A stretch of 64,000 nucleotides of DNA, from positions 1 through 64,000 of the forward strand of contig NZ_JACHHZ010000001.1 of the NCBI RefSeq assembly GCF_014202975.1, given 5' to 3'. The notes beneath the pieces were generated by a model, which was given only the letters and a program-made list of their open reading frames with translations, was not told the origin of the DNA and made no database searches. The translations under genes and the position numbers were made by a program. The stretch comes from Povalibacter uvarum (GTDB lineage: Bacteria > Pseudomonadota > Gammaproteobacteria > Steroidobacterales > Steroidobacteraceae). Positions 1 to 64,000 of this stretch are shown piece after piece; within the stretch, counting starts at the first letter, position 1, and each line of letters begins with the position of its first letter.

Positions 1-114
1 TCTGCGATTCCGTGAACCTCGATTTCCTCATGACACTCTCCCGGTTCGCCGGAAGAGTCTACTATTCAGCTGTGTCCGAGGCGGGGGAGCTTACGGCTCC
101 GGCGCGACGGAACA

Positions 115-3072
115 GTGTGGTCGAATCATCCGAGCCGTGAAGACGTGCAGCGCGAGTACCAACGGATCTGGACTTTGCTCGGCGAGCGGCAGATCGAAGA
201 CTTGATTGACTTGCCGCTGATCACGGACCCCGAGATTCTCGATACGATGGATGTCACGACCGAGATCGTCACGCCATCGTTGATGTTCGATGAGAACCTG
301 TCGACGCTCGTGGTCTGCCGTCTGGTGACGCTGAGCCTGGAGCACGGCAATTGCGACGGTTCGTGTTTCGGCTATGTGTGGCTCGCCATGTTCGGTGGCC
401 CACGATTCAACAACTACAAGGATGCTTTCCGGTTCGGGCAACTGGGCTATGACTTGGTCGAGAAACGCGGTCTGACGCGCTACCAGGCCCGAACCTACAT
501 GAATGTCGGATGCACCGTGCTTCCGTGGGTGAAGCACGTGGCCGCCGGACGCGATCTCATCCGACGTGCCTTCGATGCCGCATATCGCGTGGGAGATCTG
601 ACGTTTGCCTCGTACAGCTGGGATCAGATCGTCACGAATTATCTGGCAGTGGGCGACCCGCTCCCCGAAGTGCAGTCGGAATGCGAAAAGGGTCTCGCCT
701 TCGCGAAGCAACATGGGTTCGGTCTCGTCGTGGAGTTGTGCGGAGCTCAGCTTGGACTCATCCGCTCGCTGCGGGGACTGACCCCCGCACTCGGGTCGAT
801 GGACTACGACGACTACACTGAGGTCGAGACAGAACGGCGCCTGTCGAGCAACCGCAATCTCGCGCTGGCAGAGTTCTACTACTGGACCCGGAAATCACAG
901 GCGCGTTTCCTGGCCGGCGATCGTGCCTCAGCGGTTGAAGCCTCCCTGCATGCGGATCCGCTGGCCTGGACTTCATCCGGCCAGTTCGAAACTGCAGAGC
1001 ATCCGTTGTACGGCGCGCTCGCGCATGCCGCAGCCTGGGACGACGCACCTGACGAGCTGAAGCCGACACATATCGCCGCGCTGGCCGCTCACCACAGGCA
1101 GCTTGCAGTGTGGGCGGAGCACAACCCGGCAACCTTCGAGAATCGAGCCGCCATTGCGGGCGCGGAGCTGGCGCGGATCGAGGGCAGAACGCTCGAGGCA
1201 CAGGATCTCTACGAGAAGGCCATTCGCGCGGCCCGTGTGAACGGCTTCGTGCACCATGAGGCGTTCTCCAACGAATTGGCCGGTCGCTTCTACCTGTCCC
1301 GTGGCTTCGAAAAGATCGCGACGGCATACCTGCGTGACGCAAGGTATTGCTATCAGCGCTGGGGTGCAGATGGGAAGGTACGGCAGCTGGAGCAGCAGTT
1401 CCCGCAGCTGAAAGCCGAGAAGGCCGGCACCGAGCCGACGGCGACGATGGTCGCGCCCATCGAGCACCTGGATCTTGCTACGGTGATCAAGGTGTCGGAG
1501 GCGGTCTCGGGCGAAATCGTCCTCGAGAAACTGATCGATACACTAATGCGCACCGCCATCGAGCACGCGGGCGCCGAGCGCGGCCTTTTGATTCTGCCGA
1601 GGGCGGACGAGTACCGGATCCAGGCCGAAGGAGTGACCGAGAGCAACGCAGTGCGAATCGCCCTTCGACAGGGTGCCGTGACAGAGCTCGACCTTCCGCT
1701 GACTGCCTTCAGGTATGCACTGCGTACCAAGGAGCCGGTCCTGCTTCAGGATGCCTTCGGGCGCAGCGCATTCTCCGATGACGTCTACATCGCGAACCGC
1801 CGCGCTCGCTCTGTCTTGTGCCTGCCCATTCTCAAGCAGGCGCGACTCCTCGGAATGTTGTACCTCGAGAACAATCTCACGGCGCACGTGTTCACGCCGG
1901 CCCGCATGACCATCCTCAAGCTGTTGGCTTCAGAGGTGGCCATCTCGATCGAGAATGCCCGGCTCTATCGCGATCTCGCCGAGCGCGAGGCCAGAATCCG
2001 CCGCCTCGTGGATGCCAACATCATCGGCATCATGATCTGGGACCTGGAGGGGCGGATTATCGAAGCCAATGACGCCTTCCTGCGCATGGTGGGATACGAA
2101 CGCGAGGACCTCGTTACCAGCACGATGCGCTGGACGGATCTGACGCCACCGGATTGGCGCGATCGGGATGAGGAGCAGTGGCTGCCTGCGCTGAAGCAGA
2201 CCGGCATCCTTCGGCCGTTCGAGAAGGAATTCTTCCGCAAGGACGGCAGTCGCGTCCCGGTCTTGATCGGTGTGGCAACGTTCGAGGAGGGCGGCAATCA
2301 GGGCGTGGCATTCGTCATCGACCTCACGGAGCGCAGACAGGCAGCAGATGTGCTGCGGTCCCTGCAGACGGAGCTGGCCCACGCGAACCGCCTCGCAACG
2401 ATGGGTCAGCTGGCAGCTTCCATCGCCCATGAAGTGAATCAGCCGATCGGTGCGGCGCGGAACAACGCGAATGCGGCGCTGCGCTTCCTGCGCCGGGATC
2501 CACCCGATCTGAGCGAAGTGAGAGAGGCGCTGGAAAGCGTCGTGGGCGACACGTACCGCGCGAGCGACATCATCGGCGGGATCCGCGATCAGGTGAAGAA
2601 GGTGCCGCCACGGATGGAGCGCGTGGATCTCAAGGACGCTATTGTCGAGATCATTGCGCTGATCCGGGGTGAGCTGTCCAGGCATGGCGTAACCATTCAG
2701 ACGCACCTCGACGACGACATGCCGCTGGTTCGCGCAGATCGGGTGCAGTTGCAGCAGGTGATCCTGAATCTGATCCTCAATGCCATGGAAGCTATCGTCG
2801 GGAATGCGAGCGACGTTCGCGAAATGACCATCAGCACGGAGATGAGTCCTGTCGAAGGACTCGTCGTTGCAATCGCTGATTCCGGACCGGGGATCGCGGT
2901 CGAGGATCGCGAACGAATATTCGATTCCTTCTACACGACCAAGGCGGAGGGCGTTGGAATCGGCCTGTCGATCTGCCGCTCAATCATCGATGCCCACGGC
3001 GGTCGGCTGTGGGCGGATGCGAACGTGCCGGGCGGCGCCATCCTGAAGTTCACGCTGCCGGTGTACGGCTGA
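115..3072 (+). CDS. Sensor histidine kinase (TPR-like/ATPase C-half, GAF, PAS, HisKA, HATPase), probably N-terminally truncated
   Basis: Predicted cytoplasmic histidine kinase of 985 residues starting at GTG 115. Residues 1-440 look like the helical C-terminal part of the large 'predicted ATPase' proteins that normally also carry a Ser/Thr kinase and an AAA domain in front. A GAF domain follows (about 460-620), then a PAS domain (about 625-745). The HisKA domain has the phospho-acceptor His772 in the context SIAHEVNQP. The HATPase has an N box (NLILNAMEAI, near 886), G1 (DSGPGI, near 922) and G2 (GVGIGLSIC, near 946). I see no transmembrane segment and no adjacent response regulator. In this frame there is a stop at 31-33, so a full-length form could only continue upstream in another frame. 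Kinase assignment is firm; the truncation is an inference from family architecture. Confidence 0.85.
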   Translation: MWSNHPSREDVQREYQRIWTLLGERQIEDLIDLPLITDPEILDTMDVTTEIVTPSLMFDENLSTLVVCRLVTLSLEHGNCDGSCFGYVWLAMFGGPRFNNYKDAFRFGQLGYDLVEKRGLTRYQARTYMNVGCTVLPWVKHVAAGRDLIRRAFDAAYRVGDLTFASYSWDQIVTNYLAVGDPLPEVQSECEKGLAFAKQHGFGLVVELCGAQLGLIRSLRGLTPALGSMDYDDYTEVETERRLSSNRNLALAEFYYWTRKSQARFLAGDRASAVEASLHADPLAWTSSGQFETAEHPLYGALAHAAAWDDAPDELKPTHIAALAAHHRQLAVWAEHNPATFENRAAIAGAELARIEGRTLEAQDLYEKAIRAARVNGFVHHEAFSNELAGRFYLSRGFEKIATAYLRDARYCYQRWGADGKVRQLEQQFPQLKAEKAGTEPTATMVAPIEHLDLATVIKVSEAVSGEIVLEKLIDTLMRTAIEHAGAERGLLILPRADEYRIQAEGVTESNAVRIALRQGAVTELDLPLTAFRYALRTKEPVLLQDAFGRSAFSDDVYIANRRARSVLCLPILKQARLLGMLYLENNLTAHVFTPARMTILKLLASEVAISIENARLYRDLAEREARIRRLVDANIIGIMIWDLEGRIIEANDAFLRMVGYEREDLVTSTMRWTDLTPPDWRDRDEEQWLPALKQTGILRPFEKEFFRKDGSRVPVLIGVATFEEGGNQGVAFVIDLTERRQAADVLRSLQTELAHANRLATMGQLAASIAHEVNQPIGAARNNANAALRFLRRDPPDLSEVREALESVVGDTYRASDIIGGIRDQVKKVPPRMERVDLKDAIVEIIALIRGELSRHGVTIQTHLDDDMPLVRADRVQLQQVILNLILNAMEAIVGNASDVREMTISTEMSPVEGLVVAIADSGPGIAVEDRERIFDSFYTTKAEGVGIGLSICRSIIDAHGGRLWADANVPGGAILKFTLPVYG

Positions 3073-3324
3073 ACCAAAGTTCACGACGACGGTACGAGTA
3101 GTCCGTCTGACCGGCCGCCGCACTGCATCTCGCGGCAATCACTCACGCACACACCTATCGTCGTCGCGCTTCGCGAAATGCGATCCGCGGACTTCGATAC
3201 CAGTAGCCGGATCACTAGTCGATCGTGCAATACGCACGAACTCCCGCCGCTGATGTGATCAGCCTGCGTGGAGGCCCCATACACGCGCCTCCACCTCAAC
3301 CATCCGGCAACGCGAGGAGTCGTC

Positions 3325-4647
3325 ATGCAGAAGTCCCCGGGTCTCGATCGCCGACGCTTCTGTGGAGCTGCAGCGGCATCGGTTGCTGCAGGTTCACTGA
3401 TTCTTCCCGGCATCTTTTCATCCAGCAGGAGTGAGGTCATGAGCGCAAATCCGAAAGCAGCAGGAGGCGAAAGCAGTTCGCTTCGCCCGTTCCGTGTGAA
3501 TTTTCCTGAGGCCGATCTGACGGAGCTGCGCAGGCGTATCGCCGCAGCGCGTTTGCCGGAGAAGGAGACGGTGACGGATTTCTCACAGGGCGTGCCGCTC
3601 GCGACGGTGGAGAAGCTCGTGAAGTACTGGGGAACCGAGTACGACTGGCGCAAGGTAGAAGCCCGGCTCAATGCCGTGCCCAACTTCATCACAGAGATCG
3701 ACGGCCTCGATATTCATTTCATCCATGTGCGCTCGAAGCATGCCGACGCGCTGCCGATCGTCGTCACGCACGGCTGGCCGGGTTCCATCATCGAGCAGCT
3801 CAAGCTCATCGAGCCGCTGACCAATCCGACGGCGCATGGCGGTACGGCGGCCGATGCTTTCCACGTCGTCATCCCGTCGATTCCGGGGTACGGGTTCTCC
3901 GCCAAGCCGACCTCGACCGGCTGGGGACCTGAGCGTATCGCTCGGGCCTGGGACGTGTTGATGAAGCGTCTCGGCTACACGAGCTACGTGACGCAAGGCG
4001 GCGACTGGGGCGCGATCGTTGCCGAACTGATGGGTGCGCAGGCACCGAAGGGATTGCTCGGCGTTCACACCAACATGCCTCAGGTCATCCCGCCCGCGAT
4101 CGACGCTGCGGCGCTCGCGGGCGCGCCGGTACCAGCAGGACTCTCCGCGGATGAGAAGCACTGCTACGAAATGCTGAGTGCGTTCTACAAGAACGTTTAC
4201 TACGGCTTCTTCATGGCCACGCGCCCGCAGACGCTGACGGCATTGACGGACTCACCCGTCGGCCTCGCCACGTTCATGCTCGATCATGACGCTCGCAGCC
4301 TGGAGCTGATCGCACGCAGCTTCGATGGAGTGAAGGAAGGTCTCACGCCGGACGATGTGCTCGACAACATCACGCTCTTCTGGCTGACGAAGAGTGGAGT
4401 CTCAGCCGCTCGTCTGTACTGGGAGAACAAGCTTGCCTTCTTCCAGCCACGCGGCGTGAAGGTGCCAGTGGCGGCAAGCGCCTTCCCGACCGAGATGTAC
4501 CAGGCGCCGAGAAGCTGGGCGGAGCAGGCGTATCCCAAGCTTGTTCACTACAACAAGCCTGCCAAGGGTGGTCACTTCGCTGCGTGGGAACAGCCGAAGC
4601 TTCTTTCCGAGGAGATTCGCGCTGGGTTCAAGTCGCTGCGCGGATAG
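3325..4647 (+). CDS. Epoxide hydrolase family protein (EHN domain plus alpha/beta hydrolase), Tat-exported
   Basis: Likely hydrolyses epoxides to diols, or a related small ester substrate. ATG 3325 is preferred over the upstream in-frame GTG 3268 because AGGAG lies at 3315-3319 with a 5-nt spacer. The N terminus carries a twin-arginine signal (LDRRRFCG, then a hydrophobic Ala-rich stretch), so it is probably periplasmic. An epoxide-hydrolase N-terminal domain begins at PFRVNFPEADLTELRRRI. The catalytic set of the microsomal-type family is visible: oxyanion motif HGWPGS at His149, nucleophile Asp227 in GGDWG, acid candidate Glu390 in FPTEM and His417 in GGHFAAWE. The length (440) is normal. 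A strong hairpin follows the stop, suggesting a monocistronic unit. The substrate is unknown. Confidence 0.9.
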   Translation: MQKSPGLDRRRFCGAAAASVAAGSLILPGIFSSSRSEVMSANPKAAGGESSSLRPFRVNFPEADLTELRRRIAAARLPEKETVTDFSQGVPLATVEKLVKYWGTEYDWRKVEARLNAVPNFITEIDGLDIHFIHVRSKHADALPIVVTHGWPGSIIEQLKLIEPLTNPTAHGGTAADAFHVVIPSIPGYGFSAKPTSTGWGPERIARAWDVLMKRLGYTSYVTQGGDWGAIVAELMGAQAPKGLLGVHTNMPQVIPPAIDAAALAGAPVPAGLSADEKHCYEMLSAFYKNVYYGFFMATRPQTLTALTDSPVGLATFMLDHDARSLELIARSFDGVKEGLTPDDVLDNITLFWLTKSGVSAARLYWENKLAFFQPRGVKVPVAASAFPTEMYQAPRSWAEQAYPKLVHYNKPAKGGHFAAWEQPKLLSEEIRAGFKSLRG

Positions 4648-4677
4648 ACAGCGGGACAGCTTGCATCTTGTGTGCTG

Positions 4678-4705
4678 GGTGGATTCCGCAGCCGCGGAAT
4701 CCACC
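4678..4705. terminator. Perfect 12-bp hairpin after epoxide hydrolase gene
   Basis: GGTGGATTCCGC at 4678-4689 and GCGGAATCCACC at 4694-4705 pair perfectly around the loop AGCC. No T-run follows, so it is either a weak or Rho-assisted terminator or an mRNA-stability hairpin between the epoxide hydrolase and the P460 gene. Confidence 0.6.
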
Positions 4706-4746
4706 TCAGTCAGCGGTGCTCGAAATAGACAACACAGGAGACTTTC

Positions 4747-5295
4747 ATGAAGGCCATCTACAGCGTGATGCTGACGATACTCGTACTGGTGGGTTCGACT
4801 GGCACGGCTTCCGCGGCTGACAAGTACGCAGTGCGGATCCCGGATGGAGTATCTCTGTCGGAGTTCAAAGGCTACGAGACCTGGGAAGTGGTCTCAGTGA
4901 GTCACACGGACGGAGGAGAGGGAATGGGCGGCGACGAGACGTTCAACGTCATCGTCGCGAATCCAGTGATGATCAAGGCGTATGCTGCCGGTATCCCGGG
5001 AAACGGCCAATCGTTTCCCGACGGCGCCAAGGCCGTGAAGATTCAGTACGCGCCGAAGAAAAGTACCGAAGCGCCATTCAAGGTGTCTATCCCTGACCGT
5101 CTGAAGGATGTGGCGGTCATGGTCAAGGACAGCAAGCGATTCGCCGGTAGTGGTGGTTGGGGATACGGTCTCTTCGACTACAAGGCAACCACCGACGGAT
5201 TCGCGCCCAATGGAACCGGCGCGAAATGCGGGGCTGCCTGCCACACGATCGTGAAAGCAAAGGACTATGTCTTTACGCGATACGAGAGGAAATGA
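4747..5295 (+). CDS. Cytochrome P460-like haem protein, exported
   Basis: Protein of 182 residues with a Sec signal peptide (residues 1-23, ending TASA), so periplasmic. The rest resembles the cytochrome P460 fold (ETWEVVSVSH, FPDGAKAVKIQY) and ends in a C-terminal haem-attachment region followed by KAKDYVFTRY, typical of the family. The haem site reads C161-G-A-A-C165-H166, which is CX3CH rather than the usual CXXCH. SD AGGAG is at 4736-4740 with a 6-nt spacer. Family members oxidise hydroxylamine or detoxify NO-type compounds, but many members are of unknown function; the activity here cannot be told. It is flanked on both sides by hairpins and is probably transcribed alone. Confidence 0.8.
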   Translation: MKAIYSVMLTILVLVGSTGTASAADKYAVRIPDGVSLSEFKGYETWEVVSVSHTDGGEGMGGDETFNVIVANPVMIKAYAAGIPGNGQSFPDGAKAVKIQYAPKKSTEAPFKVSIPDRLKDVAVMVKDSKRFAGSGGWGYGLFDYKATTDGFAPNGTGAKCGAACHTIVKAKDYVFTRYERK

Positions 5296-5303
5296 CACTT
5301 CGT

Positions 5304-5337
5304 GCGTCCCGGCCTCGCGAATGCAGGGCCGGGACGC
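5304..5337. terminator. Hairpin terminator candidate after P460 gene
   Basis: GCGTCCCGGCC (5304-5314) is perfectly complementary to GGCCGGGACGC (5327-5337) around a 12-nt loop, starting 8 nt after the P460 stop codon. There is no T-run. It separates the P460 gene from the flagellar operon. Confidence 0.55.
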
Positions 5338-5444
5338 GGCGGGCCGGAACCGCATCGGCCATGGGGACATGGCGTCGAAGCGGCCGGGCAGCTCGCTGTC
5401 TGCTCAAAGCGCATCAGCCATCCGATGTCCGCTTTATCCCCCAC

Positions 5445-5486
5445 CTCGCGTCTTATGCGAGTAAGAGGCCCCCTTATAGGCCTTAC
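5445..5486. promoter_or_regulatory. Tandem inverted repeats in the leader of the flagellar operon
   Basis: Two adjoining dyads lie 73-114 bp before fliQ: CTCGC (5445-5449) with GCGAG (5457-5461), and GTAAGAGGCC (5461-5470) with GGCCTTAC (5479-5486), the latter with a two-base bulge. They could be an operator, an attenuator or a terminator of upstream transcription. I could not identify a convincing sigma-54, sigma-28 or sigma-70 promoter in 5338-5558. Confidence 0.3.
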
Positions 5487-5558
5487 TGAGCGTGCCCGCG
5501 ACCCGGGCGGGCTTGCGCAAGGCGATGAGCGGGTTGGGAAGATAAAGAGAGTATTGCG

Positions 5559-5819
5559 ATGAGCGGCGACGACGCGCTGGCGATGATGTCCGAACTGTTG
5601 CGAATGGGGTTGGTCCTGAGCCTGCCGTTGCTGGGTGTCATCCTCCTGACGGGCGTGCTCACCGGCGTGCTGCAAGTCGTCACGCAGGTTCAGGACGCCT
5701 CGATCGCGTTTGTGCCGAAGATCATAGTCTTCGCGATTGTGCTCGCATGGCTCGCGCCGTGGATGCTGGAGCAACTGACCGCATTCGCGCTCGCCATGTT
5801 CGCGAGGCTCGCGCAGTAG
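5559..5819 (+). CDS. fliQ: Flagellar export gate protein FliQ
   Basis: Small two-helix inner-membrane protein (86 residues; about 89 is usual) of the FliPQR core of the flagellar type III export gate. Two hydrophobic hairpin helices (LVLSLPLLGVILLTGVLTG and IIVFAIVLAWLAPWML) and the internal VVTQVQDASIAFVPK are typical of FliQ/SctS. An AGAGAG stretch at 5546-5551 can serve as ribosome-binding site. It is the first gene of the operon, with fliR 27 bp downstream. In canonical clusters fliP precedes fliQ; here fliP is the last gene of the same operon, 18 kb away. Confidence 0.93.
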   Translation: MSGDDALAMMSELLRMGLVLSLPLLGVILLTGVLTGVLQVVTQVQDASIAFVPKIIVFAIVLAWLAPWMLEQLTAFALAMFARLAQ

Positions 5820-5846
5820 CCGCGTCCCGGTGAGCGTGCATCAGCC

Positions 5847-6611
5847 ATGAGCCATGAGTCTGTCCTGCCGTGGATGCTGTCAGTGGCTTTGCTGGCAGTA
5901 CGCCTCGCCGTCGCGCTCGCGCTTACGCCGCCGCTCGCTTCCTTCGGGACACCTGCCGTGGTCAGGATGTCGTTCGTGACTGCACTCGCTGCGCTGACGT
6001 TTTCTCAGCGCCCGCCTGCTGATCTCGCGACAACTGCGTCTGCCAATCCGGCCGCACTGCCGGCGGCCATCGCAACGGAGATATTTATCGGTGCGCTGCT
6101 TGGCCTGGGCGTGCAACTGCTGTTCGCTGCGCTCGCGCTCGCGGGTCGCCTGATGGACGTGCAGGTCGGCATCGCACTCGGTTCGATCTTCGATCCGGTT
6201 TCGCGGACGCAGTCGAACGTTCTCGGAACGCTGACGAGCTTGGTTGGCGCTGTGGTGTTCTTCATCAGTGATGCGCATTTGCAGCTCGCGCGGTTCATTG
6301 CCCAATCGCTCGATCTGTTCCCGCTCGGCGTCGCTCCCACGCTCGATGATCCCATGCAACCGCTCCTCGCCGCCGGTTCCATGTTCAGCTTCGGGTTCGC
6401 GCTTGCGGCGCCGGTGGTGATGGCGCTGTTGCTGACGGACGCCGCTATCGGAGTCGCTTCGCGCAACATGCCCCAGATCAACGTGCTCGTGCTCGCGATG
6501 CCCATCAAGGTTCTCGTCGGCTACTTCGTGCTCGCGCTCGCCGTGGTGGGGTGGGGGCCGTTGCTGCAGCGAGGCTTCAACTGTCTGGCCCCTTTATCAG
6601 GGGCGTGTTGA
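5847..6611 (+). CDS. fliR: Flagellar export gate protein FliR
   Basis: Polytopic inner-membrane component of the FliPQR export channel, 254 residues with about six hydrophobic segments. The family pattern RLAVALALTPPLASFGTP near the N terminus and GVQLLFAALALAGRLMDVQVG around 90-110 supports FliR/SctT. Its TGA (6609-6611) overlaps the preferred flhB ATG (6611) in TGATG, so the two are translationally coupled. The length is normal. Confidence 0.93.
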   Translation: MSHESVLPWMLSVALLAVRLAVALALTPPLASFGTPAVVRMSFVTALAALTFSQRPPADLATTASANPAALPAAIATEIFIGALLGLGVQLLFAALALAGRLMDVQVGIALGSIFDPVSRTQSNVLGTLTSLVGAVVFFISDAHLQLARFIAQSLDLFPLGVAPTLDDPMQPLLAAGSMFSFGFALAAPVVMALLLTDAAIGVASRNMPQINVLVLAMPIKVLVGYFVLALAVVGWGPLLQRGFNCLAPLSGAC

Positions 6612-7693
6612 TGCCGCAGCAGAGCAGCGACGCGGACGCCAACGAACCCGCGACCCCGTACAAGCTCGAGAAAGCCCGTGAGCGCGGATCGATCTTTCGC
6701 AGCGCCGAGCTGACCTTTGCCTTCGTGATGCTCGCCTGCGTTGCCTGCGTGTACGGACTCGGCGTGCGCACCCTCGACGCCACAGCAGCAATGCTCGGTC
6801 GTGCGCTGCAGTTCGCCTCGCGAGAGCAGATGAGCAATGTATCAGCTCTCGCGCTCAGCGAATCGCTCGCCGGGCAGATGCTGAGCGTACTCGCGCCGCT
6901 GGTGTTCTGCGTGTGGATCGCAGCCTTCGTTGTCGCTGCCATGCAGGCGCGCGGTACTTTTTCGTCTCATCCGTTGAAGCCGGACTTCACCCGCGTGAAT
7001 CCGGCGAACGGGCTGAAGAAGCTGGCTTCGCTGAAAACGCTGCACGAGCTGTGGCGCAGTCTCGCGAAACTCATCGTAGTCGGCATCGCAACGACCTTGT
7101 GGGGCCGCCATCACCTTCAGGATCTCTTGCACCTGTCTGCGCAAGCGTCCCAGCCTATGTCGCGCAGCGGCCTTGCGCTCCTCGCCTCGGTGCTGGCATT
7201 GCTGGCCGGAATCATGCTGGTGTTTGCGGCGCTCGACTGGCTCATCAATCGTTCGGAGTTCCTGCGCCAGATGCGCATGTCGCGCCGTGAGATCAAGGAC
7301 GAGCACAAGCATCGCGAAGGGGACCCGCGGATCAAGGCGCGCCTGCGCGAGCTGCGCATCGAATGGTTCAAGCGTGCACGCCAGCTCTCCCGGGTGCGCA
7401 CCGCCGATGTGCTGCTCGCGAACCCGACCCACTACGCGATCGCACTCGAATATCGGCAAGGAGAAATGCCCGCGCCGATGATCACCGCACGCGGCTCTGG
7501 CGATCTGGCGCAGCGCATGCGTGAAGAAGCGCGGCGGCGAACCGTCCCCATCGTCGAGCATCCGTCGCTCGCGCGTGCGTTGTTCAAGCTGCACGACTCG
7601 CAGGTCTTCGTGCCCGAAGAGCATTTCGATCAGGTAGCCCGGATACTGCGTTGGGTGTACGCGGCGCGCGGCGGGCAGGGGCGTGTGGCTTGA
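6611..7693 (+). CDS. flhB: Flagellar export switch protein FlhB
   Basis: Inner-membrane export switch protein that changes substrate specificity from rod/hook to later substrates. ATG 6611 overlaps the fliR stop and gives 360 residues beginning MPQQSSDADANEP; an upstream in-frame start at 6551 is unlikely. The N-terminal KLEKARERGSIFRS is typical, four hydrophobic segments follow, and the cytoplasmic domain carries the autocleavage motif N271-P-T-H274. An intact NPTH argues that the export gate is functional. The C terminus overlaps the likely flhA start. Confidence 0.94.
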   Translation: MPQQSSDADANEPATPYKLEKARERGSIFRSAELTFAFVMLACVACVYGLGVRTLDATAAMLGRALQFASREQMSNVSALALSESLAGQMLSVLAPLVFCVWIAAFVVAAMQARGTFSSHPLKPDFTRVNPANGLKKLASLKTLHELWRSLAKLIVVGIATTLWGRHHLQDLLHLSAQASQPMSRSGLALLASVLALLAGIMLVFAALDWLINRSEFLRQMRMSRREIKDEHKHREGDPRIKARLRELRIEWFKRARQLSRVRTADVLLANPTHYAIALEYRQGEMPAPMITARGSGDLAQRMREEARRRTVPIVEHPSLARALFKLHDSQVFVPEEHFDQVARILRWVYAARGGQGRVA

Positions 7694-9801
7694 GCGCGTT
7701 GGCACGCATCTTTGCCCGCAACACCGATCTTGCGGTGATCGCGCTGGTCGTCGCGATCCTGCTGGTGTTGTTCACGCCCATCCCGGCCGGACTGCTCGAC
7801 TTCCTGCTGGTCGTGAACTTCTCGCTTGCCCTGGTCGTGCTGCTGATGACGTTCTACGCGCCGCGGCCGGTCGATTTCTCGACGTTCCCAGCGATTCTGC
7901 TGATCGCAACCCTGTTTCGACTTGCGCTGAACGTTTCCGCGACGCGGCTCATCCTGACGGACGGCGATGCTGGACAGGTGATCGCTGCCGTCGGTACGCA
8001 TGTCGTGGGCGGGAACTATGTCATCGGGCTCATCGTGTTCCTCATTCTGGTGGTCGTGCAGTACGTCGTTGTGACCAGCGGTGCGCAACGCGTCTCCGAG
8101 GTCGCGGCGCGCTTCACGCTCGACAGCATGCCGGGCCAGCAGATGAGCATCGACGCGGATCTCAATATGGGCTTCATCGATCAGGACGAGGCGAAGCGCC
8201 GGCGAAAAGTCCTGGAGCGCGAAGCTGCGTTCTACGGCGCGATGGACGGCGCCAGCAAGTTCGTCAAGGGCGACGCCATCGCCGGCATCGTCATCATGCT
8301 GATCAACATCGTCGGCGGACTGATCATCGGCGTCCTGCAGCAGGATATGCCGTGGGGCGAGGCGATGCGGCACTACACTCTGCTCACGATTGGCGACGGC
8401 ATCGTGACGCAGGTGCCTGCGCTCGTGATCTCGGTCGGTACCGGGCTGATCGTGACCCGGTCGTCCTCGGACGGTCAGCTGGGCAGTGAAATGTTCCGGC
8501 AGCTGCTGGCGTTTCCACGCGCGCTGGCAGTGCTGGGCGTTGTGCTGCTCGGTGTCGGGCTGCTACCGGGCATGCCGCTCCTGCCGCCGCTCATCGTAGG
8601 CGCGAGTGCCGCGCTCGTCTTCCTATACATGAGCCGCTCGATCGCGCGGGCAGCGAGCGAGGAGGCCAATCCAGTCGCGGCGCGAGCGGCGACCGATCTG
8701 AATGCCGATCCTTACGCGGTGTTCAGCGTCGATGCGCTGGAAGTATCGATGGGCGCAGCGCTCACGGCACACGTAGGCGGCGTGCAGGGTGAACTCACCC
8801 AACGCATGGGGAGCTTCCGTACTCAGCACGCCCAGGAAAGCGGGCTCGTCGTCCCGCCCATCAGCTTCCGCGAGAATGCAGCGCTGGCCGCCGGGGAATA
8901 CCGGATCAGTCTGTTCGGTGACGTCATAGCGGGCGGCTACGTGCAGGTCGAGCGCACGCTGGCGATTCATCCGGGCGGCGACCTGTCGCTGGTACCGGGA
9001 GTCGAAACACGGGAGCCCACTTACGGCCTGCCGGCGTTGTGGATCGAACCGGAGCATCTCGAGACTGCGCGCAAGGCGCGTTACACGCTGGTCGAACCTG
9101 CCACTGTGCTGTTCACTCACTTGTGCGAAGTAATCAAGCAGCGCGCCGCCGAGCTGCTGACGCGGGCAGAAGCCGAACGCATGCTGGCCCGCGTGCGCGA
9201 GCTGCAGCCGGGGCTCGTTGAAGAGCTGGTGCCGACTCAGCTCTCGCTCAGCGACGTGCAGAAGGTTCTGCAGAACCTGCTGCGCGAAAAGGTCCCGGTG
9301 CGCAATCTGCAGGCGATCGTCGAAGGGCTGCTCGACGGCGTGCGCGCAAGCAAGGATCCAGTGCTGCTGACCGAAGTCGTCCGTCAGCGGCTGGCGGTCA
9401 GCATATGCAACAGTCTGAGTTCCGATCGTCGCACTCTGCACGTGCTGACGCTCGATCCGGCCGTCGAAGACAGTCTGATCAGCGTGACGACGCCGCAACC
9501 CCCCGGCGTTGCACCGCGTCGCCACGACCCGCGCGTACTGGACACCGTCCTCATGCGCATCAGCGCGGCGGCCGAGAAAATGGTACGGAGCAATCTCGCG
9601 CCGGTCATGCTCTGTACGCCTGACCTGAGGCGTCACCTGCGTAATCTGTGCGAGCGCGCAGCGCCGTATCTACGCATCATCTCGCTCGCCGAAGTCGCGT
9701 CCGGCTTCGAATTGCGCGCCTATGCATCGGTCTCCTTTGCCGCCACTGATGCGCCGGGCTCCCCCGCCCGCTCCGATAACTCTTCACAAGGCGCCTCATG
9801 A
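7690..9801 (+). CDS. flhA: Flagellar export gate protein FlhA
   Basis: Largest export-gate protein; it forms the nonameric cytoplasmic ring that docks chaperone-substrate complexes. TTG 7690 overlaps the flhB TGA and has a GCAGGGG stretch 8-10 nt upstream, giving 703 residues; an alternative TTG at 7651 adds 13 residues. The N-terminal half has about eight hydrophobic helices. The FHIPEP-family signature is visible as RFTLDSMPGQQMSIDADLN, and the C-terminal half is the soluble ring domain. The length is close to the E. coli protein (692), so this component is not reduced. Confidence 0.94.
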   Translation: MSALARIFARNTDLAVIALVVAILLVLFTPIPAGLLDFLLVVNFSLALVVLLMTFYAPRPVDFSTFPAILLIATLFRLALNVSATRLILTDGDAGQVIAAVGTHVVGGNYVIGLIVFLILVVVQYVVVTSGAQRVSEVAARFTLDSMPGQQMSIDADLNMGFIDQDEAKRRRKVLEREAAFYGAMDGASKFVKGDAIAGIVIMLINIVGGLIIGVLQQDMPWGEAMRHYTLLTIGDGIVTQVPALVISVGTGLIVTRSSSDGQLGSEMFRQLLAFPRALAVLGVVLLGVGLLPGMPLLPPLIVGASAALVFLYMSRSIARAASEEANPVAARAATDLNADPYAVFSVDALEVSMGAALTAHVGGVQGELTQRMGSFRTQHAQESGLVVPPISFRENAALAAGEYRISLFGDVIAGGYVQVERTLAIHPGGDLSLVPGVETREPTYGLPALWIEPEHLETARKARYTLVEPATVLFTHLCEVIKQRAAELLTRAEAERMLARVRELQPGLVEELVPTQLSLSDVQKVLQNLLREKVPVRNLQAIVEGLLDGVRASKDPVLLTEVVRQRLAVSICNSLSSDRRTLHVLTLDPAVEDSLISVTTPQPPGVAPRRHDPRVLDTVLMRISAAAEKMVRSNLAPVMLCTPDLRRHLRNLCERAAPYLRIISLAEVASGFELRAYASVSFAATDAPGSPARSDNSSQGAS

Positions 9802-10550
9802 GCGACATTGCCCACATTGCCGCCATCGGCATGCTCCAGGTACAGGAACGCCTGCAAGCAATCAGCGTGAACGCCGCGAGCGCAACCCTGCCAGGTTACC
9901 GACGTCAGGTTGCAGTCGCTCGGGACTTCGCGGCTGTGTTCGCGCCGCCGCGTGCCCAAGCCGCTTTGGACGCAGCCGGACACGTCGCGCTGTCCGCGTC
10001 GACCCATTCGATGACGCGTCTCGTCGACCTGCGACCCGCATCAACGACGCTCACCGGCCGCGCGCTCGATGTCGCGATCGATGCTGACGATCTCTTCTTC
10101 GCGCTCACTGACGGCGAACAGACCTGGCTCACGCGCAGCGGCGCATTCCAGCTCGATGAAAGCGGAGTACTGGTCGGTGAGCGCGGCCTGCGCGTCGTCG
10201 GCACCGCCGGGGATATCCATCTGCCCACGACCAACGTGACGATCGAGAGCGGCGGACAGATTCTCGACGATGGGTTGGTCGTCGGTGCTCTGCAGTTGTT
10301 CGGCGTGACGGACCGCTCGGCCATCGAGCCCTCGTCTGGCGCGCTGCTCCGGGCCGTGGACGGCATCTTCGCCGCCGATCCGGAGATGGTGCGAGTCCGC
10401 ACTGGCAGCCTTGAGGCGTCCAACACCGACGTCGCGCGCGAGATGATCGATGTGACGGCGCTCGCCCGACAGTACGAAAGCCTGAGCCGCGTGCTGCAGG
10501 GCTATGACGAGGCGCTCGGGCGCGCGATCCAGAAGCTGGGCGAGGGCTGA
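9798..10550 (+). CDS. flgF: Flagellar proximal rod protein FlgF
   Basis: Rod protein of 250 residues with the axial-protein layout: N-terminal helix with a diverged ANNVAN-like segment (SVNAASATLPGYRRQ), a central beta domain, and a C-terminal helix with LEASNTDVAREMIDVTALARQYE. It overlaps flhA by ATGA. The position immediately before flgG and the moderate similarity to it support FlgF. The N-terminal motif is more degenerate than in FlgG or FlgE of this operon. Confidence 0.85.
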   Translation: MSDIAHIAAIGMLQVQERLQAISVNAASATLPGYRRQVAVARDFAAVFAPPRAQAALDAAGHVALSASTHSMTRLVDLRPASTTLTGRALDVAIDADDLFFALTDGEQTWLTRSGAFQLDESGVLVGERGLRVVGTAGDIHLPTTNVTIESGGQILDDGLVVGALQLFGVTDRSAIEPSSGALLRAVDGIFAADPEMVRVRTGSLEASNTDVAREMIDVTALARQYESLSRVLQGYDEALGRAIQKLGEG

Positions 10551-10553
10551 CGC

Positions 10554-11315
10554 ATGTTCGATGCATTGCAGGTGGCGGCGGTCGGGTTGCAGGCGCAAAA
10601 GGAGCGCCTCGATACGCTGGCGAACAATCTTGCGAACGTGAGCACGACCGCTTTCAAACGGCAGTCGGTGGATTTCGCGTCGATTCTCGATCGTGCGCCA
10701 CGCGCCACGCGTGGTGAGCCCGTCGCCACGCCTGAAGCTCACGAGTCGCGCGTACTACGTGTGGACACTGCTCAGGGCGATGTTCATGAAACCGGTCGGG
10801 CGCTCGACATCGCTATCGTTGGGCCCGGCTTTCTGGAGGTTGCGTTGCCGGGGCAACGTACGGGCTACAGCCGCACCGGGGCGCTCAAGATAGGCGCCAA
10901 TGGCGACCTCGTGCTGGCGAGCGGACATGTGCTCAAGGCGGACATTCGCGCGCCCTCCGACGCAAGCTCGATTGAAGTCCTGGCGGACGGGCGTGTGATG
11001 GCGCTCATCGCCGACGACACGACGCCCACCCTGCTGGGCCAGATCGAACTTGCGGTCTTTCGGAACGCGGAGGCGCTGCAGTATCGCGGCGAGGGCATTT
11101 TCACCGCGCCCGACGATGCAGATCCGACCCGCATCGTGCCTGGAGAGGACGGCGCGGCCCCGCTGGCCGTGAGGAGCCTGGAAGGCTCGAACGTGCGCAT
11201 GACAGATGAGCTGGTGACGCTGATGCTGGTGCAGCGTGTGTATGAGCTGAACTCGCGAGTGTTCCAGACCGCCGATGAGCTCATGAGCATGACCAACAAC
11301 CTGAGGCGCGGCTGA
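10554..11315 (+). CDS. flgG: Flagellar distal rod protein FlgG
   Basis: Distal rod subunit, 253 residues (about 260 is usual). The N terminus has the axial motif LANNLANVSTTAFKRQ. The C terminus has the matching LEGSNVRMTDELVTLMLVQRVYELNSRVFQTADEL, typical of FlgG. It lies 3 bp after flgF, and its TGA overlaps the flgA ATG (TGATG). It builds the rod that crosses the periplasm inside the P and L rings encoded just downstream. Confidence 0.92.
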   Translation: MFDALQVAAVGLQAQKERLDTLANNLANVSTTAFKRQSVDFASILDRAPRATRGEPVATPEAHESRVLRVDTAQGDVHETGRALDIAIVGPGFLEVALPGQRTGYSRTGALKIGANGDLVLASGHVLKADIRAPSDASSIEVLADGRVMALIADDTTPTLLGQIELAVFRNAEALQYRGEGIFTAPDDADPTRIVPGEDGAAPLAVRSLEGSNVRMTDELVTLMLVQRVYELNSRVFQTADELMSMTNNLRRG

Positions 11316-12037
11316 TGCGCCCTCGATGGCTGCTGGCGACGGTGCTGCTCGGCATAAATGCATGTGCGCTCGCTGAGCGCGTCATTGTGCCCGCGTACAG
11401 CGAGGAGGCGTTGAAGGGTGCGCTCATCAATCTGCTTGACGAGCGCCTGGCAGCAAGCGACGTATCGATCGACCGCCGACGCGTGCTCCTGACCCTGTCG
11501 GGCCAGTTGCGGGAAAGGGAAACGCTCGCGGCTGAGCTGGCGGCGTTCGACGAGTTGGCCGCAGCCGCGCCGCCGTTCAGGATCTCCTTGCACACACCTG
11601 AGTCGGCGAATGTCGAACCTGTACTTCGGGCCACGCTCACTGCGACGCTGCTGCGCGATGCGACTGTGGCGCGACGGCGTATGCGCAAAGGCTCGATCGT
11701 CACTTGCGACAGCGTGGGTCGCGAGCGGCGCGAGTTTTCGCGATATCGAGACGCGTTGCTCGCCGTTCCTTGTGATTCGGGGGTTGTCGCGCTGCGCGAT
11801 CTTGCAGCGGGCGACGTAGTCCGCAGCGGAGATATCGGCGCAGCGCCGGACGTAGCGGCGGGCGAGGCAGTAAGTCTAGGAGTGCGCAGCGGCGGCGTAA
11901 GGATCACGACGCTCGCAACCGCACTGGTCGACGCGCATGTCGGCGAAGTTACCGACGTACGCCTCGACAGGCCGTCGCGCACGCTTCGCGCCCGCGTCAC
12001 CGCGCGGGGTGAAGCAGAAGTGGAGAGCGCGCGATGA
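11315..12037 (+). CDS. flgA: P-ring assembly chaperone FlgA
   Basis: Periplasmic chaperone for FlgI. Residues 1-20 form a signal peptide ending near CALAE. The C-terminal half contains a SAF-type segment (RDLAAGDVVRSGDIG) followed by VDRPSRTLRARV-like residues; I read the latter only roughly. The length is 240 (219 in E. coli). It is coupled to flgG (TGATG) and flgH (ATGA). A periplasmic chaperone retained beside flgH and flgI indicates that outer rings are assembled. Confidence 0.85.
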   Translation: MRPRWLLATVLLGINACALAERVIVPAYSEEALKGALINLLDERLAASDVSIDRRRVLLTLSGQLRERETLAAELAAFDELAAAAPPFRISLHTPESANVEPVLRATLTATLLRDATVARRRMRKGSIVTCDSVGRERREFSRYRDALLAVPCDSGVVALRDLAAGDVVRSGDIGAAPDVAAGEAVSLGVRSGGVRITTLATALVDAHVGEVTDVRLDRPSRTLRARVTARGEAEVESAR

Positions 12038-12636
12038 GGGCAGGTCGATGCATACCGCATGCTGTATCGGTGTTGATAGCGCTGCTTGCCGCCAAGGTGG
12101 GCACTGCCCAACAGCAGGAGACTGACTCGCTTCTGGACGCCGCTTCGTATCGATCGCTGGCCGCGGAGATCAAAGCGTTCCGGATCGGCGACGTACTGAC
12201 CATCATCGTGCAGGAAGCGGCCAGCGCTTCTTCGTCGGCGGATCTGCGCGGCGAGCGAAACTTCTCTGTCGGTGCGCAGATCGACTCCACCATGGGCGGC
12301 GAACATCTGGCGCGCGCGGGAACGGATACGGCGAGCGATGGCGCGGGACGAACGCAGCGCAGCGGTCGCCTGCTCGCGCAACTGTCTGTGACCGTTACGG
12401 GCGTGACGCCTGCGGGCGATCTCCAAGTCTCTGGCGCGCAGCGCCTGAAGATCAACGGCGAAGAGCAGGTCATCGCTCTGCAGGGAGTAGTGCGGCCGCG
12501 CGACGTCGCCGCCGACAACACGGTGCTGTCGAGCCGCGTGGCGCAGGCGCAGATCGAGTTCGATGGTGAAGGGTTCGTCACCGAGCAGAGCAGGCCGGGC
12601 TGGCTTGCTCGCTTCTTCTCGCTGCTGGGATTCTGA
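12034..12636 (+). CDS. flgH: L-ring protein FlgH without a lipobox
   Basis: Outer-membrane L-ring subunit, 200 residues (about 230 usual). The family core is clear: FRIGDVLTIIVQEAASASSSAD, then LSVTVTGVTPAGDLQVSGAQRLKINGE, then GVVRPRDVAADNTVLSSRVAQAQIEF. It has a hydrophobic signal segment ending KVGTAQQQ, but the only nearby cysteine (Cys6) precedes that segment. There is therefore no signal-peptidase-II lipobox, whereas FlgH is normally a lipoprotein. It overlaps flgA by ATGA, and flgI starts 2 bp later. Confidence 0.9.
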   Translation: MRAGRCIPHAVSVLIALLAAKVGTAQQQETDSLLDAASYRSLAAEIKAFRIGDVLTIIVQEAASASSSADLRGERNFSVGAQIDSTMGGEHLARAGTDTASDGAGRTQRSGRLLAQLSVTVTGVTPAGDLQVSGAQRLKINGEEQVIALQGVVRPRDVAADNTVLSSRVAQAQIEFDGEGFVTEQSRPGWLARFFSLLGF

Positions 12637-12638
12637 AC

Positions 12639-13748
12639 GTGAAGACGGCCGTGCTCCCCATGCTCGCGCTAATCCTCGCCTCGCCTGCGGTGGCGTCGTC
12701 CGGCGCTCGGATCAAGGACATTGCCAGAGTGGAGGGCAGTCGCACGCACGCCCTCGTCGGATACGGCATCGTCAGCGGCCTCGCAGGCACTGGCGATTCG
12801 GCCAGTAATCGCGCCACGCGGCAGACCTTGTCGAATCTGCTCGCGGAATTTGCTTTGACTCTGCCGCCCGAGACGATCTCGAGTCGCAACGTCGCGGTCG
12901 TGCTGGTCAGCGCTCATCTGCCGAACTTCGTTCGGCCAGGCGCCGCGATTGATGTGACGGTCACCTCGCTGGGCGATGCGCGCAGCCTGGAGGGCGGGAG
13001 CCTGTTGCTCACGCCGCTCAAAGGTCCGAATCGGCTCACGTATGTGCTGGCGCAAGGGCCGCTCACCGTGGGCGGCTATCGCTTCGAGGCCAACGGCAGC
13101 GTCGGTCAGAAGAATCATCCGACAGTGGGCACGATTCCGGGCGGCGGCCTGGTCGAGGTTGCACCGCCCGCGCCTTCACCTGCCGATGATGGCGCATTCT
13201 TCGTGTCGCTTATCGAGCCCGACTACACCAATGCAGCGCGAGTGGCTGATGCGATCAACGCAGCGCTCGGCGCAGGAAGTGCATACGCGCGTAACCCCGA
13301 TGCGGTGGAGGTGCGCTCGCCGGCAGCTTATCGCAGTCGATTCGTCGATCTCATTCGCACGATCGAAGCGCTGGAGATCGCACCGGATTTCCGCGCGCGC
13401 GTTGTCGTTAACGAGCGGACGGGAACGGTCGTTTCCGGAGTCGACGTGCGCATTGCACCGGCGGCGATCTCGTATGGCGATCTACGGATCTCGATCATCA
13501 CGGACAATGCGGTCTCGCAGCCCACGTTGCTGCTGGATCCCTCGGCGTCGATTCGCACGCAGGTCGTGACGAACTCCCGCATCGATCTGCAGGAACAGGG
13601 CGGCGCGCTCGTGACTCAACCTGGCGGCACGATTGCCGATCTGATCCAGGCGCTCGGGCGTCTTGGGATCAGCGCGCGCGACGTCGTTTCCGTTCTCAAG
13701 GCGCTCAAGGCCGCAGGCGCTCTGCACGCCGAGTTGGTGGTGCAATGA
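12639..13748 (+). CDS. flgI: P-ring protein FlgI
   Basis: Periplasmic ring subunit, 369 residues (365 in E. coli). GTG 12639 starts 2 bp after the flgH stop. A Sec signal peptide (residues 1-19) precedes RIKDIARVEGSRTHALVGYGIVSGLAGTGDS, which is characteristic. The C terminus reads LIQALGRLGISARDVVSVLKALKAAGALHAELVVQ in the family manner. It is full length. The P ring binds peptidoglycan and acts as a bushing for the rod. Confidence 0.95.
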   Translation: MKTAVLPMLALILASPAVASSGARIKDIARVEGSRTHALVGYGIVSGLAGTGDSASNRATRQTLSNLLAEFALTLPPETISSRNVAVVLVSAHLPNFVRPGAAIDVTVTSLGDARSLEGGSLLLTPLKGPNRLTYVLAQGPLTVGGYRFEANGSVGQKNHPTVGTIPGGGLVEVAPPAPSPADDGAFFVSLIEPDYTNAARVADAINAALGAGSAYARNPDAVEVRSPAAYRSRFVDLIRTIEALEIAPDFRARVVVNERTGTVVSGVDVRIAPAAISYGDLRISIITDNAVSQPTLLLDPSASIRTQVVTNSRIDLQEQGGALVTQPGGTIADLIQALGRLGISARDVVSVLKALKAAGALHAELVVQ

Positions 13749-13774
13749 ATGCAACTTTACCGGAGGAATCAGTC

Positions 13775-14092
13775 ATGGGCGGGTTTCAAGCAGCCACCAT
13801 CGAACGCGTGTCGGAGGCGATGTCGCTGCGAGCGCTGCAACTCGACGTGATCGCGAGCAACGTGGCCAATCGCGATACCGAGGGGTATCAACGCATGCGG
13901 GTGCAGTTCGACTCGGCGCTGCGGCGCGCAGACGCGGTGCGGGTTGGGCCTGATCTCGCGGAAACAACGCCATCGATCGAGGATGACCTGGCGCAACTCG
14001 CCTCGACATCGATGCAGTACCAGGCGATGGCGAGCTCGCTGAGCCGCTACTTCTCGCTGCTTGCGACGATCGCCAACCCGACGCGCGCCTGA
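13775..14092 (+). CDS. flgB: Flagellar proximal rod protein FlgB
   Basis: Rod subunit next to FliE and the MS ring. Two starts are possible: ATG 13745 overlapping the flgI stop (115 residues), or ATG 13775 (105 residues). I choose 13775 because GGAGGA lies at 13762-13767 with a 7-nt spacer. The N-terminal motif LDVIASNVANRDTEGYQRMR matches FlgB. The C-terminal helix is AQLASTSMQYQAMASSLSRYFSLL. It is somewhat short (about 138 usual) because the middle loop is reduced. Confidence 0.87.
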   Translation: MGGFQAATIERVSEAMSLRALQLDVIASNVANRDTEGYQRMRVQFDSALRRADAVRVGPDLAETTPSIEDDLAQLASTSMQYQAMASSLSRYFSLLATIANPTRA

Positions 14093-14093
14093 C

Positions 14094-14525
14094 ATGAGCT
14101 ACGTCACCGCGATCGAGGTCAGCGCTGCCGGCATGTCAGCGCAGAAGGCGAGGCTCGAAGCCGCCGCGCTGAACCTCGCCAACATGAACACGAGCAGCCC
14201 GCCAGGCGCGGAAGGCTATCGGCCAGTTGCCGCTGTCATCCGCGCCACACCGAAGTCGTTTGCCGGTGCACTGAGCTTGCATGAGCGCGGGCGTGTCATC
14301 GCGCGGGCATCGCTCGCTCCGCAGGCGGGATCGGGCGTGCGCACCGTGTATGAGCCCGGGCATCCGCACGCCGATGAGCACGGCATGGTCGCCTTTCCCA
14401 TGATTGATCACACACGCGAGATGCTGACCGTGATGAGCGCGCTGCGCGCTTACGAAGCGAACCTTGCGGTGTTGCAGGCGATGAAGACGCTGGCCGCGAA
14501 GGCCCTGGAAATCGGGAGTCGATGA
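14094..14525 (+). CDS. flgC: Flagellar proximal rod protein FlgC
   Basis: Rod subunit of 143 residues. ATG 14094 lies 1 bp after the flgB stop; an upstream in-frame start at 14061 is inside flgB and unlikely. The N terminus reads IEVSAAGMSAQKARLEAAALNLANMNT, with the axial LANxN element. The C terminus reads FPMIDHTREMLTVMSALRAYEANLAVLQAMKTLAAKALEIG, typical of FlgC. It overlaps fliE by ATGATG. Confidence 0.9.
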   Translation: MSYVTAIEVSAAGMSAQKARLEAAALNLANMNTSSPPGAEGYRPVAAVIRATPKSFAGALSLHERGRVIARASLAPQAGSGVRTVYEPGHPHADEHGMVAFPMIDHTREMLTVMSALRAYEANLAVLQAMKTLAAKALEIGSR

Positions 14526-14845
14526 TGGAATGGGATATTGGATCGATGACGGCGATCAAAGCAGTCGCTGCGGTGAGTTGGGAAGCACCCGCACCTGCCG
14601 ATCTACACGCCTCGCCACCTGCGGGCGATGGGTTTGCGCGCTTGCTTCAGACGGGGCTTGGTGAGGTGAATGCGAGCGTGCGCGCCGCGGAAACGGCGAT
14701 GAACAACCTTGCGGCCGGCAAGCCGGTGCAGCTCCACGAAGTAATGATCGATCTCGAGCAGGCGCGGCTCAGCGTGCAGATGTTCGTACAGGTGCGCAAT
14801 CGCCTGGTTGAGTCCTTCCTCGACCTGACACGCATGCAGATGTGA
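14522..14845 (+). CDS. fliE: MS-ring/rod junction protein FliE
   Basis: Adaptor between the FliF ring and the rod, 107 residues (104 in E. coli). The conserved C-terminal pattern is present: AAGKPVQLHEVMIDLEQARLSVQMFVQVRNRLVESFLDLTRMQ. Start choice between ATG 14522 and 14525 is open. It lies 7 bp before fliF. Confidence 0.92.
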   Translation: MMEWDIGSMTAIKAVAAVSWEAPAPADLHASPPAGDGFARLLQTGLGEVNASVRAAETAMNNLAAGKPVQLHEVMIDLEQARLSVQMFVQVRNRLVESFLDLTRMQM

Positions 14846-14852
14846 TCGACCC

Positions 14853-16298
14853 ATGATGCTCTCGGACTACTGGCGCGCGCTGAATCCGCAGCGGCGCACG
14901 GGATTGATCGTTGGGGCGATTGCGATCGCAGCGCTCGCGGCAGGCGGCGTCGCCTGGCTGCTGCTGCATGATTCATACGTCGTGCTGCATTCCGGGCTGC
15001 GCGCCGAGCAGGTCAATGAGCTGTCGCATCGACTCGATGGCCTGAAGATTTCCCATCGCATCGGTGAGGAGGGGGATGCGGTGGAAGTGCGCCGGTCCGA
15101 GCTCGGTCGCGCACGAGCCGCAGCCGCGGGCCGCGGGGTCGAGGCGCCGCCGGGTGTCGGGCTGGAGCTGTTCGAGGAAAGCGATTTCTCTACCACGGAC
15201 TTTGCACAACGCATCAACTACCAGCGTGCGCTGCAGGGCGAGCTGACACGAACGATTCAGACGATCGAAGGCGTGCGCGGCGCACGTGTGCACGTGACCC
15301 TGGCGGAGAGCGGCTTGTTCAAGCGAGAGGCGGCGCGGGCCACAGCTGCGGTCAGCGTCGCCCTGCAGCCAGGCATACAGCTGTCGAGCTCACAGGTGCG
15401 CGGCATCCAGCGTCTGGTTGCGGCCGCCGTTCCGCAAATCAGACTGGACGACGTAATCGTGCTCGATGAGTCGGGCGCAGCGCTGACTCGCGCTACACGC
15501 TCCGACGACGAACCGTCATCCGCGCAACTCGACATCAAGCGCGAAGTCGATCGCTACTTTGAAGGCAAGCTGCAGCGCCTGTTGCTGGAGGTTGCGCCAC
15601 GGGGAACGGCGTCGATCTCGGTGGACGCCTTGCTCGATGATCGGCAGATTCGCGTAACCACCGATCAGCCACTCTCCGCCGAAGGCGGCGATGGCGCGGA
15701 TCGGCCGGCGGGCGTGCTCGTCAAGGAGCGACAGGCGCAGCGCGGTGGCGCTGCAGGCTATGCCCCTGTCGACAGCGACGCCAGCGGCGGCGAGGACAGC
15801 ACGGAGTGGGAGCACGAGTACGCGGTGGGACGGCGCACGGAGCAGATGTTGACCGCGCCCGGATCGATCAAGCGCCTGAGCGTGTCAGTGGTGTTGCAAG
15901 GTGCGCCCGCTGGGCTTACCGAGGATGCCATCGCCCGCGTCGTGTCGGCGGCGATCGGCCTCGACGTCGCACGGGGCGATGCAGTCACGGTACTGCTGAT
16001 TCCACGAGCGCAGAGCGTGGAAGAGATTGACGTGGAAGGTCCGATGCGCGGTGAGCCGGCGACGACGGGAGAGCCGTCGGCGGCCAGCACGTCGTCACTC
16101 GTAGTCCAATGGTGGGTCTTCGGGATTCTGCTACTCGCAACTGCTGCTGCCGTCGTCGCGTGGACCCGGTTGCAAGCTGCGCCTCAAGAGCGCCCGCGCG
16201 ACGGGGACGCTAGCGCGGCGCGCGATGCCGAACTCGATGCGCTGACCAGAAAGGTGCGCGATTGGATGCAAGCGAGGGACGTGCGTGAGCGCCCCTGA
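14853..16298 (+). CDS. fliF: MS-ring protein FliF
   Basis: Inner-membrane ring platform, 481 residues (about 550 usual). It has an N-terminal transmembrane segment (GLIVGAIAIAALAAGGVAWL, near 14-33), a YscJ/FliF domain with LFEESDFSTTDFAQRINYQRA and GELTRTIQTIEGVRGARVHV, a second ring-building region (AVGRRTEQMLTAPGSIKRLSVSV), and a C-terminal transmembrane helix (VVQWWVFGILLLATAAAVVAW). A 40-residue cytoplasmic tail follows, the part that binds FliG in other flagella. Its shortness matches the reduced FliG downstream. The gene overlaps fliG by 14 bp. Confidence 0.93.
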   Translation: MMLSDYWRALNPQRRTGLIVGAIAIAALAAGGVAWLLLHDSYVVLHSGLRAEQVNELSHRLDGLKISHRIGEEGDAVEVRRSELGRARAAAAGRGVEAPPGVGLELFEESDFSTTDFAQRINYQRALQGELTRTIQTIEGVRGARVHVTLAESGLFKREAARATAAVSVALQPGIQLSSSQVRGIQRLVAAAVPQIRLDDVIVLDESGAALTRATRSDDEPSSAQLDIKREVDRYFEGKLQRLLLEVAPRGTASISVDALLDDRQIRVTTDQPLSAEGGDGADRPAGVLVKERQAQRGGAAGYAPVDSDASGGEDSTEWEHEYAVGRRTEQMLTAPGSIKRLSVSVVLQGAPAGLTEDAIARVVSAAIGLDVARGDAVTVLLIPRAQSVEEIDVEGPMRGEPATTGEPSAASTSSLVVQWWVFGILLLATAAAVVAWTRLQAAPQERPRDGDASAARDAELDALTRKVRDWMQARDVRERP

Positions 16299-16827
16299 AG
16301 CCGCATTGCGCCGCGCCGCCCTGCTGCTGCACAGTCTCGATGCGAGGACGCGCGAGCAGGTCATTGCGCGGCTCTCGCCTGATGAAACGGAGCTCATCGT
16401 GCCGCTGCTGCAGGAGCTCGCGACGCTCTGTGTGTCGCCCACACTGGGTGCGCAGTTGAGCAGCGAGGCAGAAAACGCGGATCTTCGCTCGGCGCAGCAA
16501 GACGTCGAGGCGATGGACCCGGAGATCGTCGCGCGCTGTCTGGAGCGATGCTCGACGAGCACGGCGGCGCATCTCATGAATGCAGCGAGCTGGCCATGGA
16601 AGGAGCGCGTGCTGGACTTCATGCCGTCGCAGCGGCGCATCGCCCTGCAATCCCGACTGCGCGGCCGACTCATGCCGCTCGCCCCTGCAGTCATGAAAGC
16701 CCTCTGCGCCCGCATCGTCGCGGAGTCGCGCACGCTGCCCGCATGCGCGCGCCGCTCTGACCCATGGGTGCAATGGATCGCAACGCTTCGCCGTCGCACG
16801 CAGAGGATTCTGGCGTGGGCGCGCTGA
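16285..16827 (+). CDS. fliG: Strongly truncated FliG-like switch protein
   Basis: 180 residues where FliG normally has about 330. Start GTG 16285 lies inside the fliF end. The N terminus (EAALRRAALLLHSLDARTREQVIARLSPDE) resembles the FliF-binding domain. A second helical unit (MDPEIVARCLERCSTSTAAHLMNAASWPWKERVLDFM) resembles one FliG ARM-like repeat. I cannot find the EHPQ middle motif or a C-terminal torque helix with the alternating charged residues. The position between fliF and fliH supports the name. There is no frameshift sign: fliH follows in good order, so the short form looks native. It probably acts as a structural adaptor and not as a rotor. Confidence 0.7.
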   Translation: MSAPEAALRRAALLLHSLDARTREQVIARLSPDETELIVPLLQELATLCVSPTLGAQLSSEAENADLRSAQQDVEAMDPEIVARCLERCSTSTAAHLMNAASWPWKERVLDFMPSQRRIALQSRLRGRLMPLAPAVMKALCARIVAESRTLPACARRSDPWVQWIATLRRRTQRILAWAR

Positions 16828-17528
16828 TTCGGCCCGGCAGGATCGGGGCGCGTCGCGTGCGACTCAGTGAAGCGCGCTCGGCTCACGCCGCTGCCGCCTC
16901 GCAGCCGGGTGAGCCTGCGCCGTCGCCCGAGGCGTCGTTGCGTGTTGAGATCGATGCTCAGGTTCGCGCGGAGATCGCAGCGCACGCAGAATCCGTATAC
17001 GAAGCCGAGCGCGAGCGCGGCCGAAGCGACGGTCATGCCGAAGCCCTCAATAACGCGCGCGCACAGGCTGCGGAAGAGCTGACGAGCGCCCGTGCGGAAC
17101 TCACGGAACGAGTGTCGAGCGCGCTCGCGGCCATCGAACGCGCGCATGGGCTTGCGCTTGCGAGCCTCGAATCCGCCGTCGGCGAGTTGACCTGGATCGC
17201 CGTATGCCGAGTCGCGGGCCGAAGTGCATTGATGCCGGCTTTTGTGCTGGGAGTCGCGCGTCAGGTGTGTGCGGAGCTGCGCGGCGAGTCATCAGCGACG
17301 GCGCGCCTTCACTCACGCGACGTCGCAACGCTGCGCGATCTGATTGGCGAGCTCTCTTCGGACCCGGAGCTGCGCATCGGCGAGTTGCGGCTCACTATCG
17401 AGCCGGACGACGCGCTCGATCTTGGCGGTTGCGTGATCAAAGCGCGCTCGGGCGAGTATGACGGCAGTCTCGAGGGCCAGTTGCGGCGCCTCCATGCAGT
17501 ACTGGTCGCAAGCGGAGCGACGCAGTGA
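16815..17528 (+). CDS. fliH: Export ATPase regulator FliH
   Basis: Peripheral stalk-like protein that holds FliI, about 237 residues. GTG 16815 is preferred because AGAGGA lies at 16802-16807 with a 7-nt spacer; ATG 16764 would add 17 residues and a 64-bp overlap with fliG. It has a basic N terminus, an Ala/Glu-rich coiled-coil centre (about 40-110), and a C-terminal domain with LRLTIEPDDALDLGGCVIKARSGEYDGSLEGQLRRL, typical of FliH/SctL. The overlap with fliI is GTGA. Confidence 0.85.
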   Translation: MGALIRPGRIGARRVRLSEARSAHAAAASQPGEPAPSPEASLRVEIDAQVRAEIAAHAESVYEAERERGRSDGHAEALNNARAQAAEELTSARAELTERVSSALAAIERAHGLALASLESAVGELTWIAVCRVAGRSALMPAFVLGVARQVCAELRGESSATARLHSRDVATLRDLIGELSSDPELRIGELRLTIEPDDALDLGGCVIKARSGEYDGSLEGQLRRLHAVLVASGATQ

Positions 17529-18856
17529 GCGCTGTGCAAGCGCTCGCCGAGGCGCTCGAGAAGAGCGCGTTGGTTCAGCGCATCGGGCGCATCGTCGCCG
17601 TGCGCGGGCATATTCTCGAGTCGATCGGCCCGTCAGCACAGATCGGTGAGCGCTGTCGGATCGACCGAAGTTCGGGAGCACCACTGGAGGCGGAGGTCGC
17701 GGGTTTCGCGGACGGCGTCACCTGGCTGACGCCATTTGCCGAGACCGACGGCGTTGCGCCGGGCGATCGCGTCATGGCCGTGGACGCGATGCCGTCCGTT
17801 CCCGTCGGGCGCGAGCTGCTGGGCCGCGTCATCGATGCATTTGGCCGTAGCGTCGACGGCGGTCCACCATTGTACTTGCGCGAGCAGCGCCCCTTACGGG
17901 CGGCGCCGCCCAGAGCGATGGACCGTAAACGCGTCGCGGCGGTGTTCGAGACCGGTGTCAAGGTGATCGATTCGATGCTGACGCTCGCGCGCGGCCAACG
18001 CGTTGGTCTGTTCGCCGGCAGCGGTGTCGGCAAGAGCTCGCTTCTGGGGATGATGGCCCGTAGTGCGAGATCCTCCGTCAACGTGGTTGCGCTCATTGGC
18101 GAGCGTTCGCGGGAAGTGCGCGAGTTCATCGAGGATTCGCTGGGCGAGCAGGGTCTGCGGCGCTCCGTGATTGTCGTCGCGACCGCCGACGAGCCCGCCG
18201 TCGTGCGAACGAAGGCAGCGTATGCGGCGACGGTCATCGCCGAGTTCTTTCGCGACGCCGGCGAAGATGTGCTCCTGATGATGGACTCGCTGACCCGCTT
18301 CGCCATGGCGCGGCGGGAAATCGGGCTTGCAGCCGGCGAGCCTCCTACGACGCGCGGCTACACGCCTTCCACATTCGCTGAGCTGCCGCAACTTTGCGAG
18401 CGCAGCGGACCTGGTGCGGGCGCGGGCGCGATCACCGGCATCTATACGGTACTGGTCGACGGCGACGATCTAAACGAGCCTGTCTCGGACGCGCTGCGAG
18501 CAACGCTCGATGGGCACATCGTACTGTCACGCGACTTGGCTAACTCGGCGCAGTACCCGGCCGTCGATGTTCTAAGGAGCGTGAGCCGGCTCCAGACCGT
18601 CGTGGCAGCGCCGGACGATGTCGCTTGTGCACGGCGCCTGCTGTCCACGTGCGCGCTGTTCGAGCGCAATCGCCAGCTCATCGAAATCGGCGCATACAAG
18701 CCGGGGGTGAGCGTGGCGCTCGATCGCGCGGTACAGGCGGCGCCTCGCATTCGCACCTTCTTCTCGCAAGCGCAGGATCATCAAGTTCCGCGCGAGCGCG
18801 CGCTGGCGCAGATGCGCGAATTGGCTGCCGGCCTGGGGAAGGACGATGAGCAATGA
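17525..18856 (+). CDS. fliI: Flagellum-specific export ATPase FliI
   Basis: F1-like hexameric ATPase that feeds substrates to the export gate, 443 residues (457 in E. coli). Walker A is GSGVGKSS with Lys170, Walker B is VLLMMDSLTRFAMA, and the DGDDLNEPVSDALRATLDGH stretch is diagnostic for FliI/SctN. All catalytic motifs are intact, so energised export is expected. It starts at GTG 17525 overlapping the fliH stop and overlaps fliJ by 11 bp. Confidence 0.95.
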   Translation: MSAVQALAEALEKSALVQRIGRIVAVRGHILESIGPSAQIGERCRIDRSSGAPLEAEVAGFADGVTWLTPFAETDGVAPGDRVMAVDAMPSVPVGRELLGRVIDAFGRSVDGGPPLYLREQRPLRAAPPRAMDRKRVAAVFETGVKVIDSMLTLARGQRVGLFAGSGVGKSSLLGMMARSARSSVNVVALIGERSREVREFIEDSLGEQGLRRSVIVVATADEPAVVRTKAAYAATVIAEFFRDAGEDVLLMMDSLTRFAMARREIGLAAGEPPTTRGYTPSTFAELPQLCERSGPGAGAGAITGIYTVLVDGDDLNEPVSDALRATLDGHIVLSRDLANSAQYPAVDVLRSVSRLQTVVAAPDDVACARRLLSTCALFERNRQLIEIGAYKPGVSVALDRAVQAAPRIRTFFSQAQDHQVPRERALAQMRELAAGLGKDDEQ

Positions 18857-19295
18857 GCGGAAAGCACTGCGAGCGTTGCGCGCCATGAAGGAGTTCGAAG
18901 TCCTCGAAGCGGCGGTGACTGTTGCGCACGTCGTGCAAGCCCGCCAGTCGCTGCAGCAGGGCACGCACGAGCTGCACCAGCAGAGCGACGAAGCGGCGAT
19001 GCATCTGCGAGCGACGATGTCGCGCGAACGGCTGGACCCAGTGCTGGTTGAGTCGCTGCAGCGTGCGTATCGCGCCGGGCAAGGACTGCTGCGGGAACGA
19101 CAAGCGTTGCTTGCGGAAGCCGAGCGCCGCGAGGATGAGGCGCTGGCTGTGCTTGCCCGCCTGCGCGGCGGACAGCGATCGATCGATGAGGCGTTGCGCG
19201 TCGAGGCTGGGAATGCGGAGTCGCGACAGCGAAGCGTCGACATGAACCGCGTCGACGACCTCTGGCTCCAGCGCCACGTCTGGAGGCGCGAATGA
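18846..19295 (+). CDS. fliJ: Flagellar export chaperone/stalk FliJ
   Basis: Almost entirely alpha-helical, charged coiled coil of 149 residues (147 in E. coli), starting ATG 18846 inside the fliI end. It has no sharp motif; the assignment rests on size, coiled-coil composition (LQQGTHELHQQSDEAAMHLR, LRERQALLAEAERREDEALA) and its position directly after fliI. FliJ forms the central stalk of the ATPase and escorts chaperones. The next gene overlaps by GTGA/ATGA. Confidence 0.8.
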   Translation: MSNERKALRALRAMKEFEVLEAAVTVAHVVQARQSLQQGTHELHQQSDEAAMHLRATMSRERLDPVLVESLQRAYRAGQGLLRERQALLAEAERREDEALAVLARLRGGQRSIDEALRVEAGNAESRQRSVDMNRVDDLWLQRHVWRRE

Positions 19296-19738
19296 GCGGC
19301 GGCGCTCAGTTGGCATCCGTCCTGAGCGCGCTCGGACGCGAGACGTGCGTGGTCGGAGCCGATGCGCGGCATGCCCGCTTCAGTGAAGAACAACGCGATC
19401 AATGGGCGGCGCTTTTCGATGCTCCACTTTTCACTCAGGAGGCTCAGTCCGACGAGGTATCCCGGCCGCAGCGTGCTGCAGCCCCGGAGCACGCCGACGC
19501 GGCGGGATCGGGGGCGGGGAGCGAAGGGTCCGTGAGCGTCGTCGTGCGCGAGAAAGAAGTGGGCATCGTTGTGCGTGACGCGAAACTCGATCCACAGGCG
19601 GCGCTGCAGGCCGCGTTCGTTGTTGCGCAGGATTTGACCGGTCGGCGCGACGGACTACGTCTTTTGATGGTGAACGGCAGAACTCTGTATCGGACCCGCG
19701 ATGCGCCGCCTTTTCCCGCACCACTCATCAGGTGCTGA
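19292..19738 (+). CDS. Unknown protein in the FliK position
   Basis: 148 residues, not recognised. The N-terminal half is charged with a low-complexity Ala/Glu/Gly stretch (residues 50-75). The C-terminal half (SVSVVVREKEVGIVVRDAKL, then GLRLLMVNGRTLYRTR) looks like a small alpha/beta domain. In canonical clusters the gene between fliJ and flgD is fliK, the secreted hook-length ruler of 350-400 residues. This protein is far too short and lacks the FliK C-terminal pattern I would expect. It may be a minimal length-control protein, a chaperone for the downstream RHS protein, or a novel export component. Confidence 0.6.
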   Translation: MSGGAQLASVLSALGRETCVVGADARHARFSEEQRDQWAALFDAPLFTQEAQSDEVSRPQRAAAPEHADAAGSGAGSEGSVSVVVREKEVGIVVRDAKLDPQAALQAAFVVAQDLTGRRDGLRLLMVNGRTLYRTRDAPPFPAPLIRC

Positions 19739-19780
19739 CGACAGATACGTCTGCAACGACCAGGACACGAGCGAAACATC

Positions 19781-20185
19781 ATGGCCATTACACCCACCGA
19801 GGCCGCCAATCTGACGGCCGCAGCGCAGAGCTTGCGACTGGATGATCTGCTGCGTGTGCTGCTCACGGAGCTGACGCACCAGAACCCATTCAAGCCGATG
19901 GACAACAAGGACTTCATGGGCCAGATCGCGCAGTTCGCCGCGCTGGACTCCTCCCAACGGCTCAACGAAAGCATCGATCAGCTGCTGACCCTGCAGGCGA
20001 TGAACCAGTCGGTCGGGCTCATCAATCGCACGGTGACGCTGCGGCTCGACGACGGCCGCCTGGTGACTGGCCGCGTGCAGCGCCTCACGCTTGCCGAAGG
20101 GCTGCCGCGGCTGACCGTGCAGGACGCGCAGACCAGCGAGGTCTATCCGAACGTCGCCCTCGGCCAGATCGAGTCCGTAACCTGA
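19781..20185 (+). CDS. flgD: Short hook-capping protein FlgD
   Basis: Hook cap/scaffold of 134 residues, against about 230 in E. coli. The conserved N-terminal core is present: LDDLLRVLLTELTHQNPFKP, MDNKDFMGQIAQFAALDSSQ, then NQSVGLINRTVTLR. The C-terminal Tudor and FnIII-like domains of larger FlgD proteins are missing; only a short beta segment (GRVQRLTLAEGLPRLTVQ) follows. It lies 42 bp after the unknown gene and 25 bp before flgE. Confidence 0.9.
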   Translation: MAITPTEAANLTAAAQSLRLDDLLRVLLTELTHQNPFKPMDNKDFMGQIAQFAALDSSQRLNESIDQLLTLQAMNQSVGLINRTVTLRLDDGRLVTGRVQRLTLAEGLPRLTVQDAQTSEVYPNVALGQIESVT

Positions 20186-20210
20186 ACCGCCCGCACAACG
20201 AGGTCAGCCC

Positions 20211-21401
20211 ATGATCGAATCCATCTTCGTCGCGGTCTCCGGAATGCGCGGCCACGAGCGTGCGCTGAGTGTGATCAGCAACAACGTCGCCAACATGAAC
20301 ACGCCGGGCTTTCGCGGCTCGACGGTGCGCTTCGCCGATGTCTTCCATGGTTCCGCCGGCGGCTCCTCGCAGAATGGCGCGGGCGGCCAGCGTGCTGCCG
20401 GCGGCGGCGTCGATGCCTCGCGTACGTTGCTCGATCTGCGCCCGGGCGAAGCATCGCGCACCAATCGCGACCTGGACGTGTTCCTCGAGGGCGAAGGCTT
20501 CTTCGTCGTGCAGGAGGAGAGCGGGGCCTTGCGCTACACGCGGGCCGGCTCGTTCGACTTCAATGTCGACGGCGAGCTGGTGGTGCGCGGCACGAAACTC
20601 AAGGTGATGGCGCGCGGCGAGAACGGTGCGATTGCGCCGCTGACACGCGAGGGCTTCCGCACGAGTGCACCGCGCGCGACGACGACCGTGCGGCTCGACG
20701 GCATTCTTTCCAATCGCGGCGAGAACGGGCGCACCATCGAGCCGCTGGCGATCTTCGACAGCCGGGGCGTGAAACACACGCTGCGACTCGAGATCGCGAT
20801 CGATCCGGCGGCGCCTGCCGGCTTGTCGCGCTGGGATATCACGGTATTCGAAGACGACATCGAGATCGGTGAAGGAGAAGTGGAGTTCATTGGCACGGGC
20901 CCCTCACCCGGAAGCTCGCCGGTGGCCATCACACTCGACCTGCAGGGCGTCGATCCGGCAGAGATCGACTTCGATTTCGAATCGGTGATGCTGCTGCCGG
21001 AGACGAACGCGGCGCTCAGTCTCGCCCACCAGGACGGCTATGGCACCGGCGCAATCGCATCCGAGAAGTTCGACGAATTCGGGGTATTGAAAATCACCTA
21101 CACGAACGAGCAGACGCGCGACGGGCCGAGTCTGGTGCTCGCGCGCATCAACGATCAGGGCGGCCTGGTGGAACGCGGCGATGCGCTATTCGAGTACCGC
21201 GGCACGCATCCAGTCGACTTCCGCAGCGCGGCGGACGATCTGAAAGTGCGCGGCCGATTGCTCGAGCTGTCGAATGTGGATCTGACGCAGGCATTCAGTG
21301 AGCTGATCCTGATGCAGCGAGGCTATCAGGCATCCTCCCAGGTCATCAGCACTGCGAACGACATGCTGCAGGCCCTCTTGCAGATGCGAGCCGGGCAGTG
21401 A
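20211..21401 (+). CDS. flgE: Flagellar hook protein FlgE
   Basis: Hook subunit, 396 residues (402 in E. coli). SD GAGG lies about 8 nt before ATG 20211. The N-terminal axial motif is VISNNVANMNTPGFRG. The central FlgE/F/G beta domain contains LEGEGFFVVQEESGALRYTR. The C terminus is LLELSNVDLTQAFSELILMQ, then GYQASSQVISTANDMLQALL. A D2-type insertion (ITLDLQGVDP, MLLPETNAALS) supports hook over rod. It ends in a GTGA overlap with the next gene. No hook-filament junction genes (flgK, flgL) follow. Confidence 0.92.
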   Translation: MIESIFVAVSGMRGHERALSVISNNVANMNTPGFRGSTVRFADVFHGSAGGSSQNGAGGQRAAGGGVDASRTLLDLRPGEASRTNRDLDVFLEGEGFFVVQEESGALRYTRAGSFDFNVDGELVVRGTKLKVMARGENGAIAPLTREGFRTSAPRATTTVRLDGILSNRGENGRTIEPLAIFDSRGVKHTLRLEIAIDPAAPAGLSRWDITVFEDDIEIGEGEVEFIGTGPSPGSSPVAITLDLQGVDPAEIDFDFESVMLLPETNAALSLAHQDGYGTGAIASEKFDEFGVLKITYTNEQTRDGPSLVLARINDQGGLVERGDALFEYRGTHPVDFRSAADDLKVRGRLLELSNVDLTQAFSELILMQRGYQASSQVISTANDMLQALLQMRAGQ

Positions 21402-22183
21402 GCGCAGCAGTCCGCCCGATTCACGTTCCGGGGACGGCGGCGCTCGAATGGCTGCGCGATCGGGTGCAGTCGGCGCTCGATGCGTGGGGCCGCGAATGGG
21501 TTAACGGCTACACCGCAGGCAGCGCCGCCGTACAGGTGAGCGCGATCTCGCATGCGCCGCGCTCGCTCGCGTACGAGTATGAGCGCGTGAGCGCCAAGAC
21601 GGCTTCGGTCTGGTTTCGATCGAACGAGGCCGAGAGACTGGCGATGAGCTGCGCCGTGCTGGGCGATGAGCTCACGCCGCTCGCAAGCGGCACCGACGAG
21701 TGGGTCGTCGGCATCGTCGACTGCGCCTGGCTCGCACGCAATCAGACGCTGGCCGAAGCGCTGCTCGGCCGGCCTGTGCTCGCGGATTATCCCGCCACGC
21801 TCACTGCGCTGCCCGATCGGCTGTTCAGGCCGCTGTCCGCAGCGGTGCTCATCGGCTGCGAAGCGCTCGGCCTGCTGGCGATCGCCGATGAGAGTGTATG
21901 GCGTTCCATGCCGCCGATGCGTCGTGCACCGGACGATCTCGACCCTCTGGTGCCGCTCGATCAAGCGATATGCGATAGCCAAGTCAGTCTGGAAGCGATT
22001 CTTGGCGGCGCGGAGGTGGATCTGTCGCGACTCGTCGATCTGCGCTGCGGCGACGTGCTGGTCTTGCCGCAGTTGCTGAGCGAGCCGTTGACGGTAACTT
22101 GCGCGGACACTGCGATTGCGCGGGCGGGGCTCGGCCAGCGCAACGGCCTCATAAGTATTCAGTTGAGCAGCAGAATGTCATGA
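21398..22183 (+). CDS. fliM: FliM-like C-ring protein with one SpoA domain
   Basis: 261 residues; FliM usually has about 330. The last 70 residues form a SpoA (surface-presentation-of-antigens) domain: VSLEAILGGAEVDLSRLVDL, RCGDVLVLPQL, then an NGLISIQL end. The middle part is too diverged to identify as the CheC-like FliM domain. The N terminus lacks the EIDALL-type CheY-binding motif. It is placed just before fliN, as fliM normally is. It could equally be described as a SctQ-like protein. Function: C-ring or sorting-platform component recruiting substrate to FliH/FliI. Confidence 0.72.
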   Translation: MSAAVRPIHVPGTAALEWLRDRVQSALDAWGREWVNGYTAGSAAVQVSAISHAPRSLAYEYERVSAKTASVWFRSNEAERLAMSCAVLGDELTPLASGTDEWVVGIVDCAWLARNQTLAEALLGRPVLADYPATLTALPDRLFRPLSAAVLIGCEALGLLAIADESVWRSMPPMRRAPDDLDPLVPLDQAICDSQVSLEAILGGAEVDLSRLVDLRCGDVLVLPQLLSEPLTVTCADTAIARAGLGQRNGLISIQLSSRMS

Positions 22184-22536
22184 CCGATAAAGCGAACAAT
22201 GCGATGCACTACGACGCGACCGAGATCGAGCTCGACCCTCTTTCCGCGACAACGCCTTCGGGCATGTCCGTGGTCGACTCAATGCTGCCGCTGCTCGGTT
22301 CGGTAAGAGTTCGCGTCACCGTGCGCGTCGGCGCTGCGCAGCTGAGCGTTGCTGAATTGCTGGAGCTGAAGCCGGGGTCGACGCTCACGCTCGACCGGCA
22401 CGCGGATGCCCCTCTCGATGTTCTTGTGGACGGCGGGGTAGTGGCGCGCGGTGTGCTGGTCGCCGTGGGTGAGCATTTCGGCCTGCGCATCACACAGACC
22501 GCCGTCGCGTCCGCGGGCGCAGTCTCCCCTCGCTGA
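22180..22536 (+). CDS. fliN: C-ring protein FliN
   Basis: 118 residues from ATG 22180, which overlaps the previous stop as ATGA; the 27 upstream in-frame codons lie inside fliM. The SpoA domain is clear: LPLLGSVRVRVTVRVGAAQL, SVAELLELKPGSTLTLDRHA, then LDVLVDGGVVARGVLVAVGE and FGLRITQ. FliN forms the bottom of the C ring and binds FliH. Confidence 0.9.
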   Translation: MTDKANNAMHYDATEIELDPLSATTPSGMSVVDSMLPLLGSVRVRVTVRVGAAQLSVAELLELKPGSTLTLDRHADAPLDVLVDGGVVARGVLVAVGEHFGLRITQTAVASAGAVSPR

Positions 22537-22551
22537 TCCGGAGCCGCCGCT

Positions 22552-22863
22552 ATGGAATCCGCGTGGCGCCTGATCTGGGCGCTGCCTCTCGTGCTGTTTC
22601 TCGGCGTTGTTGCGATCATCGTGATCCGGCGTGTTGGGAGTCCGCAAGCGCGTCCGCCATCCAGCGCTCGCCTGCGGTTGTGCGAGTCGCTGCAGTTGTC
22701 GACCGAGACGCATCTGCATCTGGTCGAAGTCGATGAGCGCGTTCATCTCGTCATCGAGTCGACGCGGCCCGTCGTGCAACACTGGCCGGACACGGTCGCC
22801 ACGACCGCGGGCTCGCCTGCGCATCCGTGGCTCGTCAGATTGCAGAAGGCGCGGGCGCCATGA
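22552..22863 (+). CDS. fliO: Flagellar export assembly protein FliO
   Basis: 103 residues with one N-terminal transmembrane helix (LIWALPLVLFLGVVAIIVI) followed by a cytoplasmic domain with LRLCESLQLSTETHLHLVEV and RVHLVIES, matching FliO, which helps FliP fold. SD GGAG lies about 9 nt before ATG 22552. It overlaps fliP by ATGA at 22860-22863. Confidence 0.87.
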   Translation: MESAWRLIWALPLVLFLGVVAIIVIRRVGSPQARPPSSARLRLCESLQLSTETHLHLVEVDERVHLVIESTRPVVQHWPDTVATTAGSPAHPWLVRLQKARAP

Positions 22864-23588
22864 GGCGCACCGTGATCGCGATAGCGGTCGTGCTGACGCC
22901 CATCGCAGCGGTGGCTGCGGAGTCCGGTTTCGGCTTGTTGCCCGCGAATGCGAGCGCAGATCAGTTGGCGCCGTACGTGCGGCTCCTGGTCTCGCTGTCG
23001 TTGCTGAGCTTCATACCGGCGGCTGTGATCGCGATGACATCGTTCACTCGCATCATTGTGACGCTGTCGTTCCTGCGGCATGCGCTGGGAATGCCCGAGA
23101 CGCCGCCGAACGCGGTGTTGCTGACGCTCGCGCTGTTCCTGACCTGGTTCACGATGGCGCCGACGCTGGAGCAAAGTCACAACGAAGGCGTCGCGCCGTT
23201 CCTGGCTGGCCGGATCAACAGCACGCAGGCGATCGAACGCGGCTTCGCGCCGCTCAGAACGTTCATGCTGGCGCACGTTCGCGATGAAGACCTGGTCGCC
23301 GTCAGCGAGCTGGCGCGCACGCCGCTGGGTGAAGTGCGCGCGGACACGCCGCTGCGCGTGCTTGTGCCCGCCTTCATGCTGAGCGAGTTGCGCGCCGCAT
23401 TCGTCGCAGGGTTCATCATCTTCCTGCCGTTCCTGCTCATTGATCTCATCGTGGCGGCCGTGCTCATGGCGCTCGGGATGATGATGGTCCCGCCCGCATC
23501 GATCTCGTTGCCTCTGAAGGTGCTGCTGTTCGTGCTGATCGACGGCTGGTCGCTACTGCTGCGGGCGATCGCCGGCGCTTATGGATGA
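22860..23588 (+). CDS. fliP: Flagellar export gate protein FliP
   Basis: Core export-channel subunit, 242 residues (245 in E. coli) from ATG 22860; the ORF is open further upstream but that part lies in fliO. It has a cleavable signal peptide (residues 1-20, ending AVAAE), then FIPAAVIAMTSFTRIIVTLS and FLRHALGMPETPPNAVLLTL, and a C-terminal LIDLIVAAVLMALGMMMVPP with ISLPLKVLLFVLIDGW, all diagnostic. It is the last gene of the operon. The canonical downstream neighbour fliQ is at the other end. Confidence 0.95.
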   Translation: MRRTVIAIAVVLTPIAAVAAESGFGLLPANASADQLAPYVRLLVSLSLLSFIPAAVIAMTSFTRIIVTLSFLRHALGMPETPPNAVLLTLALFLTWFTMAPTLEQSHNEGVAPFLAGRINSTQAIERGFAPLRTFMLAHVRDEDLVAVSELARTPLGEVRADTPLRVLVPAFMLSELRAAFVAGFIIFLPFLLIDLIVAAVLMALGMMMVPPASISLPLKVLLFVLIDGWSLLLRAIAGAYG

Positions 23589-23703
23589 GCCCCGGAATGA
23601 GATCCACGTCACATCCTGCGCGACAGCACACAAAGTGCGCTGCGCGGTGACCGCTTTCACGGCCGACCCGCGTCTGTGACAGAAGGGCGGAATCTCGCCT
23701 CAC

Positions 23704-23730
23704 GATCCGCCGGGCGGATCTTTCGGTTTG
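23704..23730. terminator. Terminator-like hairpin between fliP and the RHS gene
   Basis: GATCCGC and GCGGATC (23704-23720) form a GC-rich stem with a 3-nt loop, followed by TTTCGGTTTG. It is a plausible weak intrinsic terminator at the end of the flagellar operon. It suggests that the RHS gene, 38 bp downstream, has its own promoter or depends on read-through. I see no clear promoter in the 179-bp gap. Confidence 0.5.
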
Positions 23731-23767
23731 TCGGCGCATCCCTCAAGAAGATACGGAGCTGAATACA

Positions 23768-26700
23768 ATGGCTGCAATCGTCGCGGGTCATGGCTTGGGC
23801 CTGTTCAATACCTCCGCCGCCATTCTGGGCGGCAGTAGCTCGCTGGGTCTCGGGCTCCTCGGACAGGCGGGTGGTCGTTCGTTCGTCAACGCGGCCACGG
23901 GCAACCTGATCCTGCAGTTTCGCGACGAGCAACTCGCGGGGCGCGGCACCGACTTGCTGCACCTTCGCACCTACAACTCGCGCGGGGCGTGGAACGACGC
24001 CGACACGGACGGCTGGCGCTGGGACGGCGAACGTTCAGTGCGCTTCAGCGGCGTGGCGCCGAATCGGGCGGATACATCTGTCGTCCGGACGGACGGCGAC
24101 GGCAATGAGTCCACCTACAATTGGGATTCCGCACGCAACAAGTACGTGAGCACCGCCGGCGGCGGGGCGCATGACACGCTCGAGTTCGATCAGGATACGC
24201 AACAGTGGCTGTGGACCGAGGGCAGCTCGCGCGCGCAGGAGCGCTACGCTTCGGCGACGACCGATGGAGCGATCGGACGATTGGAGAGTCAGCGTGATCG
24301 CAGTGGCAATACGATCACGTACGGCTACGACGCGGCCAACCGGCTCAAGAACGTCACGGATCAGGCCAGCGGACAACGCATCGAGCTGATCTACGCGACG
24401 GTGCCAGGCACGTCGCACGTGCGGCTGCAGCGCGTGGATACGTACGAGAGCGCGAGCGATGCGACGCCCACCCGCGAAGTCGAGTACCGCTACGACAGCG
24501 CCGGTCGACTGGAGCAGGTGAGGACAGATCTGAACGCTGCAGGCGGCGTCTACGTAACGACGTACGCCTACGATGGTGCGAGCGAACGCATCGCGAGCAT
24601 CACGCAAAGCGACGGAAGCAGCGTCAGCTTCACGTACGACGCGCAGGGCCGCATTGCCACGGTGACTGATGCGAGCGGCGTGCAGACATTCTCTTATTTC
24701 ACGGATCCTCGCCGCACCGACGTGGTCGACGCACTCGGCCACGTGTGGAGCTTTTTCTATGACGATCAGGACCAGCTGATTGAGATGCGCAGTCCGGCGC
24801 CGCAGGCGAATGCCGAGCGGTTGTCGACGAAGTACGAGTACAACGATGCGGGCGATGTGTGGCGGATCATCGACGCGCGCGGCCACGCCGTGGTGTACGA
24901 GTACGACCAGAACGGCAACCGGACACTGGAGCGAGACGCGCTCGGTAATACGGTCAGTCGCACTTACAACGCGCAGAACCAGGTCTTGACGGAGACTCGC
25001 CGCCGCACCGCGAATGAGCCGTTCACGACGCGCTTCGTATATGACGGTGAGTCCCGGCTGCGCTTCGTCGTGTCCGCGGAAGGCCGCGTGAGCGAGAGCC
25101 GCTTCGGCAGTAACGGGCTCATGTCGCATGCCATCGAATACACCGGGGCCCGCTATGACGTTGCAGCGCTGGATCCCGGGTCGGGGTTGAACGAAGCGCA
25201 GCTCGTGAGCTGGGTCGGGGCGCTGCAGGACAAGGACGAAGTGCAGCTCACGCGGCTCGAGTACGACTACCGCGGCAATCTGTCGAAGCGCACCGCATAC
25301 GCGGTCGTGGACGAGGCCGGCGAAGGCGTGCTGGACGCGGCAGCGGTCGTCACGCAGTTCGTTTACAGCGGCTACGGCGAGCTGCTGCAGACGATTGCGA
25401 TGCGCGGTGCGACTCGCAGCGATGGCGACGAGCTCGCAAGTTATGCTTACGACGGGATGGGACGCGAAACCTCCCGTGTCGATCGCAATGGAACGACGAC
25501 GACGCAATACGACGGCGTGGCGCGGACGATCAGCATCCAGACCAGCGCAGGACTCACCGAAGTGCGCAGTTACGACGTGCGTGGGCGCCTGATCGGGGTC
25601 GCATTGAGCTCAGCTGCAGACGAGACCCGTACGACGACCTACGTGTACGACGCGGCTGGTCGGCAGCGCATGGTGATCGATGCGCAGGGCAATCGTCGCT
25701 TCAGCTTCTATGACGATGCCGGACGTCTCGTGCAGGAGGTCGATTCCGTTGGCGCCGTCACGGCTTACGAATATGACGCCGACAGCCGGGTCGTGAAGCA
25801 GACACGGTACGTCGATGCAGCGGACACGAGCGAATGGACGATCGGCGACCCGCCGGTTGTGACCAAGACGCAGCTGATCATCGGCGAGACGGGCGATGTG
25901 CGCGTCGACCCTGATCACGATCGCACGACGACACTCGAATACGACGCCGCGGGACGGCTCGTGCGCGAGATCGAGTCCGGCGGTACAGTTACTGAAACTG
26001 CCTATGACGGCGCCTCGCGGGCGATTTCTCGGCAGACGGTCGATCGCCTTACGCGCTACTTCTACGATCGCGACGGCAATCGCATCGGCATGGTCGATGC
26101 GCTCGGGTATCTCACCGAGTACAAGCTCGACGCGGCAGGACGCCTCGTGGAAACGGTGCGCTACGCAGCCCGGGCGAACGGGCAGAGCGGTGGCCGGCCG
26201 CAAGCGAACGAGTCACTGCCGCCTCTCGATGATGTACTCACGCTGTGGCGTCCCGCTGACGGGGAACGACTGTACAGCTATCGGTACTACGACGCGCAGG
26301 GTCGTCTCGTCGGCCACGTCGACGAACGGGGGTTTCTCACCGAGACCCTTTATGACGAGCAGGGCAATGCACAGCAGACCGTGCAATACATGGAGAGACT
26401 GATCGTTGCGCCCGATGACACGCTGACCAGTCTGAAAGAGCGTGCGGGGGAAGATCGCCGGATCACGACGGTCGAGTACGACGAGTTCGGGCGCGTGCAG
26501 CGTGCGGTTGCGCACGATGGGACAGTGACAAACCATGAGTATGACGAGGCTGGCCGACTCATCCGGCAGGTGCGCGCGGAAGGTTCGGAGCGTCAGCGCG
26601 GCGCCCGCATTCGCTACAACGCCTTCAATGAGATCACCGGCGAGGTCGGCGGGGTCGGTGACGCCTCGGGGCTGAGCACCGATGAGGCCATCGTCCAGTT

Positions 26701-29700
26701 CGGCATGCAGTACGTGTACGACACGCTCGGTCGTCGAATTCGCGGCCACGATTCCAAAGGCAATACCACGCTGTACTACTACGACAGCGAAGATCGACTG
26801 ACGCATACCGTCAAAGTCGTGAACGACGAGGAAGGCGTGCTTGCGGGTGAAGTCAGCGAGACGAGCTATACGACCTTCGGCCAGGTTGCGGCGACCCGCC
26901 GCTATGCGACGCGCTTGTCGGAAGCCGTCATGGATGAATTGCTGCTCGATGGCGGCGGAGGCGCTGTGGACGACACGCTGACCGCGCCTCTGGCGCTGAT
27001 CAGGGACAACGAGATCGACCAGCTCGCAGAGCATGAGTACGACGTTCGCGGGCAGTTCCGGCAGACGATGGACGCCGAGCGCTTCAAGACGACATTCGAG
27101 TACGACGTGTACGGTCAACTGTGGCAACAGACACGGGAGATCGTGCGGGCAAACGCGCGGGTCACCACGACTCAGTTCGACTACGACCTGCTCGGGCAGG
27201 TCATCGAGACGACCGGCGATTTGGGTGGGCTGAACCACACGACCAGCACTGAGTACGACGCATTCGGGCGCGTCGTGCGCACGGTCGACGGCGCAGGCAA
27301 AGCCACACGCACGCTCTATCACGACGGCGGCCGGTTCATCGAAGTCCGGGATCCGCTCGATCGGCGCGTGACGACGCAGTTCGATGCGCTCGGCCGCGTC
27401 TTCTCGGTGCGGCGTCGCATAGTGGGCGCTGGCGAACCGTACGTCCAGGAAACGACCTACCGGTACGACGATACAACCCGTGTCATGACCGTCACGACTC
27501 CGGAGGGCATTCGCGTCAGGACTACGCACACCGAGCACGGCGAAGTGCTGAGCATCGAGGACGGACGCGGCGCAGTGCGTTCGTTCGACTACGATGCAGA
27601 TGGACGACTGACGCAGCGTGTGGATGCGCGCGGGCAGATCGTCGAGCACAACACCTACGATAGCGCCGGCCGACTCATCGAAACGCGCGACGCGCGTGGC
27701 GTTGTTGTCCGGTATCGCTATGACGAACACAGCCGAGTGGTCGAGCGCACACTCGACCCGGGCGGCTTGAACGAGAGGACCCAGTACAGGTTCGATGCGC
27801 TGGGTCGTCAGATCCGCGTGACCGAGGTCGGAGCAGGCATCGAGCGGGTAAGTCAGCTCACTTACGACCGCAGCGGTCAGCTGCTGGAAGTGCTGCTCGA
27901 TCCGGAGGGTCTCGAGCTCACGACCACTTATGCGTATGACGGCCTCGGCAACGTCGTCACTGTACAGCGCGGCTCGCGTGCCGGTTCGGACCAGCGTGTG
28001 ACGCTGTACGAGTTCGACAACCTCGGTCGTCGCACCCACGAGAAGGTCGCGCTGCGCGTCATCGAGCGCACGCCGCCGGGGCCGATCGAGCATACCGAGT
28101 ACCTGACCACCGAGTACCGCTACGATGCCGCAGGCCGCGTAAGCCGCAAGATCGATGCCAAGGGCGCCAGCACCTGGTTTGTCTATGACGACGCCGGCCA
28201 GCTCACGTACACGGTGAATCAGCTCGGCGAAGTCAGCCGCAACTGGTATGACGAGCACGGCCAGGTCGTCCAGACACGCCGTTACGCGAGGAGTCTCACT
28301 TCGCAGCAGATCGCGCTGCTTGGCGATGTCGTGCTGAGCGTACCGGTGACCTCCGACGCACTCGGCGATCAGCGCAGCTACTTTGCTTACGACGAGGACG
28401 GACGGCAGCGCTACATGCTGCAGGCGTACTCCGGCGGCAACTGGGTCGTGAGCGAAAGCATCTACGATGCCAACGGGAACGTCGTCGAATCGCGGCGCTA
28501 CGATCAGTTCATGGTGCTGCCGGCAAACCTTGCCAGTGCGGACCGCCTGACCGATGACAGTGTCCGTACGGAGTTGCGCAGTCTGCGGTACTTCGAGGAG
28601 ACGCCTGCCTCGCTCGCCAGCGTGCAGCGCACGCGCTACGCCTATGACGCGAATGACCGGCTTCGCTTCACGGTCGATGCGCTGGGGGGTGTCGCCGAGA
28701 ATGTGTACGACAACGCCGGAAACGTCGTCAGCCGTGTGCGTTACGCCGTTCGTCCAGCGCTGAGCCAGTACAGCGAGTCGACGATCAACGCGGCTGTCAA
28801 TCGCGTGAGCGCGGACAATCACGTCTCGCACTATGCGTACGACCGCGCCGGCCGCATGGTCTATTCCGTGCGCGTCATGGCGAGCGATGCCGCCGGTCGC
28901 GGGACTCAGCACATCGTTTCGCGCAACCGCTATGACGCGCTCGGTCAGCTCGTGGCGACGATGCAGTATGCGCAGGCGGTTGGCCTGGTCAATGACTATG
29001 CCGCGGCCACGCTCGATGCGGCAGTGGCCGGGACGATCGAAGCCGATCCCGCCAATCGCAGTTCCTGGTTCGCGTACGACGATGCGGGACGCATGGAGTA
29101 TTCCGTGCGCCGGCTGTCTGCCGGCGAGCACATCGTCACGCGGCAGGTGTATGACGACACTGGCCTCGTGGTGCAGACGATCGCCTATGCCGACACGGTC
29201 GGCGCGCTGTCGAGTTTCGACAAAGCGGCGCTGGACGCGGCGGTACATCCGGGCGATCTCGATCGCGTTACCTCGTTCGTGTACGACTCCGCGGGGCGTC
29301 GGCGCTTCACCGTCGCCGCCGATGGCGCCCTGAGCGAGACGGTTTACGACGCACTCGGACAGATCGAAGAGCAGCGTCGATTCGCACTCACGATCCCCGT
29401 CCAGGCTACGCCGCCCGGCAGCGCGCCGGTGACGCCGACCGAGGCTCAGCTCGTCATGGTTCGTGGCGCGCGTGCGGTGGGCGACGCAATGATGACGCGC
29501 GGCGAGAAATACAGCTACGACGCCTCCGGCAGGGTGCTGTCGACGACGGATGCACTGGGCTTCACGCAATCCCAGACCTACAACGCGCTCGGGGACCGAA
29601 TCACCTTCAGGAACAAGAATGGGCACGAGTGGGACTACCGGTACGACCGTATCGGCCGCCTGCGTTCGGAGATTTTCAAGAAAGCCATCTATCAGCTCAG

Positions 29701-32700
29701 TAACGAAACTGCGCCCGGTGGCGAGCGCGAACTCGAGACGCGCTATGAATATGACGCCCTCGGCAATCTCAAGAATCGCTACGAAGCGTATGACACCGTC
29801 GATGTGCGCATGACGACGTTCATGTATGACCGTCTCGGACGTCAGACGGAGGTACATCTGCCGGGCTATTACAGCCCGGTCACGGGACGCGTCGAGCGGA
29901 CGAGCACACAAGGAAGCTTCCGGCGCATTCAGGAAACGAAGTATGACGCGCTCGGCAACGTCGTGCTGACGCGAACGCGCAGTGGTGCAAGTGCCTGGGA
30001 CACGAACTACCAGACCTTCGATCGTCTGGGCCGACTCGTGCATGGCATAGACGCGATGAACTACGTCACCGCGTTCACCTACAACGTATTCGACGAACAG
30101 CGCACAATGACGCGGCACAGTCTTGCAGTGACTGGAGCGCCCCGCGCGAGCCTCGGCTACTGGACCGCCGCCGAGATCGCGACGCAGATGACGGGGGATA
30201 CGTCAGCCAGAACGATCACTGCCGAGTACGACAATCTGGGCCGCAAGACGCAGGTCACGCAGCCGACGGCGACACGCTACTACTTCAATGGTGCGAACGC
30301 CGGCGTGAACCCGTACAGCGTTTCACCCGTCAGTTCCGCCGGCGTCACCAAGTACGCATACACGGTGTTCGGCGATCTGTTGCGCGAGTCGGTCAAGATC
30401 GACGACTCCGGCGCGAGCGGTCGCTGGCGCGACACGCGGCATTACTACGACGTCATGGGGCGCTCGACGCACACCGTCGATGCGCTCGGATACCAGACCG
30501 AACGCACGTATGACGCATTCGGCAATCTCACCGGGACCATCGAGTATGCGAACGCGGGTGCAGCGGGCCTCGATCTGCTGACGCCACCGGCTCGACCGAC
30601 GGTGCATATCGACGATCGAATCACTACCTTCATCTACGACACGCGCGACCAGCAGCGCGAGATACAGCGTAAAGGGCTGCGCTACTCCTATCGCAGCGGC
30701 GATGGATATGCCGATCAGTGGAATGATCGAAATACCGCGACCACCGTCGCGACGCTCACGTATGACGGCGAGGGTCGCGTCACTAGCCGCACTGATGCCA
30801 TGGGTTCGGTCACCACGACGATGTATAACGCGTTCGGTCAGGTGACGAAGGTCATCGAGCCGAAGCGCCAGGCGGCCACCACGCCGTCCGGCTCGGCGAC
30901 CGACCCGTTCCGCAACCGGCGCGAGATTTCGCCGATGACGGAGTACGCGCTCAACGCCTTCGGCCAGGTTGTCACGCAGAGGCGTAGCGCCGGCGTCGAT
31001 GCTAACGGCACGCCGATCGGCGGCCGCACGCTCGTCACCGAGAACGTCTATGACTTCTCCGGCAATCTGATAGCGACGAAGGATGCGCGCGGCTCGGTCA
31101 GAAATATGCGCATTGATCACGCCGGGCGCGTCACGCACGAGACGCAGGCGATCAATGTAACCCTGGATGGCTGGCGCACGCAGTCGCACACGATCGAGCG
31201 GCGTTACGCCTACGACAAGAGCGGCCAGCAGATCGCAGTGACCGACGTCTACAACGACGAGGGCGTCGCGAGGCAGAGCGGCAAACGCTGTGACTACAAC
31301 GCCTTTGGCGAGCAGACGGCGGAATACAAGGTATGGGGCGCCGCCAGCAGCGCTCTGATGTCGCTCGACAAGGCGCTCGTAGCCTCGTTCACCTACAGCA
31401 AGGCGGGGGAGCTCATTACCCGGGTTGGGCGCGATGGTGTGACCCAGTACTACTACGACCTGACGGGTCAGATGACGCGCCAGGAGCAGGTCGGCGCGGC
31501 GTTCCTGCGCACGATGGAGATCGGCTACGACGTACTCGGCCGCGCGAAGATCCAGCGGCTGCCGCGTACCGACGTGCTGCAATCGGCGACGTTCAACAGT
31601 TACATGCAAACGGTCTCCGCGTTCTCCGAGCAGTCGTACGATCGCTGGGGCAACGTCACCGAGCGCCGCAACGGTGGCTATGTGATTCTGAACACGGGCG
31701 AGGTGAAGCGCGAGCTCGAAAGCGTCGTCAGCTATGCGTACAACGCGGACGATCAGCTGATCGCCGAGCGCCTGCCGACGATCAACGTCGCGCGCGAGAA
31801 CGGTTCGCGATACGACGCATCCGTGGTGCATGAGCTGCGCTATGACATCCTCGGGCGCGTCGTGGACGAGCGCGACCGGCTCGAAGGTCAGTCGGCAGCG
31901 CTGCGCACGCGCATCAAGGAATACGACGCGCTCGGCCAGCTCACCTCTGAGTCGGACTATTCCGGTCGTAAGATTGAATATGTCTATGACGAGCACGGGA
32001 ATCGGGTCGGCACGCTCAATGCGCTGGGCGTCCTGCTCGTGGACGCGTTCGACGCGAACGGCAATGTGCTCAGTCGCAGTGTGATACGTCGCGTACGGCC
32101 CGACGGCAAGTACGATTCGTACGATAGCCGCAACCTGGCGCACCACGGTCAAGCCATCCTGTTGGCGCAGCATCTATACGATCAGGCGAACCGTCGCGTC
32201 GGCAGTGCGAGCATCGGCGGTTCCACCGAGACGAGCAGCGATGCTTTCTGGAGCTACGTGCAACTCGATGAGCGCGGGCTGGTGCGCGCTTCGCGCACGC
32301 CCGGCGGCCGCGTGATGAGCTACGGCTACGACGAGTTCGGCAATCGAACCAGCGAAATCGATGGGCTTCAGAACGGGCAGACGTGGACCTACAGCAAGTG
32401 GGACTACGTCATCGGTGAGCTCACCCAGAGCACGGTGCGTTCAGGCTCGACCGACGTTCGCACGACTACGTATCAATACAACGAGTTCGGTCAGCTGGCG
32501 ATCGAAAATCACGTGGGCATGGGCAGCCGCAGCTACGCCTATCACGGCAACGGCTTGCTCAGGCAGATCATCGAGGACGTCACCGAAGGCACATTCGGCG
32601 AGGCGGGCGGACAGGACTTTCTGCATACGGTCGAGATCTCGAACTACGACTACACGGTGAAAGGTGAGCGTGCGCGCGAGACCTACGAGCGCAGCGCCAC

Positions 32701-35700
32701 CGGTGAGGCACACGTATTCGACGAGTACGGCGACTATCTCGACGCAGTCCACGTAACGCTTCCCGGCGTTTCGCGCACGGTAACGATGAACTACGACGCA
32801 CTGGGCCGTCTGAATTCGGTGCGCATCCCGCCGGCGGCGGGCACGTCCCGTCCTGGCTCGTGGATCATCTACACGTACGATGAGTTCGGGAATCGGCGCA
32901 ACATCCTGGCGACCTATGAGCGCGCCGGCGGCGGCAGCGGCCTGAGCAACAAGTGGTTCCACTACGATGATGACGGCCGCATGACGGCCGTCGACCTCGC
33001 GCCTCCCGGAACGTCATCGAATGATGGCACGTACATCGAATACGACGAAGTGGGTCGCCGCAGATGGACTTCCCAGTGGACCCGTCGAATTCCCGGCGGC
33101 GGCTTTCCGATAGGCGATGACGTCGACGTCTTCACGAAGACGAACTACGCGTACAACGACCTCGGTCACCTGACGCAGATCACTGCAGTCGAAAGTTACA
33201 GTGACGGACGCCCCCCTTCGGCGGAGCGCCCCGTGCTCACGCAGGAGCTCGACAAGCGCGGGCTGGTGCTGATGCAGCGCGCGTATGGATTGAACGGCCA
33301 CCGGTCCGTCACCAGCACCACCTATAATGCCGATGGTCAGGTGTTCGGCACGTACGTGAACAAGTACGTGTACAACGAGTTCGATGCGGATAACTCCTCC
33401 GCAGCGACCAACTGGTACGACGCGGTCGGCAATATCGACTACTACACGTACGAACAGGGCGGAACGACCGAAGACGGCTTCATCGACACCTACGATTACG
33501 AGTACACCTCCGCGTTCGGCGGTTACAAGGAAACGCTCGTCACAGTGACCTCCACTATGGGGCCCTCGCGGCGCGCCTACACCGAGAGTCAGTACGACGC
33601 GCGCGGCCGGCTCGTGATCCAGCGCAAGGAGAACGGTGCGAACGGACGCCGCATGCTTACGTTCTCTTACGACAACGAGGGCCGCATTCTCACGAAACGC
33701 GATTCCGACTACATCAACGTGGTGCGCACGCAGGACTACTACTACGGCGACGGTCACGAAGTCGCGAGCGTCGGCAACATCTCGGGCAACCAGTTCAGCA
33801 ACGGCTTTACGCCGATCAGCGCTTCCTATCCGGGACTCACGCCGGGCTCGTATGTGGTCGCGCAGGGCGACTCGCTCGCGAGCATCGCAATGGCAGTGTT
33901 CGGCGACAGCCGGCTGTGGTATCTGATCGCCGACGCCAATAACATCAGCGCGTCGCCGAACGATCCGCTGCCCGCATCGGAGCACGGCAAGTCGTACGCA
34001 GTTCCGAACGTCGTCAGCAATCTGCACAACGACGCGAATACGTTCGCGCCGTATAACGCAGCCCGAATCATTGGCGACAGCACGCCGTATCCACCAGTGC
34101 CTGTTCCGTCATCGAGCGGTTGCACGGCGGTCGGCAAGGTGCTCGCAGCGGTCGTCATTACAGCGGTCGCTGTGGCAGTCACAGCGTATACCGGCGGCGC
34201 GATGGCCGGCCTCCTCAGTCATGGCGTGCTCGGCACTGTGCTGGGTGGGGCCGTCGGCGCGGCGGCGGGCAATGCAAGCGGACAACTCGTCGGCATGGGG
34301 CTCGGCGTGCGCGAGGACTTCGATGCCGAAGCGGTGGGCATGTCGGCCGCGCAGGGCGCGGTGAGCAGCGCCGTGAGTCTGGCGGCCGCACCGATCGCGA
34401 GCTGGAGCTCGACGGCAGGCGAACTCGCCGCAATTGCGGCGAACCAGGCGGGTAACTATGGCCTTGCTCGACTCACAGGCCAGGACCATACATTCCGTTG
34501 GCGCGATCTGGCCGGTGACCTCGCGGGCGCGTACGCCGGGGCGCGACTCGCAAAGTACGCCGATCTCTCGACGCTCGATTCGGGCTCCTTCAAGTTCGGT
34601 ACGCGCGCGACGCGCCAGTCGTTCTCGAATCTGGTTGGCGGGTTGGTAAAGCAGGACGTCAATTACGGCGGCGAAGGCCTGTTCGCGCCGTTCGGCGCGG
34701 AGCTGGCGCGCGGCTACAGGGAGCTGATCGCCGCGCCGACGGCGAAGCCGCGCGGCAAGTCCCAAGTGCAATCCACGCAGGTGGAGCTTGGAGATGCGGC
34801 CTTTGGCGCCGCGCTGACGCCGGCGTCCTATGAGAGGCAGACACTCGTCGGCGGGGATGAACAGTCGCTCGTCATGGATGAGGCGTACGCGATGGCGAGA
34901 GCGAATCCCGGAATGATCGTCCAGGTTCCCATGCCCGATGGCGACGTGAGAATGTTGAGCATCGACGCTGATGGGCAGGAGCACTGGGAGTCCTTCGATG
35001 AATCCATCTACCACACGCTGGTGGAAGGACCGCGCGATGACACCGACCATGGAAAGGCGCCCGACCCGGTGGTGAGCGCGAGCGCGAATATCCGAGCGCT
35101 GCTGGCTGTGGCCGAAGGCAGCGGCGCACCTGAGCCCATCACATCCGAGCCCTATACGCTCGATATGCTGCGGCGGGAAATTGCTGCGATGGACGAGCAG
35201 GAGCGCCAACGGGAGGAGGCACAGCGCCGCTGGTCCGACAACGGCCCGCTGTCGTTCCACGCAAATCCGGCACTGTCGCAGCGCGCCTCCATTGCGCAGG
35301 CACAATCGCTCATTCACGACTCGCGCTTCACGTTTGGCGAGGCGCATGCGGACGCCATCTGGTCGCCCTATCCGCGCACTTTCCCGTCGCCCTGGGCTAC
35401 CCCCTTCGCTGGCCTCGGCGGCAGCGGTATCGAGGAATTCTCGGTTCGCACATCGGTCGGCGACGCATACATGTACGACGGGCTGTCGACGAACAATCAG
35501 CACATCGATGACCTCGATCGGCTCGGCCGGGCGGGTTACACCGAAATCCACATGCTGGCGAACGGACATGGCAGCGCGAACGGGCGCACGCAGGCGGATG
35601 ATTCCTTCAAGGCGCAGTACGAGCGGGCGATCGTGCAAATCGAAGCCCGGCATCCGGGGTTGAAGGTGCACATGTACAGCCTCGGCAATCCGGCCGACCT

Positions 35701-36334
35701 GATCAGGTTCGCCGAGATCCAGGCGGATACTGCGCGACATAGAATGCCGGGCGCCGCATCCCTGTATGCGATCTGCTGGGGCGTCAACGCAACAGCGAAC
35801 AGCTCACCGGCGCGTATGTCGCTGACGCTCGCTGTCCCGCGGGACGTGAACCTGCCCAAGCTCAATGACTATGGTTCGCTGCCTGTGAGCACCGGCCTTG
35901 GCCTGGCCTTCGGCGCCCTCGACATCTATCAGGGGACACGCGAAGACAACGCCGTGATCGCCTCGTTGAACTACACGAGCGGCGGTTCACAGATCCTGGG
36001 CCAGGGCTCATTGCTGTATGGCATGTTGCGAGGCTCGGAACGCGCCCTCGCAATCGGCCGCGCTGCATCGACGGTCGGCAATGCCGTGGCCGCGCCGCTC
36101 GTAGCGCTCGACATCAAGAGCGACGTTCAGAGCGGCAATCCCTACCGGTGGGTGGCCGCTCCGCTCAAGGCCATTGCGTTGCGGTGGTGGCCGGCGGCTG
36201 TTGCGGCGGTAACGATCCAGCATGGCATCCAGCCGACGGTCAAGCAGGTGCAGCAGAACCTGAGCGAGCTGCGCGAGCACGCTCCGACAATCAGCGCGAA
36301 GATGGGATCGCTGCGCAGCTATGGACGGTTCTGA
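23768..36334 (+). CDS. Giant RHS/YD-repeat protein with LysM and predicted caspase-like C-terminal domain
   Basis: 4188 residues without a recognisable Sec signal. The N terminus is Gly/Leu-rich (GHGLGLFNTSAAILGG), then FVNAATGNLILQFRDEQLAG and LHLRTYNSRG, as in other giant RHS proteins. Residues of about 90-3340 are YD repeats of the pattern YDxxGR, which in known RHS/Tc proteins build a shell. A LysM-like domain follows (YVVAQGDSLASIAMAVFGDS, near 3361-3408), then a glycine-zipper hydrophobic stretch (about 3458-3520), a charged linker, and a terminal domain. That domain has His3934 in MLANGHGS and Cys4003 in LYAICWG, each after a hydrophobic strand, which resembles clan CD peptidases. The usual RHS autocleavage motif DPxGL is not seen. 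Hydrophobic helices end the protein. Two TPR genes follow. It is probably a toxin or contact-dependent effector; the secretion route is not shown. Confidence 0.85.
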   Translation: MAAIVAGHGLGLFNTSAAILGGSSSLGLGLLGQAGGRSFVNAATGNLILQFRDEQLAGRGTDLLHLRTYNSRGAWNDADTDGWRWDGERSVRFSGVAPNRADTSVVRTDGDGNESTYNWDSARNKYVSTAGGGAHDTLEFDQDTQQWLWTEGSSRAQERYASATTDGAIGRLESQRDRSGNTITYGYDAANRLKNVTDQASGQRIELIYATVPGTSHVRLQRVDTYESASDATPTREVEYRYDSAGRLEQVRTDLNAAGGVYVTTYAYDGASERIASITQSDGSSVSFTYDAQGRIATVTDASGVQTFSYFTDPRRTDVVDALGHVWSFFYDDQDQLIEMRSPAPQANAERLSTKYEYNDAGDVWRIIDARGHAVVYEYDQNGNRTLERDALGNTVSRTYNAQNQVLTETRRRTANEPFTTRFVYDGESRLRFVVSAEGRVSESRFGSNGLMSHAIEYTGARYDVAALDPGSGLNEAQLVSWVGALQDKDEVQLTRLEYDYRGNLSKRTAYAVVDEAGEGVLDAAAVVTQFVYSGYGELLQTIAMRGATRSDGDELASYAYDGMGRETSRVDRNGTTTTQYDGVARTISIQTSAGLTEVRSYDVRGRLIGVALSSAADETRTTTYVYDAAGRQRMVIDAQGNRRFSFYDDAGRLVQEVDSVGAVTAYEYDADSRVVKQTRYVDAADTSEWTIGDPPVVTKTQLIIGETGDVRVDPDHDRTTTLEYDAAGRLVREIESGGTVTETAYDGASRAISRQTVDRLTRYFYDRDGNRIGMVDALGYLTEYKLDAAGRLVETVRYAARANGQSGGRPQANESLPPLDDVLTLWRPADGERLYSYRYYDAQGRLVGHVDERGFLTETLYDEQGNAQQTVQYMERLIVAPDDTLTSLKERAGEDRRITTVEYDEFGRVQRAVAHDGTVTNHEYDEAGRLIRQVRAEGSERQRGARIRYNAFNEITGEVGGVGDASGLSTDEAIVQFGMQYVYDTLGRRIRGHDSKGNTTLYYYDSEDRLTHTVKVVNDEEGVLAGEVSETSYTTFGQVAATRRYATRLSEAVMDELLLDGGGGAVDDTLTAPLALIRDNEIDQLAEHEYDVRGQFRQTMDAERFKTTFEYDVYGQLWQQTREIVRANARVTTTQFDYDLLGQVIETTGDLGGLNHTTSTEYDAFGRVVRTVDGAGKATRTLYHDGGRFIEVRDPLDRRVTTQFDALGRVFSVRRRIVGAGEPYVQETTYRYDDTTRVMTVTTPEGIRVRTTHTEHGEVLSIEDGRGAVRSFDYDADGRLTQRVDARGQIVEHNTYDSAGRLIETRDARGVVVRYRYDEHSRVVERTLDPGGLNERTQYRFDALGRQIRVTEVGAGIERVSQLTYDRSGQLLEVLLDPEGLELTTTYAYDGLGNVVTVQRGSRAGSDQRVTLYEFDNLGRRTHEKVALRVIERTPPGPIEHTEYLTTEYRYDAAGRVSRKIDAKGASTWFVYDDAGQLTYTVNQLGEVSRNWYDEHGQVVQTRRYARSLTSQQIALLGDVVLSVPVTSDALGDQRSYFAYDEDGRQRYMLQAYSGGNWVVSESIYDANGNVVESRRYDQFMVLPANLASADRLTDDSVRTELRSLRYFEETPASLASVQRTRYAYDANDRLRFTVDALGGVAENVYDNAGNVVSRVRYAVRPALSQYSESTINAAVNRVSADNHVSHYAYDRAGRMVYSVRVMASDAAGRGTQHIVSRNRYDALGQLVATMQYAQAVGLVNDYAAATLDAAVAGTIEADPANRSSWFAYDDAGRMEYSVRRLSAGEHIVTRQVYDDTGLVVQTIAYADTVGALSSFDKAALDAAVHPGDLDRVTSFVYDSAGRRRFTVAADGALSETVYDALGQIEEQRRFALTIPVQATPPGSAPVTPTEAQLVMVRGARAVGDAMMTRGEKYSYDASGRVLSTTDALGFTQSQTYNALGDRITFRNKNGHEWDYRYDRIGRLRSEIFKKAIYQLSNETAPGGERELETRYEYDALGNLKNRYEAYDTVDVRMTTFMYDRLGRQTEVHLPGYYSPVTGRVERTSTQGSFRRIQETKYDALGNVVLTRTRSGASAWDTNYQTFDRLGRLVHGIDAMNYVTAFTYNVFDEQRTMTRHSLAVTGAPRASLGYWTAAEIATQMTGDTSARTITAEYDNLGRKTQVTQPTATRYYFNGANAGVNPYSVSPVSSAGVTKYAYTVFGDLLRESVKIDDSGASGRWRDTRHYYDVMGRSTHTVDALGYQTERTYDAFGNLTGTIEYANAGAAGLDLLTPPARPTVHIDDRITTFIYDTRDQQREIQRKGLRYSYRSGDGYADQWNDRNTATTVATLTYDGEGRVTSRTDAMGSVTTTMYNAFGQVTKVIEPKRQAATTPSGSATDPFRNRREISPMTEYALNAFGQVVTQRRSAGVDANGTPIGGRTLVTENVYDFSGNLIATKDARGSVRNMRIDHAGRVTHETQAINVTLDGWRTQSHTIERRYAYDKSGQQIAVTDVYNDEGVARQSGKRCDYNAFGEQTAEYKVWGAASSALMSLDKALVASFTYSKAGELITRVGRDGVTQYYYDLTGQMTRQEQVGAAFLRTMEIGYDVLGRAKIQRLPRTDVLQSATFNSYMQTVSAFSEQSYDRWGNVTERRNGGYVILNTGEVKRELESVVSYAYNADDQLIAERLPTINVARENGSRYDASVVHELRYDILGRVVDERDRLEGQSAALRTRIKEYDALGQLTSESDYSGRKIEYVYDEHGNRVGTLNALGVLLVDAFDANGNVLSRSVIRRVRPDGKYDSYDSRNLAHHGQAILLAQHLYDQANRRVGSASIGGSTETSSDAFWSYVQLDERGLVRASRTPGGRVMSYGYDEFGNRTSEIDGLQNGQTWTYSKWDYVIGELTQSTVRSGSTDVRTTTYQYNEFGQLAIENHVGMGSRSYAYHGNGLLRQIIEDVTEGTFGEAGGQDFLHTVEISNYDYTVKGERARETYERSATGEAHVFDEYGDYLDAVHVTLPGVSRTVTMNYDALGRLNSVRIPPAAGTSRPGSWIIYTYDEFGNRRNILATYERAGGGSGLSNKWFHYDDDGRMTAVDLAPPGTSSNDGTYIEYDEVGRRRWTSQWTRRIPGGGFPIGDDVDVFTKTNYAYNDLGHLTQITAVESYSDGRPPSAERPVLTQELDKRGLVLMQRAYGLNGHRSVTSTTYNADGQVFGTYVNKYVYNEFDADNSSAATNWYDAVGNIDYYTYEQGGTTEDGFIDTYDYEYTSAFGGYKETLVTVTSTMGPSRRAYTESQYDARGRLVIQRKENGANGRRMLTFSYDNEGRILTKRDSDYINVVRTQDYYYGDGHEVASVGNISGNQFSNGFTPISASYPGLTPGSYVVAQGDSLASIAMAVFGDSRLWYLIADANNISASPNDPLPASEHGKSYAVPNVVSNLHNDANTFAPYNAARIIGDSTPYPPVPVPSSSGCTAVGKVLAAVVITAVAVAVTAYTGGAMAGLLSHGVLGTVLGGAVGAAAGNASGQLVGMGLGVREDFDAEAVGMSAAQGAVSSAVSLAAAPIASWSSTAGELAAIAANQAGNYGLARLTGQDHTFRWRDLAGDLAGAYAGARLAKYADLSTLDSGSFKFGTRATRQSFSNLVGGLVKQDVNYGGEGLFAPFGAELARGYRELIAAPTAKPRGKSQVQSTQVELGDAAFGAALTPASYERQTLVGGDEQSLVMDEAYAMARANPGMIVQVPMPDGDVRMLSIDADGQEHWESFDESIYHTLVEGPRDDTDHGKAPDPVVSASANIRALLAVAEGSGAPEPITSEPYTLDMLRREIAAMDEQERQREEAQRRWSDNGPLSFHANPALSQRASIAQAQSLIHDSRFTFGEAHADAIWSPYPRTFPSPWATPFAGLGGSGIEEFSVRTSVGDAYMYDGLSTNNQHIDDLDRLGRAGYTEIHMLANGHGSANGRTQADDSFKAQYERAIVQIEARHPGLKVHMYSLGNPADLIRFAEIQADTARHRMPGAASLYAICWGVNATANSSPARMSLTLAVPRDVNLPKLNDYGSLPVSTGLGLAFGALDIYQGTREDNAVIASLNYTSGGSQILGQGSLLYGMLRGSERALAIGRAASTVGNAVAAPLVALDIKSDVQSGNPYRWVAAPLKAIALRWWPAAVAAVTIQHGIQPTVKQVQQNLSELREHAPTISAKMGSLRSYGRF

Positions 36335-36878
36335 CGTGCTCGACGCGGATGAGTATCTGCACCTCGCGTTCCATGCGAGCGCGCACGGTCAGCATCATGC
36401 GTGCTTGTCGTACCTGAAGGAGGTATTGAGCCTTCAGCCGCGGAACGCGACAGCGTTGTACCTGCTCGCCACCCAGCACGCGGATCTGGGGCTGCATGCG
36501 CGCGCGATCGCGGGCATGAAGTCAGCGCTGGCCATCGATCCCGGACTAGAAGCGGCGCGCTTCCAGCTGGGCTGGATGCTGATGGACGCAGGTGCGGTCG
36601 CGGAGGCGAAGACGCACTTCGGAACACTTGCGACCAGCGCTGATCAGGCGATGCAGAGCTACGCCAGTGCACTGGGCGCGCTCGCGGACGGAAACATCGT
36701 GGCTGCGAAATCCCACATCGAGTCCGGGCTGTCGCGCAAGGTGGGGAACCCGGGGCTCACGAACATCATGATGCAATTGTTGGCGAAGCTCTCTAATGCG
36801 AAAGCGGCAACGCCTGCGAGCGAAGCGGGCACGGCGCCCGCGCCGATCAACCTCGGCGCATACGGAAACCGATCGTGA
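36321..36878 (+). CDS. TPR protein coupled to the RHS gene
   Basis: 185 residues, starting at ATG 36321 inside the 3' end of the RHS gene (14-bp overlap), so translation is coupled. There are three or four tetratricopeptide-type helix pairs: ASAHGQHHACLSYLKEVLSL, ATALYLLATQHADLGLHARA and LEAARFQLGWMLMDAGAVAE. The last 30 residues are Ala/Pro-rich and probably disordered. There is no signal peptide, so it is cytoplasmic. Possible roles are a secretion chaperone (type III translocator chaperones of the LcrH class are TPR proteins) or an immunity/adaptor protein. The sequence alone cannot decide. Confidence 0.75.
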   Translation: MDGSDVLDADEYLHLAFHASAHGQHHACLSYLKEVLSLQPRNATALYLLATQHADLGLHARAIAGMKSALAIDPGLEAARFQLGWMLMDAGAVAEAKTHFGTLATSADQAMQSYASALGALADGNIVAAKSHIESGLSRKVGNPGLTNIMMQLLAKLSNAKAATPASEAGTAPAPINLGAYGNRS

Positions 36879-38059
36879 TGAGCACACCGACCGGGCACCC
36901 GTCACGCCTCGACAGATTGCTCAGCTACATCGAGAGCGATAGCACGAACCTGGCACTGCGCAATGATGCGATCCGCGAAGCCTGCGACGCTGGCGAGTGG
37001 AAGATCGCACGCGCTCTTATCGAAAGTGGTTTGAGCAAGCACCCGGGGAGCGCGGCATTGCTCGCGTCGCTTGGGCTGGTGGAGCTGCAGGCACAGCGCT
37101 ATGTCGAAGCGGAATGTGCGCTCGTGGCCGCACTCGCAGGTGGCCTGGAAGCACCTGAAGTGCGATTCAATCTCGCGTTCTGTCGTTTCGGCCTGGGCGA
37201 CTACGCCCAGGCTCTCGAGCTGCTGGCGGACCCAGTTCTCGTGCCGGTTCTGCCGATCGCACTGCTGCTGCGCGCTCGCTGTCTTCATCACCTCGATCGC
37301 CCGCTCGAGGCAATCGCCGACTGCAAGGCCTATCTCGAGTTTGCGAGCGACGATGCGGATGCGAAAGGGTTGTTGTCGTTGCTGCTCTACGAGAAGCGCA
37401 GCCTCAGCGAAGCGCGGGGTCTATCGGAGGCTGCGCTGCTACAGAACGCAACGCAATTGGAAGCGATGCTCACGCTCGGTGCGTTAGCCGCGGACGAACG
37501 CGACTACGAGACCGCTGCGAGCACTTACCTCACACTCGTCGAGGCGCACCCGCTATGCGGTCGCGGCTGGCTTGGGCTCGCGCTCGTCGACCTGCTGCGC
37601 ATGCGTATGGACAGTGCGAAGCGCTACATCGCTCTGGCGACGGCGACGATGCCGGACCATATAGGCTCACTGCACGTGCTCGCATGGATCGAGGTCGTGC
37701 GAGGTAACTTTCCAGAGGCGAGAAGTGCCTTCCAGCGCGCGCTGTCCATCGATCGCAACTTTGCGGAAACGCATGGCGGACTCGCGGTCGTCGCGGTCCT
37801 CGAAGGCGACGGCGCTGCAGCGACCGCCTGCATCAAGCGCGCCTTGCGTCTGCAGCCTGGATGTCTCTCGGCGCGCTACGCGGATGCGCTCGCGCTGGAT
37901 AGGGCAGGCAAGCGCGAGGCAGCGCAGGCAGCCTTCGAAGAGCTGATGTCGACGCGCATCGCTGACGAAGGAGGTTCCTACCGCAGTTTCGTTGCAGCGC
38001 ATCTGCGATCGCTGCGCGACGATCCAGAGACCGCCACCATGTTCGCGACACGGCATTGA
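36878..38059 (+). CDS. Second TPR protein of the RHS operon
   Basis: About 393 residues from ATG 36878; GTG 36875 directly before it is an alternative. Either overlaps the previous stop (GTGATGA). At least seven TPR-like units are readable, such as ALIESGLSKHPGSAALLASL, YETAASTYLTLVEAHPLCGR and ARSAFQRALSIDRNFAETHG. There is no signal peptide or membrane segment, and no enzyme domain. It is the last gene of the RHS-TPR-TPR set; 80 bp separate it from the serine hydrolase. A scaffold or chaperone for the giant RHS protein is an inference from the gene order. Confidence 0.75.
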   Translation: MSTPTGHPSRLDRLLSYIESDSTNLALRNDAIREACDAGEWKIARALIESGLSKHPGSAALLASLGLVELQAQRYVEAECALVAALAGGLEAPEVRFNLAFCRFGLGDYAQALELLADPVLVPVLPIALLLRARCLHHLDRPLEAIADCKAYLEFASDDADAKGLLSLLLYEKRSLSEARGLSEAALLQNATQLEAMLTLGALAADERDYETAASTYLTLVEAHPLCGRGWLGLALVDLLRMRMDSAKRYIALATATMPDHIGSLHVLAWIEVVRGNFPEARSAFQRALSIDRNFAETHGGLAVVAVLEGDGAAATACIKRALRLQPGCLSARYADALALDRAGKREAAQAAFEELMSTRIADEGGSYRSFVAAHLRSLRDDPETATMFATRH

Positions 38060-38139
38060 GTGGACGAGGGCGTCGGGTCGGGACCGTCGCATGAATCACG
38101 TCGTTACATAGGCCCTGGCAATTACCGCATACTCAGCGA

Positions 38140-39399
38140 ATGGGACCGATCCAGAACAGTCACTTGGCGGCGTACATCGACGCGGCAGTCAAAGCACAGA
38201 CCATCGCAGGTGCGACGACCCTTATCTGGCGCGACAACGAAACCATCCACGCCGCCGGCGGCTGGGCCGACATAGCGCGCGAAGTACCCCTGTGTCGAGA
38301 TTCGTTGTTCCGCATTGCCTCGTTGACCAAGCCCGTCACTTCGGTTGCCGCTCTCACGTTGCTGGAGGAAGGCGCCTTCCAGCTCGATGAGCCGATCACC
38401 CGATGGGCACCCGAGTTCACTGATGTCCGCGTGCTTCGATCTTCGGCGGGACCGCTTGACCTGACGGATGCAGCGGAACGACCCATCAGCTTCAGAGACC
38501 TGCTCACGCATCGGTCCGGTCTCACGTATGGCGACTTGCACACGGGCGCAATCGCACAGGCCTATCAAGAAAGGGTCGGACCTGGCATCGACAATCCGCT
38601 AAGCCCAGACGCATGGATCGCCCGCCTCGCCTCACTGCCGCTGCTGAGTCAGCCCGGGTCGCAGATGCACTACGGCCACTCAACGGACCTGCTCGGTTTC
38701 CTGATCGCGCGAATCGAAGGAGCATCGCTGGATCGCGTCCTGCATCGAAGGATATTCGATCGGCTCGGTATGAAGGACACGAGCTTCAGCATCCATCCCG
38801 GTAATGCTCACCGAAAAGCTGCGCTGTATGGGCACGACAGCAGTGGGCACCTGGTTCCGCGGCTCACAGCACCAGGTGGATCGACAATGATCCAGCGGCC
38901 GGATGACATGCAGTTCGCTTCCGGAGGACAAGGTCTTTGGTCCACCGCGGATGACTACCTGACCTTCGCTCGGTTGTTCGTGCAAGAAGGATCAGTCGAT
39001 GGCGTCCGCATTCTTCGCCCTGAAACCGTTGCGATGATGACGACGAACCAATTGACGGCGGCGCAGCGCGCCAGCGCCACGATATTCGGAATGCCTCTTC
39101 TGGGTGAAGGGCACGGTTTCGGGCTAGGTGTAGCTGTCGTCATGGATGAGAAGAAAGCGAGCTCCACACCCTGCGGTGGATCCGTGGGGTCATCTGGCTG
39201 GCCGGGCGCGTTCGGCGGCTGGTGGCGCGCTGACCCACGGAGGAACACTGTTCTCGTTTTTCTGTGCCACAACGCCATGGAGCGAGAGCAGTTCGAAACA
39301 GGGATCGGTCTCGGCGTATACGATGTAATCCACCGCTTCCAGCAGATGGCATCCCGGGTCTCAACGTCTTCAGAATTCTCACCCCAAGTCTCAGCCTGA
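38140..39399 (+). CDS. Serine hydrolase, class C beta-lactamase/esterase family
   Basis: 419 residues of the beta-lactamase/penicillin-binding-protein-like serine hydrolase family (Pfam Beta-lactamase). The nucleophile motif is S61-L-T-K64 in RIASLTKPV. The second motif is Y178-G-H (the YxN position), and a late HGFGLGVAVV region precedes GSSGWPGAFGGW (the KTG position). I see no signal peptide, so it is probably a cytoplasmic esterase or peptidase and not a periplasmic lactamase. It is one of three members of this family in the window. The substrate is unknown. Confidence 0.85.
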   Translation: MGPIQNSHLAAYIDAAVKAQTIAGATTLIWRDNETIHAAGGWADIAREVPLCRDSLFRIASLTKPVTSVAALTLLEEGAFQLDEPITRWAPEFTDVRVLRSSAGPLDLTDAAERPISFRDLLTHRSGLTYGDLHTGAIAQAYQERVGPGIDNPLSPDAWIARLASLPLLSQPGSQMHYGHSTDLLGFLIARIEGASLDRVLHRRIFDRLGMKDTSFSIHPGNAHRKAALYGHDSSGHLVPRLTAPGGSTMIQRPDDMQFASGGQGLWSTADDYLTFARLFVQEGSVDGVRILRPETVAMMTTNQLTAAQRASATIFGMPLLGEGHGFGLGVAVVMDEKKASSTPCGGSVGSSGWPGAFGGWWRADPRRNTVLVFLCHNAMEREQFETGIGLGVYDVIHRFQQMASRVSTSSEFSPQVSA

Positions 39400-39434
39400 T
39401 TTCCCCCGGCTCCTAGGGTCGCGGGCGCGCCTGG

Positions 39435-39531
39435 ACTAGCATCCGTATCTAGTCACGTACTTATGGAGACGAGATATAAATTATTGATTATAAAATAAAT
39501 AATTAAGTCACTAAACTAGTCATATAACTAG
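39435..39531. promoter_or_regulatory. AT-rich region with ACTAG/CTAGT repeats upstream of HipA-like gene
   Basis: In otherwise high-GC DNA, 39440-39540 is strongly AT-rich. It holds ACTAG at 39435-39439 with CTAGT at 39449-39453 (inverted, 9-nt gap), and ACTAGT at 39515-39520 with ACTAG at 39527-39531 (CTAGT-N6-ACTAG as a dyad). They are candidate operator half-sites for the HTH domain of the downstream protein. No pair of promoter boxes with proper spacing stood out. Confidence 0.4.
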
Positions 39532-39553
39532 CAAATGCGAGTACACTCGGGCG

Positions 39554-40909
39554 ATGCCATCCAGTCCCAGTGATCTCATCGTCCGCCGCCTGACCGAAGG
39601 CTCAGCCTCGTCCGCCGAGTTGGAGCAAGCCATTGGTCAATCACAATCCGCAGTTTCTCGACGGCTACGCGAGCTCATTTCGCAACGAGTTGTCATTCGC
39701 CTGGGCACGACGCGAGGGGCGAGGTATGCGCTGCTTCGTGAAATCGAAGGCATCGGCAAGCAGTGGCCACTGCGGCGGATCGACGAGCAAGGGGACATCC
39801 ATGCGCTCGGTATGCTGAGCGCCCTTGCGTCGGACGAATATCACTTCGATCCTGCGACGGAGCAGTTCGCTTGGAGCGGTCTCAGCGAAGGCATTCCCTA
39901 TTTTCTGCAAGATCAGCGCCCAGGTGGCTTCCTGGGGCGAGCGGTCCCGCAGCGCTATCCCGAACTTGGTCTGCCGCAGCGAGTCATCGATTGGAACGAT
40001 GATCACTATCTTCGGTATCTCACACAGCGCGGTGGCGATACCGTGGGCGATCTCATCCTGGGTGACGCCGCACTAGATCAGTATCTCGGACAGCAAAGAC
40101 ACCGTCTCCCAATCGCTGATGCCGAGCGTCTCGCCCGTTATCCACAACTGGCAACGCAGGTGCTGGAAGGCGGACTGCCAGGGTCGTCCGCGCACGGTGA
40201 ACACCCAAAATTTTCCACGCTGATCGAGGACGCTTCGGGACCGAAGCACGTCATCGTGAAGTTCTCGCCGATCGTTACAACTGCAGTGGGAAGACGGTGG
40301 TCTGACTTGCTCATCGCCGAGCACATAGCGCATGAAGTGCTGGGCGAGGCGGGCTTGCCTGCTGCACGGTCCCGAATGCTTCAAGCCGCAGATCGCACCT
40401 ACCTGGAGGTGGACCGCTTCGACCGTCATGGACCGGAAGGTCGAACAGGCGTGACATCACTCCTGTCTGTGGATGCTTCGCTCTATGGAAAGATAGACAA
40501 CTGGATATCGTCCGCAACGCGACTGCGCGCTGATGGACGAATCTCCGAAGGAACACTCGAGCAAGTTCGCTTGGCGGCAACCTTTGGCGAGCTGATTGCC
40601 AACACGGATCGCCACTTCGGCAACCTGGCGTTCATCGATCGATATGACGGCGAATTCGCACTCGCACCGATCTACGACATGCTGCCGATGCTCTACAAGC
40701 CCGAGCACGATCAGATCGTCGAGCGAGTCTTCGAGCCGCCCACTCCGACCACGAGCACGATGCAATCGTATGGACGGGCGCGTGAGCTCGCGGAGAGGTA
40801 TTGGGGGCGCTGCGCGCGGGACAGTCAAATCTCCGCGGAATTCCAAGCCATCAGCACAGCGTGTCTCGGCGCGCTCCGGGCGCTACCGAGAACAGGGGCT
40901 TATGTTTGA
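39554..40909 (+). CDS. HipA-like kinase with fused N-terminal winged helix (YjjJ type)
   Basis: 451 residues. Residues 1-65 form a winged helix (SASSAELEQAIGQSQSAVSR, then LRELISQRVVIRLG), so the DNA-binding part found in HipB is fused in cis, as in E. coli YjjJ. The HipA kinase fold follows: a flexible loop GGLPGSSAHGEHPKF, the ATP-facing HVIVKFSP, catalytic loop N350-T-D352-R-H-FGN, and metal-binding Asp375 in APIYDMLPM. All key residues are present, so an active Ser/Thr kinase (HipA phosphorylates GltX) is possible. There is no separate hipB antitoxin gene beside it. The 3' end converges with and overlaps the minus-strand STAND gene by 10 bp. Confidence 0.85.
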   Translation: MPSSPSDLIVRRLTEGSASSAELEQAIGQSQSAVSRRLRELISQRVVIRLGTTRGARYALLREIEGIGKQWPLRRIDEQGDIHALGMLSALASDEYHFDPATEQFAWSGLSEGIPYFLQDQRPGGFLGRAVPQRYPELGLPQRVIDWNDDHYLRYLTQRGGDTVGDLILGDAALDQYLGQQRHRLPIADAERLARYPQLATQVLEGGLPGSSAHGEHPKFSTLIEDASGPKHVIVKFSPIVTTAVGRRWSDLLIAEHIAHEVLGEAGLPAARSRMLQAADRTYLEVDRFDRHGPEGRTGVTSLLSVDASLYGKIDNWISSATRLRADGRISEGTLEQVRLAATFGELIANTDRHFGNLAFIDRYDGEFALAPIYDMLPMLYKPEHDQIVERVFEPPTPTTSTMQSYGRARELAERYWGRCARDSQISAEFQAISTACLGALRALPRTGAYV

Positions 40910-43900
40910 GACGAATGCGGTGAAGCACTGATCGCCTGCACAATCGACTGAATCCAGATGGCTTCCCCAGCGGCGTAGGTGCCCTCCACTCCGTTCAGCC
41001 GGGGCATTCCGGCGTGCCCTGCGCTGTGATGCAGACCAACTACTTGCCAGAGCATATTGAGCACGGGACTGCCTGCGCTGCCGGGTCCGGTAGCGGCGCG
41101 ATAGTGGATGCGGCAGACGCCTGGAATCTGCGGCTTGCCGGATGGAGGTCCTTCGTGATCCAGGAGGCCCGCATCGGCGAGACTCAACGCTCGTCCGTTG
41201 ACGTGGCCTGCGACGTAAAGGCGTTGGCTGTTGTCGATGATCGGCAAGTGCTTTGCCAACTGCAGTGGCTGAACACCTTCGACGGGGCGTGACAGGCGGA
41301 GGATACTGACGTCGAGTCGATCAGAGGGCGACTGAAACAGGATGGTGCTGATTCCGTAGATGGCATCCGGTTCCGCGGACTCGAAGACGATCTCGGCGTG
41401 CGCAGGTGCGACACCAGGTGAGGTGCCACTTTCATTGACCGCGTGGAACGCCGTCACCAGGACCAGTTCCTCGTGCGCAAATCCCAGTTCAGCGGCGCGC
41501 ATCAAGAACCCGGTCGCGATCCGGCCAAGCTGCGGCATACGGATGGATGCAATCGCTCTGGCTTGTTCCAGTCCCTTCTTCCACCACTCGAATGTCTGTG
41601 AGCCGCCGTCACCCAGTATCGCTTGAAGTTGCTGAGACTGCGGGGCCTCCTCGGCAGTCAAGCGCTGTATGTCTTTCGCTTCCACTTCGATCCTGGCGCC
41701 TTCGAATTTCAGCAAGCTGGCGCGCAACGCCGCGACGAGGCCCGATCCGCGACTTCCTGTGCGCTCAAGGTCCCATACCTGCGTCAGTTGGCGCAGTGTG
41801 CTGTTGATTGCGAAAGCTGCCGCCGATGCCGAGGATACGTACTCGCGCAAGCAGCGTTCTGCGGCGTCCCAATCGCGCACTCCGAGATACGCTTCCATCA
41901 GTGTCGGCAGATACCAGGAATCCCGGTCCTGCGGCTGGATCTTCACCATGCTCGCGATGACTGACTCGGCGACGTCACCCGCAGTCTGATCGCTATGGGT
42001 GTGCACTCCCAGGCGCTGCGCTCGATCGAGCAGGGCGACGAGGTTTACGCCATGCCACACGTGCTCGGGGCTCCGTGCATACGCGACTGCATAAGCAGCG
42101 ATCGCATGGCGCAGACCTTCCTGCGCAACTTCGCTGGTCGGATCGGCCGCATCAAGGAAGATCTGCTTATGCGCACGCCCCTGCAGGCCGGGCACTTCAA
42201 GACTTTCCGGGTGATCCGGCGACAGGCGATGAACAAGACTCGACAGGATATCGATGGCAGCCATGACGCGACCGGTCTCGATCAGGCATTGCGCATAGCG
42301 TCGGCGGGTTGTGGCATCCTGCGGATCACGGCGCGCAATCGCCTCGAGCAGGAGCGATGCGAACTCATAGTCTCTCGCGCTCATGAGTCGCAAAACCAAG
42401 TCTCTGGCGGTTGCAAAGCTCACCGCGTCGCCGGGGGATCTGAGGCTCGCTAGCACACGACTGCCTCGTTCACGAAGGTGGGACTCGGCAATTTCGAGTT
42501 CCGCCGGACGGTAATCCTCTCTTCGCGATTGCTCATCCTTCACCAGTTCGCGAGCTTGCTCGAGTGCGCGCTGCTGTTGAGCTTCGCGCTGCGCGTGCGA
42601 CCTGCTCTCAGCCGATGCCTCGATCAAGGCGCGCTCATCCTCGCTCAGCTCTTCGCGCCAGAGATTGAGCCAGCGCTGCGCCTCGCCCAAAGCCGGTTCT
42701 GCGATGGGCGCGCGAGCGGTTTGCCACGAGTTCACGAAGGATGCAAATCTCTGCCGCCACAACATGAATTCTGCATTGATGTCACTGCTCCTCAAGCACG
42801 TGGATGCATCGCTGGCGGCGAGTGAGCAATAGAGATCATCCTCATCGGCCGTTGCGACGATGAGTCTCTGGGCCGCGAGCCGATCGCGCAGCGAGCTGGC
42901 GTCGGGGCCGAGGGCTGGAATTGTTCCCAGCCGACGCCACCCGCACTGGCCCGGCACGAGGGTCAGGCGGCTGTCGAGGCTGACGAGATTGGCGAAGAAG
43001 ATTGTCGAGCGGCGGCGATCCGCGGGGGACAGCGTCTCGTAGAACGCATCCTTGCGTTGACGAACCACGCCGTTGATTGTTCCCAACTGATCATAAGCAT
43101 GATTGGTCAGCCAGCCGCGTCGGCGTTCCTTCCAGAGCTGTGGCAGAACGAGTTGGAGGAGGGGCAATGCGGCAGCTTTGGTGCCCGCATCCGTCACGAG
43201 ACGATCAACCAGTCCGCTCTCGAACAGGTGACGCTGCTTCTGCGCTGGCCGTTCGATGGCCTCGCGCAGCGACGTCGCAGGCAGCGCGCTGATCAGATAG
43301 TGGAACATCTTCGCAGCTCGCGGCTCGAGCCGACTCATCAGACTCCTTTCGGCAATACTGCCCCAGGTGCCGCGACCACACACAAGCACCTTCCGGCTCG
43401 CGGATTCGCGTACGACAGTTGTGGTTACGAGCTCCATGCGTTCGGCGCGTGCTGTTTCGTCGCCACCCTCGATGAAGGTATCGGCACCATCGATGATCAG
43501 CAGTCCTCGCCTTGCGTCGCCACCCCCATGCAGTGTGGATACCTCCTCGCCAATGGATATGTCCACCATTTCCAGGTCCCACTGACCGCCCTCGACAGCC
43601 GCACGCAGCCGCGGTAGCACGCCACCTCGCAGCACCGACGTCTTGCCAACGCCTGATTCACCCGTGACCAGAATGATGTCGTGAGTGGCTACCGCCGCGC
43701 ATAGCGTCTCCACGTCTCGATCCCGGCCGAAGAAGAAAGGTGCATCATCCTCACCAAATGCTCGCGTGCCAGGATACGGAGTCGCTTCAGCCGAAGCACC
43801 GGGGGCGGCGCGCTGAGTCTCCTTCACAGATTCAATCAGCTTCCACACTAGATGCGGGAGGCCGGTTGCGCTCGTATCCGGTAACGAAATCGAGTGCAGC

Positions 43901-45240
43901 TGATCCAGGCCGAATGATGTGAGCGCGCTGAGCGGTACGTTGCCAAGCAGCACCGGCAGCACTTTCGGCTTGCTGCGCTCGCGCGCCCGCCGCAAAAGCA
44001 TTTCCCGGAATGCACTCGTCTGCGATTGACCGATGAGCGTCACGAGAAACGCACTGTAGGCGAGCGCGGTCTCGAGCGGACTTGGATCGTTCGCATCCAT
44101 GGTGGCATCAGCCGGGTCGTACACCGAAAGCCCAGCCTTGCGAAGTTCCGCTGCCAACTGGTGGGCGAGCGTCCCGTCGACAGTTGCGTAGTCGAGCAGA
44201 ACATCGAAACCGGCGCTCCCCTGCGTGACATCTGCGATCGGTAGTGGGGCATCGCCAATCGCCTCTCCACGCAAGCGCCGGAGCGCATTGGGTTGCTGTT
44301 GCGCCAGCTTGCCTCCGCTGGCAAGCAACGTCAGTGCATCGCACAACTTGGAGAATCCGAGGACCCCGACATTCGCGGCTGCTGCCTGCGGCGATTCGCC
44401 TACCAGCCGCTCCGCGACGGCATAGCTGCGGTCGTAGGGCAACGCCAGTTCACGATAACCGATCCGTGCGTCGGCCAGGACCTTCGGTAGTCCCTCGCTG
44501 GAAAACGCGCGCTCGAATTCAGTGATGAAGGCCTCGCGCTGTGGATGATCGTTCTCGAGCCGGGCAGGAATCACGAGCAAATCCAGCGGACGGCCGCCGC
44601 GTAATGCGAGCACCGCGTCGGAACGGAAATCACGGGCGACCGCAAGTGTGCCGTCCAGGTTCTGGTAGTTTGCAGCACACAGCATGACGGCTACGTCAGC
44701 GAGCTGATATGCGCACACGCCGCCCATCTCCGTCACACCGGTGCGGCTGTCTACGAGCACCACATCGTAGCCGGTCTGCGGATCGTCGAGTTCCCTGCGC
44801 AACCAGGAGAAGAATTCAGCGCCATTCCAGTTGTCGAAGAAGTCCTGCCAGTCGAAGTTTCGAACGGCTTGCGCATAGCCCCGGAGCTTGTTGTCAGGCT
44901 CCCGGCATCCAGCCGTCATCAGGTGCACGCATCCGCCCTTCGCTGTCGACGGTACTGCCTCGGTCCTGAAGTTGCGCCACGCACGGAATTCCTTCTTCTC
45001 GAACTCCTGGGGGGTCGTCAGCGCGCGCTTGTAAGTGAGGATGAGATCGATGACACCGCGCCGCGTGCGCGCATCGCGCGCGGCATCTCTTTCGAAGTAG
45101 TATCGCTCCAGGCCCGGCGCTTCGAGGTCGAAGTCGATCGCAAGCACTCGCAGTCCGCGCTCGGCGAAGAGGTACGCGGCTCCGGCCAGCGCCATCGAGC
45201 GGCCAACGCCGCCCTTGAAGGAGTAGAAGGTGTAGATCAT
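40900..45240 (-). CDS. Conflict-system protein: KGGVGR P-loop, TIR, STAND NTPase, TPR, trypsin-like
   Basis: 1446 residues from ATG at 45240, which overlaps the upstream stop as ATGA; longer upstream reading is inside that gene. Domain order: ParA/MinD-like P-loop with F8-KGGVGRS (1-300); a TIR-like domain (about 340-470, FDVLLDYATVDG, LVTLIGQSQTS); a novel-STAND-type NTPase (about 490-880) with FFFGRD, Walker A GESGVGKTS at Lys533 and Walker B LLIIDGAD; a coiled coil and TPR-like region (about 960-1220, VWHGVNLVALLDRA); and a C-terminal trypsin-like domain with His1266 (VTAFHAVN) and an Asp in DVSILRL. The Ser site reads G-S-A1389-G-S-P. Such fusions belong to phage-defence/conflict proteins. 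It is probably a nucleotide-switch sensor that triggers an effector. Confidence 0.8.
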   Translation of the reverse strand: MIYTFYSFKGGVGRSMALAGAAYLFAERGLRVLAIDFDLEAPGLERYYFERDAARDARTRRGVIDLILTYKRALTTPQEFEKKEFRAWRNFRTEAVPSTAKGGCVHLMTAGCREPDNKLRGYAQAVRNFDWQDFFDNWNGAEFFSWLRRELDDPQTGYDVVLVDSRTGVTEMGGVCAYQLADVAVMLCAANYQNLDGTLAVARDFRSDAVLALRGGRPLDLLVIPARLENDHPQREAFITEFERAFSSEGLPKVLADARIGYRELALPYDRSYAVAERLVGESPQAAAANVGVLGFSKLCDALTLLASGGKLAQQQPNALRRLRGEAIGDAPLPIADVTQGSAGFDVLLDYATVDGTLAHQLAAELRKAGLSVYDPADATMDANDPSPLETALAYSAFLVTLIGQSQTSAFREMLLRRARERSKPKVLPVLLGNVPLSALTSFGLDQLHSISLPDTSATGLPHLVWKLIESVKETQRAAPGASAEATPYPGTRAFGEDDAPFFFGRDRDVETLCAAVATHDIILVTGESGVGKTSVLRGGVLPRLRAAVEGGQWDLEMVDISIGEEVSTLHGGGDARRGLLIIDGADTFIEGGDETARAERMELVTTTVVRESASRKVLVCGRGTWGSIAERSLMSRLEPRAAKMFHYLISALPATSLREAIERPAQKQRHLFESGLVDRLVTDAGTKAAALPLLQLVLPQLWKERRRGWLTNHAYDQLGTINGVVRQRKDAFYETLSPADRRRSTIFFANLVSLDSRLTLVPGQCGWRRLGTIPALGPDASSLRDRLAAQRLIVATADEDDLYCSLAASDASTCLRSSDINAEFMLWRQRFASFVNSWQTARAPIAEPALGEAQRWLNLWREELSEDERALIEASAESRSHAQREAQQQRALEQARELVKDEQSRREDYRPAELEIAESHLRERGSRVLASLRSPGDAVSFATARDLVLRLMSARDYEFASLLLEAIARRDPQDATTRRRYAQCLIETGRVMAAIDILSSLVHRLSPDHPESLEVPGLQGRAHKQIFLDAADPTSEVAQEGLRHAIAAYAVAYARSPEHVWHGVNLVALLDRAQRLGVHTHSDQTAGDVAESVIASMVKIQPQDRDSWYLPTLMEAYLGVRDWDAAERCLREYVSSASAAAFAINSTLRQLTQVWDLERTGSRGSGLVAALRASLLKFEGARIEVEAKDIQRLTAEEAPQSQQLQAILGDGGSQTFEWWKKGLEQARAIASIRMPQLGRIATGFLMRAAELGFAHEELVLVTAFHAVNESGTSPGVAPAHAEIVFESAEPDAIYGISTILFQSPSDRLDVSILRLSRPVEGVQPLQLAKHLPIIDNSQRLYVAGHVNGRALSLADAGLLDHEGPPSGKPQIPGVCRIHYRAATGPGSAGSPVLNMLWQVVGLHHSAGHAGMPRLNGVEGTYAAGEAIWIQSIVQAISASPHSSQT

Positions 45241-46955
45241 GGGCCGGTGCCGCCGAAGAGCTCCGACGACGATCTGGCAACCAGCTCTGTCTGCGCTTCC
45301 TGGTAGCTCAACGTGTTCACGAACTCCGGCAGCACGAGTCGCAGCCAGCGCTGCAGCCGCGCCACGCTGTTGAGCGACAGCTCGCAACGAGGATCTTCCT
45401 GATCCCGGAAGCGTGTGAACAGCGATCCCACGTGCAGGTGTGAGAACTCGTCCAGCAGATCGCGGGTCGAGAGGTGCGCGGGATCGCAAGGGTTTGCGGA
45501 AACGACTGCCACGCGATGGCCGCTGACGAAGGAACCAATGTGCTCGCGCATCTGCGGCGACAGCAGTGCGATCTCATCGAGCAACATCAGGCATCCCTGG
45601 TCGCGCGCTTCTTCCATCATGGCGCGCGAGCCAAATCGGTCTTTGCAGAAGTCGTCGAACGAGTAAGGGCGCGGTTGCAGCCGGTACTCGCGGAGCAATC
45701 GCCGTTCCCGGCTGCCGGGCTGCTGGTCACCATTGATGCGATCGAACGTACGGTCCAGCAGTTCCGCAATGGTCGAGCCCTCCGGTCCGAACGGTTTCCA
45801 GTCCTCGGGCCGCTGTCCATAGAAGTTCAGCGGCCAGTCCGCATGGATGTGCTGGATGGCCTTGCGAAGCTTGTTGAATTGCTTGCGGCGCGTCGTGCGT
45901 TGCGTGTCCTTGAAGTCGTTGAAAATGGCGCCCTTGACTGCCACGAGTTCCCGGGCTTTGTCGTCCGTGAGTGCCACCACGACGCAGGGCACACCGAGAC
46001 GGCGATCGCTGGCAATTGACGGGCTGCATTCGCGGATCGCGTTGTAAGCGACGTTCAATACGCCGCTGGTGGAATCTGCAATGTTCGTAGCCTCGATCGG
46101 TTTCGCAACAGCGAGCCATGCAGGTGGAATGTCGCTTTCTCTGACGCCATCCAGCAGAAGGAAAGCCTGGCCACAGCGCTGCGCCGCCATCGCAAGCGCC
46201 AGATCCATCGCGGGCCTCGCCTTCATTCGGTCCAGAGCCTGTGTTGTGATGAGAAAAGCGCCCACTCTGGCGGATCGGATCGCAGAGCTGACCGTGAGCT
46301 GCAATTTTTGATCGTCCGGTGATATCTCGATTGCGCTGAATCGGCTGTCGCCGCGCGCATTGATCGACTGCGCCGCCTTGGCGTCTGTTCCTTTCGCACA
46401 GAGGATGGCCACATCCGTGCGCAATTCCGCTGGATGTTCAGCGTCGAAGCCATCCCGCTGCATCAACGCCGAGGCGCCGCGCTCGCGGCCGAGCTTGAAC
46501 CTGAAGAACCCCTTCAACGCCAGCTCCGACAGCTGTTTGAGGTCACGGAATTCAGCTGCGCGTTCGTTCACGCGACTGCGAAAGCCCTCGATCAGCGCTG
46601 GATCTGCCTTCTTCGTGAAGCCATCGGCAAACGGGGCGGCGACAGCGTCCGGATGCTTGCTGAAGACGTAGCAGTCTTTCTTCTTCCGGACAGCATGCCG
46701 ATACTCGAGCTCGGTAATCGAGAGGCCTTCGGGATTGAGCTTGGCATTGACTGGTCGAAAGCCGTAACGCAGCCCGAGAATGAGCACGTAGACATCAGAT
46801 TTCTCGATGTCCTCGAAGCAGGATTCAATGAGTGCTCGAGGCGAAGCTTCGTAGCTCTGGATGATCTGTGCCTGGGAACTGAGGACCTGTTCCACCTCGG
46901 CCCGTTCCGGCTTCAGGTCTTCGAGCGTCGACGACAGATACACCGAGTACGCCAT
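45237..46955 (-). CDS. DUF4062-containing protein of the STAND module
   Basis: 572 residues starting ATG 46955 with AGGA about 6 nt upstream. The N terminus is a DUF4062 domain (YSVYLSSTLEDLKPERAEVE, DIEKSDVYVLILGLRYGFRP, GLSITELEYRHAV), a TIR-like fold common in bacterial conflict systems. The rest is not recognised; it contains a second Rossmann-like part (DVAILCAKGTDAKAAQ, VGAFLITTQALD) and a C-terminal alpha/beta part (QGCLMLLDEIALLSPQMREH), which look like an inactive TIR-like or receiver-like unit and a CHAT/peptidase-free module. It is the first gene of the two-gene operon with the KGGVGR-STAND gene. Confidence 0.75.
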   Translation of the reverse strand: MAYSVYLSSTLEDLKPERAEVEQVLSSQAQIIQSYEASPRALIESCFEDIEKSDVYVLILGLRYGFRPVNAKLNPEGLSITELEYRHAVRKKKDCYVFSKHPDAVAAPFADGFTKKADPALIEGFRSRVNERAAEFRDLKQLSELALKGFFRFKLGRERGASALMQRDGFDAEHPAELRTDVAILCAKGTDAKAAQSINARGDSRFSAIEISPDDQKLQLTVSSAIRSARVGAFLITTQALDRMKARPAMDLALAMAAQRCGQAFLLLDGVRESDIPPAWLAVAKPIEATNIADSTSGVLNVAYNAIRECSPSIASDRRLGVPCVVVALTDDKARELVAVKGAIFNDFKDTQRTTRRKQFNKLRKAIQHIHADWPLNFYGQRPEDWKPFGPEGSTIAELLDRTFDRINGDQQPGSRERRLLREYRLQPRPYSFDDFCKDRFGSRAMMEEARDQGCLMLLDEIALLSPQMREHIGSFVSGHRVAVVSANPCDPAHLSTRDLLDEFSHLHVGSLFTRFRDQEDPRCELSLNSVARLQRWLRLVLPEFVNTLSYQEAQTELVARSSSELFGGTGP

Positions 46956-47090
46956 GGCATCCTGCTCCGCCGCGGATCGACTTCTTGTAGTTCGGCTCGC
47001 AGGAAGCTAAGCACATCGTTGCCGGAGCCGCCAGTGGTCAGTGGGGTGGTGCGAGGCCCCATGTCGCGACGCATCAGCGGGTTCCAGCTA

Positions 47091-47534
47091 TCAGTTGCTG
47101 ATCAGCGATTGGTGATAGTGGGACGTCGTCCAGCTGCCATTGCTTTGGTGCCAGACCGCTGTGACAACCAGTTGGAGAGTCTCCCACTTTGCGCCGCACC
47201 GGATGTCCGCAATGGCCGTGTAGCCGAGCACGCCAACCGTCGGGGCAGGCTGACGCACTGTGACATCCTCAAAGGAGATGGCGCCCAGTTCGCAGGAGTG
47301 GCTCTTCAAGGCGTTTACATTCGCCTCCTTCCCGACGATGGGGGCCGCGTTCTCCGCAACGAATCGGTAGTCAGCGTCGAGATACTTTGAGTAGGGCCCC
47401 GCATCCTTCTTTCCCCATCCGATCCACATCTCCTGTTCCCGTGCCAGTAGATCGGATTTGAGATCCGCCAACGCCACGGTCGGTGCCAACGCTGCGACCA
47501 GCGCCAACCAAAGGACTGGGGACTTATTGTTCAT
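47091..47534 (-). CDS. Exported NTF2-fold (DUF4440/SnoaL-like) protein
   Basis: 147 residues from ATG 47534, chosen because GAGGCAAG lies just upstream and a clean signal peptide results (hydrophobic LWLALVAALAPTVALA). The mature part fits an NTF2-like cone fold: LLAREQEMWIGWGKKDAGPY, FRYVAE-like residues, then TAIADIRCGAKWETLQLVVT and AVWHQSNGSW. Such proteins are small-molecule binders or enzymes of unknown role. The ORF extends 88 codons further upstream, but that part has no protein-like character. Confidence 0.75.
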   Translation of the reverse strand: MNNKSPVLWLALVAALAPTVALADLKSDLLAREQEMWIGWGKKDAGPYSKYLDADYRFVAENAAPIVGKEANVNALKSHSCELGAISFEDVTVRQPAPTVGVLGYTAIADIRCGAKWETLQLVVTAVWHQSNGSWTTSHYHQSLISN

Positions 47535-47777
47535 CTTGCTTGCCTCGGTTCCATGCGCGCGGCTGTGGGGAGTCGGCGAAGATGCCGCGCACCGTGGCAT
47601 TGTATGGAGGTGCCTCTTCGCGAGCGGCGAGTTCTGCGATACGCGCGGTGTTTCCGGGGCACCGGATGCTTCGTCCGCAAGAATCCGCGGTCGCGGTGCG
47701 GCTGGTATCAGGGCGGCGTCTATCTGGCGCCGCTGACGTGGCTCGATGGACAGCCACATCAACGCTGAAGAATATGA
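47535..47777. other. Intergenic, no gene recognised
   Basis: Between the DUF4440-type gene (minus) and the DUF1287 remnant (plus) I see open frames in several phases but none with a start, a ribosome-binding site and a recognisable domain. It may hold the decayed 5' part of the DUF1287 gene. Confidence 0.5.
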
Positions 47778-48005
47778 AAAGCAGCGGGCATCGATCATCG
47801 CGAGTGCTTAGAAGCGGCAAGTGAACTGCCCTTGAGCCTCGTGGTCGAGGTCCTGCACATTGGCATCGTGTCCGACGGGTCAGTCGACGGCAGGCTGCTC
47901 ATCATTCACAACATTGGCCGCGGCACCAGGGAAGAAGATGTTCTGCTGCAGTTCAACCTGATCATTGGCCACCACAGATTGTCGGCGGAAGATCTTCCCA
48001 ACTAA
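47778..48005 (+). pseudogene. C-terminal remnant of a DUF1287 protein
   Basis: A forward frame opens after the stop at 47775-47777 and ends TAA at 48003-48005. It encodes VEVLHIGIVSDGSVDG, then LLIIHNIGRGTREED, then LLQFNLIIGHHR. This is the C-terminal pattern of DUF1287 proteins (HxGIVS, IHNIGxGxxxED, ITGHYR). The roughly 120 residues that should precede it, including the YPxGDVP and IDHRRVPNL parts, are not found intact; only GIDHRE is reminiscent. There is no plausible start codon with an SD. It overlaps the 3' end of the minus-strand serine hydrolase by 4 bp. It is probably a deletion remnant. Confidence 0.5.
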
Positions 48006-49225
48006 CGCGCCAACTCTTCCTCCACCGCACTGAATGCCGACTTCCCGCCCAAGCGATCGTCCGGCATGCCAGTGACGAACCAGATCACGCCTTTGCCGCC
48101 GTTGATGTCCAGCCACAGCCCGGCCTGCAACCCATATGCAGAGCCGGAATGCCCAATGCGTGCGACACCATCGCCGAAGGGGTCGTCGCGGCAGCCTTGT
48201 ATCGGTGTGGCCAGCGTCTGCACTGCCAGGCCATAGCGACAGAAGAAGCCCTGATCGACATCACCCGTATCTTCTTCGAAGGTCTTGCCGTTGCCGGCAC
48301 TGTATTGCCATTGCGGGGTGATCATCGATTGCACGGAGGCAGGCGCGAGCAACCGTTTGCCATCGATGCTGCCGTTGCCGAGAAGCAATCGTCCGATGCG
48401 GGTCAGGCTGTTGGCCGAAATGCGCAAGCCACCTTGCGGTGAGAACAGCGCACCGTTCTCGCCGGCACGCCAGCGCGACAGATCGCACTTGCCGTCCTCA
48501 GGCGGGACTACTGCGCAGTCGGGCTTGCGGCCCTGATTGTCGTCCTTCACCGGTTTGCCATCGGCGTCGTACAACACCACTGCGCGGGCGGCGATGGCTG
48601 CGTCACAGCTATCCCAATTGAAGCAGGCGTCGATGCCGAGCGGTTCCAGCACGAGCCGATCCATCAGCTTGTCGAAGCGCTCACCGGTCACCCGCTCCAT
48701 GATCTGGGCCACGAGCGGAAAGTTGAGATTGGCGTAGCGGAAGTACGTGCCTGGCGCATGCGCGGTGTCCCATGCGCGAGGATCTTCGGCGACGTCCCGC
48801 AATTTTCCGCCCAGCGTCACCTGCCAGTAGCCGGCACCGTCGGTGAGACTGGAGCGATGAGATAGCAGCAGACGAAGCGTGATGGGCGCGTCAGGGAACG
48901 CCGGATTGCGCAGGCGCCAGCCGAGCAGGGTCGACACGTCCGCATCCAGATCGAGCTTGCCGGCCTCCACCAATCGCATGACGCCGATAGTGGTGACCAG
49001 CTTCGAGATCGACGCGATTCGTACCGGGTCATCTGCAGTCACCTTGCGGCCTGCGGCCTTGTCGGCGAAGCCGTGCACTCGGGTGGCGGTGACGCCGTCG
49101 CGATCGAAAGCGACGCGCACGCTGGCGATAGGTTCGCCTGCGAGAACCGCAGTACTCAGAAGCAGCAGGAGGCATGTGACCCCAAGGCAGTTAGTCGTCA
49201 GGTTTGCTATCTGGAGGCTTCGCAC
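48002..49225 (-). CDS. Exported serine hydrolase, beta-lactamase family
   Basis: 407 residues from GTG 49225, supported by GAGGAG 5-6 nt upstream and by the signal peptide it creates (residues 1-27, GVTCLLLLLSTAVLA). Nucleophile motif S72-I-S-K75; YAN in YFRYANLNFP is the YxN motif; HSGSAYG near the C terminus takes the KTG position. Several cysteines (ACFNWDSCD, KPDCAVVPPEDGKCD) could form disulfides in the periplasm. A D-aminopeptidase, esterase or PBP-like role is possible. It is probably transcribed alone. Confidence 0.85.
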   Translation of the reverse strand: MRSLQIANLTTNCLGVTCLLLLLSTAVLAGEPIASVRVAFDRDGVTATRVHGFADKAAGRKVTADDPVRIASISKLVTTIGVMRLVEAGKLDLDADVSTLLGWRLRNPAFPDAPITLRLLLSHRSSLTDGAGYWQVTLGGKLRDVAEDPRAWDTAHAPGTYFRYANLNFPLVAQIMERVTGERFDKLMDRLVLEPLGIDACFNWDSCDAAIAARAVVLYDADGKPVKDDNQGRKPDCAVVPPEDGKCDLSRWRAGENGALFSPQGGLRISANSLTRIGRLLLGNGSIDGKRLLAPASVQSMITPQWQYSAGNGKTFEEDTGDVDQGFFCRYGLAVQTLATPIQGCRDDPFGDGVARIGHSGSAYGLQAGLWLDINGGKGVIWFVTGMPDDRLGGKSAFSAVEEELAR

Positions 49226-49370
49226 GAGTGCTCCTCGGGGCGGCGTATGGATGCATAGTACAGCGCTCGTACGATGAATATTCCAGATCGGGGATAGAAA
49301 GAAAGCGAATGGAGCTACCCGCCGCGCAACTGATAGCTTGGCGACCATCATGCAAAGTTCCCGGTGATCC

Positions 49371-50118
49371 ATGAGTTGGCGAGTCGCTCTGTTCTCCATG
49401 GTTGCGTTCATGGGTTGGGATGTCAGGGGTGAGTCGACTGAACCGACATGCCCGCCTGATGCCGTATCTCGATCGCCTGCTCAGCCATGGCGATCTGTTC
49501 ATCGGCGAAGTTCACGGCACGGTCGAATCACCGCGCCTCATGCAATGCCTGGTGGAGCGCGCTCTTCCTCGTGTAAATGAAACGGTAATCGTGTCCCTGG
49601 AGCTTTCAGAGCGCGCCCGCGATTCCGGCTCTCTTCACTGGCGCGACATCAGGGATGGGCGTTCCTCCGCGGCGATGTGGTCGCTGCTCGAGTTCCTGGT
49701 TCAGAAGGAAAGAGAGGGCGCGCTGCGGCTGCATTTTCAGCACGGCGGCCAGGTGCCGGCGGGCATGAGCATCGATGAGTACAGCGGCATGGCGCTGAAG
49801 ACGCTCGTCAAGGAGGGTTTCGTGATCGCCCTTGCCGGCAACTTTCATTCGAGCCGTGCAATAGAGCCGCGGCGCCCGGGCATCGCGCCAGCCGGCACGT
49901 ACGTCGGTTCGGACATCACGCACATCAGGATCGAATCAGTCGAGGCTGGCGAAGCCTGGTTCTGTTCGTCGGATCCGCCATGCCGCGTGCGGCCGATGCC
50001 GGGAACGTCAATCAAGAATGCTTCCGCAGGGGAACTCGTGGATGGTTCAGAGATGAATCACGACCTGATCTTCTTCGTACAGAAATACACAGCTTCAATG
50101 CCGTTGCACGGCGATTGA
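49371..50118 (+). pseudogene. ChaN/Tiki-like exported protein with apparent frameshift
   Basis: The body lies in the frame ending at 50118 (open from TTG 49402, ATG 49420 possible). It contains LFIGEVHGTVESPRLMQCLV, VIVSLELSE, then FVIALAGNFHSSRA, the pattern of the ChaN/EreA/Tiki superfamily (GExHGxxExP, a Glu after a beta strand, GNxH). That frame has no signal peptide. The frame starting at ATG 49371 encodes a good one (SWRVALFSMVAFMGWDVRGE) followed by PTCPPD, and then runs into the body only if one base is lost or gained near 49448-49462. It is either a frameshifted gene, a sequencing error, or a cytoplasmic form starting at 49402/49420. Confidence 0.6.
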
Positions 50119-50224
50119 GCCGGCGGTGATGGAAGCACACCGACCCGAGCGCCGATCGCAACGCGTGTCGCATCAGTCGCAGCGTATAACCCTTGGAGTA
50201 ATCTCAGCTCAGAGGGCATTGCAA

Positions 50225-50590
50225 ATGCAGGGGAATTCGCAGATCTCGGCGGTCGTCGACCGGTACTTCGAGGGTTTGTACAAGGGCGACGTCGACCTGC
50301 TGCGCAGCGTCTTTCATCCGCAAGCCCAGTTGTTCGGCGAAGTCCGCGGCAAGCCCTACCACAACACGCTCGATGGATATCTCACAGCGGTAGCGGGCCG
50401 CCCGTCGCCGCACGCCAAGGCTGAGCCCTTCGAGATGCAGTTGCTCAGCGTCGAAGTCGTGAACCAGGTGGCTTCGGTCCGCGCGCGTTGCCCCATGCTC
50501 GGGCTCATCTATATCGACTTTCTGTCACTGGCGAATGACGGAACCGGCTGGCGCATCGTCAACAAGACGTTTACTCACGTCGACGCCTGA
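50225..50590 (+). CDS. NTF2-like protein, putative lumazine-binding family
   Basis: 121 residues from ATG 50225; the longer reading from 50126 lacks protein-like character. The pattern VVDRYFEGLYKGDVDLLRSV, FHPQAQLFGEVRGKPY and a C-terminal WRIVNKTFTHV is typical of the Lumazine_bd_2/SnoaL-like family. There is no signal peptide. Its 3' end overlaps the convergent FAH-family gene by 16 bp. Function is unknown; relatives are often small isomerases or ligand-binding proteins. Confidence 0.75.
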   Translation: MQGNSQISAVVDRYFEGLYKGDVDLLRSVFHPQAQLFGEVRGKPYHNTLDGYLTAVAGRPSPHAKAEPFEMQLLSVEVVNQVASVRARCPMLGLIYIDFLSLANDGTGWRIVNKTFTHVDA

Positions 50591-51444
50591 TCGCTGCCGC
50601 GATAGCGCACTACGCGCTGTCGCTGCTCGCCGAGCCCGGCGATCCCGAGCTCGACGATGTCGTTCTCGCGCAGCCAGCGTGGAGGCTTCATGCTCATGCC
50701 GACTCCGGGAGGAGTGCCCGTGCTGATCACATCGCCGGGCTGAAGGCTCATGAACTGACTCGTGTAGTGCACCAGATGCGCCACATCGAAGATCATCGTG
50801 CGAGTGTTGCCGTGCTGCATCGTCTGACCATCGACCTTGCACCACAGGTCCAGTGATCCCAGGTCACAGGCTTCATCGAGCGTGACGAGCCAGGGGCCGA
50901 GCGGACAGAACGTGTCGCATCCCTTGCCTTTGTCCCATTGGCCGCCGCGTTCGAGCTGATAGCTGCGCTCCGAAACATCGTTGATGACACAGACGCCTGC
51001 GACATGGTCGAGTGCGTCTTCATTCGACACGTAGCTCGCTGGCCGCCCGATCACGACACCCAGCTCCACCTCCCAATCACCCTTCTGCGATCCCGGAGGC
51101 AGAATGATGTCGTCGAACGGGCCGACGATCGATGAGGTGGCTTTCAGGAACAGGATCGGCTCGGCAGGGACCGCTTGACCTGTCTCGTGGGCGTGATCTG
51201 CGTAGTTGAGCCCGACGCAGACGATCTTGCCGACCTGCGCGACTGCGGGGCCGATACGAACCGCTGAATCGACAAGTGGAAGCGCACAGGGGGAGAGTGC
51301 GCGCAGGCGCGGCAGCTCGGTTTCCAGCGTGCGTCCATCGATGTCTCCGACTTCCGCGGAGAGATCGCGGATGCGGCCGGCGCTGTCGAGCATGCCCGGC
51401 CGCTCGTGGCCCTTCGGGCCGAATCGCAGCAACTTCATCTTCAA
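50575..51444 (-). CDS. FAH-family hydrolase, 2,4-diketo-3-deoxy-L-fuconate hydrolase-like
   Basis: 289 residues of the fumarylacetoacetate hydrolase family. Conserved parts: ICVGLNYADHAHETG-type (here VCVGLNYADH), DWEVELGVVIG with the metal-binding Glu pair, INDVSERSYQLERGGQW, and QPGDVISTGTPPGVG. The subfamily with an N-terminal MKLLRFGPKGxExPG includes enzymes that split 2,4-diketo-3-deoxy sugar acids into pyruvate and a hydroxy acid. The divergent SDR gene resembling 2-keto-3-deoxy-L-fuconate dehydrogenase fits this. The start may be ATG 51444 or 51438. A dyad-rich promoter region is shared with the SDR genes. Confidence 0.85.
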   Translation of the reverse strand: MKMKLLRFGPKGHERPGMLDSAGRIRDLSAEVGDIDGRTLETELPRLRALSPCALPLVDSAVRIGPAVAQVGKIVCVGLNYADHAHETGQAVPAEPILFLKATSSIVGPFDDIILPPGSQKGDWEVELGVVIGRPASYVSNEDALDHVAGVCVINDVSERSYQLERGGQWDKGKGCDTFCPLGPWLVTLDEACDLGSLDLWCKVDGQTMQHGNTRTMIFDVAHLVHYTSQFMSLQPGDVISTGTPPGVGMSMKPPRWLRENDIVELGIAGLGEQRQRVVRYRGSDQAST

Positions 51445-51504
51445 CCCATCGCAGCTTGGTGTCGTTGCGACGGTACGGCGAATGCGCGGCGGGCGACACG
51501 ATGG

Positions 51505-51555
51505 GTTTGATTGAACTGCGATGCTGATTTGACCGTGTCAGCATTGAATCAAAAC
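51505..51555. promoter_or_regulatory. Nested dyad (operator candidate) between FAH and SDR genes
   Basis: ATGCTGA (51521-51527) and TCAGCAT (51538-51544) are perfect inverted repeats. Outside them GTTTGATT (51505-51512) mirrors AATCAAAAC (51547-51555). All lie in the 266-bp divergent intergenic region, so one regulator could control both directions. No regulator gene is adjacent except the AraC gene beyond the SDRs. Confidence 0.5.
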
Positions 51556-51710
51556 GACACCCGTCGAACGCTCCGACGGCACGATCAAATCGATATCGGT
51601 ATCGCGTCAACTGCGTCGTGGTGCCTGCAGTGACCCCGTCGATAGCTTGCCTGCATCGTACCGCGCATGCGCGAAGCATTCTTCGCTTCATTTCGATCAT
51701 TGGAGTATCA

Positions 51711-52442
51711 GTGTCTCGATTGGCAGGTAAGACTTGTTTGGTCACGGGCGCGGCGCATGGAATGGGGCGGGCGATTGTCGAAGAGTTCCTTGCCGAGGGC
51801 GCGCAAGTCATCGCCACGGACATCAACGTCGAGCCGCTGGCGGAGTTGCGCGGCGACGTGGAGGTTGTGCAGCTCGATGTGACGAGTCAGCGGGACGCAT
51901 GTGAGGTGGCACAGCGCTTCGCGTCAACCAATGTGCTGGTGAACTGTGCGGGTTATGTGGCCATGGGAACCGCGCTCGAATGCACAGCCGACGACTTCGA
52001 CGCCAGCATCGACGTCAATGTGCGATCCATCCTTTACATGGTGCAGGCGTTCCTGCCCCGCATGATCGAGCGGCGCGATGGCGCGATCATCAACATTGCT
52101 TCCGTCGTGTCCACGACGATGGCGGCGCCGCGCCGTTTTGCATACGCGGCAACGAAGGGTGCCGTGATCGCAATGACCCGGTCGATCGCCTTCGACTTCG
52201 GACGTGAGGGAATTCGCTGCAACAGTATCAGTCCAGGCACCGTAGACACGCCCTCGCTCGCGGTACGGCTGAACGCCGCTGCTGATCCGGATGCTGCGCG
52301 CACAGCACTCATTCAGCGACAGCCGCTGGGCCGAATGGCACAGGCAGCCGAGGTTGCCGCCGTCGCTGTAATGCTCGCATCCGCCGAGAGCTCATTCATG
52401 AGCGGCGCCGATGTGGTCGTCGACGGAGGCATCAGCCTTTGA
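51711..52442 (+). CDS. SDR oxidoreductase, 2-keto-3-deoxy-L-fuconate dehydrogenase-like
   Basis: 243 residues from GTG 51711, with TGGAG 5 nt upstream; the in-frame extension to 51618 is unlikely. NAD(P)-binding TGAAHGMG, structural NCAG, catalytic Ser in INIASVVS and Y-x3-K in YAATKGA are all present. The C-terminal half (CNSISPGTVDTPSLAVRL, then RQPLGRMAQAAEVAAVAVML) has the pattern of 2-keto-3-deoxy-L-fuconate dehydrogenases and the related BDH2 group. Its product would be the substrate of the divergently encoded FAH-family hydrolase. It overlaps the next SDR gene by 4 bp. Confidence 0.85.
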   Translation: MSRLAGKTCLVTGAAHGMGRAIVEEFLAEGAQVIATDINVEPLAELRGDVEVVQLDVTSQRDACEVAQRFASTNVLVNCAGYVAMGTALECTADDFDASIDVNVRSILYMVQAFLPRMIERRDGAIINIASVVSTTMAAPRRFAYAATKGAVIAMTRSIAFDFGREGIRCNSISPGTVDTPSLAVRLNAAADPDAARTALIQRQPLGRMAQAAEVAAVAVMLASAESSFMSGADVVVDGGISL

Positions 52443-53215
52443 GGACTTTCGCAGCGCCGTCAAGGCTGGCCGTCGTCACCGGAGGGACGACGGGCATCGG
52501 CTATGAAACCGTCGTGGCCCTGGCGCGTCGCGGATGGGATGTCGCCGTCAGCTATATCGACGGCGAGGACGCCGCTAAGGCAGTGGCCGATCGCGTCGAA
52601 GCAGAAGCGCGCCGCTCATGGGTGGCCCGATGCGATGCCGGCATTCAATGTGAGGTGGAACGCTTCTTCGATGACGTCGCTGAACATTTCGGCCGCGCAC
52701 CGGACCTGCTGATCAACAACGCGGCGGTGCAGACCTGGAGCTCGCTGCTGGAGCTGGATGAAGCGCGATGGGATCTCGTGCTGCGCACGAATCTCAAGGG
52801 CTGCTTTCTCAACACACAGAAGGCCGCCAGGCTGATGATCGCGGCGAGGCAGCCGGGCGCCATCATCAACATCGGCTCGGGCTGCAGCAAAGTCGCCTTC
52901 CCGAATCTGGTCGACTATTCCGCGTCGAAAGCGGGGATCGCTCAGCTGACGAGACTTGCGGCCATAGAACTTGGCCCGCATGGCATCACGGTGAATTGCG
53001 TCGCGCCCGGAGCGATCGAAGTCGAGCGGACGCGCCATGAAGCGCCCGACTATGTGCAGCGCTGGTCGAGCGTGACTCCGATGCGGCGAGTGGGCAGGCC
53101 CGCCGATGTCATCAATGCAATTCTTTTTCTCGCGAGCGAAGAGTCGAACTTCATCACCGGCCAGACGCTGCACGTCGACGGCGGCGTTTTCACGCAGCCT
53201 AATTGGCCATACTGA
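52439..53215 (+). CDS. SDR oxidoreductase (second dehydrogenase of the sugar-acid set)
   Basis: 258 residues starting at a TTG at 52439 that overlaps the previous stop (TTGA). Classical SDR: TGGTTGIG cofactor motif, NNAA, Ser in INIGSGCS, and YSASK with catalytic Tyr and Lys; the end is ITGQTLHVDGG. Substrate is unknown; given the operon, a sugar (for example L-fucose or similar) 1-dehydrogenase is a reasonable guess. The 3' end overlaps the convergent AraC gene by 17 bp. Confidence 0.85.
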   Translation: MRTFAAPSRLAVVTGGTTGIGYETVVALARRGWDVAVSYIDGEDAAKAVADRVEAEARRSWVARCDAGIQCEVERFFDDVAEHFGRAPDLLINNAAVQTWSSLLELDEARWDLVLRTNLKGCFLNTQKAARLMIAARQPGAIINIGSGCSKVAFPNLVDYSASKAGIAQLTRLAAIELGPHGITVNCVAPGAIEVERTRHEAPDYVQRWSSVTPMRRVGRPADVINAILFLASEESNFITGQTLHVDGGVFTQPNWPY

Positions 53216-54161
53216 TCCGGCCGCTGCGCGGAGCCGGCGTCGTGCCGCGCTCGTTGCCGGGAACAGATGTGCGTTGTCCATCGGTCAGGCGATTGCGCTG
53301 ATCACGGAACTGCGTCGGGTTCATTCCCTTCAGCGTGAGGAACTTCCGGTTGAAGTTCGCAATGTTGTTGTAGCCGCAGCGCATCGCGATATCGGTGATG
53401 CTTTCGTCGGTTTCCATCAGGGCGCGGCAGACTTCGCTGATGCGCAGGATGTTGACGAAGCCGACGAACGTCTGCCCGGTCGCCTTGCGGAAGAAGCGGC
53501 TGAATGCGGGCGGCGTGAGGCCCACGAGTGAAGCGATCTCGGACTGGCTCACGTCGCGCCCGAGGTTGTCGCGTACATAGCGGTGGATACGCTCGATGCG
53601 CTGGCGATTCGCCTGGGTGATGTCGTTCGTGATGTGATAGTCCGCGCTGGCAAGCGAGCGCAGATCGTGGGGAGACTGCGCGAGAACCTGCAGGATTTCG
53701 AGCAGGCCCATGAGGCGCACCAGGCCTGTCTTCTGGAAAATACCCTTCATCAGCACCTGCACACGTTCCGCTGTTTCCCCCTGAATATGCAGTCCGCACT
53801 TGGAGGCGCGAAACAGCTTGTTGATCGGAGCAAGTTCAGGCAGGCCGAGAAAATCGCCGCCGAAACTCTCGGGGCGGAATTGCAGCACGACGGCTTCGGA
53901 CCGCAGGTCGTCACCGCGACGCTCGTTTCCATCGTGCCAGCAGTGCGGCAGGTTGGGCCCGAGCAGCACCAGATCGTTCGGCCGGTACTGTTCGATGCTG
54001 TCGCCGACGAAGCGGGTGCCTTCGCTGCGAACAACCCACGTGAGCTCGAACTCCGGGTGGTAGTGCCACGTGTGGTCGGCCGCGAGGCTCGCGCAGGCGA
54101 ACCAGAGACTGCACAAGGAGCTCTCGGAATCGGTCTGCACGTTTTCGAATTGTGGCTCCAT
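53199..54161 (-). CDS. AraC-family transcriptional regulator
   Basis: 320 residues. An N-terminal cupin-like sensor (HTWHYHPEFELTWVVRSEGT, DLVLLGPNLPHCWHDG) probably binds a carbohydrate-type ligand. Two C-terminal HTH motifs (SQSEIASLVGLTPPAFSRFF, then SITDIAMRCGYNNIANFNRK) end in the AraC signature around NFNRKFLTLKGMNPTQFR. It is divergent from the TonB receptor gene across a 139-bp region and is the likely local regulator of the uptake and 3-keto-glycoside genes. Confidence 0.9.
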   Translation of the reverse strand: MEPQFENVQTDSESSLCSLWFACASLAADHTWHYHPEFELTWVVRSEGTRFVGDSIEQYRPNDLVLLGPNLPHCWHDGNERRGDDLRSEAVVLQFRPESFGGDFLGLPELAPINKLFRASKCGLHIQGETAERVQVLMKGIFQKTGLVRLMGLLEILQVLAQSPHDLRSLASADYHITNDITQANRQRIERIHRYVRDNLGRDVSQSEIASLVGLTPPAFSRFFRKATGQTFVGFVNILRISEVCRALMETDESITDIAMRCGYNNIANFNRKFLTLKGMNPTQFRDQRNRLTDGQRTSVPGNERGTTPAPRSGRISMAN

Positions 54162-54300
54162 GATCTCGTTCCCCCGGATGACTGCCCGCGGATATTAAAA
54201 CCGTACACGAATGCGGCCAACTATTGCATAGTCCGGCGCGCGCAGCGTGTGTCCTAATCGTCAGCGTCCGCAAAGTACAACTGGTCTTACCGGGGGCTGC

Positions 54301-56589
54301 ATGATCCGTCACGACATTCCCGTCCTGACTTCAATCGCGTCGATCAACAAATATCGCTGGGGCACGCTGTGCGCGCTTTCGTTCGCGTCGCTCGCATCCG
54401 CCCAGTCGGCGGAGCCTACGACTACGCCGCCTTCCAGCATGCTTCTGGAGGAGGTGGTTGTCAGGGGTTACCGGATTGACGCGTCAACCAGCGCGACCGG
54501 TATCGTCACGGACATCCTGGATACGCCGATCTCCATCACCGCGATGACGGACCAGTTCCTGAAGGACACCGGCTCGACGCAGATCATGGATGCGATCGGT
54601 TCGCTGACCGGCGTCACCGGGCAGAGCAACAGCGGCGAAACGGGGACCAATTTCGGTGTGCGCGGCTATGCGATCACCCCGCAGGTCGACGGTTTCAACA
54701 CGCTGTCGACGGCCGCGGGCCTGGGCTCGTCCATTGGTGTGGAACGCATCGAGGTGATCAAGGGTCCTTCGGCGGTTTTCAACGGCAATGTGCCGCCGGG
54801 CGGCATCATCAACATCATCTACAAGAAGCCGTCCTTCACGCCGAAGACCTATCTCGAAGCGGGGATCGGCAGCTGGGACTACAAGAGCGGCGAGCTGTTT
54901 TCGACGGGTCCGCTGTTTTCCGACAAGCTTGCGTACCTGATCAATGCTTACTACAAGGATGCTGACGGCTGGGTCGACTGGACGGGCAGCGAAGAGAAAA
55001 CCATCATCGCCGGGCTCGCCTATGCGCCCACCGACGCGATCAGGCTGAACCTGAACTATCGGCGCATCGACAGCGATCTTCGCGCGTCGACGCTGCCGGT
55101 GAGCCACCAGGGGTTCATGGGATCGGGCACGCCCTGGTTCGTGCCGCTGGATGCGTGGGTGGACGCCGTTTACGGCCCGAACGAGCCGCCGCAGACCATC
55201 ACGATTCCCGAGTATCTGCCCGGCGGCGAGCGCTACAACGTCATGGGGCCGCAGAACCTCAACGAGACCGACGTGGAGATCGCCTCGCTGGACTTCACGA
55301 TCAAGGTCAACGATCACATCGAAGTGCGAAACGGCTTCATGTACAACACGTACTCGTGGAAGCCGCTGTCGCTGATCCAGAGCGGCGCCAAGGTGATCGG
55401 CGCGGACGGGCGCTCGAGCATCTTCTCGAGCTTCCTGACCGGCGAGGTGGCCGAGACGGGCTGGGAAAACAAGCTGGAAGCTGCCTTCACGTTCGATACC
55501 GGACCGGTCAGTCACGCCATGCTGGTCGGCTACAACGATCAGTATCGCGAAGCGGACAGAATGAGGGTCTTCATCGGGCCGCCGGCAATGAATGGCGCCG
55601 GCCAGATGTGGGACTACTTCACCGACGGCCCGCGCATGCTTCGTGATGAGTTCAATGCACGGCTCGCAGTGAATCCGGTGCCAGACATTCTGCAGGAAGA
55701 CTACGGGCACACGCGCACGCATGCCTATTACATCGCTGAGCAGATGTCGGCATTCGATGAGCGACTGCGCCTGCTGGTCGGCGGACGCTACACCGAGACG
55801 AAGCAGAGCGGTAATCGTGTGAGCGACACGACTCCGCAGGTGGGTCTCGTATTCAAGCCGTTCTCGCCTGATTCGCGATTTGCGGATACATCGATCTTCG
55901 TGAACTACTCCGAATCGTTCACGCCGTCGGGCCTGCTTCAGCCGGGTACGGACGATGTAGTGCCGCCCGCGCAGGGCGTCGGCAAGGAAATCGGCATCAA
56001 GACAGCATGGTTCGGCGGCAAGGTCGCGAGCACGATCTCTGTATTCCAGGATGATCTCGAGAACATCGCGACCCCGGATTATTCCGACCAGGGACAGAAC
56101 GGCTCGATCGTCTCGTATCACCTGGGCGGCAAAGGCCGCACGGAAGGCGCCGAGGCGGAGGTCGTGTGGACGCCAAGCGCGGCACTGCAGATTTCCGCCA
56201 ACTACACGTATCTGCCCACCGCGGAGTACATCGACTATCCAGGCGTGCCGCAGCAGATCGGACTGCGCTTCCCGTCGACTCCGAAAGAGCAGTGGAACCT
56301 GACCGGCCGCTACCAGTTCGAGGAAGGTGCTTTGTCGGGCCTGTATCTCGGCGCCTGGATACATGGGCAGTCCGAAACGCGCGGCGTGATGGCGGGTGAC
56401 TGGAAGTACGACATCCACATTCCCTCGCTGGTCCAGGCGGACGCATTCCTCGGCTACACGTTCTTCGGTAAGCTGGATGCCCGGCTGAACGTGAAGAACG
56501 TCACCGACCGCGATGGCTACGTCATGAACAACGCTTTCCAGCCCAACCCGCCGCGATCCGTGTATCTGATGCTGAACTATTCGCTCTGA
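54301..56589 (+). CDS. TonB-dependent outer-membrane receptor
   Basis: 762 residues from ATG 54301 (GGGGGCTGC just upstream). A signal peptide (about residues 1-34, ending ASAQ) is followed by a TonB-box-like EEVVVRG, a plug domain (DTPISITAMTDQFLKDTGST, VERIEVIKGPSAVFNGNVPP GGIINI read in two parts) and a 22-strand-type barrel ending in an aromatic-rich VYLMLNYSL with a terminal residue after the last Phe/Tyr pattern. It is closest in pattern to TonB-dependent siderophore receptors, but the neighbours (hydrolase, sugar oxidation genes) suggest a glycoside ligand. It is transcribed with the next genes; the serine hydrolase starts 17 bp later. Confidence 0.9.
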   Translation: MIRHDIPVLTSIASINKYRWGTLCALSFASLASAQSAEPTTTPPSSMLLEEVVVRGYRIDASTSATGIVTDILDTPISITAMTDQFLKDTGSTQIMDAIGSLTGVTGQSNSGETGTNFGVRGYAITPQVDGFNTLSTAAGLGSSIGVERIEVIKGPSAVFNGNVPPGGIINIIYKKPSFTPKTYLEAGIGSWDYKSGELFSTGPLFSDKLAYLINAYYKDADGWVDWTGSEEKTIIAGLAYAPTDAIRLNLNYRRIDSDLRASTLPVSHQGFMGSGTPWFVPLDAWVDAVYGPNEPPQTITIPEYLPGGERYNVMGPQNLNETDVEIASLDFTIKVNDHIEVRNGFMYNTYSWKPLSLIQSGAKVIGADGRSSIFSSFLTGEVAETGWENKLEAAFTFDTGPVSHAMLVGYNDQYREADRMRVFIGPPAMNGAGQMWDYFTDGPRMLRDEFNARLAVNPVPDILQEDYGHTRTHAYYIAEQMSAFDERLRLLVGGRYTETKQSGNRVSDTTPQVGLVFKPFSPDSRFADTSIFVNYSESFTPSGLLQPGTDDVVPPAQGVGKEIGIKTAWFGGKVASTISVFQDDLENIATPDYSDQGQNGSIVSYHLGGKGRTEGAEAEVVWTPSAALQISANYTYLPTAEYIDYPGVPQQIGLRFPSTPKEQWNLTGRYQFEEGALSGLYLGAWIHGQSETRGVMAGDWKYDIHIPSLVQADAFLGYTFFGKLDARLNVKNVTDRDGYVMNNAFQPNPPRSVYLMLNYSL

Positions 56590-56606
56590 CTCACGCATTG
56601 GACGAG

Positions 56607-58193
56607 ATGGCAAACTTCCAGCGCAGGCAGTTTCTGGGTCTCTCCGCGGCGGTACTCGGTCTGGGTGCCGCCGCGCCTGTCCGGATCTTCGCAAACGCCA
56701 CCGCGGGATCTGGCGGAGTCGACCCGGAAGCCATATCGCGATTCATTCAGGCAGCGTCTTCGCGTCATGAGATGCACAGTCTCGTCATCCGCCGCCATGG
56801 AGCGCAGGTCGTCGCGGGATGGTGGGCGCCGTATCGTGCAGGCGCGGTGCAGAGCCTGTATTCACTGAGCAAAAGCTTCACGTCGACGGCCGTTGGATTC
56901 GCGGTCACGGAGAAGCGATTGAAGGTGACGGATCGGGTCATCGACTTTTTTCCCGATGAGCGTCCGAAGCAGATCAGCGACCATCTCGCGGCGTTGCGCA
57001 TTCAGGACCTGCTCACCATGTCAGTCGGGCACGCTGTGGACTCGACGCCGGTCATCACGAGACAAGACGACTGGACCAGCGCGTTCCTCGCGCTGCCGAT
57101 CGAACACGCACCTGGCAGCGTGTTCTTGTACAACAGCGGTGCGACTTACATGCTCTCTGCGATTCTCCAGAAAGTGTGTGGCGTGTCGCTCATCGACTAC
57201 CTGCGGCCGAGGCTGCTCGTGCCGCTTGGCATCGCCGATGCTCGCTGGGCCGTTTGCCCGCGCGGCATTGATACCGGCGGCTGGGGACTGAGCATCTCAA
57301 CCGAATCGATTGCGAGCTTCGGGCAGTTCTATCTGCAGCAAGGTCAATGGGGCGGCCGGCAATTGTTGCCTAAGCGATGGATCGAGGAGGCAACGAGCTT
57401 CAAGATCCAGCAGCCCGGCGGTCCACCGCCCAATCCGGATCTCGCTCAGCTGAAACAGGTGAGTGACTGGCATCAGGGCTACGCCTACCAGTTCTGGCGC
57501 TGCCGTCACGATGCCTATCGCGGTGATGGCGCGTTCGGGCAATTCTGCATCGTCCTGCCGAGGCAGGACGCCGTCATTGCCATGACGAGCATGACGCCCG
57601 ATATGCAGGGCTTGCTGAATCTCGTCTGGGAGCATCTGCTCCCGGGGATGTCCGACGGCGCAATCCCAGATTCAGCGGGCGCTGCGCGGCTGTCGGGTGA
57701 AGTGGACTCGCTGACTCTGCCGGTGCCGAAAGGCGCTGCCGATTCAGCGTATGCCGCGCGTCTCAGCGGCAAGCACTTCGATCTCGAGCAGAACGATCTT
57801 GGCCTGCGCAGCGTGTCGCTGCGCTTCGACGGTCAATCGAGTGTGTTCGAGCTGCACGCGCAGGATTCGGCCCACTCGGTGACTTTCGGCGTGGGTCAGT
57901 GGCGCGACGGCGTCACGACGATGCCTGGTGTACCGCCAGAGTTTTCCGAGCTCATTGGAAGAACGTCGCCGCTGCCGCTGCCGATCAAGGTTGCTGCAGC
58001 GGGAGCCTGGACCGACGAGAATACTTTCGTGATGCAGTGGCGCTACTACGAAACACCGCATCACGACACCGTGACCTGCAGGTTCGACGCGGATCGCGTG
58101 CGCATCGAGTTCGTGAACAACATCACCGCCATCAGCGGTGGGGCACATCCGGAGATCCGGCCCGCACTCAGCGGTCGACTCGCATCTCAATAA
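56607..58193 (+). CDS. Tat-exported serine hydrolase, beta-lactamase family
   Basis: 528 residues from ATG 56607; a TTG at 56598 is an alternative. The N terminus has a twin-arginine signal (QRRQFLGLSAAVLG), so it is periplasmic. Nucleophile motif S86-L-S-K89, then YNSGATYM (YxN position), then HQGYAYQFWRCRHDAYRGDG (the late glycine-rich motif region). A C-terminal extension (about 390-528) adds a beta-rich domain, seen in some esterase members. It sits between the TonB receptor and the GMC oxidoreductase, so it may remove acyl groups from an imported glycoside. Confidence 0.85.
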   Translation: MANFQRRQFLGLSAAVLGLGAAAPVRIFANATAGSGGVDPEAISRFIQAASSRHEMHSLVIRRHGAQVVAGWWAPYRAGAVQSLYSLSKSFTSTAVGFAVTEKRLKVTDRVIDFFPDERPKQISDHLAALRIQDLLTMSVGHAVDSTPVITRQDDWTSAFLALPIEHAPGSVFLYNSGATYMLSAILQKVCGVSLIDYLRPRLLVPLGIADARWAVCPRGIDTGGWGLSISTESIASFGQFYLQQGQWGGRQLLPKRWIEEATSFKIQQPGGPPPNPDLAQLKQVSDWHQGYAYQFWRCRHDAYRGDGAFGQFCIVLPRQDAVIAMTSMTPDMQGLLNLVWEHLLPGMSDGAIPDSAGAARLSGEVDSLTLPVPKGAADSAYAARLSGKHFDLEQNDLGLRSVSLRFDGQSSVFELHAQDSAHSVTFGVGQWRDGVTTMPGVPPEFSELIGRTSPLPLPIKVAAAGAWTDENTFVMQWRYYETPHHDTVTCRFDADRVRIEFVNNITAISGGAHPEIRPALSGRLASQ

Positions 58194-58204
58194 GAGAAGA
58201 TCCA

Positions 58205-60010
58205 GTGAGCTTCATTACCTTAGATGCTGCAACCAGGAAGTCCTATGACGTCATCGTCGTAGGCTCAGGCGCCGCGGGCGGTCAGACGGCATACACGCTG
58301 ACCATGGAAGGCGCGCGTGTGCTGATGCTGGAAGCGGGCCGTCACTACGATCCGTTGACGGAAACGCCGATGTTCCAGACGAACGATCAGGCGCCGCTGC
58401 GTGGCGTCAGCACGGTCGACAAGCCTTTCGGCTTCTACGACGCAACTGTGGACGGTGGGTGGGAAGTGCCTGGAGAACCGTACGTTCAGGCCACCACTGA
58501 TCCCGCGAGCCGCTTCACATGGTGGCGGGCTCGCATGCTCGGCGGTCGCACGAATCATTGGGGACGCATCTCGCTGCGCAATGGTCCCTATGATTTCAAG
58601 GGACACTCGCGCGATGGCCTGGGGTTCGACTGGCCCTTCTCATACGACGAGATCGCTCCGTACTACGACAAGGTCGAGATGCTCGTCGGTATCTACGGAT
58701 CGAAGGAGGGTCTGGAGAATACTCCGGACTCTCCAGACGGATGCCTTCTCCCGGCGCCGAAGCCGTTGGTGAGCGATCTGTTGACCGCAAAGTACGGCCG
58801 CACGCTGGGCATTCCAGTGGTCGCGTGCCATCGTGCAGTGCTGACCGAGAAGCTCGATTCGAAGCGGCTGCCAGCGAAGCTGCATCCCGGCAACGCCAAT
58901 GCTCAGGCCATCCTCGCGGCAGACATGCAACGCCGCGCTGCGTGCTTCTTTGCGACGGAATGCGGTCGCGGATGTTCCACGCGTTCGAACTATCAATCAA
59001 CCACCGTGCATCTGCCGCCTGCACTCGATACCGGCAAGCTGGATATCGTGACCGATGCGATGGCACGTGAGGTCACGCTCGACAAGAACGGCCGCGCTTC
59101 GGGCGTCCGTGTCATCGACAGAAGGACGGGAAAGGAAATTCACGTGACGGCTCGCGTGGTGGTGCTCGCCGCGAGCGCGCTCGAGACTGTACGCATCCTG
59201 CTCAACTCCAAGTCCGCGAGCTTCCCTCAGGGCCTCGCGAACTCGAGCGGCAAGCTGGGCAAATACATCATGGACACAGTCGGCGCGAGTCTGGTCGGAC
59301 AGATCCCGCGACTGGAGAGCCTGCCACCGCACAACGAGGACGGCGTGTCGGGCGGTCACATGTACTCGCCGTGGTGGCTCTACAAGGAACAACTCGCAGG
59401 CAAGCTCGACTTCGGGCGTGGCTATCACATCGAGTTCGGAGGCGGTCGGCACATGCCGTCTGTCTTCACCACCGCCGGCATGGAGTGGCTGACGGGCGGA
59501 AGCTATGGCGCGAAGTTCAAAGAGGATGCGCGCCGGTACTACGGTTCGACGATGTATTTCTCGGGCCGCGGCGAGATGCTGCCGAACGAGGATTCCTTCT
59601 GCGAGATCGATCCCGCCGTGAAAGACAAGTGGGGCATCCCGGTGCTGCGGTTCCACTGGAAGTGGTCGTCGCACGAGATCAACCAGGCCGCCCACATGCA
59701 CAAGACCTTCGCCCAGCTGATCGAGTCCATGGGTGGGCGCGTGCGAGGCTCCGTGCAGACCGACGGTCGCAAGGCCATTGCCCACGGAGGCGAGATCATT
59801 CACGAAGTGGGTGGCGCCATCATGGGCGAAAGCGCGCGCAACTCTGTCACCAACAAGTGGTGCCAGGCGTGGGACGTGAAGAACCTGTTCCTCACCGACG
59901 GCGCACCCTTTCCGTCGAACGCGGACAAAAACCCGACCCTGACGATCATGGCGAACGCCTGGCGCGTGGCTGATCACATTCTCGATCGCATGCGCCGCAA
60001 GGAGCTGTAA
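58205..60010 (+). CDS. GMC-family FAD oxidoreductase (glucoside 3-dehydrogenase type)
   Basis: 601 residues from GTG 58205, 11 bp after the previous stop with AGAGAAGA upstream; the long upstream reading lies inside the hydrolase gene. The FAD-binding motif G20-S-G22-A-A-G25 is near the N terminus, with WWRARMLGGRTNHWGR typical of the bacterial gluconate/glucoside dehydrogenase branch. The catalytic pair is His533 (IIHEVGG) and Asn576 (NPTLTIMA). Together with a gluconate-2-dehydrogenase-subunit-3 gene and DUF1080 downstream, C3 oxidation of a sugar or glycoside is likely. There is no signal; Tat transport with the small subunit is possible. TAATG overlap with the next gene. Confidence 0.88.
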   Translation: MSFITLDAATRKSYDVIVVGSGAAGGQTAYTLTMEGARVLMLEAGRHYDPLTETPMFQTNDQAPLRGVSTVDKPFGFYDATVDGGWEVPGEPYVQATTDPASRFTWWRARMLGGRTNHWGRISLRNGPYDFKGHSRDGLGFDWPFSYDEIAPYYDKVEMLVGIYGSKEGLENTPDSPDGCLLPAPKPLVSDLLTAKYGRTLGIPVVACHRAVLTEKLDSKRLPAKLHPGNANAQAILAADMQRRAACFFATECGRGCSTRSNYQSTTVHLPPALDTGKLDIVTDAMAREVTLDKNGRASGVRVIDRRTGKEIHVTARVVVLAASALETVRILLNSKSASFPQGLANSSGKLGKYIMDTVGASLVGQIPRLESLPPHNEDGVSGGHMYSPWWLYKEQLAGKLDFGRGYHIEFGGGRHMPSVFTTAGMEWLTGGSYGAKFKEDARRYYGSTMYFSGRGEMLPNEDSFCEIDPAVKDKWGIPVLRFHWKWSSHEINQAAHMHKTFAQLIESMGGRVRGSVQTDGRKAIAHGGEIIHEVGGAIMGESARNSVTNKWCQAWDVKNLFLTDGAPFPSNADKNPTLTIMANAWRVADHILDRMRRKEL

Positions 60011-60639
60011 TGGACAGACGTACGACGATCAAGTGGATGCTGGCCGCATCGGCGTCGCTCCCAACGCTCCAGGGCGTGGCTGTTCATGCAGCGCAGAGCA
60101 CGGGGACCGCGGCAGTTGCGAAGCCGTACGGCACCGATCCCGATCTGATGAAGGTCTACAAGGCGGGCGATCTGTGGCCGCTGACCCTGAGTTCCACTCA
60201 GCGCGCGACTGCGACGGCGCTTTCCGATCTCATCATTCCGGCGGATGCGACATCGCCCAGCGCGTCCGCGGTGGGTGTGATCGATTTCATCGATGAATGG
60301 ATCAGCGCGCCGTACGAAGTGCACCGGAACGATCGCAAGACGATCCTGACCGGCTTCGAATGGCTGGACAAGGAATCCTCCAGTCGCTTCTCGAAACCCT
60401 TCGCGCTGCTTTCGACCGCTCAGCAGCGACAGATCTGCGATGACATCTGCTACGCACCGAAGGCGGCCGCGCAGTTCGCGGATGCAGCGAAGTTCTTTGC
60501 CCGCTACCGCGACCTGACTGCCGGCGGGTTCTACACGACGCCTGAAGGCCGCAAGGATCTCCAGTACGTCGGCAATGTGCCGCTCGCGAGATTCGATGGT
60601 CCGCCGGCGGAAGTACTGAAAAAAGCAGGCTTGCTATGA
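60010..60639 (+). CDS. Gluconate 2-dehydrogenase subunit 3 family protein
   Basis: 209 residues. The N-terminal Tat signal (MDRRTTIKWMLAASASLP) would carry itself and possibly the leaderless GMC subunit to the periplasm. The body fits Pfam Gluconate_2-dh3: LSSTQRATATALSDLIIPAD, VGVIDFIDEWIS, GFEWLDKESSSRFSKPF, and GGFYTTPEGRKDLQYVGN. It starts on the last base of the GMC stop and overlaps the next gene by ATGA. It is the usual partner subunit of this GMC branch. Confidence 0.9.
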   Translation: MDRRTTIKWMLAASASLPTLQGVAVHAAQSTGTAAVAKPYGTDPDLMKVYKAGDLWPLTLSSTQRATATALSDLIIPADATSPSASAVGVIDFIDEWISAPYEVHRNDRKTILTGFEWLDKESSSRFSKPFALLSTAQQRQICDDICYAPKAAAQFADAAKFFARYRDLTAGGFYTTPEGRKDLQYVGNVPLARFDGPPAEVLKKAGLL

Positions 60640-61655
60640 CATATCCCGTTCTTCGATCGCGTCGCCAGGTCCTTGCGGGGCTGGGTGTGGCTGCTGCCGC
60701 GGCACTATTGCCAGCGGGCGGCGAACAGGCGCACGCAGCCGCAGGTGCGTCGACGTCTTCTGGCCCGAAGCCGCCGAGTACGCCATGGGTGTTCGGATTG
60801 CAGCTCTACACGTTGGAAGACGCGCCGGCCAAAGATCTGAACGGCACGCTGAAAACAGTCGCTGACATCGGTTATCGCACGGTGGAGTTGCCGCAGCCCT
60901 ACGGCAAGTCAGCTGCAGCATTGCGCCACGCGATCGACGAAGTGGGCCTGTCTTGTCCGGCGATCCATGCGCTTCCTCGTGCATCCGAGGGATCGTGGGA
61001 CATCGAGGGGGACGTCTCGCGACTGGCGGATGATGTGTACACGCTGGGCGCGGCGTATGTGGTCGTTCCCGCGCCACGCTACTCGGACGCCTTGGTTGAA
61101 GCGCTGAAGCACCCGCCTGAAGGGGGCTTCAACACGACGAACCTCGCGGAGCTGATCAAAATCCTGAAGGCCGATGACTGGAAGCGCACGGCCGATCTGC
61201 TCAACGAAAGGGCGGTGGTCCTTGCGCGCTCAGGTATTCGCCTTGCGTATCACAACCACGGTTTCGACTTCTCGCCCGTGGATCATGGCAAGAGCGGCTT
61301 CGACATCCTGCTGGAACGCACCGACCCGAAGCTCGTGGACTTCGAACTCGATGTGGGCTGGGCAACTGTCGGAGGACAGGATATCCAAGGGTTGTTTCAG
61401 CGAGCGCAGGGTCGCATCCGCCTGCTGCATCTCAAGGATGCACAGAAGCCCTCTCGCAATCCGCTGGATCTGGCGTCAGCGGACGTCGGGAAGGGCATCG
61501 TCGACTGGCGAGAGATCTTCACGCTGATTCGCGAGACGAAAGTGCGGCATCTGTTCGTTGAGCAGGAAGCGCCTTGGAACGGCACCACGCCGATGCAGGC
61601 CGTGCGCGTTGCGTACGCGTATCTCAGTCAGAATTTCGGCACGGTGAAGGCATGA
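60636..61655 (+). CDS. Tat-exported sugar phosphate isomerase/epimerase-like TIM barrel
   Basis: 339 residues, AP-endonuclease-2/xylose-isomerase-like TIM barrel. A Tat signal (LRSRRQVLAGLGVAAAAALL) shows export. Barrel strands are readable: FGLQLYTLED, IGYRTVEL, VVVPAPRYSDALVE, RLAYHNHGFDFSPV with metal-site His residues, DFELDVGWATVGG, IRLLHLKDAQ, and LFVEQEAPW with a conserved Glu. Members in 3-keto-glycoside loci act as 3-ketoglycoside lyases, hydratases or epimerases. It overlaps both neighbours by ATGA, so all four genes are co-translated. Confidence 0.87.
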   Translation: MTYPVLRSRRQVLAGLGVAAAAALLPAGGEQAHAAAGASTSSGPKPPSTPWVFGLQLYTLEDAPAKDLNGTLKTVADIGYRTVELPQPYGKSAAALRHAIDEVGLSCPAIHALPRASEGSWDIEGDVSRLADDVYTLGAAYVVVPAPRYSDALVEALKHPPEGGFNTTNLAELIKILKADDWKRTADLLNERAVVLARSGIRLAYHNHGFDFSPVDHGKSGFDILLERTDPKLVDFELDVGWATVGGQDIQGLFQRAQGRIRLLHLKDAQKPSRNPLDLASADVGKGIVDWREIFTLIRETKVRHLFVEQEAPWNGTTPMQAVRVAYAYLSQNFGTVKA

Positions 61656-62479
61656 GCATTCGGCATTACTTCTCGTTCAGTCTTCTCCTCGCTGTCGGGC
61701 CGTTGATCGCGGCGACGACCTTTGCTGCCGGGACCGAAGAGTTTCCGACAGGCTACTCGGATGCACCGAAGCTGCCGAACAGCCAATGGCGCATCCACGA
61801 CGAAGCGCGTCCGCGTCCGCCGATCGTGGCGCCCGGTGCGGCGGGGGCTTCCGCGAAACCCCCTGCCGATGCAATCGTGCTGTTCGACGGCACGAATCTG
61901 GATGCCTGGCGAACGGTCAAGGACAAGAGTCCCGCGAAATGGAAGATCGTCGACGGCTACATGGAAGTGACTGCGGGCGCCGGTGACATCCAGACTCGCG
62001 AGGAGTTCGGCGACAGCCAGTTGCACGTTGAGTTCGCCACGCCTTCGCCGCCCATCAATCGCAGCCAGGGTCGCGGCAACAGCGGCGTGTTCCTGTATGG
62101 CATGTACGAAGTGCAGATTCTCGACAGCTTCGAGAATCTCACCTACGCCGATGGGCAGGCTTCAGCGATCTACGGTCAGTCGCCGCCGCTCGTGAATGCG
62201 TCGCGTCCGCCCGGCGAATGGCAGACGTTCGACATCATCTACACGGGGCCGCGTTTCAAGGACGGCAAGATAGTGACACCCGGCTACGTCACGGTGCTCC
62301 ACAACGGCGTGCTCACCCAGAACCACACTGAGCTTCTCGGTGCTTCGCGGCATCACGCGTTGCCGGCGCAAGTCGTTCATGGCCCTGCGGGCCCCATTCA
62401 ATTGCAGGACCACGACTATCCCGTGCGGTTCAGGAATATCTGGATACGACCGTTGGGAGCAGGGCCAGCTAGCCGGTAG
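61652..62479 (+). CDS. DUF1080 / 3-keto-disaccharide hydrolase family protein
   Basis: 275 residues from ATG 61652. Signal peptide about 1-26 (SLLLAVGPLIAATTFAAG). The domain has the family hallmarks LFDGTNLDAWR, WKIVDGYMEV, FGDSQLHVEF, NSGVFLYGMYEVQILDS, ASAIYGQ, and a C-terminal HDYPVRFRNIWIRPL. DUF1080 proteins include 3-keto-disaccharide (glucoside) hydrolases, which suits the GMC dehydrogenase upstream. It is the last gene before a palindromic repeat. Confidence 0.9.
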   Translation: MSIRHYFSFSLLLAVGPLIAATTFAAGTEEFPTGYSDAPKLPNSQWRIHDEARPRPPIVAPGAAGASAKPPADAIVLFDGTNLDAWRTVKDKSPAKWKIVDGYMEVTAGAGDIQTREEFGDSQLHVEFATPSPPINRSQGRGNSGVFLYGMYEVQILDSFENLTYADGQASAIYGQSPPLVNASRPPGEWQTFDIIYTGPRFKDGKIVTPGYVTVLHNGVLTQNHTELLGASRHHALPAQVVHGPAGPIQLQDHDYPVRFRNIWIRPLGAGPASR

Positions 62480-62489
62480 CCAGACAGAT

Positions 62490-62556
62490 CGTCATTCCCG
62501 CGCAGGCGGGAATCCATCTTTGCAAAGACATGGATCCCCGCTTCCGCGGGATGACG
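62490..62556. repeat. REP-like palindromic element
   Basis: Left arm 62490-62517 (CGTCATTCCCGCGCAGGCGG and on) and right arm 62530-62556 (ending CGCGGGATGACG) are imperfect inverted copies, each itself a small hairpin, with a 12-nt centre. This is the common dispersed intergenic repeat style of proteobacteria (CGTCATTCCCGC/GCGGGAATGACG). It sits just after the DUF1080 stop and may stop transcription or protect the mRNA end. Confidence 0.75.
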
Positions 62557-62662
62557 GCTCGCAGCCGATCAAATCCATATCAGCGCGCCGTCAACTGCGG
62601 TGTGGCCGGCGAAAGAGACTGCTTATAGTTTGAGAGCCATGAGCCCCATCAGGAGCATGGCC

Positions 62663-63616
62663 GTGAACAGGAGCGAGAGGGAGCAGTCGGGTCGCACCGT
62701 TCTCGACGGCGGCGTCGCAAGCGATGTCGCGATCGTGAAGGACGCCGCGGGGCGCGAGGTCGTGGTCAAGGAAGCACTGCCGCGCCTGAAGGTAGCAGCG
62801 GACTGGCGCTGCGATCCGGCGCGTTCGAGCCTCGAAGTGGAAGCCTTGCATGTCGCTGCCGAATTGCTGGGCCCTTCCGCGGTCCCACGCGTGTTCTGGG
62901 TCGATGCCGAGCATCATCGCTTCGGAATGGAGCGCATCACGCCCATCCTCACGAACTGGCAGGTGGAGCTCTCCGCCGGCTGCGTCAGCCTGGAGACGGC
63001 CGCTCGCGCAGGTGAGTTGCTTGCCCTCTTGCATGTGCGCTCAGCACAGCATCCGGACCTGGCGACGCGATTCGCGAACCGCGCGTACTTCGAAACACTG
63101 CGCATCGAGCCGTTCTTCATTCGCAGCACCCTGAAGAATCCCCAGGCCGGGCCGGCCATCGATCGTGTCGTGCAGATGCTTCGCGCGCCCGGCACGGCGC
63201 TCGTGCATGGCGACTACAGTCCCAAGAATCTGCTTGCGCGCGATTCCCAGGTCGTCGTCCTGGATTGGGAGGTCGTGCACTGGGGCGATCCACGGTTCGA
63301 CATCGCGTTCTGTATTTCACACCTGCTGCTTACAGGTCTGCGACAAGGAGTCCTGCCGCATCCGTTTCGCGCGGCCAGCCTCGCATTCTTCGAGGCCTAC
63401 GCAAAGCAGGGGCAGGTGTCGGCGGCGGACACAGAGCTGGGAGCGCTGATCGGCTGCCTGGCGCTCGCTCGGGTCGACGGGGATTCGCCGGTCAACTATC
63501 TCGGCGAACTGAACATCGAGGAGGTCAGGCGAATGGCGCTGGATCTCATCATGCGGCCGGTGCGCTCGTTTCCCGAAGTGATTCTCGACAGTTTCTCGCG
63601 CAGGCGCAGAACATGA
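62663..63616 (+). CDS. Aminoglycoside phosphotransferase (APH)/choline-kinase-like protein
   Basis: 317 residues from GTG 62663, favoured because AGGAG lies at 62651-62655 with a 7-nt spacer; ATG 62639 and ATG 62657 are alternatives in frame. The APH/choline-kinase fold is shown by the nucleotide-facing [17 protein letters not shown], the catalytic loop [12 protein letters not shown] (His182, Asp184) and the metal-binding [16 protein letters not shown]. It is probably a small-molecule kinase and not a resistance enzyme. Its TGA overlaps the enolase ATG (ATGA), implying a shared pathway. Confidence 0.87.
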
Positions 63617-64000
63617 CCACACCAACGCGCGCTTGCAGCATTGCCTCCCTGAAGCTTCGTCAGATTCTCGATTCGCGCGGGCGCCCGACGGTTGAGGCGG
63701 ATGTTCTGCTGAACGACGGATCCCTGGGCCGCGCGGCAGTGCCGTCGGGCGCTTCCACGGGCAAGTACGAAGCGCATGAGCTACGTGATGGCGACTTGAA
63801 TCACTACGAAGGGCAGGGAGTCCAGCGCATTGCGGCCGCGGCACAGGCGGAGCTGCAGCCCCGATTGCTCGGAGCAGAGGCGCTCGATCAGAATAGGATC
63901 GATGCTGTCCTGCGTGAGATCGACGGCACTCCCAATCTGCAACGCCTGGGCGGCAATCCGATCCTGGCTGTGTCGCTCGCCGCGGCGAGGGCAGCGGCGA
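63613..64000 (+). CDS. Enolase (5' part, runs off window)
   Basis: 129 residues of the N-terminal part are present. Visible: [39 protein letters not shown] and [14 protein letters not shown], the enolase N-terminal domain with the mobile GASTG loop. The frame is open to the window end. The neighbour is a small-molecule kinase, not pyrG or ftsB, so this may be an enolase paralogue recruited to a pathway that makes or uses a phosphoenol/2-phospho acid. Whether it is the sole housekeeping enolase cannot be told from here. Confidence 0.92.

Follow-up and report, generated by a model that had tools for sequence, protein, structure and literature searches.

A flagellar operon without filament and motor genes accompanies a giant RHS protein in Povalibacter uvarum and probably encodes a secretion machine

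Introduction

What is the role of a set of flagellar genes that can specify a hook but neither a filament nor a motor? The question is raised by a locus in the window (the whole stretch of 64,000 nucleotides that was analysed, positions 1 to 64,000 of contig NZ_JACHHZ010000001.1; coordinates below are those of the window). A sequence-only reading had proposed a flagellum-derived secretion machine whose cargo is the RHS protein encoded next to it. Gene content, a second flagellar set elsewhere in the genome and the co-occurrence of the RHS gene with the operon support this proposal, with secretion itself predicted. The locus likely encodes a type III secretion machine of flagellar descent, additional to the genome's ordinary flagellum, and the RHS protein would be its late substrate, replacing flagellin. 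No description of such a filament-less, RHS-linked flagellar system was found in the literature searched.

Gene content of the operon

Positions 5559-23588 contain 24 tightly packed ORFs on one strand (+), with intergenic distances of -85 to +42 bases. Pfam identified the products as FliQ, FliR, FlhB, FlhA, two FlgF/G-type rod proteins, FlgA, FlgH, FlgI, two FlgB/C-type rod proteins, FliE, FliF, FliH, FliI, FlgD, FlgE, FliM, FliN, FliO, and FliP. Of the parts of a canonical flagellum, the operon encodes the export gate and the ATPase, the MS ring with the rod, and the P/L rings with the hook. The genes are:

5559..5819, + strand, fliQ (Pfam PF01313, E 3.8e-19)
5847..6611, + strand, fliR (PF01311, E 4.6e-49)
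6551..7693, + strand, flhB (PF01312, E 5.3e-98; NPTH at residue 291)
7651..9801, + strand, flhA (PF00771, E 4.8e-235; the stretch VVQYVVVTSGAQRVSEVAARF is characteristic of its FlhA group)
9798..10550, + strand, flgF-like, proximal rod (PF06429, PF22692; NCBIfam TIGR02490, E 2.3e-34, under cut-off)
10554..11315, + strand, flgG, distal rod (PF06429, PF22692, PF00460)
11315..12037, + strand, flgA, P-ring chaperone (PF13144, E 2.4e-17)
12034..12636, + strand, flgH, L ring (PF02107, E 8.3e-45)
12639..13748, + strand, flgI, P ring (PF02119, E 3.1e-110)
13745..14092, + strand, flgB-like, rod (PF00460, E 5.5e-9; NCBIfam TIGR01396, E 2e-12, under cut-off)
14061..14525, + strand, flgC, rod (NCBIfam TIGR01395, E 1.5e-29, above cut-off)
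14522..14845, + strand, fliE (PF02049, E 6.8e-22)
14853..16298, + strand, fliF, MS ring (PF01514, E 1.9e-46; PF08345, E 8.1e-14)
16285..16827, + strand, fliG, predicted to be truncated to its N and middle domains, 180 aa (AlphaFold model match)
16764..17528, + strand, fliH (PF02108, E 1.4e-8)
17525..18856, + strand, fliI, ATPase (PF00006, E 5.3e-85; PF18269, E 3.7e-16)
18846..19295, + strand, ORF at the fliJ position, 149 aa (no Pfam match; the counterpart in genome G619 matches FliJ, E 0.0047)
19292..19738, + strand, ORF preceding flgD, 148 aa (no Pfam or NCBIfam match)
19781..20185, + strand, flgD, hook cap, short, 134 aa (PF03963, E 4.6e-14)
20211..21401, + strand, flgE, hook (PF06429, PF22692, PF00460; assigned FlgE from length and order)
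21398..22183, + strand, fliM, short, 261 aa, without EIDALL (PF01052, E 1.2e-11; compared with FliM of contig C3)
22099..22536, + strand, fliN (PF01052, E 1.1e-20)
22552..22863, + strand, fliO (PF04347, E 3.4e-4, 21.1 bits, cut-off 22)
22827..23588, + strand, fliP (PF00813, E 1.5e-70)

The ORF layout, the Pfam and NCBIfam assignments and the structural match of FliG thus bear out the 24 contiguous co-directional flagellar genes of the sequence-only reading. Its claim of intact FlhB and FliI motifs also holds: besides NPTH, the FliI motifs LLMMDSLTR and GSGVGKS are present. Pfam detected no secretin or needle subunit families among the 24 operon proteins; FlgH and FlgI are present.

Missing filament and motor parts

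By sequence, the FliG ORF has only a weak MgtE_N match in Pfam, and profile comparison is weak (hhalign probability 37.5). The best structural alignment of its AlphaFold model spans FliG 5-192, which identifies the N and M domains; some lower-ranked alignments place the same helices on the related C-terminal fold. As modelled, the operon FliG is without the C-terminal torque domain. The motif EIDALL, which we take to be the CheY-binding motif of the FliM N-terminus, is found in the FliM of contig C3 and is absent from the window FliM and from the other readable FliM rows. In G619 FliM reads SEIDFF, and the FliM row of G1039 is a longer overlapping frame.

Single-sequence queries, which recovered the genome's own C3 set for all proteins, were run against 128 stretches of such loci (11,961 ORFs). 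No homologues of FlgL, FliC, FliD, MotA, or FlhF were found; the same search, run on 16 ordinary flagellar loci from other groups, detected FliC in 1, MotA in 8, and FlhF in 13. Three weak FlgK matches in the 128 stretches were, by profile, FlgG, FlgG, and FlgE. The claim that the locus is without flagellin, FliD, FlgK/L, and MotA therefore stands. The claimed absence of FlgJ agrees with its 0 matches in the 128 stretches, but that query was also blank in the 16 ordinary loci, as were those for FleQ and CheZ (likewise 0 in the 128), so the absence of these three is only weakly tested.

A second, ordinary flagellar set

The rest of the genome carries a second, ordinary flagellar set on contig C3. 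It includes flagellin, FliD, FlgK, FlgL, and MotA, beside a second FlhA and its rod, hook, and export genes, and the window operon is therefore an additional flagellar set. The window operon as the only flagellum was rejected: the C3 filament and motor genes adjoin their own FlhA, rod, hook, and export set, and so are not parts that would make the window operon the sole flagellum.

With the C3 set as the yardstick for a canonical flagellum, the window operon is alike in its export gate, ATPase, MS ring, rod, P/L ring, and hook proteins. It differs in its truncated FliG (as modelled), in a FliM without the CheY-binding motif, and in the attached RHS and TPR genes; homologues of filament, junction, cap, stator, or chemotaxis proteins were not found. 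An ordinary extra flagellum might borrow its filament and motor proteins from C3, which encodes flagellin, FliD, FlgK, FlgL, and MotA, and its RHS neighbour would then be incidental. The FliG and FliM features, the lack of filament or stator homologues in the 128 searched stretches, and the RHS and TPR genes that accompany the operon across families make this very improbable.

Distribution and conservation

Relatives of the operon were found in Burkholderiales, other Gammaproteobacteria, and Sphingomonadales; Andreprevotia lacus and a Pseudoalteromonas isolate are examples of cultivable carriers from the environment. A GTDB scan gave at least 80 named loci; among the matches listed, 64 are of this type and 16 are ordinary flagella of other groups, the class being set by neighbouring genes and FlhA score and the counts being lower bounds on the distribution. 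The named-genome sample used below comprises 40 genomes with 41 of the at least 80 listed loci, the 16 ordinary loci and 23 others (mostly MAGs, fragments) being excluded. Among the full loci compared, from several families, the same 22 named flagellar genes are present in 8/8 and in the same order in 7/8. The exception is G1039, where the fliQ-fliR-flhB-flhA block comes after fliP with TPR1 and TPR2 in between.

In the FlhA tree the 41 rows of this type fall into a single group with SH-aLRT 100, which lies away from three long-branch rows taken as injectisome-like in a tree without a named injectisome reference. The window's own FlhA is nearer to those of Chitinibacteraceae than to two copies from Steroidobacter. 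The operon is apparently an added set that was horizontally spread.

The absent filament and motor genes and the short FlgD, FliM, and FliG could also be read as the relic of a decaying flagellum. Decay is extremely improbable: the gene set is the same in all full loci, distant families share it, as the FlhA placement also illustrates, and dN/dS is 0.03-0.30 (7 genus pairs, where dS was computable). The operon evolves under purifying selection, and on this ground decay was rejected.

The giant RHS protein

The RHS ORF starts 179 bases past fliP and is followed by two TPR genes. Their coordinates agree with the earlier description of a same-strand 4188-residue RHS gene and two overlapping TPR genes downstream; the overlap is 14 bases between the RHS gene and TPR1 and 4 bases between TPR1 and TPR2.

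23768..36334, + strand, giant RHS protein of 4188 aa, the proposed cargo (profile and pool comparisons)
RHS residues 1-35, N-terminal segment
RHS residues 40-117, DUF6531 (PF20148: 23.8 bits with the full-length sequence, cut-off 24.1; 27.3 bits with residues 1-240)
RHS up to residue ~3320, YD repeats (PF05593, E 3.8e-139)
RHS residues 3351-3425, LysM-like part, common to related RHS proteins
RHS residues 3426-3600, hydrophobic linker, common to related RHS proteins
RHS residues 3601-4188, C-terminus, unique in the pool of fetched ORFs (self-match only)
36321..36878, + strand, TPR1, proposed cargo chaperone (TPR families; conserved in related loci, often adjoins RHS)
36875..38059, + strand, TPR2, proposed chaperone or sorting factor (TPR families; in relatives often adjoins fliQ or follows the sigma gene)

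The protein has the features of polymorphic toxins, namely YD/RHS repeats with DUF6531 and a conserved body with a variable C-terminus. Residues 3841-4188 are without a match in PDB sequences and residues 3601-4188 without one in plasmids. The N-terminal segment is conserved among relatives whereas the C-terminus is unique. Residues 1-35 are uncharged, and the top 19-residue hydropathy within the first 70 is 1.4. That this N-terminus mimics those of rod, hook, and flagellin proteins was unsupported, as 133/500 column permutations scored equally high (axial vs other genes); against FlgE alone 32/500 did, and the genome's own flagellins scored low. Relatives are also large: 49/73 matches of the N-terminal profile lie in frames of at least 3000 aa, the longest being 8582 aa, and other RHS frames in the comparison list have ~900-2000 aa.

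Rather than a released payload, the RHS protein could be a structural part such as a hook cap or adhesive tip. No hook-filament junction or cap protein was found in the searched loci, and many genomes carry a single RHS of this type, as a structural part would allow. A C-terminus unique to each protein behind common LysM-like and hydrophobic parts fits a payload better, and frames of such length also speak against a structural role, which appears unlikely.

Co-occurrence of the RHS gene with the operon

The RHS N-terminal profile matched in 46/49 operon-bearing and 0/19 operon-less related genomes (Fisher 4.6e-14). Genomes were counted as operon-less if no FlhA match reached E 1e-165; several of them are drafts, and G008 has FlhA fragments only. 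The RHS and TPR profiles were trained on loci that were found via the operon. Without the 7 genomes that supplied profile rows, the count is 39/42 operon-bearing genomes. The operon genomes without a match are G004, G1105, and G1170. In a class sample of 369 genomes, strong matches occur in 4 only, the same 4 with an FlhA match of at least 50%, two of which had supplied profile rows. This RHS type is thus not common without the operon, two weak relatives aside (G491, without an FlhA match, and G499, with a 29% FlhA fragment), and RHS and TPR genes recur with the operon in unrelated families.

In 26/40 named genomes an RHS gene of this type begins no more than 45 kb from flhA, vs ~1.1 expected (25 plus G1167, the last from 15 contigs with further RHS matches). 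In the other 14, RHS is on other contigs only in 12, 404 kb from flhA in one, and absent in one. In G012 the examined downstream part of the operon contig is without RHS, which is on another contig.

The operon could encode a secretion system or surface structure while the RHS protein leaves the cell otherwise (T6SS, Sec, lysis) and is merely co-inherited and co-expressed. RHS proteins are often cargo of other systems, according to the accessible part of PMC3482391; the two weak relatives occur without this FlhA; and secretion by the operon is predicted from sequence. Yet Pfam and NCBIfam scans found no PAAR or VgrG delivery domain in the window RHS, its N-terminus is not Sec-like, the conserved segment is the N-terminal one, and the gene both co-occurs and co-localises with the export operon. 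Another route is therefore quite unlikely.

TPR genes, sigma gene and promoter-like motif

TPR1 or TPR2 is present in 36/40 named genomes. Against the LcrH/SycD-type T3SS chaperone family TPR2 scores 38.8 bits and TPR1 11.6 bits (cut-off 104.8). A FliA-like sigma gene follows fliP in 20/22 loci checked (14/14 fliP-holding stretches and 6/8 full loci) and is absent from the window and from G619; four such sigma proteins score 90.6-113.5 bits with FliA_WhiG (cut-off 189.6).

The motif TAAAC-N16-[CG]GAT, which this sigma factor may recognise, lies upstream of 18/51 RHS genes, against a mean of 0.065 and a maximum of 1 in 200 rounds of shuffling. The same sequences served both to spot the motif and to test it, so its rarity among shuffles does not carry the weight of a test fixed beforehand; the statistics ignore shared descent, and the comparison flagellar genes are mostly operon-internal. 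The motif is also found upstream of 4/32 TPR1 genes. The exact motif is not in the other 33/51 RHS upstream regions or in the window. The standard sigma-28 consensus upstream of RHS is barely above shuffles (mean 8.4 vs 8.0).

Proposed mechanism

What the secretion machine would assemble extends from the export gate and MS ring through the rod and the P and L rings to the hook, and includes neither a filament nor a torque-generating part. Upon completion of the hook, the RHS protein would pass through the gate (FlhB with its NPTH switch, and FlhA) as a late substrate in flagellin's stead, with its N-terminal ~35 residues as the proposed export signal. TPR1, perhaps also TPR2, may deliver the RHS protein to the gate and keep it unfolded until then. 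In most relatives the FliA-like sigma factor would switch on RHS late, and in some also TPR1. Outside the cell the RHS protein may refold into a shell with a variable C-terminal payload. We know of no precedent for flagellar-channel export of 4000-8000 residues.

Comparison with known systems and significance

Buchnera has hook-basal bodies without a filament; fliC, motA, and motB were lost, and proteins of the export apparatus, rod, and rings and some of those of the hook were kept (PMC8109811). That is a reduced endosymbiont flagellum with flgK and a 38 kDa FliG, and the accessible part of the source names no secreted cargo; the window set is an added, apparently horizontally spread one with a cargo candidate attached. 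The flagellar T3SS of Lysobacter enzymogenes has export genes without flagellin, and export of a foreign flagellin needed flhB and fliI (PMC7277350). Its genes are not in one operon and a term count gave 0 mentions of Rhs in that paper, whereas the window holds an operon with RHS. Non-flagellar T3SS, including the secretin-less ones of Myxococcales, likewise represent flagellum-derived export without motility; the Myxococcales systems are without FlgBCDEK, FliEG, and FlgH, and other T3SS recruited secretins (PMC3459982, accessible part), while the window operon keeps rod, P/L rings, and hook, without a secretin. The flag-3 loci of Enterobacterales are also extra flagellar loci beside a primary one, but keep 46/47 primary-flagellum proteins including FliC (PMC7526173, accessible part), unlike the window operon. 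RHS polymorphic toxins share YD repeats, a conserved body, and a variable C-terminus with the window RHS (PMC3482391, accessible part); the window-type proteins are much longer, have a distinct N-terminus, and are tied to a flagellar export operon.

On balance, we lean towards a hook-type secretion system as a third functional type III lineage beside flagella and injectisomes, horizontally spread in Beta-, Gamma-, and Alphaproteobacteria, which would have lost filament and rotation and would export giant RHS polymorphic proteins, mostly with its own sigma factor and promoter. Surveys that call secretin-less clusters of at least 10 flagellar genes flagella (PMC3459982, accessible part) would miss such systems. 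If true, this would be an export route for RHS proteins of 3000-8600 residues and a living flagellum-derived secretion system halted elsewhere than the injectisome, with rod, rings, and hook kept and filament and motor lost. The flagellum-to-secretion debate would then become testable in cultivable environmental strains.

Gene content and order of the window operon

The window carries 24 flagellar-type genes at positions 5559-23588, all in one direction from fliQ to fliP, with intergenic gaps of -85 to +42 bases. Pfam and NCBIfam matches cover the export gate, FliH/FliI, FliF, rod, FlgA, P and L rings, FlgD, hook, FliM, FliN, FliO and FliP. ORF spacing and these family matches bear out the sequence-only reading, which had described 24 contiguous, co-directional export, ring, rod and hook genes. 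It also placed a giant RHS gene (4188 residues) and two overlapping TPR genes (TPR1 and TPR2) shortly 3' of the operon, and this too was confirmed: 179 bases separate the operon end from the RHS start, and the RHS/TPR1 and TPR1/TPR2 overlaps are 14 and 4 bases. The window flanks (115-5295 and 38140-58193) contain a GAF/PAS histidine kinase, epoxide hydrolase, cytochrome P460, HipA_C, three beta-lactamase-family genes, DUF4062 and a TonB-dependent receptor.

An identical set of 22 named flagellar genes is found in all eight full loci. The exact window order is kept in seven of them, but G1039 is rearranged: its fliQ-fliR-flhB-flhA block comes after fliP and is separated from it by TPR1 and TPR2. 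Divergent gene blocks occur in two Sphingomonadales (L183 and L187). In G663 and G1105 (L076:2615-4254 and L090:9372-10837) a FliK Flg_hook-domain gene lies between flhA and flgF, with an additional FlhB C-terminal-domain ORF there too (in G1105 the domain of the FlhB-like ORF was detected by a custom profile alone). Chromosome 2 of Catenovulum sediminis (L159, L161, L254, L255) has the operon twice on one replicon and two RHS starts, each adjoining TPR1, TPR2 and a fliP end.

A canonical flagellar set on a second contig

Within the 6.32 Mb assembly, contig C3 contains a second FlhA, rod and hook genes, more export genes and three flagellin-family matches. Further ORFs there were read as FlgJ, FlgK, FlgL, FliD, a FleQ-type regulator, FlhF, CheZ and MotA, all eight from sequence and position rather than from a family scan. 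The sequence-only reading had proposed looking for a canonical flagellar set elsewhere in the genome; one is present on C3, and the window operon is therefore an extra set beside the C3 flagellum.

Distribution and phylogeny

With the window genome counted, FlhA matches at E 1e-165 or better were found in 3/396 genomes of the order (all from its own genus), 6/369 of the class and 4/398 of the phylum. The FlhA tree places the class matches G520 and G694 (45-46% identity) apart from the group that contains the window. A GTDB genome scan with a 49-residue FlhA stretch found at least 80 loci; among the 80 matches listed, 64 were assigned by neighbour genes and FlhA score to the window type and 16 to ordinary flagella of other groups. 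Holders of the window type include Roseateles, Ramlibacter, Rhizobacter, Herbaspirillum, Duganella, Variovorax, Andreprevotia, Dyella, Lysobacter, Pseudoalteromonas, Rheinheimera, Microbulbifer, Catenovulum, Kangiella, Paraburkholderia, Caballeronia, Novosphingobium and Sphingomonas.

In an FlhA tree of 78 rows, built by a quick method with SH-aLRT support and no bootstrap, all 41 window-type rows, of which two are identical, fall into a single group (SH-aLRT: 100). The window pairs with two Chitinibacteraceae (95), apart from the other two Steroidobacter copies, and this placement suggests horizontal transfer of the operon.

Genus and family relatives also possess a third type of FlhA, 37-39% identical to that of the window (L052, L054, L055, L057-L060, L062). 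Its loci read FliN-P-Q-R-FlhB-FlhA, with FliE, FliF and FliI alongside where seen, and are flagellar or T3SS-like. A fourth type (L056 in G011, L064 in G001) combines a TPR1-like ORF with FliI, FliN, P, Q, R, FlhB and FlhA; its FlhA branch is long and it is perhaps an injectisome.

Association of RHS and TPR genes with the operon

Operon-linked RHS proteins share the N-terminus M-[VA]-A-I-V-x-G-N-x-L-G-L. A DNA pattern for it had four matches in 16 genomes (9 with the operon, 7 without), all of them starts of RHS genes adjoining the operon. A profile of 118 positions and 9 rows matched 46 of 68 genomes. These were 46/49 genomes with the operon (exceptions: G004, G1105, G1170) versus 0/19 without. 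Two weaker matches in the class sample, G499 (6e-12) and G491 (1e-10), are from genomes without this FlhA. When the seven row-supplying genomes are left out, 39/42 operon-bearing genomes match. Among the 369 class genomes, values below 1e-15 were restricted to G000 (the window's own genome), G619, G663 and G698, the same ones with FlhA at 50% or more; G000 and G619 had supplied profile rows. The RHS genes with a related N-terminus in G499 (L264) and G491 (L265) adjoin ORFs that look leucine-rich.

In 26 of 40 genomes from the GTDB scan, flhA has an RHS start no more than 45 kb away on its own contig, where about 1.1 genomes would be expected (23/37 without the three row-supplying genomes). Fifteen of the 26 resemble the window, with the RHS start +16.7 to +28 kb downstream on the flhA strand; G1167, at +16.7 kb, is one of the 26. 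Among the remaining 14, RHS is confined to other contigs in twelve and lies 404 kb from flhA, on one contig with it, in G1180; G1170 has no N-terminal profile match. Three further loci give a less clear picture: RHS is on a contig other than the operon's in G012 and on contig ends in G698, and the G1105 operon contig starts with an RHS-like end lacking the shared N-terminus. In G1039:C1:1161913-1189541 (L087-L089), two co-directional giant RHS genes both encode the shared N-terminus and have the TAAAC motif described below.

Open frames of at least 3000 residues contain 49 of the 73 profile matches (longest: 8582). The window RHS consists of an N-terminal segment, DUF6531, YD repeats (63 matches to a loose pattern, reaching residue 3301), a LysM-like stretch, a hydrophobic linker and a C-terminus. 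The LysM-like and linker parts also occur in other RHS proteins of operon-type genomes; the 588-residue C-terminus had no match in the pool of fetched ORFs.

Within the stretches examined, 36/40 scan genomes have TPR1 (at least 100 bits) or TPR2 (at least 150 bits); the highest score among 3354 control ORFs was 74. In 10/40 stretches the labelled gene adjoining RHS is TPR1, with two weak cases (42 and 56 bits); four of these ten genes, one weak, are on contigs without the operon.

A sigma gene and a promoter-like motif

A FliA/WhiG-like sigma gene was matched in all 14 fliP-containing stretches of the scan genomes and in six of the eight full loci searched; it was not found in the window or G619. 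The motif TAAAC-N16-[CG]GAT, spotted in the same sequences in which it was then counted without regard to shared descent, lies upstream of 18/51 RHS genes (16 at -92 to -119) and before 4/32 TPR1 genes, versus 0/43 TPR2 and 0/928 other flagellar genes. Its spacers have a mean identity of 33%. The RHS gene of the window lacks it and may be transcribed by read-through from the operon. Three more ORFs preceded by the motif, a TPR-like one of 635 aa and two of 138 and 269 aa (L145, L122 and L214), may belong to the same regulon.

Overall interpretation

No description of such a system was found among the titles and abstract openings listed for the literature searched, mostly outside subscription journals and bioRxiv, which is weak evidence of novelty. 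The results support the sequence-only reading of a flagellum-derived exporter tied to RHS and TPR proteins. The best explanation is that the operon encodes an extra filament-less, motor-less putative flagellar exporter tied to giant RHS and TPR proteins.
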